64,000 nt of DNA from Tupaia tana. Lineage: Eukaryota; Chordata; Mammalia; Scandentia; Tupaiidae. Where the stretch lies: NCBI GenBank assembly GCA_026018925.1, contig JAKSZU010000013.1, positions 2,480,001 through 2,544,000 on the forward strand. Reading direction: 5' to 3'. Below, in pieces: positions 1 through 64,000 of the stretch (its first letter is position 1; every line of letters starts with the position of its first letter). A program made the translations under genes and the position numbers. The notes beneath the pieces are model-generated. The model was not told the origin of the DNA. It was given only the letters and a program-made list of their open reading frames with translations, and searched no databases.

Positions 1-454
1 GTCTATTAAGTGTGTTGTTTGTTCCCTGAATCCCTCCCTTCCGCCCTCAATTACTTATTCCCATTACCTCTCCCATACTGTCTCTAGTATCTGCAGTTGT
101 GCAAGGTTTTTGATAAGGTAGGTTTTCTTTTCCTTTTTTTAAACTATTAAAATAATTTAACACATCTTTTTTTACAGAGTTTTACAGAATTTTTGATGAC
201 AGTAAACCTTCACAATCCCACCATTACATTTTAATATTCAAGAACTTGGAACTGTGATAAGAAATGCTAGCAGCCTAGTAAATGTGCAGGGGGACTTCAA
301 AAGTTCATGGAAAATGTGTATTTTGAAAACACTATGCATAGATTTCAAAAGGTTTTTGCAGAAGGTATGTTTTTATTTAGAGGCTATATAACTAAGAGTG
401 GCCCTGCTGCATCATGTGAAGACTTCTTTACCTTTTGAGAAACCACTCAACAAT
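1..454. other. AT-rich non-coding DNA, no gene seen
   Basis: No coding or RNA gene is visible. The stretch near 290-360 (beginning with CTTCAAAAGTTCATGGAAAA) resembles terminal sequence of old mariner-type DNA transposons from memory, but I cannot confirm the family. The rest is AT-rich sequence with no structure I can name. Confidence 0.4.
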
Positions 455-603
455 TTCCATGTGTAGTTTTTCCACTACCATTTCCTAAAGAGGTTTTCTT
501 TTCCTCACTGGATTGACTGGTGCTCTTTGTCCAAAATCAGTTGACTGAACATTTTCGGGTTTGTTTATAAGGTCTCTTTTCTGTTCCATTGGTCTACAAG
601 CCT
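455..603 (-). mobile_element. L1 ORF2 fragment (isolated piece, possibly L1-B)
   Basis: This stretch parallels, base for base with moderate divergence, the L1 ORF2 segment at about 13206-13345 (landmarks: GCTAAAGAGG-type block, CAAAATCAGTTGACTG, TCTGTTCCATTGGTC). It lies directly before the 3' end of L1-A. It may be the displaced 3' side of L1-B, whose main body starts at 9054. It is non-functional. Confidence 0.65.
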
Positions 604-2340
604 TTTATTTTATTATTTTAATTTATTTTATACATTTAATCACTATACATAACTACAGCTTGTAAAGTGAATTTACCCAACATGAATACACTTCACACCA
701 GTCCAGTTGAAGATATCATACATGTTATGATCAACAATCATCCATTTCTGTCTTCCAAAAATGTCTTGCCTATTTTTCTCCTTGCTTTCTTTCTTCTTAT
801 TCTCCCCCTTCTCCCACCCTCTTCCTCAGTATCTCCAAGTATCCATAATCATTTTCCATGCTTCTATAAACTCTAATCTTTTTTTTCTGCTATAGAGTGC
901 AGACAGGATATATTAAGAATATATAAAGTGGAGATGCACAGTGTCTCTTTCATAGCCTGACTTGCTTCACTCAGCAGTAAATCTTCCCTATTCATCCACT
1001 TTATCAAATTACAGGGTATTCTTTTTTATGGCTGAGTAGTATTCCATACTGTATATGTGCCACACTTTTTCAACCCATTCATCTGTCCATGGACATTTGG
1101 GTTGGTTCTGTATCTCAGCAAATGTGAAGTAAGCTGCAATAAACACAGATGTGCAGGTACTTTTCCAACTGAGCACTTTCCTGTCCTTTGGGTTGGGTAC
1201 TGACTCCCAGTCGTATATTGAAAAGGAGTGTGGAAAGTGGGCAGCCTTGGTTTGTACCAATTTTTAATGGAAAAGCTTTCAGCTCTTCCCCATTCAGTAT
1301 GATGTTAGCTGTGAGTTTTTCATAGATGGCTTTTATTGTGCTGAGAAATGTCCCTTCTATGCCAATTTCACTGAGAGTCTTAATCATGAAGGGATGTTGT
1401 ATTTTATCAAATGTCCTTTCTGCATTGATTGGTATGATATATGGTTTTTATCTTTCTCTCTGTTAATATAGGGTGTTACATTTATGGTTTCGCATGTTAT
1501 ATCACCCTTGCATTCCTGGAAAAAAGGTTACCTTGTCATGATGTACCTAGGAGTGGAATTGCTGGATCATATGGTAGTTCTATTTGTAGATCTTTGGGGA
1601 ACCTCCATATTCATCTCTGCAGTGGCTATACTAATTTATATTCCCACCAACAGTGTAGGAGAGTTCCTGCTTTACCACAACCTCACCAACACTTATCATC
1701 TTTTTTTTTTTTTCCCAAATCTTAACCATTCTGACTGAGGTTAGGTGGTATCTTATCATTGTTTTGATTTGCATCACCTGTATGATAAGGGATGTTGAGC
1801 ATTTTTTCATAAGCTTTTTGGCTGTCCATATGTCTTCCTTAGAGAGATGTTTGTTTAGCTCATTCTTCCATCTTTTAATAGGGTTAATAATTGCTTTTTT
1901 TAAATAAGCCACTTGAGTTCCATGTGTATTCTGGTTATCAGTCCCTTATCTGAGGCATAGTTTACAAAAATATTCTCCCATTCCTGGATTGTCTATTCAC
2001 ACTGGTTACTGTGTCTTTCACTGTACAGAAACTTCTTAATATGATGTATTCTACTTGTCTATTTTGGGGATTATTGCCTGTTCTTTGAGGGCCTTATTTG
2101 AGAAGTCTTTGCCTACCCCAATGTCTCCTAGAGTTTCCTCAGTGTTTCCCACCAGTAGTTTCATAGTTTGAGGCCTTAGGTTTAGATCTTCGATCCACTT
2201 TGAGTTTATTTTTGTTAATAGTGAGAAATAGGGGCTGTGATTCATGTTTCTGCAGATAGATATCCAGTTTTTCCAGCATCATTTGCTAAAGAGGTTGTCC
2301 TTTTCCCACTGGTATGACTGGTGCCCTTTGTCAAAAACCA

Positions 2341-2573
2341 GGAGGAGAGTCTGAGGAAAGACATTAAGGAGAAAAATAGAGGCAAGACATTTAAGAACAC
2401 AGAAATGGATTATTATCTATTGATGAAAATATGTATAGTATCCCCATACATATCACTGGTGTGAAATGTATTCATGTTGTGAAATTTACAAGCTAAGTGA
2501 TGTATAGTGATTGGATGTGTAAAAGAAGTGAAAATAAATAAAATATATTAAATTAAAAAGAAAAAAAGCAGTT
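2341..2573 (+). mobile_element. 5'-truncated L1 3' end, opposite orientation
   Basis: The segment ends in an A-rich tail (2540-2572). Its last about 130 bp are the reverse complement of the L1-A 3' end at 604-720, sharing GTGAAGTGTATTCATGTTG-like and TGTATAGTGATT blocks. It interrupts L1-A ORF2 between TTTGTCAAAAACCA and GCAGTTCGCTGTATG, which are contiguous in other L1 copies here. It is therefore a short L1 tail inserted on the plus strand. Confidence 0.7.
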
Positions 2574-2775
2574 CGCTGTATGCTTTGGGGTTTATTTTGG
2601 AGTGTCTATTCTGTTCTATTGATTCACATGTCTGTTTTTATGCCAGTAATACTCTGTTTTTATTATCACAGCTTTGTAATATATTTTGGGGATCAGGAAG
2701 TGAGATGCCTCTTTTTGCTCAGGACTGGTTTGGCAATAGGGGTCTTTCATTATTCCAGACAAATTTTGGCATCCA

Positions 2776-2924
2776 GTTCCACAAGAGGGAAGGTGGGAAG
2801 GGGGGAACACGGAGGTGGCAGACCCCAGATGCACATACAGAGCCAGGCGCCTGACATGACCCAGGCAGCACAGGGGACATGGGACTGGCCTTCTGATGCT
2901 GGACAAAGGCCAAGGGAGGCCAGG
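2776..2924. other. Non-L1 filler replacing about 1 kb of L1-A
   Basis: L1-A sequence matching about 13490 of L1-C stops near 2775 and resumes near 2925 at a point matching about 14560. Between them lie 150 bp of GC-rich sequence with no L1 match. About 1 kb of ORF2 is thus missing and replaced. I do not recognise the origin of the filler. Confidence 0.55.
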
Positions 2925-3445
2925 GTTAACTCTTCTTTAAAAGTTTTACAAAATTGAAAAGTGAAGTCATCAGGACCTGGGCTCTTCTTTGTTGAGAGGT
3001 TATTTATTACTGATTCAATCTCATTGTTTCATATATGTCTATTCAGTCTTTATATATCTTCCTGATTCAATCTTGGTAGATTGGATGTGTCCAAAAATTT
3101 ACCCATCTTATCCAGGTTTTCTTGTTTGTTGGCGTATAGTCGCTCATAGCATTCTTTAATGATGTTTTGCATTTCTATAATGTCTTGTAATACTGCTTGT
3201 TTCATTGTAAATTTGATTTATCTGGTTCCATTTTCTCTTCTTAATTAGTCTAGCTAATGATGTGTCAATTTTATCTTTTCAATGAATCAGCTTTAGATTT
3301 TATTTTCTGTATAGTTCATTTATTTTCTATTTCATTTATTTCTGCTCAATTCTTTATTATTGCTCTTCTCCTTGCATTTTTTTGTTGTTTTTTTACAGTT
3401 CCTGGAGGCATGTTGTTACATTGTCCATTTGTTACCTTTTCGTCT

Positions 3446-3452
<7 letters not shown>

Positions 3453-3478
<26 letters not shown>

Positions 3479-3723
3479 AGTGTTTTGCTATAGGGCATGT
3501 GCGCTTGCCAGCCAGACAGAGACAGAGAGACAGAAAGTGAGAAATCACCCCCCGGGGGGATGGGCACGCTGCAATCCCCTCTCCTCCATTCTCCTCTCAG
3601 GATCTTGGGCACACACGCACATGCGCCCAGTGTGAGTTTTAAGCCACCGGTTCCAGGACGTGAACTGCGGTCGACTACGTGGGAGTCCAGCGACACAGCC
3701 ATTATGCTAACTGCTAGTCCCTT
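3453..3723 (-). mobile_element. tRNA-derived SINE inserted in L1-A
   Basis: On the minus strand the element starts with GGGACTAGCAGTTAGCATAA, which contains a Pol III A-box-like TAGCATAATGG. A degenerate B-box-like element follows, then a tRNA-unrelated body, and the element ends in a long A/T-run tail (3453-3477 on the plus strand). An 11-bp target-site duplication, GTCTTTTTCTT, lies at 3442-3452 and 3724-3734. Family not named: it is not Alu, B1/B2, CAN or rabbit C by eye. Confidence 0.85.
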
Positions 3724-3848
3724 GTCTTTTTCTTATGTACACTAATTGCTATGAGCTTCTCCCTTTTGTTGCATCCCATAGATTATGGAAGCTCAAGTAC
3801 TCATTATTTTTGGTTTCAATGAATCTTTTTATTTCAGTCTTAATTTTG

Positions 3849-3890
3849 AATATATATATTCAAATACATATATATATATATATTCAGTCA
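3849..3890. repeat. (TA)n-rich simple repeat at the RPL6 retrocopy tail
   Basis: Alternating TA runs fill the gap between L1-A sequence and the 3' end of the RPL6 retrocopy. This is where the retrocopy poly-A tail would be expected, so it probably decayed from that tail. Confidence 0.55.
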
Positions 3891-3895
3891 TTTAA

Positions 3896-4717
3896 TTAGG
3901 TTCTTGGCAAGAAATTTAGAACACCAATTTGTGAGGGCAAACACGGATCACAGGTAACCCTGGAGTTGAGGAACAGCTTTGATTTTTTGTAAAATTTGTG
4001 AATCCACAACTTTCTGATTAACCTTGTGCTGCTCTGTAATCTCATATTTCTCCTTCTCTGTATTGAAGATCTCACCTTCCTGGTGTCTGGGTTTCTGCTT
4101 TATTTGAAGCTTACATCGGTCAGGTGTTTTGAGATTTTTATTTTGCTAATATCAATTTTTTGTGGAGGTGGTGATGACAAATTTCTTGTGTGTTCCAGAG
4201 GTCCAGAGGACCAGAGGTCCAGTCACAAGTAGCAAGCCATTGCTCAGATATTTCAGGAAAACCACTCTCTTGCCTCTGTGGCATTCAGTGAGGATGATCA
4301 GAATGGTACTGGGAGTGATTCTCTTTGCTGTGGCTCAACAGATTTCAAGGCACATCTACAGTAGGATAATACCTAGGCATTCTTCAAAGTTTAACCACCT
4401 GGTACCACCATTCATGTCCCCACCAACTGTTTTGTGGCAGTGGCAAGAACCTTCCCCTTTTTCTTTTCAACCCTGAATTTAGTGGCCAAGTATTTCTTCT
4501 TGTATATGACTTTCCTGGAATACATGGCAGACTGAGAGTATCTGCTGATGCCCAGACTAGAATCATGTTTCAGCTGCAATAGGACTTCCTCTTCTTGGGC
4601 TTTTTAGCCTTGGAGTCATCCTTTTTAACACTGCAACTGGCATTAGCCTTCTTGGCTTCAAGTTTCTTCTCCTGCTTTGCAGTTTTTTTCACCTGCTATC
4701 TTGTGGAAAAGAGCTCA
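3896..4717 (-). pseudogene. RPL6: RPL6 processed pseudogene
   Basis: The minus strand reads as an intronless, decayed copy of ribosomal protein L6, a 60S subunit protein. Recognisable pieces in order are a lysine-rich N-terminal part with KKPKKRK (about 4590-4690), [18 protein letters not shown] sequence in another frame (about 4430-4470), the VTGPLVL and HKKFVITTS blocks (about 4160-4240), [15 protein letters not shown] (about 4110-4160) and a C-terminal LQGYL..VFALTN block (about 3930-3980). There are stops, including one where an arginine codon is expected, and several frame changes. L1-A resumes on both sides, with AGTCTTAATTT (about 3836) and AGTCTTAGTTT (about 4722) as the likely target-site duplication. 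It is an L1-mediated retrocopy and not functional. Confidence 0.85.
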
Positions 4718-5385
4718 CTGAGTCTTAGTTTCTTCAGTGGATGTGAAGTCAAACAAAAGTAGGTTGCTTAGTTTCCATGTTTGTTTATTTTGGAGTTTTT
4801 TCCCTCTGAAATTAATATAAAGTTTTATTCAAACATCATCAAAAAAGATGCTAGATATAGTTTCTATGCCTTTGAATCTGCAAAGGATTGTTTTGTGCCC
4901 TATCACATGGTCAATGTTCAATAATGTTTCATGCAGGGGTGAGAAAAATGTGTATTTCATGGGTTTTGGGTGGGAGGTTTTATAGATTTCTGTCAAGTCC
5001 ATTTGATTTACTGTATCATTTAGATCTTGTATCTCTTTCCTTATTTTTCGTCTAGATGATCTGCCAAAGGAGACAGTGGGGTGTTCAGATCCTCAACAAT
5101 TAGTGTGCTGAATTCTCTCTCCTTTTAGATGTAGCACTCTTTCCTTTACATATTTGGGTGCTCCTGTGTTGGGTGGATATTTAAAAACATAATTTTCTTG
5201 ATGAATTAGCCCTTTAACTACTATATAATGACCTTTGTGTCTTACAGTTTTTGTCTTAAATCCTATTTTGTCTGAGATCAGTATCATGACTCTAGCCCTT
5301 TTTTGGCTTCCGTTTGCATGGAATACCTTTTTCCACTCCTTCACTTTCAGTCTATGTATGTCTTTATCTATGAGGTACATTTTTT

Positions 5386-5584
5386 TTTATTAATTTATTT
5401 ATTTTTGTATATACTTTCAATCATATTGTTTGGCTTACAATGAGACCATTTCGATATGTGAACATTTCTCCCCAGACCCGTTGATCGAAATATCTTCAAC
5501 AGATAACACCACACCTCCCCATCCTGTCAATGCTCTACCTCTGTATCCCTTCTCCAAATGTCTTTTGTTGGGCCCCACTCCTTA
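5386..5584 (-). mobile_element. Short 5'-truncated L1 3' end with target-site duplication
   Basis: About 200 bp match the 3' UTR of L1-C (11926-12115), including CATTTCTCCC and AATATCTTCAACAGATAA. The element is oriented minus with its A/T tail at the low-coordinate side. The 16-bp target-site duplication ATGAGGTACATTTTTT occurs at about 5370 and about 5585. It interrupts the endonuclease region of L1-A. Confidence 0.8.
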
Positions 5585-6145
5585 TGAGGTACATTTTTTG
5601 TAGACAAAAGATAGAAGGTTTATTTTTTTTTCAATATCAACTCAGTCTTTTCTCTTGATTGGAAAATTTAATTTATTAATATTCAATATTATTATAAATA
5701 TTTTCAGAGTTGTCCCTACCATTATGGTAGACATTTTCTTGTTCTCTTATTTCTGTCTGTCTCTGATTTTCCTAGTATAGCAATCCCTTCAGAACTTCTT
5801 GAAGAACTGGTCTGGTGTTGGTAAATTCTTTCAGATTATGTTTATCTGAGAATGTTTTTAATCTTTTTTCCATTTGAATGCTAATCTTACCAGGTCTAGT
5901 AATATTGGTTGACATAGTTTTCTTTCAACACTTTGAATATATTCTCCCATTCTTTCCTTGCTTGCATTGTTTCTGATGTAAGGTCCTCTGTTAGTCTGAT
6001 GGGATAACCTTTCTAAGTAACTTGACATTTCTCTATTGCCTTTCTAGAATCTCGTCTTTATCTGTCATTTTGGCCTATCTGGTTATGAAGTGCCATGGAG
6101 AGAATATTCTTGGCTTGATTCTATTTATTGGTTCTTTGTATTTCT

Positions 6146-6865
6146 CTCTCTCTTTATTTTTTGAGGTTAGAAATGTTTATTTTAAATTGTAGTATTTATG
6201 CAGATACCATGTATAACCCTGATTGTGTAAGGGTGGGGTATATTCCCTTATCACAAACACTCTTGCTGTGAGCCCATGCATCACACACTGTGAGGCCAGA
6301 GGCTGTACTACGGATCCTTTATTTATGGTGTGAGTCACCCCAGGGGGCAGCTCTTCCATGGTTTCCTCCTATTTCTGTCACCAGTGTGCACTATCCAGGT
6401 GGAGTCTCTCACAGTCAGTAGGGAAAAACTCCTTGCTCTTTGGACCTTTGCTTTCTTTTTTCTCATCCCATCTCTCCTCTGGGAAAGTTCTCTCCCCAGA
6501 CTTTCCCCTTCCCTTGTATTAAAATCATTCCAAGGCCATTTCCTCAGCTGTCTATGTCCCTGATGGATGGGGGCCTAAACCTTAGCATCCTAGGCATGAA
6601 GAAGAGGAAGAGGGAAGGGAAAAGAGGTATTCCTGATTGTCTGTCCAGAACCTTCCAACATCAAGAGTAACAATGCTGTGGGAATCTTGTATGTCTCCCA
6701 ATGGGGCACATGCCAATCCATGATTAGATCAGACCAGCAATAGCTTTGGTCACAACTTGCTCATTCTTATGGCCTAGTGTCCTGTTGTCCTTCTGAACCA
6801 GGCATTTCTCCCACTTCATGGTCTCCAGTTGGACTTATGTTTCTCAGCCTTCTTCATGTCATGTT
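6146..6865 (-). pseudogene. Retrocopy of an unidentified transcript (3' end)
   Basis: A block of about 720 bp without L1 similarity interrupts L1-A and is flanked by a 15-bp duplication, GGTTCTTTGTATTTC, at about 6131 and about 6865. On the minus strand it ends in AAAATAAACATTTCTAACCTC followed by an A-rich stretch with a second AATAAA. This is the layout of a cleaved, polyadenylated mRNA 3' end inserted by L1 machinery. The longest frame is only 60 codons. I do not recognise the parent gene; a non-autonomous element is the alternative. Confidence 0.5.
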
Positions 6866-7329
6866 TGGGTTCTTTGTATTTCTTGAGTCTGGATGTTTGA
6901 ATGTTTCTCTAGATATGGAACATTTTCTTTCAGTATTTCATGAAATAGATTATCAATGTCTTTATTAGATTTTACACCTTTGGTGATACCAATTATTTCA
7001 ATGTTTGGGCATTTAATGATGTCTAGTATTTCCTATATATTATCCTTATTTTTTTGCATTATTTTTTTCATTCTTTTTAGTGATTTTTTTCTAGGTCACA
7101 GTGTTGTCTTCTAGATCTGAGATTTGGTCATCTGCATGATTTAATATGATGTTAATAGGGAGATTTTGATTTCTGCATTACAGTCTTTATCTGTAATATC
7201 AAAAGTCCTGTTTGATTCTTTTTTTATGTTGTCTATTTCTTCTTTTAAATTGTGGATAGATTTCCATGTCTCCCAGAATCTGTTGTCTCTTTTCTCTTGC
7301 ATCTATTGGAGTTCATTTTTTCTCTCTCT

Positions 7330-7870
7330 TTTTAAAGCATGCTAAGGAAAGCTTTATTAAGGATCGTCACGATCATTTAGTGTCTACTGCAATGGGCGTT
7401 TTCAGTGGAGAAGAGAGATTGAGTTCAACTCCAGATATAACATGGGTAGTGGAAATAATACCAAGAAAGTGTACGGGTCAGCAGTTGGAAAATGACTAAG
7501 GGAACATAAGGGAGATTATGACTAAGTTGGCCTAATAGGATTCTTGCTAAAGAGAGGCAGGATAATGAGACATCATCTGGGGGTGGTAGAGGATGAGAAA
7601 ACTAATCTTTTGCTAACAATGACCCACTATTGAGTCCCTATTGCTAAACTGCCTTACCAGGTTCTTTGTGCTGTTTTGTTGTTGTTGTTTATTTATTTAT
7701 TTAAATTTTTAAAATTATTTTTAATAACATATACCTTTACAATGTATAACATTTTTTCCAGTATGATTACCATGCTTATCAGTCAAGACAAAACATTACT
7801 ATTCACATCATCAGCATATAGCTTTTCATTGTTTGCAGATTATTACTACTATTATTTTTTATTCTCATGA
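7330..7870. other. Unassigned insertion inside L1-A
   Basis: L1-A ORF1-region sequence breaks near 7330 and resumes near 8420. The first part (7330-7660) is moderately complex sequence I cannot assign. The second part (7676-7870) is an A/T-rich run with TTATTTATTTATTT that may be an old L1 tail. No gene is supported. Confidence 0.4.
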
Positions 7871-8124
7871 TTTTTTTAAACATTCAATCACTATATATTG
7901 TTTGACTTGTAAAGAGAATTTACCTAACATGAAATACTTCTCAGACCAGTCAAGTTGAGAATACTATACATGCTATTATCAACAGGAAATAAACCATTTC
8001 TGTGTCTCAAAAATGTCGTGCCTCTCTATTATTTCTATTGCTTTCTTTCTCTATACTCTTCCTTTCTCCACCCTCACCCCTATTCCACACTATCTTCAGC
8101 ATCTATAACTATTTTCACTGCTTT
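7871..8124 (-). mobile_element. L1 3' UTR fragment
   Basis: The sequence matches the L1-A 3' UTR at about 630-870: CATTCAATCACTATA, a CTTGTAAAGAGAATTTACC block, CAGACCAGTCAAGTTGA, and a polypyrimidine stretch before TCTTCAGCATCTATAA. It is a truncated L1 tail in minus orientation and forms the target of the next SINE. Confidence 0.65.
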
Positions 8125-8381
8125 TTTTTTTTTTTTTTTTGAGAGGTTTTTGCTATAGGGCGTGCACAGTTGCCAGAAAGACAGAGAGATAGAAAGCGAG
8201 AAATCACCCCCACACGGGGTATGGCCACGCTGCAATCCCTTCTCCTCCATTCTCCTCTCGGGATCTTGGGCATGCATGCACACGCGCCTGGTGTGAGTTT
8301 AAGCCACTGGGTCCAGGACTCGAACCATGGTCGGCTACATGGGAGTTCAGCGACATAGCCATTACACTAACTGCTGGTCCC
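8125..8381 (-). mobile_element. tRNA-derived SINE, full length
   Basis: The minus strand begins GGGACCAGCAGTTAGTGTAA, carries the B-box-like GGTTCGAGTCC, and ends in a tail shown as a run of T on the plus strand (8122-8140). Direct repeats TTCACTGCTTTT and TTCACTGTTTTT flank it at about 8114 and 8382. Of the young SINEs here it is the cleanest reference for the family. Confidence 0.85.
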
Positions 8382-8559
8382 TTCACTGTTTTTATATCCT
8401 CCAATATTTCAATCTCTACAATAAAGTGTGGATAGTCGGTCATTTTCTCTTTTCTCTTGCATCTCATTTAGCCTTTTCACTATGAATATTGTGAATTGTT
8501 TATCTGACATTTCTACAAGGTCTATTGTACTATCTGTGGATGATGAGTTATTCTCTTCC

Positions 8560-9053
8560 CATGGGGGGGGGAGATATTTTCTGGGTTTCTCATATTTCTG
8601 TGCTCCTGTGTTGGTTTCTGGTCATCTGATAGATTATACGTTTCTCCATAATTTCTTGGAGCTAATTCTGAGAGTTCAAAGACACATAGGAAAAGGTGAG
8701 CCATAGTCTCTGCAACTCCTTCTCCCTGATTCTCACCGTACAGTCTCCACTGTCATCACTGGAACTGGATATTCTAATGGCCTCCCAGTTTTTTGAGAAC
8801 AGGTGCATCTGGGACTGAGCTGCAGGATTTCAACTGGAACAGTCAGGAGTCAGTGAAGGTCCCAAGACAGTCTCTGGCCTCAGTTGTTGTCACTTGTTGC
8901 CACAGCACAGGTTCTAGGGCTTATGGCAGAGGAGGGATATGGGAGTAGGATGGTATGGGCACCTGAAACAGCTGAGAGTCGGTAGAGGTCCCAAGGTGGT
9001 CTCTGGTCTCAGTTCTTTTCACTGGCTGTCACTACACAGGTTTCAGGGCTAAT
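8560..9053 (-). repeat. L1-A 5' UTR with two internal repeats
   Basis: Two related blocks occur at about 8841-8924 and 8967-9053. Both contain a GTCAGTGAAGGTCCCAAG or GTCGGTAGAGGTCCCAAG core, then TCTCTGG(C/T)CTCAGTT, then a CACAGG..GGGCT end, spaced about 125 bp. Repeated L1 5' UTR units are known from several mammals. The block ends abruptly at an ORF2 piece of L1-B. Confidence 0.55.
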
Positions 9054-9484
9054 ATTTCTTCTTCTTAATTAGTATAGCTAATGGTGTGTAAATTTTGTTT
9101 ATCTTTTCAAAGAATCAGCTTTTTGTTTCATTTATTTTATGTGTAGTTTGTTTATTCTGTATTTCATTTATTTCTGCTTGAATATTTATTATTTCATTTC
9201 TCCGGGCATTTTGTTTTGTTGGTCCAATTCCAAGGCATGTTGTTAGGTTGCCTATTTTCCACCTTTCCAACTTTTTCTTATGTGCACTAATTGCTATGAA
9301 CTCCCTCTTATAACTGTCTTTGCTGTGTCCCATAGGTTATGGAAACTTGTGTACTCATTATCATTGGTTTAAATGAATCTTTTGATTTCAGTCTTAGTTT
9401 CTTCAGTGGCTGTAAAGACATTCAGGAGTAGGTTATTTAGTTTGCATGTTTGTGTATTTTCTTTTTTTTATGTTTGTGTATTTT

Positions 9485-9541
9485 CTCTTCTCTTCTCTTC
9501 TCTTCTCTTCTCTTCTCTTCTCTTCTCTTCTCTTCTCTTCT
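9485..9541. repeat. (TCTCT)n microsatellite
   Basis: Eleven or so uninterrupted TTCTC pentamers occupy the exact position of the poly-A tail of the adjoining SINE. This indicates growth from that tail. No gene overlaps it. Confidence 0.9.
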
Positions 9542-9795
9542 TTTGGAGAGGTTTTTGCTATAGGGCATGTGTGCTCTCCAGAAAGACAGAAAGAGACAGA
9601 GAGACAGAAAGTGAGAAATCACCCACCAGTGGGGATGGCCACACCACAATCCCTTCTCCTCCATTCTCCTCTTGGGATCTTGGGCATGCACACATATGCA
9701 CCCGGCATGAGTTTAAGCCACAGGGTTCAGGACTCAAACTGCAGTCAACTACATGGGAGTCCAGCGACATAGCCATTATGCTAACTGCTGATCCC
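9485..9795 (-). mobile_element. tRNA-derived SINE with (TCTCT)n tail
   Basis: Same SINE family as at 8125. The minus-strand start is GGGATCAGCAGTTAGCATAA. The tail has become a pure pentamer repeat of TTCTC type (9485-9541). The flanking duplication TATGTTTGTGTATTTT / TATGTTCGTGTATTTT lies at about 9469 and 9797. It is inserted in L1-B. Confidence 0.85.
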
Positions 9796-11545
9796 ATATG
9801 TTCGTGTATTTTTGAGTTTTTTTCCTGAAGTTAATTACAAGTTTAATTCCATCATGGTCAGAGAAGATGCTGGATATAGTTACTATGCCTTCAGATTTGT
9901 AAAGATTTGTTTTTTGCCCTGTCATGTAGTCAATCTTTGAAAAGTTACATGTGTGGGTGAGAAAAAATGTCTATTTTGTGGTTTCAGGCTGGAAAGTTCT
10001 ATAGATGTCTGCCAAGACCATTGGATTTATGGTATCATTTAGATCTTGTATCTGTTTACTCATTTTTTTGTCTAGATGATCTGTCCAGAGGTGAGAGTGG
10101 GTGTTGAGATCCCCAACAATTAGCATGTTGCAGTTTATATTCCTTTGTAGTTCTAGGAGTCTTTCTTTCACATATTTGGGAGCTCCTGAGTTGGGTACAT
10201 AAGTGTTATATCTTTTTGATGTATTTGCCCTTCCAATAGTATATAATGTCCTTATTTGTCTCTTCTGACAGCATTGGTCTTAAGGCCTATTTTGTATGAG
10301 ATCAGTATCACGAATCCAGCTTTTTTTGGTTTGTATTTGCATGGAATTTTCATGAAATACCCTTTTCCATTCCTTCACTTTTAGTCTATGCGTGTCTTCA
10401 TCCATGAGGTAGATTTCTTATAGGCAGCAAATAGAGGATTTTTAGTTTATTTTATCCATTTGGGAAGTCTTGATTGGATAATTTAACTTGTTAACAATCA
10501 ATGTTACTAGAGAATACTGAGTACTATGTCTTTCATTTTGTTAGCCATTTTCTTGGCTTTTCTGTTGTTGTTATTGTTATTCTGTTATTTCTGTTTGTCT
10601 CTCTTTAGTTTTCCTAGGATAGCACTTCCTTCAGTACTTCTTAAAGAGCTGCTCTAGTGTTGGTAAATTCTTTCAGGTTTTGTTTATCTGTTAATATTTT
10701 TATCTTCTCTTCCTATTTGAAAGATAATCTTGCTGAGTATAGTATTCTTGGTTAAACTGTTTTCATTTTAGTGTTTTGAATATGTCTTCCCATTCTTTCT
10801 TGTCTGCATTGTTTTGGATGAGAGGTCTGATGTTAGACTAATAAGATAAACTGTGTATGTGACTTAACATTTCTCGCTTGCCATTTTAAAATATTTGTCT
10901 TTGTTTTTTTTTTTTTTTTAACTGTTTTGGCTATGATGTGCCATGGAGAGGATCTTTTTATATTGATTGTACCTGGGGTCTTTTGTGTTTCTTAGGACTG
11001 GATGTCTGAATGTTTCTCTAGATTTAGAAAGGTTTCTGCAAGTATTTTTTGAATAAATCTTCTATGCTCCTGTTGATTCTTTGCCATCCAGAATTCCTAT
11101 TATTAAAATATTTGGGCATTTAATGGTGTCTAATATTTCCTGTATGTGATTCTGATTTTTAAAAATTATTTTCCATCATTTTTGGGGGTTTTATCTAAGT
11201 GAGATGTTTTGTCTTCTAGATCAGAGATTCTATCTTCGGCATGATCTAGTCTGTTCTTAATACATTCAAGGGAGGTTTTGATCTCCTACATAACAGTCTT
11301 CATCTATAGAAGTTCTATTTGGTTCTTTTTTACATTGTCTTTCTCCTCCTTCAAGTCATAAAAAGTCTTTCTTATCTCCTAGAGTTCAATGTCTTTTTTC
11401 TCTTGCATTTCATAGGGTTTTGTCACCATGAATGTTCTGAATTCTCTGACATTTCAGTAAATTCTTCTGTTCTTTTTTTTCCCCATAGTTGGAGATGAGT
11501 TATTGTGTTTTTTTTTTTAAATATTTCCTCTCCTCTCTCCTTTTC

Positions 11546-11712
11546 CTTCCTTCCTTCCTTCCTTCCTTCCTTCCTTCCTTCCTTCCTTCCTTCCTTCCTT
11601 CCTTTCCTTCCTTTCCTTCCCTTCCTTCCCTTCCTTCCCTTCCTTCCCTTCCTTCCCTTCCTTCTCCTTTCCTTTCCTTTCCTTTCCTTTCCTTTCCTTT
11701 CCTTTCCTTCTT
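11546..11712. repeat. (TTCC)n / (CCTTT)n microsatellite
   Basis: A run of CCTT tetramers (about 11546-11602) passes into CCTTTCCTT and CCCTT variants and then into CCTTT pentamers up to about 11708. It sits at the tail of the SINE beginning at 11713 and, as at 9485, has replaced the poly-A tail. Confidence 0.9.
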
Positions 11713-11874
11713 CCTTTTATTGAGAGAGATTTTTACTATCTGGCATGTGTGCTCACAAGAGACAGAGTGACCAAAGTGAAAAATCATCCCCCAGGAAATA
11801 TGGTCACATCAAAATCCCTTCTCCTCGATTCTCCTCTCAGGATTTAGGGCACATATGCATACATGCCCAGCATA
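11713..11874 (-). mobile_element. SINE, tail-side half (split by L1-C)
   Basis: This is the body of the same tRNA-derived SINE (GAGAGAGATTTTTACTAT, CTTCTCCTCGATTCTCCTCT). It stops at ACATGCCCAGCATA. The missing tRNA-like half reappears at 16490-16590, so L1-C inserted into this SINE. Confidence 0.8.
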
Positions 11875-11875
11875 C

Positions 11876-11919
<44 letters not shown>

Positions 11920-14900
11920 TTTTTCATTTCATTTTCTTCCATACATTCAATCACATTATTTGTCTTACAAAATGGATATTTCAACAGGTAAACATTTCTC
12001 CCTAACACAGTTGATAAAACTACAAAATATCTTCAACAGATAATACCATACCTCTTTGTGCCATTAATGCTTTGCCTCCTGTCCCTTCTCCAAATGTCCT
12101 TCCTCAGACCCTCCTCTTTCCCACACACAATAGCTGGTATTTACATCTATATACTGTGTTTCTATATCCTTATTCAATTAGTTTGAGTCATAGAGTGCCG
12201 ACAGTATATATTAAGTGGGGACATACAATGACTCTCCTTCATAGCATAACTTGCTTCACTCAGCAGTAAGTCTTCCGTGTTCATCCACTTCCTGTCAAAA
12301 GACAGGATTTTGTTGTTGTTGTTGTTTTATGGCTGAATAGTATTCCATTGAGTATATGTGCCACAGTTTTTCTAACCATTCATCAGTTCGTGGGCATTTG
12401 GGTTGTTTCCATGACTTAACAATTGTGAATAGTGCCTCAATAAACATCGATGTGCAAGCACTTTTGTGATTAAGTATTCTTCTGTCCTTTGGGTAGATAC
12501 CAAGGAATGGGACTGCTGAATCATATGTTAGTTCTATTTGTAGATTTTTGAGGAATCTCCAAATTGTTCTCCACAGTGGTTGGACCAATTTACATTCCCA
12601 CCAGCAATGTAAGAGAGTTCCCTTTTCACCACACCCCCACCAGCACTTATTGTTTTTTGTTTCTTAATCTTAAACATTCTGACTGGGGTTAGGTGATATC
12701 TCATTGTTGTTTTGATCTGCATTTCTCTTACAATGAGGGATGTTGGGCATTTTTTCATATGCCTTTTAGGTATTCATATGTCATTTTTAGAGAGTGGTTT
12801 TTTTCAACTCATTCTCCCATCTTTTAATAGGATTGGTTTTCTTTTTCCGGAACAGCTGATTGAATTCCTTGTGCATTCTGGTTATCAGTCCCTTATCTGA
12901 CGCATAGTGTACAAAAATATTTTCCCATTCTTAGGGCTGTCTATTCACACTAATCACTGTGTCTTTTGCCATGCAAAAACTTCTTAGTCTGATGTAATCC
13001 CACTTGTCTATTTTGGGGATTATTGACTGCACTGGGAGTCTTATTTAAGAAGTCTTTCCCTACCCCAATGTCTCCCAGAGTTTCCCTGGTGTTTTCCAGG
13101 AGCAGTTTTATAGTTTGAGGTCTTAGATTTAGATCTTTGATCCACCTTGACTTGATTTTTGTCAGAGATGAGAGGTAGGGGTTCAGATTCATCTTTCTGC
13201 AAGTGGAGATCCAGTTTTGCCAGCACTATTTGCTGAAGAGGTTTTCCTTTTCCCACTGAACTGACTGGTACCCCTTGTCAAAAATCAGTTGACTGTATGT
13301 TTGGGCATTTATTTCTGGGGACTCTATTCTGTTCCATTGGTCCACATGTCTGTTTCTGTGCCAGTACCATGCTGTTTTGATTACCACAGCTTTGTATTGT
13401 ATTTTTGGGTCAGGGAGTGAGATGCCGCCCACTCCACTCTTCTTGTGCAGAACTGCTTTGGCAATACGGGGTCTCTTAGGATTCCAGACAAACTTTATGA
13501 TTGTCTTTCCTAGTTCTGTGAAGAATGTGTCTGGTACTTTGATTGACATTGCATTAAATAGGTAGATTAATTTGGGTAGAATTGCCATTTTGATTATATT
13601 AATTCTTCCAATTCAGGAACATGGGATATCCTTCCACTTTTTTGTGTCATTTTCAATTTCCTTTTTTATCTTCTCATAGTTTTCCTTGTGGAGGTCTTTA
13701 ACTTCTTTGGTTAGATTTATCCTTAAGTATCTCATAATTTTTGTGGCTATGGTAAACGGAACAACTTTTTTCAGTTCTATCTCAGTCTGCCTGTTTGTTC
13801 ATATACAGAAATGCTATAGATTTCTGGATATTAATTTTGTATCCTGCAACTTTACTATATTCATGTATTACTTCCAGAATTTTTTTTATGGAAACTATTG
13901 GGTCTTCTATGTATACAATCATGTCATCTGCAAATAGAGAGAGTTTCACCTCTAATTTCCTATTTGAATGCCTTTAATTTTTTCCTCTTTTCTGATTGCA
14001 ATGGCCAGGACTTCCAGTACTATATTGAAGAGGAGTGGAGAAAGTGGACATCCTTGTCTTGTACTCATTTTTAGTGGAAATGCTTTCAGCTTTTTTCCAT
14101 TGAGGGTGATGTTCACTATGGGTTTTTCATAGATAGCTTTTATTGTGTTGAGAAATGACCCTTCTATGCCAATTTTGCTGAGTCTTGATCATGAAGGGAT
14201 GTTGTATCTTATCAAATGCTTTTTCTGCATCAATTTGATATGACCATATGATTTTTATCTTTCTTCCTATTAATATGATGTATTACATTTATGGTTTTGT
14301 GTATGTTGAACCAACTTTGCATTCCTGGGATAAAGCCTACCTGATCATGATGTATAATCTTTTTTTATAAGTTGTATATGATTTGATAGTATCTTGTTGA
14401 GAATCTTTGTGTCTATATTCATCAGGGATATTGGTCTATAGTTTTCCTTCCTTGTCTTGTCCTTATCTGTTTTAAGGATAAGGGTGATAGAGGCTTCATA
14501 GAATGAATTAGGGAGAGATTCACCTTTTTGGATCTTTAGAAATAACTTGAGCAGAATGGTGGTTAACTCTTCTTTGAAAGTCTTGTAGAATTCAGAGGTG
14601 AATCCATCAGGGCCAGGGATTTTCTTTGTAGGGAGGTTATTTATAACTGATTTGATCTCCTGGCTTGTTATGGACCTATTCAGACTTGCTATATCCTCCT
14701 GGCTCAATTTAGGTAGATTATACGTGTCCAGGAATTTGTCCATCTCATCCAGATTATCTTGTTTCTTGGCATACAGATGTTCATAGTATCTTCTAATAAT
14801 GTTTTGTATTTCTACTATGTCTGTTGTTATTTTACCTGCTTCACTGCAGATCTGATTCACCTGGCTCCTTTCTCTCTTCTTCTTAATAAGTCTCTCTAGT

Positions 14901-16489
14901 GGTGTAACAATTTTGTTTATCTTTTCAAAGAACCAGCTTTTGCTTTTATTTATTTTCTGTATAGTTTATTTATTTTCTATTGCATATATTTCTGCTCGTA
15001 TCTTTATTATTTCCTTTCTCCTGGAGTTTTTTTTTTGGCTCTTCTTGCTGCTGCTTTTCCAATTCTCTAAGGCATGATGTTAGGTGATCCATTTGCCCTC
15101 TTTCCGTGTTCCTCTTATGTCCACTAATTGCTATGAACTTCCTTCTTATGACTGCTTTAGCAGTGTCTCAAAGATTATGGAAACTCTTGTCCTCATTGTC
15201 ATTGACTTTCATGAACCTTTTGATTTCAGTCTTTATTTCTTCAGTAGTACTTCAGGAGTAGGTTATTTAGTTTCCATGTATTTGAGTATTTTTGAGGATT
15301 TCTCTTGAAATTAAACTTAAGTTTTATTCCATCATGGTCAGAGAAGATTCTGGGTATAGTTTCTATGCTTTTGAATATGTAGAGGCTTACTTTGTGCCCT
15401 TTGATGTGGTCAATCTTGGAGAAGGTTCTATGTGGCGATGAGAAAAAAGTGTATCTCGAGGTTTTTTGATGGAAAGTTATCTGTTAAGTCCATTTGATAT
15501 ATGATATCATTTAGATACTTTATCTCTTTACCTATTTTTTGTCTAGATGATGTGTCCAGAGGGGATAGTGCAGTGTTGAGGTCTCCAACAATTAGTGTGT
15601 TGCAGTCGATCTCCTCTTTTAGATCTAGCAGTCTTTACTTCACATATTTGGGTACTCCTGTGTTAGGCACATAGATATTAATAAGCTTTATATCTTCTTG
15701 ATCAATTGACCATTTTACTACAATATAGTGCCCTTCTTTATCTCTTTGAACAGTTTTTGTTTGAAAGCCTGTTTTGTCAGAAATTAGTATTGCAACTCTA
15801 GCTCTTTTTTGGTTCTCATTTGCATGGAAAACCTTTTTTCAACCCTTCACTTTCAGTCTATGTGTATCTTTATCCATGAAGTGGGTTTCCTGTAGGCAAC
15901 AGATAGAGGGTTTTTGTTTTTTAATCCATTCAGCAGTCTGTGTCTCTTTATTGGAGAATTTAATCCATTAACATTCAGTGTTATTATTGATGTCACTGGA
16001 TCTTTCCCGACGTTTAAGTTGGCCATTGTCTTAGTTGCCTTTTACTCCTTTGTTTCTGGCTGCTACTTCTTTAGTTTTCCTGGAACAGTACTTTCTTCAG
16101 GGATTCTTGGAGAGCTGGCCTGGTGCTGGCAAATTCTTTCAGGTTTTGTTTGATAAGATTTTAATCATTTTTCCCCACATGAAGGATAATCTTGTAGGAT
16201 ACAATAATCTTAGTTGAAATTGTTTCTCTCCTAACACTTTCATTACATTTTCCCATTCTTTCCTTGCTTTCATTGTTTCCGTTGAGACGTCTGGTGTTAA
16301 CCTGATGGGGTGACCTTTGTAAGTCACTTGTCACTTCTCTCTTGCCAGTTTTAGTATCTTATCTTTATCTTTGGTCTTAACCAGTCTGGCTATGATATGC
16401 CTTGGGGAAGATCTTCTTGGGTTGATTCTATTTGGTGTCCTTTGTATTTCTTGGGTCTGGATGCTTGCGTGCCTCTGTAGACTTGGGAA
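11875..16489 (-). mobile_element. L1-C: 4.6-kb 5'-truncated L1 inserted in a SINE
   Basis: The 3' end is at the (ATTT)n run (about 11880-11925). ORF2 read on the minus strand runs from about 15980 to 12310. It includes endonuclease (about 14900-15980), an open 171-codon RT stretch at 14345-14860 with [12 protein letters not shown], the RT catalytic FADD motif near 13921-13934, and a 120-codon open piece at 13226-13588. The C-terminus ends MEYYSAIK followed by five glutamines from a (GTT)n repeat at 12310-12326. The ORF1 C-terminal domain lies at 16139-16327 (IRLTPDVSTETMKARKEWE). Several stops and frame changes make it inactive. Truncation is inside ORF1. The 14-bp duplications ACATGCCCAGCATA (11861-11874) and ACATATCCAGCATA (16490-16503) mark the insertion. 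Confidence 0.85.
11876..11925. repeat. (ATTT)n microsatellite (L1-C tail)
   Basis: Twelve or so ATTT repeats form the plus-strand image of an AAAT-type tail at the 3' end of L1-C. Confidence 0.9.
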
Positions 16490-16590
16490 ACATATCCAGC
16501 ATAAGTTTTAAGCCACAGCATCCAGGGCTTGAACCATGGTTGACTATGTGGGAGTCCAGTGACATAACCATTATGCCATCTGCTGGTTTC
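16490..16590 (-). mobile_element. SINE, tRNA-like half (split by L1-C)
   Basis: Minus-strand sequence contains the SINE head, with TGGCATAATGGTTATGTCAC and the B-box-like GGTTCAAGCCC. It breaks exactly at the L1-C duplication and completes the SINE whose other half is at 11713-11874. Together they are one insertion into L1-B. Confidence 0.8.
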
Positions 16591-17230
16591 ATTGTATTCT
16601 CTTGACGGAGATAAATTTTCTGGTTTTCTCAGACTTGAGGCTCTTCTGTGATTTTTAGTCATTTGGTGATGTATTCAGTTTTGTATAATTCTTTGGAGAA
16701 GTTTTAGCACTTGTGAGCTCATTTGTTTCCCTTTTGCTGTTAATTGCTTCTGTGCCAATGTCTCTCTTCTACTATGGTTTGCAAGGTGGTGCTCAGAGGA
16801 GGAGGTTTGAACTCAGATTTCTGAAGAGAAGTTTCTCCCTTTTTTGCTGGTGGTTCATTGTGGGGTGAGGATTATGTAGAGCCTTACAATGTTTAGATGT
16901 TTGAGTATTATAAATTTAGACCTGTCTATTCACAGTGTGGGTGGCAGGTTTTTAGCTCTGCAACTGGGAGTGGACTTAGGAGACAGAAGTGTGGTGTGGG
17001 GATGTTAGACCTGGTCATCCTATTTCCTGACTTGACAGCAGGCTTCGTATGGAGATGTCTGCTTAAGAGACCTGCAATCCCCCTATTCTTTCTGGCTCTA
17101 GAATGGGGTGGTGGGGGGGTTGGGAGAGAGAAGTATGGCATGGTCTGGTCATCCATGACTGCCCTGGCCCTTGACTGGGCAGGAGGCTTTAGTTGGAGAT
17201 GTCTGCTTCTGCAAATCACATGTTGATAAG
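16591..17230 (-). mobile_element. L1-B 5' end and 5' UTR
   Basis: The first part (TTTTCTGGTTTTCTCAGACT, TGATGTATTCAGTTTTG) parallels L1-A at 8570-8660, the region upstream of ORF1. From 16900 on there are two related blocks (about 16982-17064 and 17128-17210), both with a CTGGTCATCC core and the same end GGAGATGTCTGCTT, spaced about 144 bp. This is read as a repeated L1 5' UTR. Confidence 0.6.
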
Positions 17231-17234
17231 GAGT

Positions 17235-17620
17235 TAATATCCATTATAAAAGAAGAAACCATACAAAACACAAACATAACCATAATTTACAATGGAAAAA
17301 TGGATTGAACAGATATTTTTTCAGAGAATATACATAAATGTCCAGTCAGCACATGAGAAAATGTACAATAGCAACAATTATTCCAGAAATGCAAATAAAA
17401 CATACTGAGATAGAACCTCACACCCATTCAAGTGGCTACTAGCAAAGAAGCAAAATACCAACTGCTGGTAGAAATATGAAGAAATTGGAACCCTAGTGTA
17501 CTGTTGATTAGAATTGCTTGGAAAAATATATTTTAAACAAAATAAATATAAACTGCTTGTCACATGAAGTATACCCATACCATCTCTTTGCTTGATATTT
17601 GACAAACTTGTGGGTTCAAC
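17235..17620 (+). mobile_element. Old L1 ORF2 C-terminal fragment, plus strand
   Basis: The sequence retains the order of old mammalian L1 3' coding DNA: a 'TCCAGTCAGCACATGAGAAAATG' type block, GAAATGCAAAT, ACACCCATTCAAGTGGCTAC, and GAAATTGGAACCCTAGTG. It is far more diverged than L1-A to L1-C and lies on the other strand, so it predates them. Confidence 0.75.
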
Positions 17621-17639
17621 CTCCTCCTGTTTTACCTTT

Positions 17640-20600
17640 TTTTGCATACGGAAAATGCCATATATACAGCAATGTTATACCAATTGATCTGTTAGTTCTA
17701 CATTCTTTGTAACTTCCATGTATTCTTGACTTATTACAGTCTCACATACATTGTTTTCACTACTGCAGCTCTACCAGGTCCAACGTCCTCCAGCAGGGAC
17801 CCTGACCAAGTCCTCCTGTTCCTGGCAGAAAAGCATGAGGAAAAGTTGGGCTAGTCTCCTGGAAACCCCAGAGTCAGCCTGAGAAAAAGGCCATGTTGAG
17901 TTGCATGGTACAGGGCAGGAACCAGGCAGGTGAGAACAGGGTCACTTTTGCCACATCCTTAAGCAAGTGGAGACTCTGATGGGTGACCTGTTTCTAATTA
18001 CCAGATATTGGACTTGTCCTGTGGAGACACTGAGAAACAATCCCTCCCTATACCTGTTCCCTTGTTCTCATTGCCTCCCTGGGGTTGCCACTGACTTGGA
18101 AGTTCTGGATGATGCCAAGCTGAGCAGGCATGTTACCTGTCTGTGAGGTCTACATTCAGTTGGAAACAGGGGTTAAAACATTGGACACCTAATAACCTAA
18201 ATTTCTACAACCCTGTTCATGTAGCACCACATCCTCATTTTGCAGAAAAGCAAGCTAAGCCAAAGGGAGATTAGGACATTTACCCAAGGTCACAGTGGTC
18301 ACAGAGCCTCCACCAGAATGTGAGCAGGACTAGGACTCTTCACCTGACCCAGGCTACCTCCATGAAATCCCCAGTCACCTGGGAAGTGCTGAATGCAGAA
18401 CAGACACATCATACAGGAGGTGACACCTCAGATACTTCCTCTTTGGATGAAGCTACCCAAACACAGAGGGCTCCCCAAGATAGAGGATCACCTTAGCCAG
18501 GTCCTGTTCAGGGTCTACTGTAGGCACATATGGGAGGACTCCTGCCTTCCGCTGATGCTGCCCTGTTAGGCCCCTCCCACCACATCTGTCTCACATCTGA
18601 CTAGGTTTCTGGGGTGTTTGCCCAAAGAGACCCTGGGATTCCTACACACTTCAATTATAATCTGGGGCACTATGGACATTCTTTGCTCAAAGGATGAGGG
18701 AGAGAAGTCTTTGCCTAAAGGAAAAAGCAAGGCCCTTGATCCACAATCCCTCAGTGTTTTCTGTTCCTTGCAGTCCTAGGTTCTGAGTTTGGGAAATGAG
18801 GAGTGGCTGGGGGACTTGTGGGCTGTGGGTGCTGTAAGTCCTGTACCCTGATTTACTCTGTCTTGCAGAGTATGCATGGTCACAGCCCACATCAATCCCT
18901 GTTCCTGATTCTTGGACTTTTGTTCTGTTACTGAGGTCCAGTCAAGACCATTCCATCTGCCCTGGAATCTGTCTATTGAGTCTCCTTCCTGGGTCTCTCT
19001 GACCACACTCTTCTCCCTGAGATTGAAGACATCTTTAGCAGATGTCAGAATGGACTCCTCTGGAGGGTCAGGACCTCCGTCATGCACTGTCACCTTCTGG
19101 ATGTCCTCAGATGTCTTATTGTGTCACCGAAGGGCCCTGGGCTCCACATCTCAGTGTGGACTGCAATGGAGACAGATAATTTTCCCAGAAAAACATGGGA
19201 CACAGAGCAATCAGAGCTTTCAAAGGGCCTAGGTAGAGAGGCCCCTAAATACACTACTGGGAATTTATTCTGCCCACTGGTGGAGGTATAGGGTATGTCC
19301 CATGACATACACCCTTAAATTACTGGCACCAGAACAAAGAATAAATCTAACCTCAGCAATTCCAGAAATCATAATTCTTGAACCAGGTTATGTAATTTTC
19401 AGTGATGCCCCTAGATATTGAGATACATCTTTTCCTTTTCCCAAAAGCTACAATTTATGACTTCCCATTATCAAAAGAAACAAACCCAAACAAACAACCA
19501 AATAATCAAACAAATGCAGGAAGATCTCCTTTGCATACACTGCAGTGTACCTTATTGAAAATATATCATGATATAAAATGGGAATGTAGACAGTGCCCAA
19601 TTCCACCAACATAGCAGAATGCCAGGCAGACAATAAGCTGTCATCATGTTGGTATTGGATGGGAAGGGGCAATAAAGCATTCATATGTCCCATAGAAAAC
19701 CATTTATTAGAACACCCAGAAAAGTGCTGTCAGCATGTTTCAAGAAAGAGGGTTCATTAGGAAGAAAAGGCCAAAAGCAACTCACACTGGGAGCCAGGCC
19801 TAGAAATCCTGGTGGCTCCCAGAGTGCCAGAGATAGCTGTGGGGGCAGTCAGGATCCATCTGGTGGTTTATAGCTAACAGAAGAAAGAGACAATAAAGGA
19901 AAACAGGATCAGTGGACTAAGGATTGAGCCTTTCCCAGAATTGCCCTATCCGGTGTTTCCAGGTCTTACCTCTTCTCCCTCAAGACTAAGTTACTCCACC
20001 TCTGTCCTTGTCATATCACCGATCCAACTCCTGCTAGGCTAGTTCCCAGAAGGTCAGAACCAGGAGGAGACACAATTCAGGGGAAATGCATCCATTCCCT
20101 TTGAGTCTGAGCTTCCTATAACAGAGGATCCAGGGCAAGTAACAGGGACATCTGTCATAGAAGGCTCTGTTCTCACACCCCCAGAGCAGGTGGATGGGCA
20201 CAGAATCAGCTCTTCCTCTGCTAAATGCCTAACCTCTTCACCCAGCTGAGCAGACTCCACACACATTCCTCAGCTGGGGCCCAAACATGCACAGGCGGCT
20301 CTGGGGTGTCGCCAGCAGGTGCACACAGCAGGTCATCCCATACCTGCCCACACCTGAGACTAAAGTGAGTATGAAGACCCAGGCTCCTTGTGTGACTTTT
20401 GTTTGAGACCCAGAGTCCAGGCCAACTAAGGCTTCCTTGGGCCACTCCCCAGCCCATGTTATAAAGCAATTCTTCACTACTTCCTGCTTCTCGAATGCCT
20501 TGCCCATAGAATTGCAGCTCAGTCCTGGTAAGACAGCCAACCTCTTCTGAAGACTTTCCACCACAACTCGATTCAGGCCCTATCTCAAAAAGACACTAGA

Positions 20601-20934
20601 TGCAAAGAAGACATTAGGAAACACCATGGGCTACTTAGAGTATACTCTTGCTGTACAGACCTTCAGAATAAAATGATAGACATCATTCCCAGCTTCATTA
20701 GGAAAAGGACATGTCAAGTGCAATTTTCTCCTTGGTTTGATTGTGACACACTGACCTATGGCTCCTCCACAGAAATGAAGAGCTTCTCTCAACTTTGCAT
20801 TCCAGGTGGATTTTCGGCATTGTACTGGAACCTTGTGTTTCCATGGAGATTGGGTGCTGGTGACACAGGGGACTTGTCTGGTACACAACAATTCTAGCCT
20901 ACCAAGGAGCCATTTATAGCAGGGACAAGACTGC
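17640..20934. other. Single-copy region between L1 nest and tandem array; no gene recognised
   Basis: Base composition is balanced and no reading frame exceeds about 110 codons. A splice-like TTACTCTGTCTTGCAG occurs near 18870 and an open frame of 106 codons spans 18912-19232, but I see no family similarity or partner exons. Only the MIR-like remnant at about 18225-18370 is assigned. Part of an exon of a neighbouring gene is possible but unsupported. Confidence 0.4.
18225..18370 (+). repeat. MIR/L2-type ancient repeat fragment
   Basis: The order CATCCTCATTTTGCAGA, an A/G-rich stretch, ACCCAAGGTCACAGTGG, then a GAGCAGGACTAGGACTC segment matches the conserved core of MIR3/L2-type elements (CCCATTTTACAG...GCCCAAGGTCACACAG). 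It is diverged, as expected for a pre-placental repeat. Confidence 0.5.
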
Positions 20935-21099
20935 AGGCTAGCAATGACTGGATCCCATGGTCCTCACCCACCAGCCATGTCCAAGACAAGACAGCAGGCC
21001 TGCACCTACCCAGCTTATCCTCATGAAATCTGAATGGGAGAGGTAGTGCCCATATGCACAAAGTGAAAACCTTTGAGGTCACTATCTCAAAATTAGCAA

Positions 21100-23000
21100 T
21101 TCTGAAAAAAACACAAACACACCTACTATAAAATAAAGATGCAAACACATTGTCATACATCCAAATATGCATACTACAAAATTCCTGAATGTGAATAACA
21201 GCCAAAACAGCCTCTCTGTGTTCAAACATATGTGCCAAATGCCCAAAACTCACAGAATACAATATACATAAGCCCCATAAAGTCAATTAAACACACACAC
21301 ATTCACCATCAATAATCTTCAAATACTGAAAATCCACCTTAAAAATGATAAGGATACATCCTCATACTTCGAAGAAACCCCAGGAAATTCTGAAAGAACT
21401 ATACTCCAGAAGAATAGACCACTTCTAAAAAACTTTGGACCACCACAAACTCCCAATACACACAGTCCCCCCGCCAAAAAAAAAAATCCCTGCATTCAGG
21501 ATATCCACACGCTCACAAACCCAAGCACACACGTGCAAATACTCCCAGTCCCTGAATACATGCACACCCAGAACATTATACAGAAACCCACACTCCAGAG
21601 GACGGCCTCCCCTCCGCCCCATTCTCCAGTGAGTCCCAAACACATGGAGAAATACTCGAGCATCTCAGAAGAAATACACTATCGATGCTCCTTATAAACG
21701 CATACTCAAAAGAATAAACTCACAGAATTGATCCACCTGTTGATGGATACACAGGCAAACTAGTGAACGTGCCCAAAGCACACAGAACTAACTCTAGTTA
21801 TCTCATCGTGGATGAATACACATAAAACTGCATCCAAATCCTAAATTATACCAGTGTTGTATATGAACCATCTCCACATTGTCAAATACTGTCCTATCTA
21901 GTGGACGACGTGAATGTATTCTGAGAACTGTGTCATAGAGTTTTATCTTTATGCAAACTCCATGGCATTGCTCAATGACCCCAAGCTGTCACTGTCTTAT
22001 AGGGCACGTGAGTGTGCTATGAAATAACCATATATGAAACAATTCCATAAAAACATAATCCTCACACATCCCTTAGAAACACAGAACCTCACTTCTCTAT
22101 CTGATACATGCATATTCAACTAGGAGAACATACAACCGTAAGAACCGCCTACTGATAAACGCAATCACATAAGCTCACTGGACAGTCGACCAAATGGCAA
22201 TTCCCCTTGGACACACTCGTTACCATGTAGTTCTCCACATGTCCCAGGTCTACCTTCGATGTGCTTGGATTCCCATTACAAATATGCAAACACGTAACCC
22301 TATCTCCACACACGCTCACATAGCCTCCCGCTACCTGAACGTCCCTCATCGTAGACGTCCAAATACTCACACAGAAGTCCTTCTTCCGCCCGCCAGAATA
22401 GAGAATCATACACACCCCACCTCACAGCTGCACACACTCATCTTATGACACACCCAAAATAGTCCCTGGGCCACCCTCACACACCGAGAAATCCAAACAC
22501 AGCTCTTGAAAGAAATCACAAAGAGAAACAGACATCACCTGAATACACAAGTGGTCCTCCCGCCTTTTCCGACGTACAACCCAGAGAGACCAAATACCCC
22601 CCAAGATAGAGAAGTCCGGTAATCCTTACACACCTGCCTTTACACACATACATGTTTAAAACACTCTTGGGACAAACATGCAAAATATTCCTCCGAGCCT
22701 CAAACGATCAACAGCTAAGGTCAACTCTTGGGGTACGCATACATCTCACATCCTCCAAATACAAACCCTGAACCCTACACACTCACATTACCGCAAATAT
22801 CCAGAGACATTTCCAAACCACATCTGTAAAGTCACCGAACAGCCTTTCACCAACCCATTAAATATGCAACGCACTTGTAACGGAGTTCATAAGAACACCT
22901 CCCCAACGGACACCCAATGGAGACAGGCAAGGAACCTCTCGTATCCCTTGAACCACTACCTGCCCAGGAAGCTACATCCACAAGTATACCACCCTAAGTA
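21100..23000. repeat. A/C-rich low-complexity tract, unit 1
   Basis: For nearly 1.9 kb the plus strand is strongly A/C-rich, with recurring CACACA, ACTCACAC, CCAAATAC and TACACAC motifs but no fixed period I can define. It resembles a decayed (CA)n-type expansion. The matching tracts lie at about 35230-37230 and 49460-51470. No coding frame is convincing. Confidence 0.6.
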
Positions 23001-23076
23001 GGGGTAAAAATAAGTACCCCACAGTTCCATAGAAATGAAACTAAAAATAAAACTGCCTACGCCGTTCCAATGGAAT

Positions 23077-23296
23077 AGCAGGTCAAACGTGTGTGTAGGG
23101 AGCCAGACGCACATGGCCAACGATGATTTGAACTCTAGTCCCCTGGTGGCTGGAATAACATGCACGGCGCTTCTGTGTGTATGCCCAGATCCTGACGTGG
23201 TGGAGGAAAAAGGGTTGCAGAGTGACCGCGCCCCACTGGGGTATGCTATTTGTCTTTCTCTCTCTGACAAGCACACACGCTCCCTAGCAGTAAACA
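23077..23296 (+). mobile_element. Ancient tRNA-derived SINE, unit 1
   Basis: Plus-strand sequence aligns along its length with the young SINE at 8125-8381: AGCAGGTCAAACG (head), GATTTGAACTCTAGTCC (B-box region), TATGCCCAGATCCTGACG, GAGGAAAAAGGGTTGCAG, CCGCGCCCCACTGGGGTATG, and a CTTTCTCTCTCTGACA end. It is much more diverged than the flank copies, so it was inserted before the array formed. Its tail has no clear poly-A. Confidence 0.7.
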
Positions 23297-23454
23297 GGGG
23301 AGAAAACGGAAAAACAGCGAGGCAGGCAGGCAGTCAGAAATCAGTGGGCAGCTCAGACATACTAGCCGAGGAACATCTGCTACATCGATTACTACCAATC
23401 ACGGAGTGCAGCCAGACCCTGCACGGGAAAACTCCTTCCTCCTTTCAGGCTCCC

Positions 23455-23575
23455 GGCCCTGGGCTGGAAGCCAGGTCCACATTCTAGTTCTGCGCTTTTA
23501 TCTGCAATCTCAACATTGGCCATGTGTCGTTAGGTACTCCAATTCCTTAAGTTCCTCACTTGAGAGAGAGATGCC
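23455..23575 (+). repeat. MIR-like remnant, unit 1
   Basis: The order GGAAGCCAGGTCCACATTCTAG, CATGTGTCGTTAGGTACTC, CTTAAGTTCCTCACTT follows the MIR core (GTGTGACCTTGGGCAAGT..TCAGTTTCCTC). Equivalent remnants lie at about 37686-37805 and 51926-52045. Confidence 0.4.
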
Positions 23576-24379
23576 CAAGGGCAGATAAAAACCCCATCAA
23601 GTCCAATAAACAAGGGAGACACTACGAAAACACTTTCCCTACATATTCATTAGCAAAGTTCACAGTAAAAGTAACACCTAACCCCATGCCCAGTGCAGCT
23701 CCCCTTCTCGGGCATCTGGACAGGCGAAGGCCTTTTTGGCACAGGGTGTGTGCCTTTGCTATGAAAAGTGTTCACTTTTCTATTAAATCAAGGGGAAGAT
23801 TGGGAGAGAATTGAAACTTCTCTCTTCCTACTTTACCTGTCTGTGGTTTCCCATTTCTGTGTCTTAGGGCCCGTCTTTAATCTTAGAAACCTGGATGTAG
23901 AAACAGAGCATTTCACACACCGCAGCTCAGCTCTCCCATCCGATAACATCACTTAGACCCTCCAGTCCATCCTCTTGACAAGCCAGAGCCCGTGAATACA
24001 CACAGGTAGTAAGTTTTACTGATAGAATACACGAGTGGCATACATTTGACAAGGAATTGAAGAGAAACTCGACTTTACTCTAGATTCTCTACAGGCAAAT
24101 GATTCACACCTAACGGTTTTGAAGATGTTTCCAAATGCCTAAAAAGCCAAGCAGTGCTTGAAACTCAACATCCGGGTATGTTTGCAAAGTTGCTCAGAGC
24201 GTGGATAAACGAGAGCAGTCAGGGCACGAATGTTTCTGGAGGTTTTTCTGCATGACCACCAGGTTCACGGGGGACTCGATGAGAATGTGCCTTGGATCCT
24301 GGCTCATTTGTCAGCGACAAAAACTACTGCTGGGCGGAACTGGGTAAGGGATTCAAAGGCCAACTAAGTTCTCCCCAAG

Positions 24380-24960
24380 GGCGTCACTACTGAGACATGA
24401 GGGAGGCAGCCCTGACTCAGTACAGGGACGCCGCCCTGCGCGGCAGCACAGCACAGAAGTAACCCTGTCTGCAGCTGGCCGGGCTCCCTGCTCCAAAGGC
24501 TTGCCTGCAGCGAGCTGGCCGCAAGAGGGCGCAGACCCGCCTGGGGCAGGGCAGCTGCACAGACACAGGAGGAGGTGCGCCCCCGAGCAGGTGCAGGCCA
24601 AGTGTGCACCTGCACCTGGAGGGGCCGGGCCCGGACTTCCATTACTTCCTCCTCATGTAACTGCTTCCCTCCCATGGCCGCCCCGCCCCAACTGCCGCCC
24701 GCGTCCGCGTGTCCCCCTGGGCGGGAACCGCTAGCAAGAGACGCTGGGTGCTGTTGCCACAAGGCCTGAGAACTGCCTCCGCGCGGCCCACGCGGCCTTA
24801 GGCTTTAAGCGCTACCGCAGGGCAAAGGAATGGCTGCCAGGGCCGCTGGGGAGCTTCTCTGAGGACAGCGACTAGTCCTGCAGACAGTCCTACCCGGCTG
24901 TCCTCCCTTTAAACCATGCACGCCTGAAACAGCCCTTCATGCTTTTCACATCGCAACCCT
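24380..24960. promoter_or_regulatory. CpG-rich block, candidate promoter, unit 1
   Basis: This is the most CpG-dense stretch of the unit (CCGCCCTGCGCGGCAGC, CGCCCGCGTCCGCGTG, CTCCGCGCGGCCCACGCGGC). It is surrounded by CpG-poor DNA and lies about 3.7 kb upstream of the first recognised coding exon, on the correct side. Alone it shows only base composition; promoter function for the NUTM2-like gene is inferred. No TATA box was identified. A plus-strand ATG at 24830 opens only a short frame. Confidence 0.5.
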
Positions 24961-27900
24961 GCCAAGAACGCACCGGGATGCCACCGCGGTGCAAGACTCT
25001 GGGAACCTGGACCCTAAGGCAGTGGACCCTCAGGTCGGGGCAGTGCGTCCACACTCTCCGAGCATCATTCCTTTCACTCTGTCTTGCTCACCCGTCCAGA
25101 AAATAGTATGGCCCTGTAGTCACACTCATTCCATTCTCAAGGTCCCATGGAAGATTTCTGGCCAACAAGTTTAAACCTGGGAAATGCTGTTATGGATACT
25201 TTGCTCTCATTCCATCCCTCGAGGTTTTCCTACCTCACTTGCTCTTAGCATGTCTGTACAATACCTAGAGATTGTCAGTAAACATGGCTCACAATGTTGC
25301 TTTCAATATGTCTGTTACACCTCTGAGCAAGACTTGACATGGAGGGTTGATTTCAGCCCACAGAGCAGAGAGGACAGGAACCACTTTACCCTTCTACACC
25401 CCGTACTGAGAAACGGCAGCGGGATTTCAGGTGGCACTAACGAAACTCCAGCAGTCAACTCACTGACTTGCACTTACAGTAGTTTCACAAGGAGCTTCAG
25501 TGTAGCTGTTTCTGATGATATGCCGACTAGTACCACTTCTCAATCCACAAGGTACCTTGGAAAGCCAAGGATGGCTTCAAACTGCATATTTTGGGCTTGC
25601 ACTCGTATCTACATGGACGCTGGGTATGGTATACCCAAGTCGCTGAAATACCAGGGCTCACTTAGGAATACCAAAGTCTGCTCTGGTTTTGGCATCTGTT
25701 CCTGTTCCACATGTGCTTAGAGACTAAGTCGTGTTGGACAGCTACTTCAAATTCCCTAGCAGGCCAGCCTGCAGGCTTTCTTCCTGCAGTCTTTGTGTTT
25801 TGTGGTAGAGTCAAGTTTAACCTTCTGAGCTTTCTTACTGCACGTTCTCTGTCTCAAGAGATAAAACACAGTAGCTTAAGAGAGTACACTTTGCAAGCAG
25901 GATTGCAGCTGAAATACTAGATGCCAATGAAATAGAAACTGAAACAAACCATGGACGCGTACTAGTAAAAGTATTTGCCAAGCAGTGCCGATTCAGCTTT
26001 CATTCTCCTTGGCTAAATTCAGCAATGCAATCTTCCGGATACATTAAACTGTAAGGCTACGTAGACCTCCTCATTCTGGAAGTGCAGCCCACAGAAAGAG
26101 AACACGACAGCAAGTACAAGGCCAGGCATTATAAATATCAGCAAAATTCTTAAAAATCCTATTATTATTTTAACCATTAGAGTGCTGAAACCTCTCAAAA
26201 AACTTTAAAATAACTTGCACACGTGGTTAGTTGCAAGATAAACCTCTGGACAGATCAAATGGAATCACATCACTGAGGAGTGCAAGCAGAAAGAAAACGG
26301 GGTGACCAAGGGAAAGCTGAGGGAGAAGACTCGTCACTGGGTTTTTTCGGTGTGTACAACTTCACTTTTGGAAGCATGCAAAATATTAAATTCCAGTCTT
26401 GATTTGTAACGAAAATCTCCAAAGACAGGGCAGCCATTCTACCTTGCAGGTAAAACTTCTCTCCTCACTGTAAGAGAATGAAAGTGCTCCCCTGTCTCCC
26501 CTCAACTGGCTCTCCTACCTGTGGAGTCGTCTGCTCTGTACACTTGCCTTACAATCCTGCTTCCGCTAGCTTAAAAAAAAAAAAAAAAAACTCATTTAAA
26601 AGGGTAAATATTTTACTGCTTAATACACAATGCATGTAGAATGAAAAAGATGAGGTTTCCTAGAAAGCCTTAGCTACAAAGTCACTCTTGGCTGTAGAAA
26701 GGGTAGATGACCCTGTCCTGCTGGAGTCTGCAGAGATTCCAGGAATGGACCACACTTGGGAAAAGTAGGGCTGTCTCCTGCAGGACTTAAGGGCACGTAG
26801 CCGGCAGATAGTCCTGCACTGCCGGCGACAGTGAGTTTTCAAACACCGAGTCCGCCACCTGCTATGCCTGCTATTTCTTAGACTATGTAGTCTCAGTTTG
26901 TGCAGAAAGGACAGTCACTGCTAGAATTACTCAGCCTATCTCTACGGTAGGGAATCAGGGTGAGATAAGGAGAACAGAAGTAGGTGGACTGTGAACATTG
27001 GAAGCACGAGGGGCAGGAATGGAAACCTTTGGGCTAATGATCTGAGAAGGCTCACAGATTGCCTCAGAGGCACACACCAGTGGTGGTGCCACTGAATTCT
27101 TGAAGGAACTTCAGGTTTTTGCCCACCTGCTAGAGCTCCCCATGGAATCCCACCCCTCTCCAAGCGCAGCTTCCCGCTGCCCCTCCCCCACCACAGAATG
27201 TCTGTTGCCCCACATTCTGCCAGTTTAAATTCAAATCTTGCCCTGCCCCACATGGGCTACTGGCTACTGAGCGCCTGCCACAGGCAGATCACGCTCTGGG
27301 TCCTGTGCTTAGCTCGTGCCGTAGTAGGGGCTGCTGACAGTCAGTCGTGGCAGTGCCCCCGTGTGTGACGATGCTGTCGGCAGGAGGTAAGCCTGGGGGA
27401 TAGGGAACTTGTTTTCAATCTCCCTATCATCCCCACAAGGCCCTGGGAATTGAAACTTGACTTGTCTGGGTAACAGCTGGTCGGACTGAGGAGAAGCGGG
27501 GAGACCGGACACCCCCAGGGCATCGTCCAGGTGAAACCTGGTCGACGGCCACCTCAGACTGAAGAGATGGGGACGAAGGCTCCTTAGAGTTTGTCACTCA
27601 CAGGAGATATATTGGATGAAGAGACGAATGGGATCAGAGGCGTCGATTTTTCTACAAGGGTGACAGGTCACACCAACGTAGCTCTGTAGAGGGGGGCTGC
27701 GATGTGTATGCTGTGGCCACAGGGAGGTCTGAGACATGTGCTTTAGGAGACTGGATCTTACTCTTGGTCAGTTCTCAGAGACTTCACCTGTAGAAACCTT
27801 GATCCCAGGGGACCGGTGGGAACGAAGGGCCTGCGGTGAACAGTGCTGAGTAGGCTTGGCTCTGACTGCATCCTCAGTGAAATACCCTCCACGGAAGTGA

Positions 27901-28584
27901 GGCTGGAAGGGCTCTCTAACTGCCACCACCCAGAGATGCTCAGCTGTGTCTTTCCCCCGGTGGCTCCGCTTCCTGTATAGGAGCTGCTGTCCTTGACTGA
28001 ACAAGGCAGGGAAGCCGTGTATCCGTAACCACAATGGGGCTTGGCTTTCCTTAGGGTGTCCTGAATTGTGTCCCTTTTGTGGAAATGTGGCATTTCAGAA
28101 CCTACTGACGGTGAGCCAGTACTTAACGATGCAACCTCACCCTTCACTTTCTTGTCCAGGGGAGGCGTTGGCTCACACACAACTCTATGGTGTGTCATTA
28201 TCAGGGACAGACGGCGAGTACTGTGGGCTCTTCGCTGCAAGGGCCTACGAGGGCTGTTTTCCATTATACGAGAGGAAGTACAGTGGCATCCAATGAGATG
28301 ATCTCCTGTTATTAGAACGACAAGCAGGACAGACGTCCTGACGGACCGGGTACACATGTGTGCAAGCTGTCCTCCTTGCCTCAGATTTTCCTGAGGTCCT
28401 ACTACACAAAGGGCGCCTTCGACAGGACTTTGTCCCACCTGAATTGTGGCTCCTTCCCGCTTGCTGGTGGGGCCTTACTACTTTGTGGGGAGGTATCATG
28501 AGAGGACCATCCATTTACCACAACGCAGGCTCTTGTGACCAGCCTTTCCTCCTACGCCACCCACCTCTTTCCCTTTCTCCACAG
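24961..28584. other. Upstream / first-intron region of unit 1 gene, no exon recognised
   Basis: About 3.6 kb between the CpG-rich block and the first recognised exon. It contains an A17-18 run at about 26572-26590 and two incidental frames (178 codons at 25184-25720 plus strand; 226 codons at 27758-28438 minus strand), neither with family similarity. The NUT-family first coding exon, a few codons beginning MAS in human genes and ending with one base before CATCTGCA, should lie here or in the CpG block, but I could not identify it. Equivalent regions are about 39192-42816 and 53432-57057. Confidence 0.5.
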
Positions 28585-31500
28585 CATCTGCAGTTCTGGG
28601 ACAGGACAAGACCCCCAACTCCAGCTCTCCCACAGCTCCTTTCCTGGGGCTGCCCTGCTCACAGCCCACTCTTGACCCCGCACACCAGCTGCCCAGGGAG
28701 CAGCCCCCGGGCCCTGTCCTGACTGCAGCGTTTCCGCCTGGCTGCCCCTTGGTGCTGTCTGCTCCCGTGACACCTTTGGAGGCATCAATGGGGACTCACG
28801 GCCCGACCGCGCCTGGCACCATCAACATCGTTCTGCCGGTCGGTGCCGACCGAGGGCCTGCGCAGGCTGCTCCCAGTCAGGCCTCTGTCCTGAATCCGGC
28901 CCCCGTCAACTGGAGCGCCCCAGGAACCCTCTCTGGAGGTGTGGACGGTGCCCCTCCCCTCCTCTTGGCAGCTCCTGTTGTGCAGACCGTTACGCCTGCC
29001 CCGTCCGCCGGGGTCTCCCAGGTCATCCGGGGAGGCTGGACCCCAGCTCAGCCTCCTCCAGCTCCACCCCTGGTGGCCCAGATCACTCCCATCACGGCCC
29101 CAGCGACCACTGGGCCGCAGCCACAAATGGCTTTTGCTGATAGCCACCTGGACACCTCCCAGCCCATGGCCTCGCTGGACAGCTCCTGCAACCCCGGGAG
29201 TGTTTACAAAAACTTCCGGCGCTGGCAGCGCTTCAAGACCCTGGCCAGGAGCCACCTGCCCCAGAGTCCTGATAGCGAGGCTCTGTCCTGCTTCTTCATG
29301 TGAGTACCTGCTGCAGGGGAGTGGGACTTCTCTTTGAGCTCACCCATAGAAAGAAGGCAGGGAGGGATGAGGAGGCGGAGTCAGTGGGGGAGCCTGGGGA
29401 CAGGTTCAGAGGGGGATGACATCTGCTTGGGCGGAGCTACCTTCTCTGCAATCCTAACGTCCCTCCGGTCATGGCGCACGGTCAGGTGACTGACCTAAAC
29501 TGACCCTCACCCGCCTGTGGGCGTGACCCATCTCTGTCAATAAACCCTACGGTAATATGTTCAGGAGAAAACAACTCTGACAACGCTTCTTATACATCAC
29601 GAGTCAACGTGTGTCTTAGTTGCTGGGCTCCACGAGCCTATTCCATCCTCGTATCCCCATCTGCAGCAGGGACCTGTGTGCTCTCGGCCACAAGGGACAT
29701 CAGGTGGAAGGGGACTGAGGGGTGCTGGGCCCCGGAGGGAACCTGACTGTGAAGGACAGGATTAAATCTCATCACCTCCCAATAGACCTGCCTCAGAATG
29801 GTCACACTGGGGGTTGCCCCTGAAGCATGGGTATTTGGGGGACATGGCATTTAGCACAGAGACGCAGGCCCTGGGGACTCATGGACACCAGCGGACACCT
29901 GAAGTGACTGCTGTTGACGAGTGATCATGGGAGGGGCTGCTGGGCTTCAAAGAGCCCACCAAGGGGAGACTGAGACAGGGACTTAGGTCGGAGAGATGTG
30001 ATGAGGCGCAAGGAAGGGGAGGTGTGTGGGGCCGGGTTAGCTGGGGAGCGGGTGAGACTTCAGAATGTTCTAAGCCCAGGCACTTACAGCCCAGTGCTGC
30101 GGTCCCTGTCCCGCCTGACGCCCGCCATGTCGCTGGAGGAGGGCCTGTCCCGGGCCATGCAGGAATGGCAGCGCACAAGCTCCTGGGAGCGCATGAAATA
30201 CTACGAGATGGCGGCCAAGTGAGTCTGGGGTCCTGGGCAACGGGGCTCTGTGGTGGGTGAGGGTGGGTGACAATGGGGTCTGTGTGAGGGGCTTTGCAGC
30301 CCAGCCCATGAGGGTGGTTGTGGACCAGCACAGGCCCTGGGTGGCTCAGTCCCTGTCCCTCCCACAGCGAGCCTGTGGTCTTTCTGTTCCAGCGTCTCCA
30401 TGGGCCCCACTCACCCGTGGTCTTGGTCGACCCCGACCTAGATACAGACAGTGGGCAGGGGCTGCAGGAGCCAGGGCAGCCCAACGGGGGTCCCCTCCAG
30501 GATAGGGGTCAGCTCGGCCATCCAGCCTACTGCCTTCCTGGAGCTGCTGACTCGGAGAGGATGGGATGGCCTTTCCTCAGGAAACGTGGCCACATAGCGG
30601 TCGCTGCCATCCCAGAAGGGCTGGGGTGGAAGAGGTTGGTCAGGAGAAGCCAGTAGCTCAGACACCGAGTGCATCCCTGCCTGCCTGCCCCTGCTCCATG
30701 GCAGTCCCCTCCGTTCAAATACCAAACATGGCACAGCCTCAGAGGAAACCAGTCTCCTCTCAGTCAGCCATCCTCATCTCTCCAACCTCAAGGGCTCACC
30801 GTCAAGCCTTAGTCCTGGGTCTGGGCGTGGTTCCCCGGTTTATCCACGTAAAACTCATCCCCAGTGTATCTCCAGGCCTTTGGCCCCCTTGTGCGGTCTG
30901 GACAGGGACAAGAGAGGACCTGAGGGCCCTGCCCAGGGCACAGGCTGACTTGGTGCAAAAGCCATGGCCTTTCAACGGGCCCTGCACATGCCCGAGACAC
31001 CGAGTGCCCCCACACTGTGCTTCGGGCCTGGGAATGCTTCCTCCTGGCTTGGCCCTGTTCGGGTCTGCACAGTTCGCCCCAGGCCTGTCCACCCCTCCCT
31101 GGTGTCTGGTGCTGGGGGCTGGAGCCTGGCCTCCCACTCAGCAGGGCCGGGATCTTCTTCCCCACAGGTTCGTGGAGTTCGAGGCTGAGGAGAAGATTCA
31201 GCAGCTGTACTGGCTGAAGGGCTCCCAGTGCCTGTCTCCTGCAGCTCCACCGGAGCCTGACCCTCCAGGGCTCCCGATCCCTGAGGCTGTCCAGGAGCCA
31301 GGTATGGACCCACAGGCTGACAGTCGCCTAAAAAAGGCCCAAGGGTCCGAGGAGGCCACTGTCCCCACGTCCCCTGCTCTTCAGTAAAGAGGGCATTTGC
31401 CCTTGCAAGCAGGGAGCACACCGGGGATCCTGGGATCTTGGCTGTCCAAGGCCGTGAAGTGAGGACTGGCCTGGGCGTGGGTCTCAGCTACTCTCAACAA

Positions 31501-33960
31501 ACCGCCTGACCAGGAAGCGGCCCAATGGGGAGAGAACCTAGGCCTGGGATGGCTCCAAACTCCCTCCCACCTGCCCCTCACGTGGATGCCCACCCCTCAT
31601 GGGTCCTGGGGTCCAGCCTGGGCCATCTTTCTACCCTTTGCATCCTGCTCCAGTCCCACTGTGGGTGGAAGTGGCAGCTGGAGCCCCCTGCCACATGCTG
31701 GTCTCCTCCTTCCTCCCAGGGTGCAGTGTCCCCAGGAAGGCCTGCCCCGAGGCCACGCCCAGCCACCTGTCACCATCCAGCGCTCCTCAGAGGCCAGACC
31801 CCAAGGGGCCAAAGGACATCCCGCCTGAAGCCGAGCAGGAGTATGTGGACATCATGAAGGGGCTGCTGGGACACGGTGGCCAGAGGGCAGAGGATGCCGT
31901 CCAGCCAGGACAGGAGGATGGGGCGTTCCCCGACCTGGGGCTCCTGAGCTACATGGAAGAGCTGTGCTCCCAGGAGGACTTTGTCACCAAGGTGGGCTGT
32001 CCTGGTTGCTGGTGTCTGCATGTTCTGGGGAGTCCCCCAGGCCTAGTAACTCAGCTGTACTGCTCAGCTCCTGACGGGGGGGAGTGAATGTGTGCGTGTG
32101 TGTGGGTGTATCTCCGTACGTTACTGTGGTCACTGTGTGTGTGTTTGTGGACACACGTGCGCATGCTACTGTGATCGTCTGTGTGTAGGTGGTGGGTGTG
32201 TCTGTGTGCCACTGTGGCTGCTCTATGTGTGTGTGGGGGTGCACGTTTCTATCCTACTCTGGCTGCTTTGTATATGCGTGTGGGTGTGTTTCTAAGCGTT
32301 CCCGTGACTCTGTGCGTGGTTAACGTGTGAGTGGTACACCAAGTGTGTCTGTGTATACGTGTCTCTCTGTGTGAGAGTGTGTGCTTCTTGTGTCCCTCTG
32401 CCTTGTGGGTGTGTAGGTATGTTAAGCGTTGCTTTGTTCAGGGTGAGTTTTACCATAGATGTCTGTGGTATGTGTCTCTGTGGGTCAGGGTGATGGGGAC
32501 GGTAGTGCTGTTGTATTTTCCACGTGTGAGTAGGCATGTCTGTGTGATTTGCATTTCTGTGTGTTCCTCTGTGTGGCCACAGACATGTATACGTTATGTG
32601 TACGTCTATCAGCGTTTCCTTTTCGGCGTTTACATGTAAATATCTGTGTGCGAGTCTGTGGGTGTTTGTGCGTGTGTGTGTGTCTGTGTGAGTCTCTGTG
32701 CGTATTAGGTGGACTCCACGATTTACAGTCACCTGGCAGTGCGCATGGGGCTGGGATGGGGGGTGCCCAGGACCCCGGGCCCCAGGCTCCTCTTTCCAAG
32801 GTCCCGACAGCTCTCTTCCTTCCACCCTAGGTGGAGGCCATCCTTCACCCACAATTCCTGGCAGAACTGCTCTCCCCAAAAGCAGGGATGGATCTCTTGG
32901 CCCTAATGGAGGAGCTGGAGCAGGAGGACAGGCTCGCCCCAGATCAGGTACCAGAGGACGGAGGGCTATCAGAGCGACCAGGGGTGACAGACTCCAGGGA
33001 GACCAGGAAGGGCAAGACACCTGGTAGACCAGGGACAGTGCGATACCATGGAAATGAGGGAGAGAGGAACATCGGGCAGACCAGGGAAGGAGAGATACTA
33101 GGTAGATCAGGTGGGAGGAACATCAGGGGGAACACGGTGACCAGATCAGGGCATTCTCAGCTTCCCCGCCTCCCCTAAGGTCCTGCCACTACCCTCCGCC
33201 CCCTCGTGACACTTGGCACAGAGGAACTCATATCCACTCTCCTTCCTCCCAGCTGGTGGAGAAACACCTGCAGGCCCTGAAGGAGGACAGGGGCGACGAG
33301 GCAGCCCCAGGTGCCCCTGGAGCACCTGTCCTGGGGCCCAGTAGATTTACGTCTGCGGCCTGCCGAGAAGAAGAGAGAGATGACCGTGGACCGCACGAAG
33401 GGATCGTTTTGGAGACCTCCCTGCCACAGAAGGCTGCCCAGGACCCTGAGAGACATGACGGTGGACATGCTGACATTCTCTGGCCTGAGGACACTGCTGT
33501 CATCTTAGGGCGTGTGGGGACACACCCACTGAGCACTGCTGGGCCAGCCTCTCCACGCCAGGGACACAGACTCTCTCATCCTTGCCCGGGGACCAGGGGA
33601 GCCTCAGGCGGTGTAGGCACCTCGCCTGTCAGGGGGATGTGCTGGCCAGCAGATGGGTCCAGCGAGGACGAAGAGCAGCTCCCCAGCCTGGCCTTCTTCA
33701 TGGCCTCCCCGCACAGCCTGCTGCCCTGGGTGCCAGCCCTGAGCCCTGCCCCCACCTCGGGCCGTCTCCGTCCTGGAGGTCGCAGGCCCCGGGGAGCAAC
33801 CAAGGCCCGATCTGCACACAGAAGAGGCCTGAGCTCAGCTGCCCGTCTGCCTTCCAAGTCAGAGAAGCGAGCGCTCATGGGAGGTCCCATCCCTAGTAGT
33901 AAGAAGCTGAAACTGAGGCCTGAGTTTGGGGTTTCTGCAGGGCAAGCCCTGGCTCTGTGA
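28585..33960 (+). CDS. NUTM2: NUT family member 2-like gene, copy 1 (exons 2-7)
   Basis: Spliced gene of the NUT family, nuclear and mainly testis-expressed; NUTM1 recruits p300/CBP, and NUTM2 function is poorly defined. Exons: 28585-29299, 30090-30218, 31168-31301, 31720-31991, 32831-32947, 33253-33960; every intron is GT-AG and phases agree. They encode 690 residues after the missing first exon. Exon 2 holds a proline-rich part and then the family block [20 protein letters not shown]. Exons 2/3 join as [13 protein letters not shown]; exon 3 has [13 protein letters not shown]; exon 4 [11 protein letters not shown]; exon 5 [18 protein letters not shown] and [14 protein letters not shown]; exon 6 [16 protein letters not shown] and an acidic end. 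Exons 5-6 correspond to the NUTM1 acidic p300-binding region. Exon 7 ends in a serine- and lysine-rich part ([20 protein letters not shown]) and stops 28 codons early. First in-frame ATG in exon 2 is 28788. Length fits NUTM2 rather than the longer NUTM1. Confidence 0.88.
32080..32715. repeat. (TG)-rich degenerate tract in intron 5, copy 1
   Basis: Between exons 5 and 6 about 630 bp of the plus strand are made of TGTGTG, GTCTGTGTG and TGTGGGTGT variants. The matching tracts are 46310-46945 (copy 2) and 60551-61190 (copy 3). Any long open frame across it is a product of the simple composition. Confidence 0.8.
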
Positions 33961-34044
33961 CTGGCTGCACCCTCACAGCCTCAGCAGAGGAAGTGGAATA
34001 TACTGGCCTCTGAGCAGAGGAAGACGCCACACTGCAGCCAGTAA
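33961..34044 (+). pseudogene. Untranslated remnant of the NUT C-terminal tail, copy 1
   Basis: Directly after the TGA at 33958-33960, and still in the same frame, 27 codons run to TAA at 34042-34044. They read LAAPSQPQQRKW..., with QRKTPHCSQ at the end. This matches the conserved end of human NUT proteins (a GGPSQ..RKR part, a basic cluster, then a terminal SQ). In the NUT family this basic tail behaves as a nuclear localisation region. The same remnant is at 48193-48276 and 62434-62517. Confidence 0.8.
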
Positions 34045-34268
34045 GGGTGTGTGGGGTCTCTGCAGGCCACCTTCGGGGAGGGCCTGGACTCGGTGTTGGG
34101 CCGTCTGCCGCCTGCACCTCAAAGGGACCAAGGGAGCCCCAGCCCCGATGACCCAGCTGCTCCTCAGATTTTCGGGGGTGGGGTGGGTGGGGCATTTGTT
34201 GGGGGTGTGGGGAGAGTGGGAGGCGCTGGGAGGTCAGGACCTCCAGGTCGGTCTTCGTATGTACATAA

Positions 34269-34274
34269 AATAAA
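34269..34274 (+). terminator. AATAAA polyadenylation signal, copy 1
   Basis: AATAAA lies 309 bp after the stop codon in TACATAAAATAAAGATTG and is followed about 25-45 bp later by T/G-rich sequence (TTGTTCTGTTGG). It is the best candidate for the 3' end of the NUTM2-like transcript. Confidence 0.7.
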
Positions 34275-34299
34275 GATTGTTCTGTTGGAAATGCTCTCA

Positions 34300-35052
34300 A
34301 GGTGCTGCCCTCTGAACTTGGGGGGTGTACGGCTCAGTGAAGGGAGGACAGTGAGGATGTGGGATTGGGAGGAGCCCTGTGCATCGACCCAGCTGACAGA
34401 CCGCGGTCTTCCTTGCACATTTTGGTAGGCCCCTGACACTGCTCCTGGGAGCTGACAGACTCTGACACCCCAGCACCCTGTTCCTCATCTCTGTCTCAGG
34501 GGAATCTTGCTTGTTTAGGGGTGTCCCCTGAGGATTCCTTGTTCTCTGATTCCCTGAAATACCTTTGGGTGCTTACGTGCTCTGGGACTCTCTGACCTCT
34601 GGGCCACTAACCAATTTTCTGACCTGAAACCTGGGCCTGGCACTGTTTTGGGGGGAGCTTCTCTCTGCTTCCCTGAAAGAGGCCACAGAGAAAGGATGGA
34701 AGGGTCTCCCCTCCCCTATACGGCTTGGCCTTTTCCTGAGGGTTGGGAATGGAAGGGCCTGGCTTCCAGTGTCCCTGTTCTAGGCTCAGAGCTCGCAGCG
34801 CCCTTGCCAAAGGGGGTTGTGAAAGTGAGCAGTGGTGTCAGCACCTCTGGATCCTAATCAGGGGACAGCAGGGCAGCGGGCTCAGAGAAGAGTGAGGAGG
34901 CCTCCGTTCAGTGGGAGCATTTGGCATACGACTGGCAGGAGCCCTTTCCCCACTGTGAGGGTTCTTTCCCTGCTTTCTGGCAGGGGAGTCCTGTCCTCCT
35001 GACTGAGGGGAACCACCTCGTTGTGGCCCTGGGGACTGACCTCGGGGTCTGA
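34300..35052. other. Downstream region of unit 1, no gene seen
   Basis: About 750 bp between the poly-A signal and the start of unit 2. Only short incidental frames are present and I recognise no repeat. Equivalent stretches are 48532-49284 and 62773-63525. Confidence 0.5.
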
Positions 35053-35445
35053 AGGCTAGCAATGACTGGACCCCATGGCGTGGCGGTGGGGGGGGGTCCT
35101 CACCCACCAGCCATGTCCAAGACAAGACAGCAGGCCTGCACCTACCCCGCTGATCCTCATGGGATCTGGGTGGGAGAGGCAGTGCCCATACGCACAGTGT
35201 GAAAATCTTGGAGGTCCACTTTGTCTAAACTAGCAATTTTGCAAACAACACAAACACCCCACTGGAAGATAAAGACACAAACACAGTGTCATAGCCCACA
35301 AATACACATACTTCAAAATTCCTGAATGTGAGGAACAGCCAAAACAGCCTCTCTGTGTTCAAACCTATGCACTGAATACCCACGTCTCACAGAATACAAA
35401 ATACATAAGCCCCATAAAGTCGATCGCAGGAGCGCACGCGTGCAT

Positions 35446-35446
<1 letters not shown>

Positions 35447-35476
<30 letters not shown>
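35447..35476. repeat. (CA)15 microsatellite, unit 2
   Basis: Fifteen CA dinucleotides follow GCACGCGTGCATG. Unit 1 has only about six AC at 21290-21301 at the homologous place and lacks the GC-rich lead-in. Confidence 0.95.
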
Positions 35477-35480
<4 letters not shown>

Positions 35481-37305
35481 CACCATCAATACTCTTCAAT
35501 TACTGAAAATCCACCTTAAAAGTGATGAGGATACACATACTTCCAAGCAACCCCGGGAGATTCTGAAAGAACTATGCTCCAGAACAAGCATAGACCACTC
35601 CCAAAAGGCTTTATACTGCCACAAACTCCCAATACACACACTCCCTAACCAATCCTGAATACACATTGCCCCCCCCACCCCCGTTCATAGTCACGTAAAA
35701 CACACACAAAAAAATCCCTGCATTCTGGGATATCCACACGCTCACAAACCCAAGCACACACGTGCAAATACTCCCAGTCCCTGAATACATGCACACCCAG
35801 AACATTATACTGAAACCCACACTCCAGAGGACGGCCTCCCCTCCGCCCCATTCTCCAGTGAGTCCCAAACACATGGAGAAATACTCGAGCATCCTCAGAA
35901 GAAAGACACTATCGATGCTCCTTATAAACGCATACTCAAAAGAATAAACTCACAGAATTGATCCACTTGTTGATGGATACACAGGCAAACTAGTGAACGT
36001 GCCCAAAGCACACAGAACTAACTCTAGTTATCTCATCGTGGATAAATACACATAAAACTGCATCCAAATCCTAAATTATACCAGTGTTGTATATGAACCA
36101 TCTCCACATTGTCAAATACTGTCCTATCTAGTGGACGACGTGAATGTATTCTGAGAACTGTGTCATAGGGTTTTATCTTTATGCAAACTCCATGGCATTG
36201 CTCAATGACCCCAAGCTGTCACTGTCTTATAGGGCACGTGAGTGTGCTATGAAATAACCATATATGATACAATTCCATAAAAACATAATCCTCACACATC
36301 CCTTAAAAACACAGAACCTCACTTCTCTATCTGATACATGCATATTCAACTAGGAGAACATACAACCGTAAGAACCGCCTACTGATAAACGCAATCACAT
36401 AAGCTCACTGGACAGTCGACCAAAGGGCAATTCCCCTTGGACACACTCGTTACCATGTAGTTCTCCACATGTCCCAGGTCTACCTTCGATGTGCTTGGAT
36501 TCCCATTACAAATATGCAAACACGTAACCCTATCTCCACACACGCTCACATAGCCTCCCGCTACCTGAACGTCCCTCATCGTAGACGTCCAAATACTCAC
36601 ACAGAAGTCCTTCTTCCGCCCGCCAGAATAGAGAATCATACACACCCCACCTCACAGCTGCACACACTCATCTTATGAGACACCCAAAATAGTCCCTGGG
36701 CCACCCTCACACACCGAGAAATCCAAACACAGCTCTTGAAAGAAATCACAAAGAGAAACAGACATCACCTGAATACACAAGTGGTCCTCCCGCCTTTTCC
36801 GACGTACAACCCAGAGAGACCAAATACCCCCCAAGATAGAGAAGTCCGGTAATCCTTACACACCTGCCTTTACACACATACATGTTTAAAACACTCTTGG
36901 GACAAACATGCAAAATATTCCTCCGAGCCTCAAACGATCAACAGCTAAGGTCAACTCTTGGGGTACGCATACATCTCACATCCTCCAAATACAAACCCTG
37001 AACCCTACACACTCACATTACCGCAAATATCCAGAGACATTTCCAAACCACATCTGTAAAGTCACCGAACAGCCTTTCACCAACCCATTAAATATGCAAC
37101 GCACTTGTAACGGAGTTCATAAGAACACCTCCCCAACGGACACCCAATGGAGACAGGCAAGGAACCTCTCGTATCCCTTGAACCACTACCTGCCCAGGAA
37201 GCTACATCCACAAGTATACCACCCTAAGTAGGGGTAAAAATAAGTACCCCACAGTTCCATAGAAATGAAACTAAAAACAAAACTGCCTATGCCGTTCCAA
37301 TGGAA

Positions 37306-37527
37306 TAGCAGGTCAAACGTGTGTGTAGGGAGCCAGACGCACGTGGCCAACGATGATTTGAACTCTAGTCCCCTGGTGGCTGGAATAACATGCACGGCGC
37401 TTCTGTGTGTATGCCCAGATCCTGACGTGGTGGAGGAAAAAGGGTTGCAGAGTGACCGCGCCCCACTGGGGTATGCTATTTGTCTTTCTCTCTCTGACAA
37501 GCACACACGCTCCGCTAGCAGTAAACA
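37306..37527 (+). mobile_element. Ancient tRNA-derived SINE, unit 2
   Basis: Copy of the unit 1 element carried by duplication. It has CTCCGCTAGCAG instead of CTCCCTAGCAG at its end, a change private to this unit. Confidence 0.7.
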
Positions 37528-38610
37528 GGGGAGAAAACGGAAAAACAGCGAGGCAGGCAGTCAGTCAGAAATCAGTGGGCAGCTCAGACATACTAGCCGA
37601 GGAACATCTGCTACATCGATTACTACGAATCACGGAGTGCAGCCAGACCCTGCACGGGAAAACTCCTTCCTCCTTTCAGGCTCCCGGCCCTGGGCTGGAA
37701 GCCAGGTCCACATTCTAGTTCTGCGCTTTTATCTGCAATCTCAACATTGGCCATGTGTCGTTAGGTACTCCAATTCCTTAAGTTCCTCACTTGAGAGAGA
37801 GATGCCCAAGGGCAGATAAAAACCCCATCAAGTCCAATAAACAAGGGAGACACTACGAAAACACTTTCCCTACATATTCATTAGCAAAGTTCACAGTAAA
37901 AGTAACACCTAACCCCATGCCCAGTGCAGCTCCCCTTCTCGGGCATCTGGACAGGCGAAGGCCTTTTTGGCACAGGGTGTGTGCCTTTGCTATGAAAAGT
38001 GTTCACTTTTCTATTAAATCAAGGGGAAGATTGGGAGAGAATTGAAACTTCTCTCTTCCTACTTTACCTGTCTGTGGTTTCCCATTTCTGTGTCTTAGGG
38101 CCCGTCTTTAATCTTAGAAACCTGGATGTAGAAACAGAGCATTTCACACACCGCAGCTCAGCTCTCCCATCCGATAACATCACTTAGACCCTCCAGTCCA
38201 TCCTCTTGACAAGCCAGAGCCCGTGAATACACACAGGTAGTAAGTTTTACTGATAGAATACACGAGTGGCATACATTTGACAAGGAATTGAAGAGAAACT
38301 CGACTTTACTCTAGATTCTCTACAGGCAAATGATTCACACCTAACGGTTTTGAAGATGTTTCCAAATGCCTAAAAAGCCAAGCAGTGCTTGAAACTCAAC
38401 ATCCGGGTATGTTTGCAAAGTTGCTCAGAGCGTGGATAAACGAGAGCAGTCAGGGCACGAATGTTTCTGGAGGTTTTTCTGCATGACCACCAGGTTCACG
38501 GGGGACTCGATGAGAATGTGCCTTGGATCCTGGCTCATTTGTCAGCGACAAAAACTACTGCTGGGCGGAACTGGGTAAGGGATTCAAAGGCCAACTAAGT
38601 TCTCCCCAAG

Positions 38611-39191
38611 GGCGTCACTACTGAGACATGAGGGAGGCAGCCCTGACTCAGTACAGGGACGCCGCCCTGCGCGGCAGCACAGCACAGAAGTAACCCTGTC
38701 TGCAGCTGGCCGGGCTCCCTGCTCCAAAGGCTTGCCTGCAGCGAGCTGGCCGCAAGAGGGCGCAGACCCGCCTGGGGCAGGGCAGCTGCACAGACACAGG
38801 AGGAGGTGCGCCCCCGAGCAGGTGCAGGCCAAGTGTGCACCTGCACCTGGAGGGGCCGGGCCCGGACTTCCATTACTTCCTCCTCATGTAACTGCTTCCC
38901 TCCCATGGCCGCCCCGCCCCAACTGCCGCCCGCGTCCGCGTGTCCCCCTGGGCGGGAACCGCTAGCAAGAGACGCTGGGTGCTGTTGCCACAAGGCCTGA
39001 GAACTGCCTCCGCGCGGCCCACGCGGCCTTAGGCTTTAAGCGCTACCGCAGGGCAAAGGAATGGCTGCCAGGGCCGCTGGGGAGCTTCTCTGAGGACAGC
39101 GACTAGTCCTGCAGACAGTCCTACCCGGCTGTCCTCCCTTTAAACCATGCACGCCTGAAACAGCCCTTCATGCTTTTCACATCGCAACCCT
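38611..39191. promoter_or_regulatory. CpG-rich block, candidate promoter, unit 2
   Basis: Near-identical copy of the unit 1 block at the same distance upstream of the unit 2 gene. Confidence 0.5.
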
Positions 39192-42100
39192 GCCAAGAAC
39201 GCACCGGGATGCCACCGCGGTGCAAGACTCTGGGAACCTGGACCCTAAGGCAGTGGACCCTCAGGTCGGGGCAGTGCGTCCACACTCTCCGAGCATCATT
39301 CCTTTCACTCTGTCTTGCTCACCCGTCCAGAAAATAGTATGGCCCTGTAGTCACACTCATTCCATTCTCAAGGTCCCATGGAAGATTTCTGGCCAACAAG
39401 TTTAAACCTGGGAAATGCTGTTATGGATACTTTGCTCTCATTCCATCCCTCGAGGTTTTCCTACCTCACTTGCTCTTAGCATGTCTGTACAATACCTAGA
39501 GATTGTCAGTAAACATGGCTCACAATGTTGCTTTCAATATGTCTGTTACACCTCTGAGCAAGACTTGACATGGAGGGTTGATTTCAGCCCACAGAGCAGA
39601 GAGGACAGGAACCACTTTACCCTTCTACACCCCGTACTGAGAAACGGCAGCGGGATTTCAGGTGGCACTAACGAAACTCCAGCAGTCAACTCACTGACTT
39701 GCACTTACAGTAGTTTCACAAGGAGCTTCAGTGTAGCTGTTTCTGATGATATGCCGACTAGTACCACTTCTCAATCCACAAGGTACCTTGGAAAGCCAAG
39801 GATGGCTTCAAACTGCATATTTTGGGCTTGCACTCGTATCTACATGGACGCTGGGTATGGTATACCCAAGTCGCTGAAATACCAGGGCTCACTTAGGAAT
39901 ACCAAAGTCTGCTCTGGTTTTGGCATCTGTTCCTGTTCCACATGTGCTTAGAGACTAAGTCGTGTTGGACAGCTACTTCAAATTCCCTAGCAGGCCAGCC
40001 TGCAGGCTTTCTTCCTGCAGTCTTTGTGTTTTGTGGTAGAGTCAAGTTTAACCTTCTGAGCTTTCTTACTGCACGTTCTCTGTCTCAAGAGATAAAACAC
40101 AGTAGCTTAAGAGAGTACACTTTGCAAGCAGGATTGCAGCTGAAATACTAGATGCCAATGAAATAGAAACTGAAACAAACCATGGACGCGTACTAGTAAA
40201 AGTATTTGCCAAGCAGTGCCGATTCAGCTTTCATTCTCCTTGGCTAAATTCAGCAATGCAATCTTCCGGATACATTAAACTGTAAGGCTACGTAGACCTC
40301 CTCATTCTGGAAGTGCAGCCCACAGAAAGAGAACACGACAGCAAGTACAAGGCCAGGCATTATAAATATCAGCAAAATTCTTAAAAATCCTATTATTATT
40401 TTAACCATTAGAGTGCTGAAACCTCTCAAAAAACTTTAAAATAACTTGCACACGTGGTTAGTTGCAAGATAAACCTCTGGACAGATCAAATGGAATCACA
40501 TCACTGAGGAGTGCAAGCAGAAAGAAAACGGGGTGACCAAGGGAAAGCTGAGGGAGAAGACTCGTCACTGGGTTTTTTCGGTGTGTACAACTTCACTTTT
40601 GGAAGCATGCAAAATATTAAATTCCAGTCTTGATTTGTAACGAAAATCTCCAAAGACAGGGCAGCCATTCTACCTTGCAGGTAAAACTTCTCTCCTCACT
40701 GTAAGAGAATGAAAGTGCTCCCCTGTCTCCCCTCAACTGGCTCTCCTACCTGTGGAGTCGTCTGCTCTGTACACTTGCCTTACAATCCTGCTTCCGCTAG
40801 CTTAAAAAAAAAAAAAAAAAAACTCATTTAAAAGGGTAAATATTTTACTGCTTAATACACAATGCATGTAGAATGAAAAAGATGAGGTTTCCTAGAAAGC
40901 CTTAGCTACAAAGTCACTCTTGGCTGTAGAAAGGGTAGATGACCCTGTCCTGCTGGAGTCTGCAGAGATTCCAGGAATGGACCACACTTGGGAAAAGTAG
41001 GGCTGTCTCCTGCAGGACTTAAGGGCACGTAGCCGGCAGATAGTCCTGCACTGCCGGCGACAGTGAGTTTTCAAACACCGAGTCCGCCACCTGCTATGCC
41101 TGCTATTTCTTAGACTATGTAGTCTCAGTTTGTGCAGAAAGGACAGTCACTGCTAGAATTACTCAGCCTATCTCTACGGTAGGGAATCAGGGTGAGATAA
41201 GGAGAACAGAAGTAAGTGGACTGTGAACATTGGAAGCACGAGGGGCAGGAATGGAAACCTTTGGGCTAATGATCTGAGAAGGCTCACAGATTGCCTCAGA
41301 GGCACACACCAGTGGTGGTGCCACTGAATTCTTGAAGGAACTTCAGGTTTTTGCCCACCTGCTAGAGCTCCCCATGGAATCCCACCCCTCTACAAGCGCA
41401 GCTTCCCGCTGCCCCTCCCCCACCACAGAATGTCTGTTGCCCCACATTCTGCCAGTTTAAATTCAAATCTTGCCCTGCCCCACATGGGCTACTGGCTACT
41501 GAGCGCCTGCCACAGGCAGATCACGCTCTGGGTCCTGTGCTTAGCTCGTGCCGTAGTAGGGGCTGCTGACAGTCAGTCGTGGCAGTGCCCCCGTGTGTGA
41601 CGATGCTGTCGGCAGGAGGTAAGCCTGGGGGATAGGGAACTTGTTTTCAATCTCCCTATCATCCCCACAAGGCCCTGGGAATTGAAACTTGACTTGTCTG
41701 GGTAACAGCTGGTCGGACTGAGGAGAAGCGGGGAGACCGGACACCCCCAGGGCATCGTCCAGGTGAAACCTGGTCGACGGCCACCTCAGACTGAAGAGAT
41801 GGGGACGAAGGCTCCTTAGAGTTTGTCACTCACAGGAGATATATTGGATGAAGAGACGAATGGGATCGGAGGCGTCGATTTTTCTACAAGGGTGACAGGT
41901 CACACCAACGTAGCTCTGTAGAGGGGGGCTGCGATGTGTATGCTGTGGCCACAGGGAGGTCTGAGACATGTGCTTTAGGAGACTGGATCTTACTCTTGGT
42001 CAGTTCTCAGAGACTTCACCTGTAGAAACCTTGATCCCAGGGGACCGGTGGGAACGAAGGGCCTGCGGTGAACAGTGCTGAGTAGGCTTGGCTCTGACTG

Positions 42101-42816
42101 CATCCTCAGTGAAATACCCTCCACGGAAGTGAGGCTGGAAGGGCTCTCTAACTGCCACCACCCAGAGATGCTCAGCTGTGTCTTTCCCCCGGTGGCTCCG
42201 CTTCCTGTATAGGAGCTGCTGTCCTTGACTGAACAAGGCAGGGAAGCCGTGTATCCGTAACCACAATGGGGCTTGGCTTTCCTTAGGGTGTCCTGAATTG
42301 TGTCCCTTTTGTGGAAATGTGGCATTTCAGAACCTACTGACGGTGAGCCAGTACTTAACGATGCAACCTCACCCTTCACTTTCTTGTCCAGGGGAGGCGT
42401 TGGCTCACACGCAACTCTATGGTGTGTCATTATCAGGGACAGACGGCGAGTACTGTGGGCTCTTCGCTGCAAGGGCCTACGAGGGCTGTTTTCCATTATA
42501 CGAGAGGAAGTACAGTGGCATCCAATGAGATGATCTCCTGTTATTAGAACGACAAGCAGGACAGACGTCCTGACGGACCGGGTACACATGTGTGCAAGCT
42601 GTCCTCCTTGCCTCAGATTTTCCTGAGGTCCTACTACACAAAGGGCGCCTTCGACAGGACTTTGTCCCACCTGAATTGTGGCTCCTTCCCGCTTGCTGGT
42701 GGGGCCTTACTACTTTGTGGGGAGGTATCATGGGAGGACCATCCATTTACCACAACGCAGGCTCTTGTGACCAGCCTTTCCTCCTACGCCACCCACCTCT
42801 TTCCCTTTCTCCACAG

Positions 42817-45800
42817 CATCTGCAGTTCTGGGACAGGACAAGACCCCCAACTCCAGCTCTCCCACAGCTCCTTTCCTGGGGCTGCCCTGCTCACAGCCCA
42901 CTCTTGACCCCGCACACCAGCTGCCCAGGGAGCAGCCCCCGGGCCCTGTCCTGACTGCAGCGTTTCCGCCTGGCTGCCCCTTGGTGCTGTCTGCTCCCGT
43001 GACACCTTTGGAGGCATCAATGGGGACTCGCGGCCCGACCGCGCCTGGCACCATCAACATCGTTCTGCCGGTCGGTGCCGACCGAGGGCCTGCGCAGGCT
43101 GCTCTCAGTCAGGCCTCTGTCCTGAATCCGGCCCCCGTCAACTGGAGCGCCCCAGGAACCCTCTCTGGAGGTGCGGACGGTGCCCCTCCCCTCCTCTTGG
43201 CAGCTCCTGCTGTGCAGACCGTTACGCCTGCCCCGTCCGCCGGGGTCTCCCAGGTCATCCGGGGAGGCTGGACCCCAGCTCAGCCTCCTCCAGCTCCACC
43301 CCTGGTGGCCCAGATCACTCCCATCACGGCCCCAGCGACCACTGGGCCGCAGCCACAAATGGCTTTTGCTGATGGCCACCTGGACACCTCCCAGCCCATG
43401 GCCTCGCTGGACAGCTCCTGCAACCCCGGGAGTGTTTACAACAACTTCCGGCGCTGGCAGCGCTTCAAGACCCTGGCCAGGAGCCACCTGCCCCAGAGTC
43501 CTGATAGCGAGGCTCTGTCCTGCTTCTTCATGTGAGTACCTGCTGCAGGGGAGTGGGACTTCTCTTTGAGCTCACCCATAGAAAGAAGGCAGGGAGGGAT
43601 GAGGAGGCGGAGTCAGTGGGGGAGCCTGGGGACAGGTTCAGAGGGGGATGACATCTGCTTGGGCGGAGCTACCTTCTCTGCAATGCTAACGGCCCTCCGG
43701 TCATGGCGCACGGTCAGGTGACTGACCTAAACTGACCCTCACCCGCCTGTGGGCGCGACCCATCTCTGTCAATAAACCCTACGGTAATATGTTCAGGAGA
43801 AAACAACTCTGACAACGCTTCTTATACATCACGAGTCAACGTGTGTCTTAGTTGCTGGGCTCCACGAGCCTATTCCATCCTCGTATCCCCATCTGCAGCA
43901 GGGACCTGTGTGCTCTCGGCCACAAGGGACATCAGGTGGAAGGGGACTGAGGGGTGCTGGGCCCCGGAGGGAACCTGACTGTGAAGGACAGGATTAAATC
44001 TCACCACCTCCCAATAGACCTGCCTCAGAATGGTCACACTGGGGGTTGCCCCTGAAGCATGGGAATTTGGGGGACACGGCATTTAGCACAGAGACGCAGG
44101 CCCTGGGGACTCATGGACACCAGCGGACACCTGAAGTGACTGCTGTTGACGAGTGATTGTGGGAGGGGCTGCTGGGCTTCAAAGAGCCCACCAAGGGGAG
44201 ACTGAGACAGGGACTTAGGTCGGAGAGATGTGATGAGGCGCAAGGAAGGGGAGGTGTGTGGGGCCGGGTTAGCTGGGGAGCGGGTGAGACTTCAGAATGT
44301 TCTAAGCCCAGGCACTTACAGCCCAGTGCTCCGGTCCCTGTCCCGCCTGACGCCCACCATGTCGCTGGAGGAGGGCCTGTCCCGGGCCATGCAGGAATGG
44401 CAGCGCACAAGCTCCTGGGAGCGCGTGAAATACTATGAGATGGCGGCCAAGTGAGTCTGGGGTCCTGGGCAACGGGGCTCTGTGGTGGGTGAGGGTGGGT
44501 GACAATGGGGTCTGTGTGAGGGGCTTTGCAGCCCAGCCCATGAGGGTGGTTGTGGACCAGCACAGGCCCTGGGTGGCTCAGCCCCTGTCCCTCCCACAGC
44601 GAGCCTGTGGTCTTTCTGTTCCAGCGTCTCCATGGGCCCCACTCACCCGTGGTCTTGGTCGACCCCGACCTAGATACAGACAGTGGACAGGGGCTGCAGG
44701 AGCCAGGGCAGCCCAATGGGGGTCCCCTCCAGGATAGGGGTCAGCTCGGCCATCCAGCCTACTGCCTTCCTGGAGCTGCTGACTCGGAGAGGATGGGATG
44801 GCCTTTCCTCAGGAAACGTGGCCACATAGCGGTCACTGCCATCCCAGAAGGGCTGGGGTGGAAGAGGTTGGTCAGGAGAAGCCAGTAGCTCAGACACCGA
44901 GTGCATCCCTGCCTGCCTGCCCCTGCTCCATGGCAGTCCCCTCCGTTCACATACCAAACATGGCACAGCCTCAGAGGAAACTAGTCTCCTCTCAGTCAGC
45001 CATCCTCATCTCTCCAACCTCAAGGGCTCACCGTCAAGCCTTAGTCCTGGGTCTGGGCGTGCTTCCCCGGTTTATCCACGTAAAACTCATCCCCAGTGTA
45101 TCTCCAGGCCTTTGGCCCCCTTGTGCGGTCTGGACAGGGACAAGAGAGGACCTGAGGACCCTGCCCAGGGCACAGGCTGACTTGGTGCAAAAGCCATGGC
45201 CTTTCAACGGGCCCTGCACATGCCCGAGACACCGAGTGCCCCCACACTGTGCTTCGGGCCTGGGAATGCTTCCTCCTGGCTTGGCCCTGTTCGGGTCTGC
45301 ACAGTTCGCCCCAGGCCTGTCCACCCCTCCCTGGTGTCTGGTGCTGGGGGCTGGAGCCTGGCCTCCCACTCAGCAGGGCCGGGATCTTCTTCCCCACAGG
45401 TTCGTGGAGTTCGAGGCTGAGGAGAAGATTCAGCAGCTGTACTGGCTGAAGGGCTCCCAGTGCCTGTCTCCTGCAGCCCCACCGGAGCCTGACCCTCCAG
45501 GGCTCCTGATCCCCGAGGGTGTCCAGGAGCCAGGTATGGACCCACAGGCTGACAGTCGCCTAAAAAAGGCCCAAGGGTCCGAGGAGGCCACTGTCCCCAC
45601 GTCCCCTGCTCTTCAGTAAAGAGGGCATTTGCCCTTGCAAGCAGGGAGCACACCGGGGATCCTGGGATCTTGACTGCCCAAGGCCGTGAAGTGAGGACTG
45701 GCCTGGGCGTGGGTCTCAGCTACTCTCAACAAACCGCCTGACCAGGAAGCGGCCCAATGGGGAGAGAACCTAGGCCTGGGATGGCTCCAAACTCCCTCCC

Positions 45801-48192
45801 ACCTGCCCCTCACGTGGATGCCCACCCCTCATGGGTCCTGGGGTCCAGCCTGGCCCATCTTTCTACCCTTTGCATCCTGCTCCAGTCCCACTGTGGGTGG
45901 AAGTGGCAGCTGGAGCCCCCTGCCACATGCTGGTCTTCTCCCTCCTCCTAGGGTGCAGTGTCCCCAGGAAGGCCTGCCCCGAGGCCACGCCCAGCCACCT
46001 GTCACCATCCAGCGCCCCTCAGAGGCCAGACCCCAAGGGGCCAAAGGACATCCCGCCCGAAGCCGAGCAGGAGTATGTGGGCATCATGAAGGGGCTGCTG
46101 GGACACGGTGGCCAGAGGGCAGAGGATGCCGTCCAGCCAGGACAGGAGGATGGGGCGTTCCCCGACCTGGGGCTCCTGAGCTACATGGAAGAGCTCTGCT
46201 CCCAGGAGGACTTTGTCACCAAGGTGGGCTGTCCTGGGTGCTGGTGTCTGCATGTTCTGGGGAGTCCCCCAGGCCTAGTAACTCAGCTGTACTGCTCAGC
46301 TCCTGACGGGGGGGAGTGAGTGTGTGCATGTGTGTGGGTGTATCTCCGTACGTTACTGTGGTCACTATGTGTGTGTTTGTGGACACACGTGCGCATGCTA
46401 CCGTGATCGTCTGTGTGTAGGTGGTGGGTGTGTCTGTGTGCCACTGTGGCTGCTCTGTGTGTGGGGGGGGGTGAACGTTTCTATCCTACTCTGGCTGCTT
46501 TATATATGCGTGTGGGTGTGTTTCTAAGCGTTCCCGTGACTCTGTGCGTGGTTAACGTGTGAGTGGTACACCAAGTGTGTCTGTGTATACGTGTCTCTCT
46601 GTGTGAGAGTGTGTGCTTCTTGTGTCCCTCTGCCTTGTGGGTGTGTAGGTATGTTAAGCGTTGCTTTGTTCAGGGTGAGTTTTACCATAGGTGTCTGTGG
46701 TATGTGTCTCTGTGGGTCAGGGTGATGGGGACGGTAGTGCTGTTGTATTTTCCACGTGTCAGTAGGCGTGTCTGTGTGATGTGCATTTCTGTGTGTTTCT
46801 CTGTGTGGCCACAGACATGTATACGTTATGTGTACGTCTATCAGCGTTTCCTTTTCGGCGTTTACATGTAAATATCTGTGTGCGAGTCTGTGGGTGTTTG
46901 TGCGTGTGTGTGTGTCTGTGTGAGTCTCTGTGCGTATTAGGTGGACTCCACGATTTACAGTCGCCTGGCAGTGCGCATGGGGATGGGATGGGGGGTGCCC
47001 AGGACCCCGGGCCCCAGGCTCCTCTTTCCAAGGTCCCGACAGCTCTCTTCCTTCCACCCTAGGTGGAGGCCATCCTTCACCCACAATTCCTGGCCGAACT
47101 GCTCTCCCCAAAAGCAGGGATGGATCTCTTGGCCCTAATGGAGGAGCTGGAGCAGGAGGACAGGCTCGCCCCAGATCAGGTACCACAGGATGGAGGGCTA
47201 TCAGAGCGACCAGGGGTGACAGACTCCAGGGAGACCAGGGAGGGCAAGACACCTGGTAGACCAGGGACGGTGGGATACCATGGAAATGAGGGAGAGAGGA
47301 ACATCGGGCAGACCAGGGAAGGAGAGATACTAGGTAGATCAGGTGGGAGGAACATCAGGGGGAACACGGTGACCAGATCAGGGCATTCTCAGCTTCCCCG
47401 CCTCCCCTAAGGTCCTGCCACTACCCTCCGCCCCCTCGTGACACTTGGCACAGAGGAACTCATATCCACTCTCCTTCCTCCCAGCTGGTGGAGAAACACC
47501 TGCAGGCCCTGAAGGAGGACAGGGCCGACGAGGCAGCCCCAGGTGCCCCTGGAGCACCTGTCCTGGGGCCCAGTAGATTTACGTCTGCGGCCTGCCGAGA
47601 GGCAGAGAGAGATGACCGTGGACCGCACGAGGGGATCGCTTTGGAGACCTCCCTGCCACAGAAGGCTGCCCAGGACCCCGAGAGACATGACGGTGGACAT
47701 GCTGACATTCTCAGGCCTGAGGACACTGCTGTCTTCTTAGGGCGTGTGGGGACACACCCACTGAGCACTGCTGGGCCAGCCTCTCCACGCCAGGGACACA
47801 GACTCTCTCATCCTTGCCCGGGGACCAGGGGAGCCTCAGGCGGTGTAGGCACCTCGCCTGTCAGGGGGATGTGCTGGCCAGCAGATGGGTCCAGCGAGGA
47901 CGAAGAGCAGCTCCCCAGCCTGGCCTTCTTCATGGCCTCCCCGCACAGCCTGCTGCCCTGGGTGCCAGCCCTGAGCCCTGCCCCCACCTCGGGCCGTCTC
48001 CGTCCTGGAGGTCGCAGGCCCCGGGGAGCAACCGAGGCCCGATCTGCACACAGAAGAGGCCTGAGCTCAGCTGCCCGTCTGCCTTCCAAGTCAGAGAAGC
48101 GAGCGCTCATGGGAGGTCCCATCCCTAGTAGTAAGAAGCTGAAACTGAGGCCTGAGTTTGGGGTTTCTGCAGGGCAAGCCCTGGCTCTGTGA
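42817..48192 (+). CDS. NUTM2: NUT family member 2-like gene, copy 2 (exons 2-7)
   Basis: Same gene structure as copy 1: exons 42817-43531, 44322-44450, 45400-45533, 45952-46223, 47063-47179, 47485-48192, all GT-AG. The exon 5 acceptor is TAG rather than CAG. It is open over 690 residues. It differs from copy 1 at about 17 residues, among them R for H after MGT, N for K in the VYxNFRRW block, T for A in RLTPxMSLEEG, V for M before KYYEMAAK, G for D in YVxIMKGLLG, and R for W in DILxPED. Several of these restore residues of human family members (T in exon 3, for example) and others depart from them. The same premature TGA ends the protein. There is no disabling change beyond that, so it is potentially functional if the first exon exists. 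Confidence 0.88.
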
Positions 48193-48276
48193 CTGGCTGC
48201 ACCCTCACAGCCTCAGCAGAGGAAGTGGAATATACTGGCCTCTGAGCAGAGGAAGACGCCACACTGCAGCCAGTAA
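48193..48276 (+). pseudogene. Untranslated remnant of the NUT C-terminal tail, copy 2
   Basis: Same frame and sequence as in copy 1, following the shared TGA at 48190-48192 and ending in TAA. Confidence 0.8.
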
Positions 48277-48500
48277 GGGTGTGCGGGGTCTCTGCAGGCC
48301 ACCTTCGGGGAGGGCCTGGACTCGGTGTTGGGCCGTCTGCCGCCTGCACCTCAAAGGGACCAAGGGAGCCCCAGCCCCGATGACCCAGCTGCTCCTCAGA
48401 TTTTCGGGGGTGGGGTGGGTGGGGCATTTGTTGGGGGTGTGGGGAGAGTGGGAGGCGCTGGGAGGTCAGGACCTCCAGGTCGGTCTTCGTATGTACATAA

Positions 48501-48506
48501 AATAAA
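48501..48506 (+). terminator. AATAAA polyadenylation signal, copy 2
   Basis: Identical position relative to the stop codon as in copy 1. Confidence 0.7.
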
Positions 48507-49675
48507 GATTGTTCTGTTGGAAATGCTCTCAAGGTGCTGCCCTCTGAACTTGGGGGGTGTACGGCTCAGTGAAGGGAGGACAGTGAGGATGTGGGATTGG
48601 GAGGAGCCCTGTGCATCGACCCAGCTGACAGACCGCGGTCTTCCTTGCACATTTTGGTAGGCCCCTGACACTGCTCCTGGGAGCTGACAGACTCTGACAC
48701 CCCAGCACCCTGTTCCTCATCTCTGTCTCAGGGGAATCTTGCTTGTTTAGGGGTGTCCCCTGAGGATTCCTTGTTCTCTGATTCCCTGAAATACCTTTGG
48801 GTGCTTACGTGCTCTGGGACTCTCTGACCTCTGGGCCACTAACCAATTTTCTGACCTGAAACCTGGGCCTGGCACTGTTTTGGGGGGAGCTTCTCTCTGC
48901 TTCCCTGAAAGAGGCCACAGAGAAAGGATGGAAGGGTCTCCCCTCCCCTATACGGCTTGGCCTTTTCCTGAGGGTTGGGAATGGAAAGGCCTGGCTTCCA
49001 GTGTCCCTGTTCTAGGCTCAGAGCTCGCACCGCCCTTGCCAAAGGGGGTTGTGAAAGTGAGCAGTGGTGTCAGCACCTCTGGATCCTAATCAGGGGACAG
49101 CAGGGCAGCGGGCTGAGAGAAGAGTGAGGAGGCCTCCGTTCAGTGGGAGCATTTGGGATACGACTGGCAGGAGCCCTTTCCCCACTGTGAGGGTTCTTTC
49201 CCTGCTTTCTGGCAGGGGAGTCCTGTCCTCCTGACTGAGGGGAACCACCTCGTTGTGGCCCTGGGGACTGACCTCGGGGTCTGAAGGCTAGCAATGACTG
49301 GACCCCATGGCGTGGGGGGGGGGGGGTCCTCACCCACCAGCCATGTCCAAGACAAGACAGCAGGCCTGCACCTACCCCGCTGATCCTCATGGGATCTGGG
49401 TGGGAGAGGCAGTGCCCATACGCACAGTGTGAAAATCTTGGAGGTCCACTTTGTCTAAACTAGCAATTTTGCAAACAACACAAACACCCCACTGGAAGAT
49501 AAAGACACAAACACAGTGTCATAGCCCCCAAATACACATACTTCAAAATTCCTGAATGTGAGGAACAGCCAAAACAGCCTCTCTGTGTTCAAACCTATGC
49601 ACTGAATACCCACGTCTCACAGAATACAAAATACATAAGCCCCATAAAGTCAATCGCAGGAGCGCACGCGTGCAT

Positions 49676-49676
<1 letters not shown>

Positions 49677-49706
<30 letters not shown>
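49677..49706. repeat. (CA)15 microsatellite, unit 3
   Basis: Same repeat and lead-in as unit 2, with one extra CT in the sequence that follows. Confidence 0.95.
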
Positions 49707-49710
<4 letters not shown>

Positions 49711-51546
49711 CTCACCATCAATACTCTTCAAATACTGAAAATCCACCTTAAAAGTGATGAGGATACACATACTTCCAAGCAACCCCGGGAGATTCTGAAA
49801 GAACTATGCTCCAGAACAAGCATAGACCACTCCTAAAAGGCTTTATTCTGCCACAAACTCCCAATACACACACTCCCTAACCAATCCTGAATACACATTG
49901 CCCCCCCCACCCCCACCCCCGTTCATAGTCACGTAAAACACACACAAAAAAATCCCTGCATTCTGGGATATCCACACGCTCACAAACCCATGCACACATG
50001 TGCAAATACATAGTCCCAGTCCCTGAATACATGCACACCCAGAACATTATACTGAAACCCACACTCCAGAGGACGGCCTCCCCTCCGCCCCATTCTCCAG
50101 TGAGTCCCAAACACATGGAGAAATACTCGAGCATCTCAGAAGAAATACACTATCGATGCTCCTTATAACCGCATACTCAAAAGAATAAACTCACAGAATT
50201 GATCCACCTGTTGATGGATACACAGGCAAACTAGTGAACGTGCCCAAAGCACACAGAACTAACTCTAGTTATCTCATCGTGGATGAATACACATAAAACT
50301 GCATCCAAATCCTAAATTATACCAGTATTGTATATGAACCATCCCCACATTGTCAAATACTGTCCTATGTAGTGGACGACGTGAATGTATTCTGAGAACT
50401 GTGTCATAGAGTTTTATCTTTATGCAAACTCCATGGCATTGCTCAATGACCCCAAGCTGTCACTGTCTTATAGGGCACGTGAGTGTGCTATGAAATAACC
50501 ATATATGAAACAATTCCATAAAAACATAATCCTCACACATCCCTTAGAAACACAGAACCTCACTTCTCTATCTGATACATGCATATTCAACTAGGAGAAC
50601 ATACAACCGTAAGAACCGCCTACTGATAAACGCAATCACATAAGCTCACTGGACAGTCGACCAAAGGGCAATTCCCCTTGGACACACTCGTTACCATGTA
50701 GTTCTCCACATGTCCCAGGTCTACCTTCGATGTGCTTGGATTCCCATTACAAATATGCAAACACGTAACCCTATCTCCACACACGCTCACATAGCCTCCC
50801 GCTACCTGAACGTCCCTCATCGTAGACGTCCAAATACTCACACAGAAGTCGTTCTTCCGCCCACCAGAATAGAGAATCATACACACCCCACCTCACAGCT
50901 GCACACACTCATCTTATGAGACACCCAAAATAGTCCCTGGGCCACCCTCACACACCGAGAAATCCAAACACAACTCTTGAAAGAAATCACAAAGAGAAAC
51001 AGACATCACCTGAATACAATGGTGGTCCTCCCGCCTTTTCCGACGTACAACCCAGAGAGACCAAATACCCCCCAAGATAGAGAAGTCCGGTAATCCTTAC
51101 ACACCTGCCTTTACACACATACATGTTTAAAACACTCTTGGGACAAACATGCAAAATATTCCTCCGAGCCTCAAACGATCAACAGCTAAGGTCAACTCTT
51201 GGGGTACGCATACATCTCACATCCTCCAAATACAAACCCTGAACCCTACACACTCACATTATCGCAAATATCCAGAGACATTTCCAAACCACATCTGTAA
51301 AGTCACCGAACAGCCTTTCACCAACCCATTAAATATGCAACGCACTTGTAACGGAGTTCATAAGAACACCTCCCCAACGGACACCCAATGGAGACAGGCA
51401 AGGAACCTCTCGTATCCCTTGAACCACTACCTGTCCAGGAAGCTACATCCACAAGTATACCACCCTAAGTAGGGGTAAAAATAAGTACCCCACAGTTCCA
51501 TAGAAATGAAACTAAAAATAAAACTGCCTACGCCGTTCCAATGGAA

Positions 51547-51767
51547 TAGCAGGTCAAACGTGTGTGTAGGGAGCCAGACGCACGTGGCCAACGATGATTT
51601 GAACTCTAGTCCCCTGGTGGCTGGAATAACATGCACGGCGCTTCTGTGTGTATGCCCAGATCCTGACGTGGTGGAGGAAAAAGGGTTGCAGAGTGACCGC
51701 GCCCCACTGGGGTATGCTATTTGTCTTTCTCTCTCTGACAAGCACACACGCTCCCTAGCAGTAAACA
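51547..51767 (+). mobile_element. Ancient tRNA-derived SINE, unit 3
   Basis: Copy of the unit 1 element carried by duplication and almost identical to it. Confidence 0.7.
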
Positions 51768-52850
51768 GGGGAGAAAACGGAAAAACAGCGAGGCAGGCAG
51801 TCAGTCAGAAATCAGTGGGCAGCTCAGACATACTAGCCGAGGAACATCTGCTACATCGATTACTACGAATCACGGAGTGCAGCCAGACCCTGCACGGGAA
51901 AACTCCTTCCTCCTTTCAGGCTCCCGGCCCTGGGCTGGAAGCCAGGTCCACATTCTAGTTCTGCGCTTTTATCTGCAATCTCAACATTGGCCATGTGTCG
52001 TTAGGTACTCCAATTCCTTAAGTTCCTCACTTGAGAGAGAGATGCCCAAGGGCAGATAAAAACCCCATCAAGTCCAATAAACAAGGGAGACACTACGAAA
52101 ACACTTTCCCTACATATTCATTAGCAAAGTTCACAGTAAAAGTAACACCTAACCCCATGCCCAGTGCAGCTCCCCTTCTCGGGCATCTGGACAGGCGAAG
52201 GCCTTTTTGGCACAGGGTGTGTGCCTTTGCTATGAAAAGTGTTCACTTTTCTATTAAATCAAGGGGAAGATTGGGAGAGAATTGAAACTTCTCTCTTCCT
52301 ACTTTACCTGTCTGTGGTTTCCCATTTCTGTGTCTTAGGGCCCGTCTTTAATCTTAGAAACCTGGATGTAGAAACAGAGCATTTCACACACCGCAGCTCA
52401 GCTCTCCCATCCGATAACATCACTTAGACCCTCCAGTCCATCCTCTTGACAAGCCAGAGCCCGTGAATACACACAGGTAGTAAGTTTTACTGATAGAATA
52501 CACGAGTGGCATACATTTGACAAGGAATTGAAGAGAAACTCGACTTTACTCTAGATTCTCTACAGGCAAATGATTCACACCTAACGGTTTTGAAGATGTT
52601 TCCAAATGCCTAAAAAGCCAAGCAGTGCTTGAAACTCAACATCCGGGTATGTTTGCAAAGTTGCTCAGAGCGTGGATAAACGAGAGCAGTCAGGGCACGA
52701 ATGTTTCTGGAGGTTTTTCTGCATGACCACCAGGTTCACGGGGGACTCGATGAGAATGTGCCTTGGATCCTGGCTCATTTGTCAGCGACAAAAACTACTG
52801 CTGGGCGGAACTGGGTAAGGGATTCAAAGGCCAACTAAGTTCTCCCCAAG

Positions 52851-53431
52851 GGCGTCACTACTGAGACATGAGGGAGGCAGCCCTGACTCAGCACAGGGAC
52901 GCCGCCCTGCGCGGCAGCACAGCACAGAAGTAACCCTGTCTGCAGCTGGCCGGGCTCCCTGCTCCAAAGGCTTGCCTGCAGCGAGCTGGCCGCAAGAGGG
53001 CGCAGACCCGCCTGGGGCAGGGCAGCTGCACAGACACAGGAGGAGGTGCGCCCCCGAGCAGGTGCAGGCCAAGTGTGCACCTGCACCTGGAGGGGCCGGG
53101 CCCGGACTTCCATTACTTCCTCCTCATGTAACTGCTTCCCTCCCATGGCCGCCCCGCCCCAACTGCCGCCCGCGTCCGCGTGTCCCCCTGGGCGGGAACC
53201 GCTAGCAAGAGACGCTGGGTGCTGTTGCCACAAGGCCTGAGAACTGCCTCCGCGCGGCCCACGCGGCCTTAGGCTTTAAGCGCTACCGCAGGGCAAAGGA
53301 ATGGCTGCCAGGGCCGCTGGGGAGCTTCTCTGAGGACAGCGACTAGTCCTGCAGACAGTCCTACCCGGCTGTCCTCCCTTTAAACCATGCACGCCTGAAA
53401 CAGCCCTTCATGCTTTTCACATCGCAACCCT
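52851..53431. promoter_or_regulatory. CpG-rich block, candidate promoter, unit 3
   Basis: Near-identical copy of the unit 1 block. One CpG-neutral change (CAGCACAGGG for CAGTACAGGG) and one change near its end were seen. Confidence 0.5.
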
Positions 53432-56400
53432 GCCAAGAACGCACCTGGATGCCACCGCGGTGCAAGACTCTGGGAACCTGGACCCTAAGGCAGTGGACCC
53501 TCAGGTCGGGGCAGTGCGTCCACACTCTCCGAGCATCATTCCTTTCACTCTGTCTTGCTCACCCGTCCAGAAAATAGTATGGCCCTGTAGTCACACTCAT
53601 TCCATTCTCAAGGTCCCATGGAAGATTTCTGGCCAACAAGTTTAAACCTGGGAAATGCTGTTATGGATACTTTGCTCTCATTCCATCCCTCGAGGTTTTC
53701 CTACCTCACTTGCTCTTAGCATGTCTGTACAATACCTAGAGATTGTCAGTAAACATGGCTCACAATGTTGCTTTCAATATGTCTGTTACACCTCTGAGCA
53801 AGACTTGACATGGAGGGTTGATTTCAGCCCACAGAGCAGAGAGGACAGGAACCACTTTACCCTTCTACACCCCGTACTGAGAAACGGCAGCGGGATTTCA
53901 GGTGGCACTAACGAAACTCCAGCAGTCAACTCACTGACTTGCACTTACAGTAGTTTCACAAGGAGCTTCAGTGTAGCTGTTTCTGATGATATGCCGACTA
54001 GTACCACTTCTCAATCCACAAGGTACCTTGGAAAGCCAAGGATGGCTTCAAACTGCATATTTTGGGCTTGCACTCGTATCTACATGGACGCTGGGTATGG
54101 TATACCCAAGTCGCTGAAATACCAGGGCTCACTTAGGAATACCAAAGTCTGCTCTGGTTTTGGCATCTGTTCCTGTTCCACATGTGCTTAGAGACTAAGT
54201 CGTGTTGGACAGCTACTTCAAATTCCCTAGCAGGCCAGCCTGCAGGCTTTCTTCCTGCAGTCTTTGTGTTTTGTGGTAGAGTCAAGTTTAACCTTCTGAG
54301 CTTTCTTACTGCACGTTCTCTGTCTCAAGAGATAAAACACAGTAGCTTAAGAGAGTACACTTTGCAAGCAGGATTGCAGCTGAAATACTAGATGCCAATG
54401 AAATAGAAACTGAAACAAACCATGGACGCGTACTAGTAAAAGTATTTGCCAAGCAGTGCCGATTCAGCTTTCATTCCCCTTGGCTAAATTCAGCAATGCA
54501 ATCTTCCGGATACATTAAACTGTAAGGCTACGTAGACCTCCTCATTCTGGAAGTGCAGCCCACAGAAAGAGAACACGACAGCAAGTACAAGGCCAGGCAT
54601 TATAAATATCAGCAAAATTCTTAAAAATCCTATTATTTTTTTTAACCATTAGAGTGCTGAAACCTCTCAAAAAACTTTAAAATAACTTGCACACGTGGTT
54701 AGTTGCAAGATAAACCTCTGGACAGATCAAATGGAATCACATCACTGAGGAGTGCAAGCAGAAAGAAAACGGGGTGACCAAGGGAAAGCTGAGGGAGAAG
54801 ACTCGTCACTGGGTTTTTTCGGTGTGTACAACTTCACTTTTGGAAGCATGCAAAATATTAAATTCCAGTCTTGATTTGTAACGAAAATCTCCAAAGACAG
54901 GGCAGCCATTCTACCTTGCAGGTAAAACTTCTCTCCTCACTGTAAGAGAATGAAAGTGCTCCCCTGTCTCCCCTCAACTGGCTCTCCTACCTGTGGAGTC
55001 GTCTGCTCTGTACACTTGCCTTACAATCCTGCTTCCGCTAGCTTAAAAAAAAAAAAAAAAAAACTCATTTAAAAGGGTAAATATTTTACTGCTTAATACA
55101 CAATGCATGTAGAATGAAAAAGATGAGGTTTCCTAGAAAGCCTTAGCTACAAAGTCACTCTTGGCTGTAGAAAGGGTAGATGACCCTGTCCTGCTGGAGT
55201 CTGCAGAGATTCCAGGAATGGACCACACTTGGGAAAAGTAGGGCTGTCTCCTGCAGGACTTAAGGGCACGTAGCCGGCAGATAGTCCTGCACTGCCGGCG
55301 ACAGTGAGTTTTCAAACACCGAGTCCGCCACCTGCTATGCCTGCTATTTCTTAGACTATGTAGTCTCAGTTTGTGCAGAAAGGACAGTCACTGCTAGAAT
55401 TACTCAGCCTATCTCTACGGTAGGGAATCAGGGTGAGATAAGGAGAACAGAAGTAAGTGGACTGTGAACATTGGAAGCACGAGGGGCAGGAATGGAAACC
55501 TTTGGGCTAATGATCTGAGAAGGCTCACAGATTGCCTCAGAGGCACACACCAGTGGTGGTGCCACTGAATTCTTGAAGGAACTTCAGGTTTTTGCCCACC
55601 TGCTAGAGCTCCCCATGGAATCCCACCCCTCTACAAGCGCAGCTTCCCGCTGCCCCTCCCCCACCACAGAATGTCTGTTGCCCCACATTCTGCCAGTTTA
55701 AATTCAAATCTTGCCCTGCCCCACATGGGCTACTGGCTACTGAGCGCCTGCCACAGGCAGATCACGCTCTGGGTCCTGTGCTTAGCTCGTGCCATAGTAG
55801 GGGCTGCTGACAGTCAGTCGTGGCAGTGCCCCCGTGTGTGACGATGCTGTCGGCAGGAGGTAAGCCTGGGGGATAGGGAACTTGTTTTCAATCTCCCTAT
55901 CATCCCCACAAGGCCCTGGGAATTGAAACTTGACTTGTCTGGGTAACAGCTGGTCGGACTGAGGAGAAGCGGGGAGACCGGACACCCCCAGGGCATCGTC
56001 CAGGTGAAACCTGGTCGACGGCCACCTCAGACTGAAGAGATGGGGACGAAGGCTCCTTAGAGTTTGTCACTCACAGGAGATATATTGGATGAAGAGACGA
56101 ATGGGATCGGAGGCGTCGATTTTTCTACAAGGGTGACAGGTCACACCAACGTAGCTCTGTAGAGGGGGGCTGCGATGTGTATGCTGTGGCCACAGGGAGG
56201 TCTGAGACATGTGCTTTAGGAGACTGGATCTTACTCTTGGTCAGTTCTCAGAGACTTCACCTGTAGAAACCTTGATCCCAGGGGACCGGTGGGAACGAAG
56301 GGCCTGCGGTGAACAGTGCTGAGTAGGCTTGGCTCTGACTGCATCCTCAGTGAAATACCCTCCACGGAAGTGAGGCTGGAAGGGCTCTCTAACTGCCACC

Positions 56401-57057
56401 ACCCAGAGATGCTCAGCTGTGTCTTTCCCCCGGTGGCTCCGCTTCCTGTATAGGAGCTGCTGTCCTTGACTGAACAAGGCAGGGAAGCCGTGTATCCGTA
56501 ACCACAATGGGGCTTGGCTTTCCTTAGGGTGTCCTGAATTGTGTCCCTTTTGTGGAAATGTGGCATTTCAGAACCTACTGACGGTGAGCCAGTACTTAAC
56601 GATGCAACCTCACCCTTCACTTTCTTGTCCAGGGGAGGCGTTGGCTCACACGCAACTCTATGGTGTGTCATTATCAGGGACAGACGGCGAGTACTGTGGG
56701 CTCTTCGCTGCAAGGGCCTACGAGGGCTGTTTTCCATTATACGAGAGGAAGTACAGTGGCATCCAATGAGATGATCTCCTGTTATTAGAACGACAAGCAG
56801 GACAGACGTCCTGACGGACCGGGTACACATGTGTGCAAGCTGTCCTCCTTGCCTCAGATTTTCCTGAGGTCCTACTACACAAAGGGCGCCTTCGACAGGA
56901 CTTTGTCCCACCTGAATTGTGGCTCCTTCCCGCTTGCTGGTGGGGCCTTACTACTTTGTGGGGAGGTATCATGGGAGGACCATCCATTTACCACAACGCA
57001 GGCTCTTGTGACCAGCCTTTCCTCCTACGCCACCCACCTCTTTCCCTTTCTCCACAG

Positions 57058-60000
57058 CATCTGCAGTTCTGGGACAGGACAAGACCCCCAACTCCAGCTC
57101 TCCCACAGCTCCTTTCCTGGGGCTGCCCTGCTCACAGCCCACTCTTGACCCCGCACACCAGCTGCCCAGGGAGCAGCCCCCGGGCCCTGTCCTGACTGCA
57201 GCGTTTCCGCCTGGCTGCCCCTTGGTGCTGTCTGCTCCCGTGACACCTTTGGAGGCATCAATGGGGACTCGCGGCCCGACCGCGCCTGGCACCATCAACA
57301 TCGTTCTGCCGGTCGGTGCCGACCGAGGGCCTGCGCAGGCTGCTCTCAGTCAGGCCTCTGTCCTGAATCCGGCCCCCGTCAACTGGAGCGCCCCAGGAAC
57401 CCTCTCTGGAGGTGCGGACGGTGCCCCTCCCCTCCTCTTGGCAGCTCCTGCTGTGCAGACCGTTACGCCTGCCCCGTCCGCCGGGGTCTCCCAGGTCATC
57501 CGGGGAGGCTGGACCCCAGCTCAGCCTCCTCCAGCTCCACCCCTGGTGGCCCAGATCACTCCCATCACGGCCCCAGCGACCACTGGGCCGCAGCCACAAA
57601 TGGCTTTTGCTGATGGCCACCTGGACACCTCCCAGCCCATGGCCTCGCTGGACAGCTCCTGCAACCCCGGGAGTGTTTACAACAACTTCCGGCGCTGGCA
57701 GCGCTTCAAGACCCTGGCCAGGAGCCACCTGCCCCAGAGTCCTGATAGCGAGGCTCTGTCCTGCTTCTTCATGTGAGTACCTGCTGCAGGGGAGTGGGAC
57801 TTCTCTTTGAGCTCACCCATAGAAAGAAGGCAGGGAGGGATGAGGAGGCGGAGTCAGTGGGGGAGCCTGGGGACAGGTTCAGAGGGGGATGACATCTGCT
57901 TGGGCGGAGCTACCTTCTCTGCAATGCTAACGGCCCTCCGGTCATGGCGCACGGTCAGGTGACTGACCTAAACTGACCCTCACCCGCCTGTGGGCGCGAC
58001 CCATCTCTGTCAATAAACCCTACGGTAATATGTTCAGGAGAAAACAACTCTGACAACGCTTCTTATACATCACGAGTCAACGTGTGTCTTAGTTGCTGGG
58101 CTCCACGAGCCTATTCCATCCTCGTATCCCCATCTGCAGCAGGGACCTGTGTGCTCTCGGCCACAAGGGACATCAGGTGGAAGGGGACTGAGGGGTGCTG
58201 GGCCCCGGAGGGAACCTGACTGTGAAGGACAGGATTAAATCTCATCACCTCCCAATAGACCTGCCTCAGAATGGTCACACTGGGGGTTGCCCCTGAAGCA
58301 TGGGAATTTGGGGGACACGGCATTTAGCACAGAGACGCAGGCCCTGGGGACTCATGGACACCAGCGGACACCTGAAGTGACTGCTGTTGACGAGTGATCG
58401 TGGGAGGGGCTGCTGGGCTTCAAAGAGCCCACCAAGGGGAGACTGAGACAGGGACTTAGGTCGGAGAGATGTGATGAGGCGCAAGGAAGGGGAGGTGTGT
58501 GGGGCCGGGTTAGCTGGGGAGCGAGTGAGACTTCAGAATGTTCTAAGCCCAGGCACTTACAGCCCAGTGCTCCGGTCCCTGTCCCGCCTGACGCCCAGCA
58601 TGTCGCTGGAGGAGGGCCTGTCCCGGGCCATGCAGGAATGGCAGCGCACAAGCTCCTGGGAGCGCGTGAAATACTATGAGATGGCGGCCAAGTGAGTCTG
58701 GGGTCCTGGGCAACGGGGCTCTGTGGTGGGTGAGGGTGGGTGACAATGGGGTCTGTGTGAGGGGCTTTGCAGCCCAGCCCATGAGGGTGGTTGTGGACCA
58801 GCACAGGCCCTGGGTGGCTCAGCCCCTGTCCCTCCCACAGCGAGCCTGTGGTCTTTCTGTTCCAGCGTCTCCATGGGCCCCACTCACCCGTGGTCTTGGT
58901 CGACCCCGACCTAGATAAAGACAGTGGACAGGGGCTGCAGGAGCCAGGGCAGCCCAATGGGGGTCCCCTCCAGGATAGGGGTCAGCTCGGCCATCCAGCC
59001 TACTGCCTTCCTGGAGCTGCTGACTCGGAGAGGATGGGATGGCCTTTCCTCAGGAAACCTGGCCACATAGCGGTCACTGCCATCCCAGAAGGGCTGGGGT
59101 GGAAGAGGTTGGTCAGGAGAAGCCAGTAGCTCAGACACCGAGTGCATCCCTGCCTGCCTGCCCCTGCTCCATGGCAGTCCCCTCCGTTCACATACCAAAC
59201 ATGGCACAGCCTCAGAGGAAACTAGTCTCCTCTCAGTCAGCCATCCTCATCTCTCCAACCTCAAGGGCTCACCGTCAAGCCTTAGTCCTGGGTCTGGGCG
59301 TGCTTCCCCGGTTTATCCACGTAAAACTCATCCCCAGTGTATCTCCAGGCCTTTGGCCCCCTTGTGCGGTCTGGACAGGGACAAGAGAGGACCTGAGGGC
59401 CCTGCCCAGGGCACAGGCTGACTTGGTGCAAAAGCCATGGCCTTTCAACGGGCCCTGCACATGCCCGAGACACCGAGTGCCCCCACACTGTGCTTCGGAC
59501 CTGGGAATGCTTCCTCCTGGCTTGGCCCTGTTCGGGTCTGCACAGTTCGCCCCAGGCCTGTCCACCCCTCCCTGGTGTCTGGTGCTGGGGGCTGGAGCCT
59601 GGCCTCCCACTCAGCAGGGCCGGGATCTTCTTCCCCACAGGTTCGTGGAGTTCGAGGCTGAGGAGAAGATTCAGCAGCTGTACTGGCTGAAGGGCTCCCA
59701 GTGCCTGTCTCCTGCAGCCCCACCGGAGCCTGACCCTCCAGGGCTCCTGATCCCCGAGGGTGTCCAGGAGCCAGGTATGGACCCACAGGCTGACAGTCGC
59801 CTAAAAAAGGCCCAAGGGTCCGAGGAGGCCACTGTCCCCACGTCCCCTGCTCTTCAGTAAAGAGGGCATTTGCCCTTGCAAGCAGGGAGCACACCGGGGA
59901 TCCTGGGATCTTGACTGCCCAAGGCCGTGAAGTGAGGACTGGCCTGGGCGTGGGTCTCAGCTACTCTCAACAAACCGCCTGACCAGGAAGCGGCCCAATG

Positions 60001-62433
60001 GGGAGAGAACCTAGGCCTGGGATGGCTCCAAACTCCCTCCCACCTGCCCCTCACGTGGATGCCCACCCCTCATGGGTCCTGGGGTCCAGCCTGGCCCATC
60101 GTTCTACCCTTTGCATCCTGCTCCAGTCCCACTGTGGGTGGAAGTGGCAGCTGGAGCCCCCTGCCACATGCTGGTCTTCTCCCTCCTCCTAGGGTGCAGT
60201 GTCCCCAGGAAGGCCTGCCCCGAGGCCACGCCCAGCCACCTGTCACCATCCAGCGCTCCTCAGAGGCCAGACCCCAAGGGGCCAAAGGACATCCCGCCCG
60301 AAGCCGAGCAGGAGTATGTGGGCATCATGAAGGGGCTGCTGGGACACGGTGGCCAGAGGGCAGAGGATGCCGTCCAGCCAGGACAGGAGGATGGGGCGTT
60401 CCCCGACCTGGGGCTCCTGAGCTACATGGAAGAGCTCTGCTCCCAGGAGGACTTTGTCACCAAGGTGGGCTGTCCTGGGTGCTGGTGTCTGCATGTTCTG
60501 GGGAGTCCCCCAGGCCTAGTAACTCAGCTGTACTGCTCAGCTCCTGACGGGGGGGAGTGAGTGTGTGCATGTGTGTGGGTGTATCTCCGTACGTTACTGT
60601 GGTCACTATGTGTGTGTTTGTGGACACACGTGCGCATGCTACCGTGATCGTCTGTGTGTAGGTGGTGGGTGTGTCTGTGTGCCACTGTGGCTGCTCTGTG
60701 TGTGTGTGGGGGTGAACGTTTCTATCCTACTCTGGCTGCTTTATATATGCGTGTGGGTGTGTTTCTAAGCGTTCCCGTGACTCTGTGCGTGGTTAACGTG
60801 TGAGTGGTACACCAAGTGTGTCTGTGTATACGTGTCTCTCTGTGTGAGAGTGTGTGCTTCTTGTGTCCCTCTGCCTTGTGGGTGTGTAGGTATGTTAAGC
60901 GTTGCTTTGTTCAGGGTGAGTTTTACCATAGGTGTCTGTGGTATGTGTCTCTGTGGGTCAGGGTGATGGGGACGGTAGTGCTGTTGTATTTTCCACGTGT
61001 GAGTAGGCATGTCTGTGTGATTTGCATTTCTGTGTGTTCCTCTGTGTGGCCACAGACATGTATACGTTATGTGTACGTCTATCAGCGTTTCCTTTTCGGC
61101 GTTTACATGTAAATATCTGTGTGCGAGTCTGTGGGTGTTTGTGCGTGTGTGTGTGTCTGTGTGAGTCTCTGTGCGTATTAGGTGGACTCCACGATTTACA
61201 GTCGCCTGGCAGTGCGCATGGGGATGGGATGGGGGGTGCCCAGGACCCCGGGCCCCAGGCTCCTCTTTCCAAGGTCCCGACAGCTCTCTTCCTTCCACCC
61301 TAGGTGGAGGCCATCCTTCACCCACAATTCCTGGCCGAACTGCTCTCCCCAAAAGCAGGGATGGATCTCTTGGCCCTAATGGAGGAGCTGGAGCAGGAGG
61401 ACAGGCTCGCCCCAGATCAGGTACCACAGGATGGAGGGCTATCAGAGCGACCAGGGGTGACAGACTCCAGGGAGACCAGGGAGGGCAAGACACCTGGTAG
61501 ACCAGGGACGGTGGGATACCATGGAAATGAGGGAGAGAGGAACATCGGGCAGACCAGGGAAGGAGAGATACTAGGTAGATCAGGTGGGAGGAACATCAGG
61601 GGGAACACGGTGACCAGATCAGGGCATTCTCAGCTTCCCCGCCTCCCCTAAGGTCCTGCCACTACCCTCCGCCCCCTCGTGACACTTGGCACAGAGGAAC
61701 TCATATCCACTCTCCTTCCTCCCAGCTGGTGGAGAAACACCTGCAGGCCCTGAAGGAGGACAGGGCCGACGAGGCAGCCCCAGGTGCCCCTGGAGCACCT
61801 GTCCTGGGGCCCAGTAGATTTACGTCTGCGGCCTGCCGAGAGGCAGAGAGAGATGACCGTGGACCGCACGAGGGGATCGCTTTGGAGACCTCCCTGCCAC
61901 AGAAGGCTGCCCAGGACCCCGAGAGACATGACGGTGGACATGCTGACATTCTCAGGCCTGAGGACACTGCTGTCTTCTTAGGGCGTGTGGGGACACACCC
62001 ACTGAGCACTGCTGGGCCAGCCTCTCCACGCCAGGGACACAGACTCTCTCATCCTTGCCCGGGGACCAGGGGAGCCTCAGGCGGTGTAGGCACCTCGCCT
62101 GTCAGGGGGATGCGCTGGCCAGCAGATGGGTCCAGCGAGGACGAAGAGCAGCTCCCCAGCCTGGCCTTCTTCATGGCCTCCCCGCACAGCCTGCTGCCCT
62201 GGGTGCCAGCCCTGAGCCCTGCCCCCACCTCGGGCCGTCTCCGTCCTGGAGGTCGCAGGCCCCGGGGAGCAACCGAGGCCCGATCTGCACACAGAAGAGG
62301 CCTGAGCTCAGCTGCCCGTCTGCCTTCCAAGTCAGAGAAGCGAGCGCTCATGGGAGGTCCCATCCCTAGTAGTAAGAAGCTGAAACTGAGGCCTGAGTTT
62401 GGGGTTTCTGCAGGGCAAGCCCTGGCTCTGTGA
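57058..62433 (+). CDS. NUTM2: NUT family member 2-like gene, copy 3 (exons 2-7)
   Basis: Same structure: exons 57058-57772, 58563-58691, 59641-59774, 60193-60464, 61304-61420, 61726-62433, all GT-AG. It is open over 690 residues and differs from copy 2 at only two: S for T in RLTPxMSLEEG (codon AGC at 58597) and R for C in RGMxWPADG (about 62112). Exons 2, 4, 5 and 6 encode the same protein as copy 2. The premature TGA is also shared. Near-identity with copy 2 points to recent duplication or to homogenisation by gene conversion. Confidence 0.88.
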
Positions 62434-62517
62434 CTGGCTGCACCCTCACAGCCTCAGCAGAGGAAGTGGAATATACTGGCCTCTGAGCAGAGGAAGACGC
62501 CACACTGCAGCCAGTAA
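62434..62517 (+). pseudogene. Untranslated remnant of the NUT C-terminal tail, copy 3
   Basis: Same frame and sequence as in copy 1, following the shared TGA at 62431-62433 and ending in TAA. Confidence 0.8.
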
Positions 62518-62741
62518 GGGTGTGCGGGGTCTCTGCAGGCCACCTTCGGGGAGGGCCTGGACTCGGTGTTGGGCCGTCTGCCGCCTGCACCTCAAAGGGA
62601 CCAAGGGAGCCCCAGCCCCGATGACCCAGCTGCTCCTCAGATTTTCGGGGGTGGGGTGGGTGGGGCATTTGTTGGGGGTGTGGGGAGAGTGGGAGGCGCT
62701 GGGAGGTCAGGACCTCCAGGTTGGTCTTCGTATGTACATAA

Positions 62742-62747
62742 AATAAA
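62742..62747 (+). terminator. AATAAA polyadenylation signal, copy 3
   Basis: Identical position relative to the stop codon as in copy 1. Confidence 0.7.
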
Positions 62748-63525
62748 GATTGTTCTGTTGGAAATGCTCTCAAGGTGCTGCCCTCTGAGCTTGGGGGGTG
62801 TACGGCTCAGTGAAGGGAGGACAGTGAGGATGTGGGATTGGGAGGAGCCCTGTGCATCGACCCAGCTGACAGACCGCGGTCTTCCTTGCACATTTTGGTA
62901 GGCCCCTGACACTGCTCCTGGGAGCTGACAGACTCTGACACCCCAGCACCCTGTTCCTCATCTCTGTCTCAGGGGAATCTTGCTTGTTTAGGGGTGTCCC
63001 CTGAGGATTCCTTGTTCTCTGATTCCCTGAAATACCTTTGGGTGCTTACGTGCTCTGGGACTCTCTGACCTCTGGGCCACTAACCAATTTTCTGACCTGA
63101 AACCTGGGCCTGGCACTGTTTTGGGGGGAGCTTCTCTCTGCTTCCCTGAAAGAGGCCACAGAGAAAGGATGGAAGGGTCTCCCCTCCCCTATACGGCTTG
63201 GCCTTTTCCTGAGGGTTGGGAATGGAAAGGCCTGGCTTCCAGTGTACCTGTTCTAGGCTCAGAGCTCGCACCACCCTTGCCAAAGGGGGTTGTGAAAGTG
63301 AGCAGTGGTGTCAACACCTCTGGATCCTAATCAGGGGACAGCAGGGCAGCGGGCTGAGAGAAGAGTGAGGAGGCCTCCGTTCGGTGGGAGCATTTGGGAT
63401 ACGACTGGCAGGAGCCCTTTCCCCACTGTGAGGGTTCTTTCCCTGCTTTCTGGCAGGGGAGTCCTGTCCTCCTGACTGAGGGGAACCACCTCGTTGTGGC
63501 CCTGGGGACTGACCTCGGGGTCTGA

Positions 63526-63917
63526 AGGCTAGCAATGACTGGACCCCATGGCGTGGGGGGGGGTCCTCAACCACCAGCCATGTCCAAGACAAGACAGCAG
63601 GCCTGCACCTACCCCGCTGATCCTCATGGGATCTGGGTGGGAGAGGCAGCGCCCATACACACAGTGTGAAAATCTTGGAGGTCCACTTTGTCTAAACTAG
63701 CAATTTTGCAAACAACACAAACACCCCACTGGAAGATAAAGACACAAACACAGTGTCATAGCCCACAAATACACATACTTCAAAATTCCTGAATGTGAGG
63801 AACAGCCAAAACAGCCTCTCTGTGTTCAAACCTATGCACTGAATACCCACGTCTCACAGAATACAAAATACGTAAGCCCCATAAAGTGAATCGCAGGAGC
63901 GCGTGCTTGCGCGCGCA

Positions 63918-63959
<42 letters not shown>

Positions 63960-64000
63960 CACCATCAATACTCTTCAAATACTGAAAATCCACCTTAAAA
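63526..64000 (+). repeat. Tandem array unit 4, first 475 bp
   Basis: The unit start AGGCTAGCAATGACTGGACC recurs and the sequence follows units 2 and 3 to the end of the window. The array therefore continues past this window; total copy number is unknown. Confidence 0.92.
63919..63956. repeat. (AC)19 microsatellite, unit 4
   Basis: Nineteen AC dinucleotides, with a changed lead-in (GCGTGCTTGCGCGCGCAG). It is the longest of the four copies. Confidence 0.95.

Follow-up and report, generated by a model that had tools for sequence, protein, structure and literature searches.

The closest described relatives of the present locus belong to the NUTM2 (FAM22) family, of which the human copies are dispersed and have seven coding exons; a short last exon is what we take to be the mark separating NUTM2 from NUTM1. 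Multi-copy NUTM2G-like genes are already known from another mammal, the Etruscan shrew, for which an excerpt of PMC10850158 tabulates seven resolved copies of one NUT family member 2G-like gene (five expected from depth) and three resolved plus two collapsed copies of another (four expected). NUT itself drives histone hyperacetylation ahead of histone removal in sperm, and male Nut-knockout mice are infertile, as stated in the excerpted part of PMC9103113. Gene families are known to multiply by tandem duplication of the kind described below, and DUB/USP17, a different gene from NUTM2, is portrayed in the abstract of PMC2874809 as a family within tandemly repeated sequence. In the open-licence literature, no paper was found that joins NUTM2 to gene family expansion; four bring it up together with segmental duplication, and of 36 that mention NUT family member 2 one is, judging by its title, about a non-human genome assembly.

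The locus of Tupaia tana shares with the NUTM2 family the Pfam NUT match, the short last exon, multiplication by duplication and FBPase genes on the same sequence. It differs in its 14.2-kb head-to-tail units and an inverted copy, all on one chromosome, and in a basic tail lost through a common TGA. The best explanation in our view, at a probability of roughly 0.75, is that an intact NUTM2-type gene has truly been amplified in tandem within a larger NUTM2 cluster, with concerted evolution and a p300 role. Within the window, that is the whole analysed stretch of 64,000 nucleotides, self-BLAST recovered the head-to-tail array of the sequence-only reading, with three complete units of 14.1-14.2 kb and the start of a fourth. 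The array elements, with positions outside the window given on C242, are as follows.

20935..35052, + strand: unit 1, 14118 bp, left-edge unit of the array, diverged to about 21500
35053..49284, + strand: unit 2, 14232 bp
49285..63525, + strand: unit 3, 14241 bp, 99.6% identical to unit 2
63526..64000, + strand: start of unit 4, which runs on beyond the window to completion (C242:2543526-2557770, 14245 bp)
from C242:2557771, + strand: unit 5 (7.4 kb), cut by a 100-N gap at 2565194-2565293
20935..27370, + strand: 5' flank of 6.4 kb, present in all complete units
35043..35062, + strand: unit-to-unit junction, with GGGGTCTGA joined to AGGCTAGCAATG

The common unit start, AGGCTAGCAATGACTGG, lies at 20935, 35053, 49285 and 63526, exactly as claimed; it has no other occurrence in the window and one more in the neighbouring DNA (C242:2557771). 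While this boundary is common to the units, the idea of one and the same start sequence has to be narrowed, as the first ~0.5 kb of unit 1 has diverged from units 2-4. The array had been described as running off the window, and it does continue beyond 64000 to stop at an assembly gap. Beyond the window it amounts to four complete units and 7.4 kb of a fifth, a copy number that is a lower bound because the fifth unit breaks at the 100-N gap. Positions 21480-49753 match 35708-64000 at 99.3% over 28.3 kb, and 21480-35521 match 49946-64000 at 98.96%. Ungapped identities are 98.80% between units 1 and 2, 98.73% between units 1 and 3 and 99.61% between units 2 and 3, and divergence among the four complete units is 0.4-1.8%. 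Given the length and identity of these matches, repeats arising by chance are not an option.

It could be argued that two haplotypes or misjoined reads were set in tandem by the assembler and that the true genome holds one or two units. The unit divergence is within the range of haplotype differences, phase switching could mimic the mosaic described below, and the assembly is imperfect at the NUT arrays, since both this array and the one in the inverted copy meet a 100-N gap. However, the assembly passes through this unit junction four times with no N, four units of distinct sequence are more than two haplotypes can supply, and at the second, inverted locus a pair of incomplete units likewise adjoins the same left edge. 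We therefore hold an assembly artefact to be highly improbable, and a single misassembled unit is an unlikely source of the array. More than three intact tandem copies had been named as support for a genuine expansion, and four complete units, each with an intact gene, are present. The further suggestion, that the amplification is specific to the lineage and concerns a germline gene, may hold.

The sequence-only reading had placed one open gene of six exons in each complete unit. An intact gene is indeed found in all of them, but seven coding exons were modelled in 4/4 complete units, the one missed being a 16-nt first exon that was inferred from an ATG, a splice donor and a fitting phase. In the three units of the window, and in the fourth beyond it, the reading frame is uninterrupted and the introns are GT-AG.

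27371..33960, + strand: NUTM2-type gene of unit 1, 696 aa, free of internal stops, all introns GT-AG
27371-27386, 28585-29299, 30090-30218, 31168-31301, 31720-31991, 32831-32947, 33253-33960, + strand: exons of the unit 1 gene
41603..48192, + strand: NUTM2-type gene of unit 2, 696 aa, intact
41603-41618, 42817-43531, 44322-44450, 45400-45533, 45952-46223, 47063-47179, 47485-48192, + strand: exons of the unit 2 gene
55844..62433, + strand: NUTM2-type gene of unit 3, 696 aa, intact
55844-55859, 57058-57772, 58563-58691, 59641-59774, 60193-60464, 61304-61420, 61726-62433, + strand: exons of the unit 3 gene
34269..34274, + strand: likely polyadenylation signal AATAAA of unit 1

The protein matches Pfam NUT (PF12881) with an E-value of 5.7e-232 and a score of 772.7 (cut-off 25 bits), residues 16-696 aligning to positions 3-706 of the 731-position model. 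Residues 77, 102, 256, 538 and 591 are examples of positions with variants specific to a unit. An NCBIfam search gave no match, nor did the exon-2 frame alone against solved structures, and tRNA and Rfam searches of the window returned no matches. Within the 5' flank, a 181-aa open frame (25175-25720) is identical across all three window units. It was rejected as a gene, because the unit 1 copy gave no match in Pfam and the frame falls inside a homogenised stretch.

The NUTM2-like naming stands for the NUT family and, with caution, for NUTM2 over NUTM1, the two being set apart by means of the genome's own NUTM1. That the array genes are duplicated NUTM1 genes appears extremely remote to us: the Pfam family would be the same and there is a match to the p300-binding region of NUTM1, but a separate NUTM1-like gene lies on C353, an open frame of 680 aa runs over the last exon of that gene, in contrast to 708 bp for the last exon in the array, and its protein is 43-44% identical to the array proteins on the exon pieces compared. 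On these grounds NUTM1 identity was rejected and the array genes were provisionally assigned to NUTM2. The FBPase genes lie on the same sequence as the array (9.81-9.93 Mb) and WAPL lies on a different one. With the human FBPase genes presumably at 9q22, the array location fits a 9q22-like setting; a 10q23-like one was discarded on the position of WAPL.

A single 107-Mb sequence carries the array as one part of a larger NUT cluster. Beyond the array lie four more intact genes (a, i, e and f, about 80% identical in protein), a pseudogene (d), broken copies and fragments, which brings the full-length open NUTM2-type frames to eight; copy b2 is truncated and copy b1 partial. Parts of the unit 5' flank are 70-77% similar to DNA upstream of other NUT copies, and therefore each copy carries its own upstream region. 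An inverted copy of at least 74 kb, 95.6-99.3% identical, lies about 3 Mb from the array and has its own gapped array, with at least two incomplete units beside the same left edge. Thus, the earlier contrast between tandem and dispersed copies is right about a compact tandem array but incomplete: the array is itself embedded in a segmental duplication that is dispersed and inverted, within one chromosome, so both modes operate. The diverged edge is common to both loci, which makes it probable that the tandem array predates the inverted duplication.

With regard to function, two features of unit 1 are of particular relevance.

31720..32947, + strand: exons 5-6, encoding a region that matches the p300-binding part of NUT
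33958..33960, + strand: TGA stop, common to units 1-4 and gene f

A TAD2-like stretch (NUT 419-470) matches PDB 7xez chain A, a solved p300-NUT chain, by sequence (E-value 7.5e-13, query residues 51-101). For TAD1, the excerpted part of PMC9870903 names Y405, P408, L410, L411, Y413 and I414 as contacts with TAZ2. The array proteins keep L410, L411 and Y413 and carry F in place of Y405, L in place of P408 and M in place of I414; the P408 position is Leu in all eight NUTM2-type copies, and the NUTM1 gene on C353 retains Y405, P408 and I414. Behind the TGA, 27 more in-frame codons up to a TAA at 34042-34044 resemble the NUTM1 C-terminal tail, and the basic C-terminal end is lost in the array proteins because the stop precedes these codons. 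Compared to NUTM1/NUT, the array proteins thus share the NUT family match and a sequence match to the p300 TAZ2-binding region, but they are 43-44% identical, have a far shorter last exon, lack the basic tail and have three changed TAD1 contacts.

Diagnostic features of concerted evolution are present, namely head-to-tail units, mosaic exchange and a diverged outer edge. The relevant stretches are given below.

27635..34051, + strand: mosaic block, units 1+4 versus 2+3 at 66/66 sites
33680..33929, + strand: likely interlocus conversion tract between unit 1 and gene f, 250/250 bases identical (a and e, 92.7%)
30430..30679, + strand: likely second conversion tract, intronic, unit 1 versus a 98.8%, e 97.2%, f 77.5%

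Of the two-against-two sites in the gene body, all 66 set units 1+4 apart from 2+3, whereas upstream 14/19 group 1+2 against 3+4. The 89 sites fall into 10 runs, compared to a minimum of 19 in 20000 shuffles. At the edge (20935-21460), unit 1 has 68, 65 and 74 mismatches to units 2, 3 and 4 in 520 bases, as opposed to 19 of 522 to the inverted copy b1; past about 21500, b1 is the copy that stands apart and unit 1 is near-identical to units 2-4. In the window that follows the first conversion tract, partly past the stop, unit 1 is 94.0% identical to f (located at C242 5.50 Mb) and 78.9% to a. Since such tracts are common to unit 1 and distant copies, the sequence suggests exchange between these copies by interlocus conversion. 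Copies a, e and f have a common 3' flank that extends past the breakpoint. Comparison of the junction with the left edge of the array (AGACTGC followed by AGGCTAGC) gave no evident homology beyond 1-2 bases. Low divergence upstream of the gene was considered as a sign of functional constraint; this reading was dropped because the unit 4 comparison points to a recent upstream copy common to units 1-3, which explains it better.

The case for selection depends on the age of the copies compared. Between units 1-4 and a, i, e and f, dN/dS is 0.61-0.74 in 16/16 comparisons that are not independent (Fisher p 0.0007-0.042), and among a, i, e and f it is 0.45-0.61 in 6/6, likewise not independent (Fisher p 4e-6 to 0.042). 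The lowest values, 0.34-0.47, are reached in the p300-binding region, for four comparisons with 8-10 nonsynonymous changes each. The partial copy b1 gives 0.50-0.77 against the same four genes, one of the four values not being significant (p 0.16). Among units 1-4, none of the six values differs from 1 (Fisher p 0.072-1). Coding sequence is no more conserved than introns in 2/3 array pairs, with 28/2091 (1.34%) versus 47/4499 (1.04%) for units 1 and 2 and 1.39% versus 0.96% for units 1 and 3; units 2 and 3 differ at 3/2091 coding and 14/4499 intron positions. Such figures would also be expected from a neutral passenger, a recombination-prone segment that grows and shrinks without benefit and whose frames are open because the copies are young or homogenised, and a pseudogene (d) and a truncated copy (b2) among the relatives point the same way. 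We consider this doubtful, though the most serious competitor: eight full-length open frames, four of them in genes only about 80% identical in protein, and dN/dS below 1 in 16/16 older comparisons argue against it. The end of exon 2 and exons 5-7 likewise include several windows at 88-100% identity to older copies, as opposed to many intron windows at 72-85%, a comparison that conversion confounds and from which the first half of exon 2 is excepted, being as diverged as introns (window 28680: 77-82%).

For the preferred tandem amplification, in which each of the at least four complete units holds the whole modelled gene and 6.4 kb upstream, we envisage an initial tandem duplication in which unlike ends were joined with no long homology between them. 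Unequal crossing-over and gene conversion would later have increased the number of units and homogenised them, and the outer edge of the array would have escaped this process. By analogy with the family, the products may be largely disordered, testis-expressed adaptors with two short motifs that would recruit p300/CBP, and they would favour histone acetylation in spermatids; the main effect of extra copies would be a higher or more variable dosage, under weak constraint. A bolder view, which we judge unlikely, is that the NUTM2 cluster is a germline locus evolving rapidly under conflict or sperm competition and tuning the amount of p300 brought to the chromatin of spermatids. Exchange of sequence and loss of the basic tail would then involve both the tandem units and two inverted clusters lying 3 Mb from each other, and coding changes would match or outpace introns, as in ampliconic testis genes.

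Since the genome has eight or more intact genes of NUTM2 type, four of them near-identical in the array, it offers a natural dosage series for asking whether NUTM2 proteins act on p300 in spermatids. Together with the table for the Etruscan shrew, the array indicates that NUTM2 amplification extends beyond the human copies.

The sequence-only reading had placed a head-to-tail array of NUTM2-like genes at the end of the window, running off its edge, and this arrangement was recovered with four unit starts:

20935, unit 1, 14118 bp, complete within the window (self-match of the window)
35053, unit 2, 14232 bp, complete within the window (self-match of the window)
49285, unit 3, 14241 bp, complete within the window (self-match of the window)
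63526, unit 4, 14245 bp, complete once neighbouring stretches were added

More than three intact tandem copies, named in that reading as support, were thus found, with intact genes in four complete units. The window corresponds to positions 2480001-2544000 of C242 (107 Mb; the genome comprises 2.95 Gb in 1198 sequences). Beyond unit 4, 7.4 kb of a fifth unit was seen before a 100-base N gap at C242:2565194-2565293, and since the fifth unit meets this gap, the copy number of at least four complete units is a lower bound. To the right of the gap (C242:2566343-2579573), the sequence is the upstream region of a further NUTM2-type copy in inverted orientation, with pieces about 67-87% similar. Among the matches listed, the NUT search gave no gene body there, which may lie inside the gap or have been lost.

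To the left, window positions 1-17000 hold dense repeated blocks, about 70-82% alike, which look like LINE-1 fragments, and a minus-strand frame at 14345-14965 hit a model of reverse transcriptase with E 0.0013, which falls short of the Pfam cut-off. A tRNA-like SINE of about 280 bp was located at:

3461-3736
8124-8395
9518-9795
16496-16587

It had no convincing match to the 10 short SINE motifs compared with it, and none of its 26 similar stretches in C242:2440001-2604000 falls within the array.

The NUT search of the genome returned at least 62 exon-level matches. One NUTM1-like gene, whose last exon is spanned by a 680-aa open frame, lies on C353, and all other matches listed are on C242:

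Array units 1-4, a (2.447 Mb), e (2.826 Mb), f (5.497 Mb) and i (5.726 Mb), intact NUTM2-type genes
b1, exons 1-5 followed by an N gap, not fully seen
b2, not intact: exon 3 contains a stop and the copy breaks off within intron 3
d, pseudogene
Two NUT fragments, near 2.472 and 5.703 Mb

Protein identity was 96.3-99.7% among array units, 79.7-82.6% between the array and a, i, e and f, and 43.2-44.3% between the array and NUTM1, for which exon pieces were compared. FBPase genes lie on C242 at 9.81-9.93 Mb and WAPL on a different sequence; given the human positions of these genes, this placement fits a 9q22-like neighbourhood.

Each complete unit carries one plus-strand gene with seven modelled coding exons and exclusively GT-AG introns. 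All three window units, and unit 4 outside, encode 696 codons without an internal stop, so that the open frames proposed earlier held up, while the proposed count of six exons became seven. The 16-nt first exon (MLSAG) was inferred from frame, phase and splice donor. Pfam NUT matched residues 16 to 696 of the unit-1 protein (E 5.7e-232). A TGA common to units 1-4 and gene f stops the protein 27 codons ahead of an in-frame TAA, and the untranslated 27-codon tail resembles the strongly basic end of NUTM1; a, i and e share a different stop nearby.

The array belongs to an inverted pair. C242 5.664-5.736 Mb matches 2.438-2.512 Mb in opposite orientation, with main colinear pieces 95.6-99.3% identical, and the match extends to the end of the fetched sequence, giving a length of at least about 74 kb. 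A tandem satellite of about 195 bp between gene a and the array (C242:2464072-2470202; arrays of about 20.7 and 9.2 copies with 76-80% matches) was found in the inverted copy too, and aligns less well than the main colinear pieces. The inverted copy also holds the array's outer edge. Across 20935-21460, 68, 65 and 74 of 520 compared bases in unit 1 differ from units 2, 3 and 4, respectively, but 19 of 522 differ from b1. From about 21500 the pattern is reversed: unit 1 hardly differs from units 2-4, and b1 stands apart, with 5-10 differences per 100 bases over some 400 bases. Most simply, this would mean that the diverged edge is older than the inverted duplication, the array interior having been homogenised since. 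The mirror array, too, is interrupted by a gap of 100 Ns (C242:5663628-5663727), which separates b1 from b2, and it holds at least two units, both incomplete.

At the unit junction, the joined ends share at most 1-2 bases of homology with the array's left edge, and the 3' flank beyond the breakpoint is common to a, e and f; the first tandem duplication therefore probably arose without long homology there. Traces of later exchange between units can be seen. Units 1-4 divide two against two at 89 sites. All 66 sites in 27635-34051 group 1+4 against 2+3, the 19 upstream sites comprise 14 of 1+2 against 3+4, four of 1+4 and one of 1+3, and all four from 34248 on are 1+2. The sites form 10 runs, against a minimum of 19 over 20000 site-order shuffles. 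Phase switching in the assembly could mimic part of this mosaic. Besides exchange between units, unit 1 has tracts in common with distant loci, which suggests interlocus conversion: over 33680-33929 it is identical to gene f at 250 of 250 bases (a and e, 92.7%), and in the intronic stretch 30430-30679 it is 98.8% identical to gene a (f, 77.5%).

The dN/dS comparisons, which are not independent, gave 0.61-0.74 for array units against a, i, e and f in all 16 cases (Fisher p 0.0007-0.042), 0.45-0.61 in all six among a, i, e and f, and 0.50-0.77 for the partial copy b1 (one of four not significant). Simple methods of this kind tend to understate the ratio. The p300-binding region was lowest (0.34-0.47), with few changes. 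Among units 1-4, none of the six values was distinguishable from 1; coding sequence differs more than introns between units 1 and 2 and units 1 and 3, and less between units 2 and 3 (3/2091 vs 14/4499). What these ratios support is weak constraint on the family, as distinct from selection acting on the added copies.

In the male germ line, post-meiotic cells express NUT, which directs p300/CBP to hyperacetylate H4 ahead of histone removal; its knockout renders males infertile (PMC9103113). NUT binds the p300 TAZ2 domain via two motifs (PMC9870903). Of these, the second is clearly matched in the array proteins (7xez) and the first is preserved in part: L410, L411 and Y413 remain, while Y405, P408 and I414 are replaced. 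I414G abolished peptide binding (PMC9870903); the array proteins carry Met, not Gly, at this position. Judged from these motifs, they would likely recruit p300, and this recruitment may be weaker or altered.

Table 1 of the Etruscan shrew study lists NUTM2G-like and speedy protein E4-like among 15 duplicated genes (PMC10850158), and the same two families appear as NUTM2F and SPDYE1 among the named human core duplicons, a class which that source describes as without orthologs in other species (PMC7450558). Given the multi-copy NUTM2G-like genes of the shrew and the human NUTM2F core duplicon, the kind is therefore already known; to this the window adds a tandem unit in resolved form, together with its mosaic structure and its position within an inverted pair.
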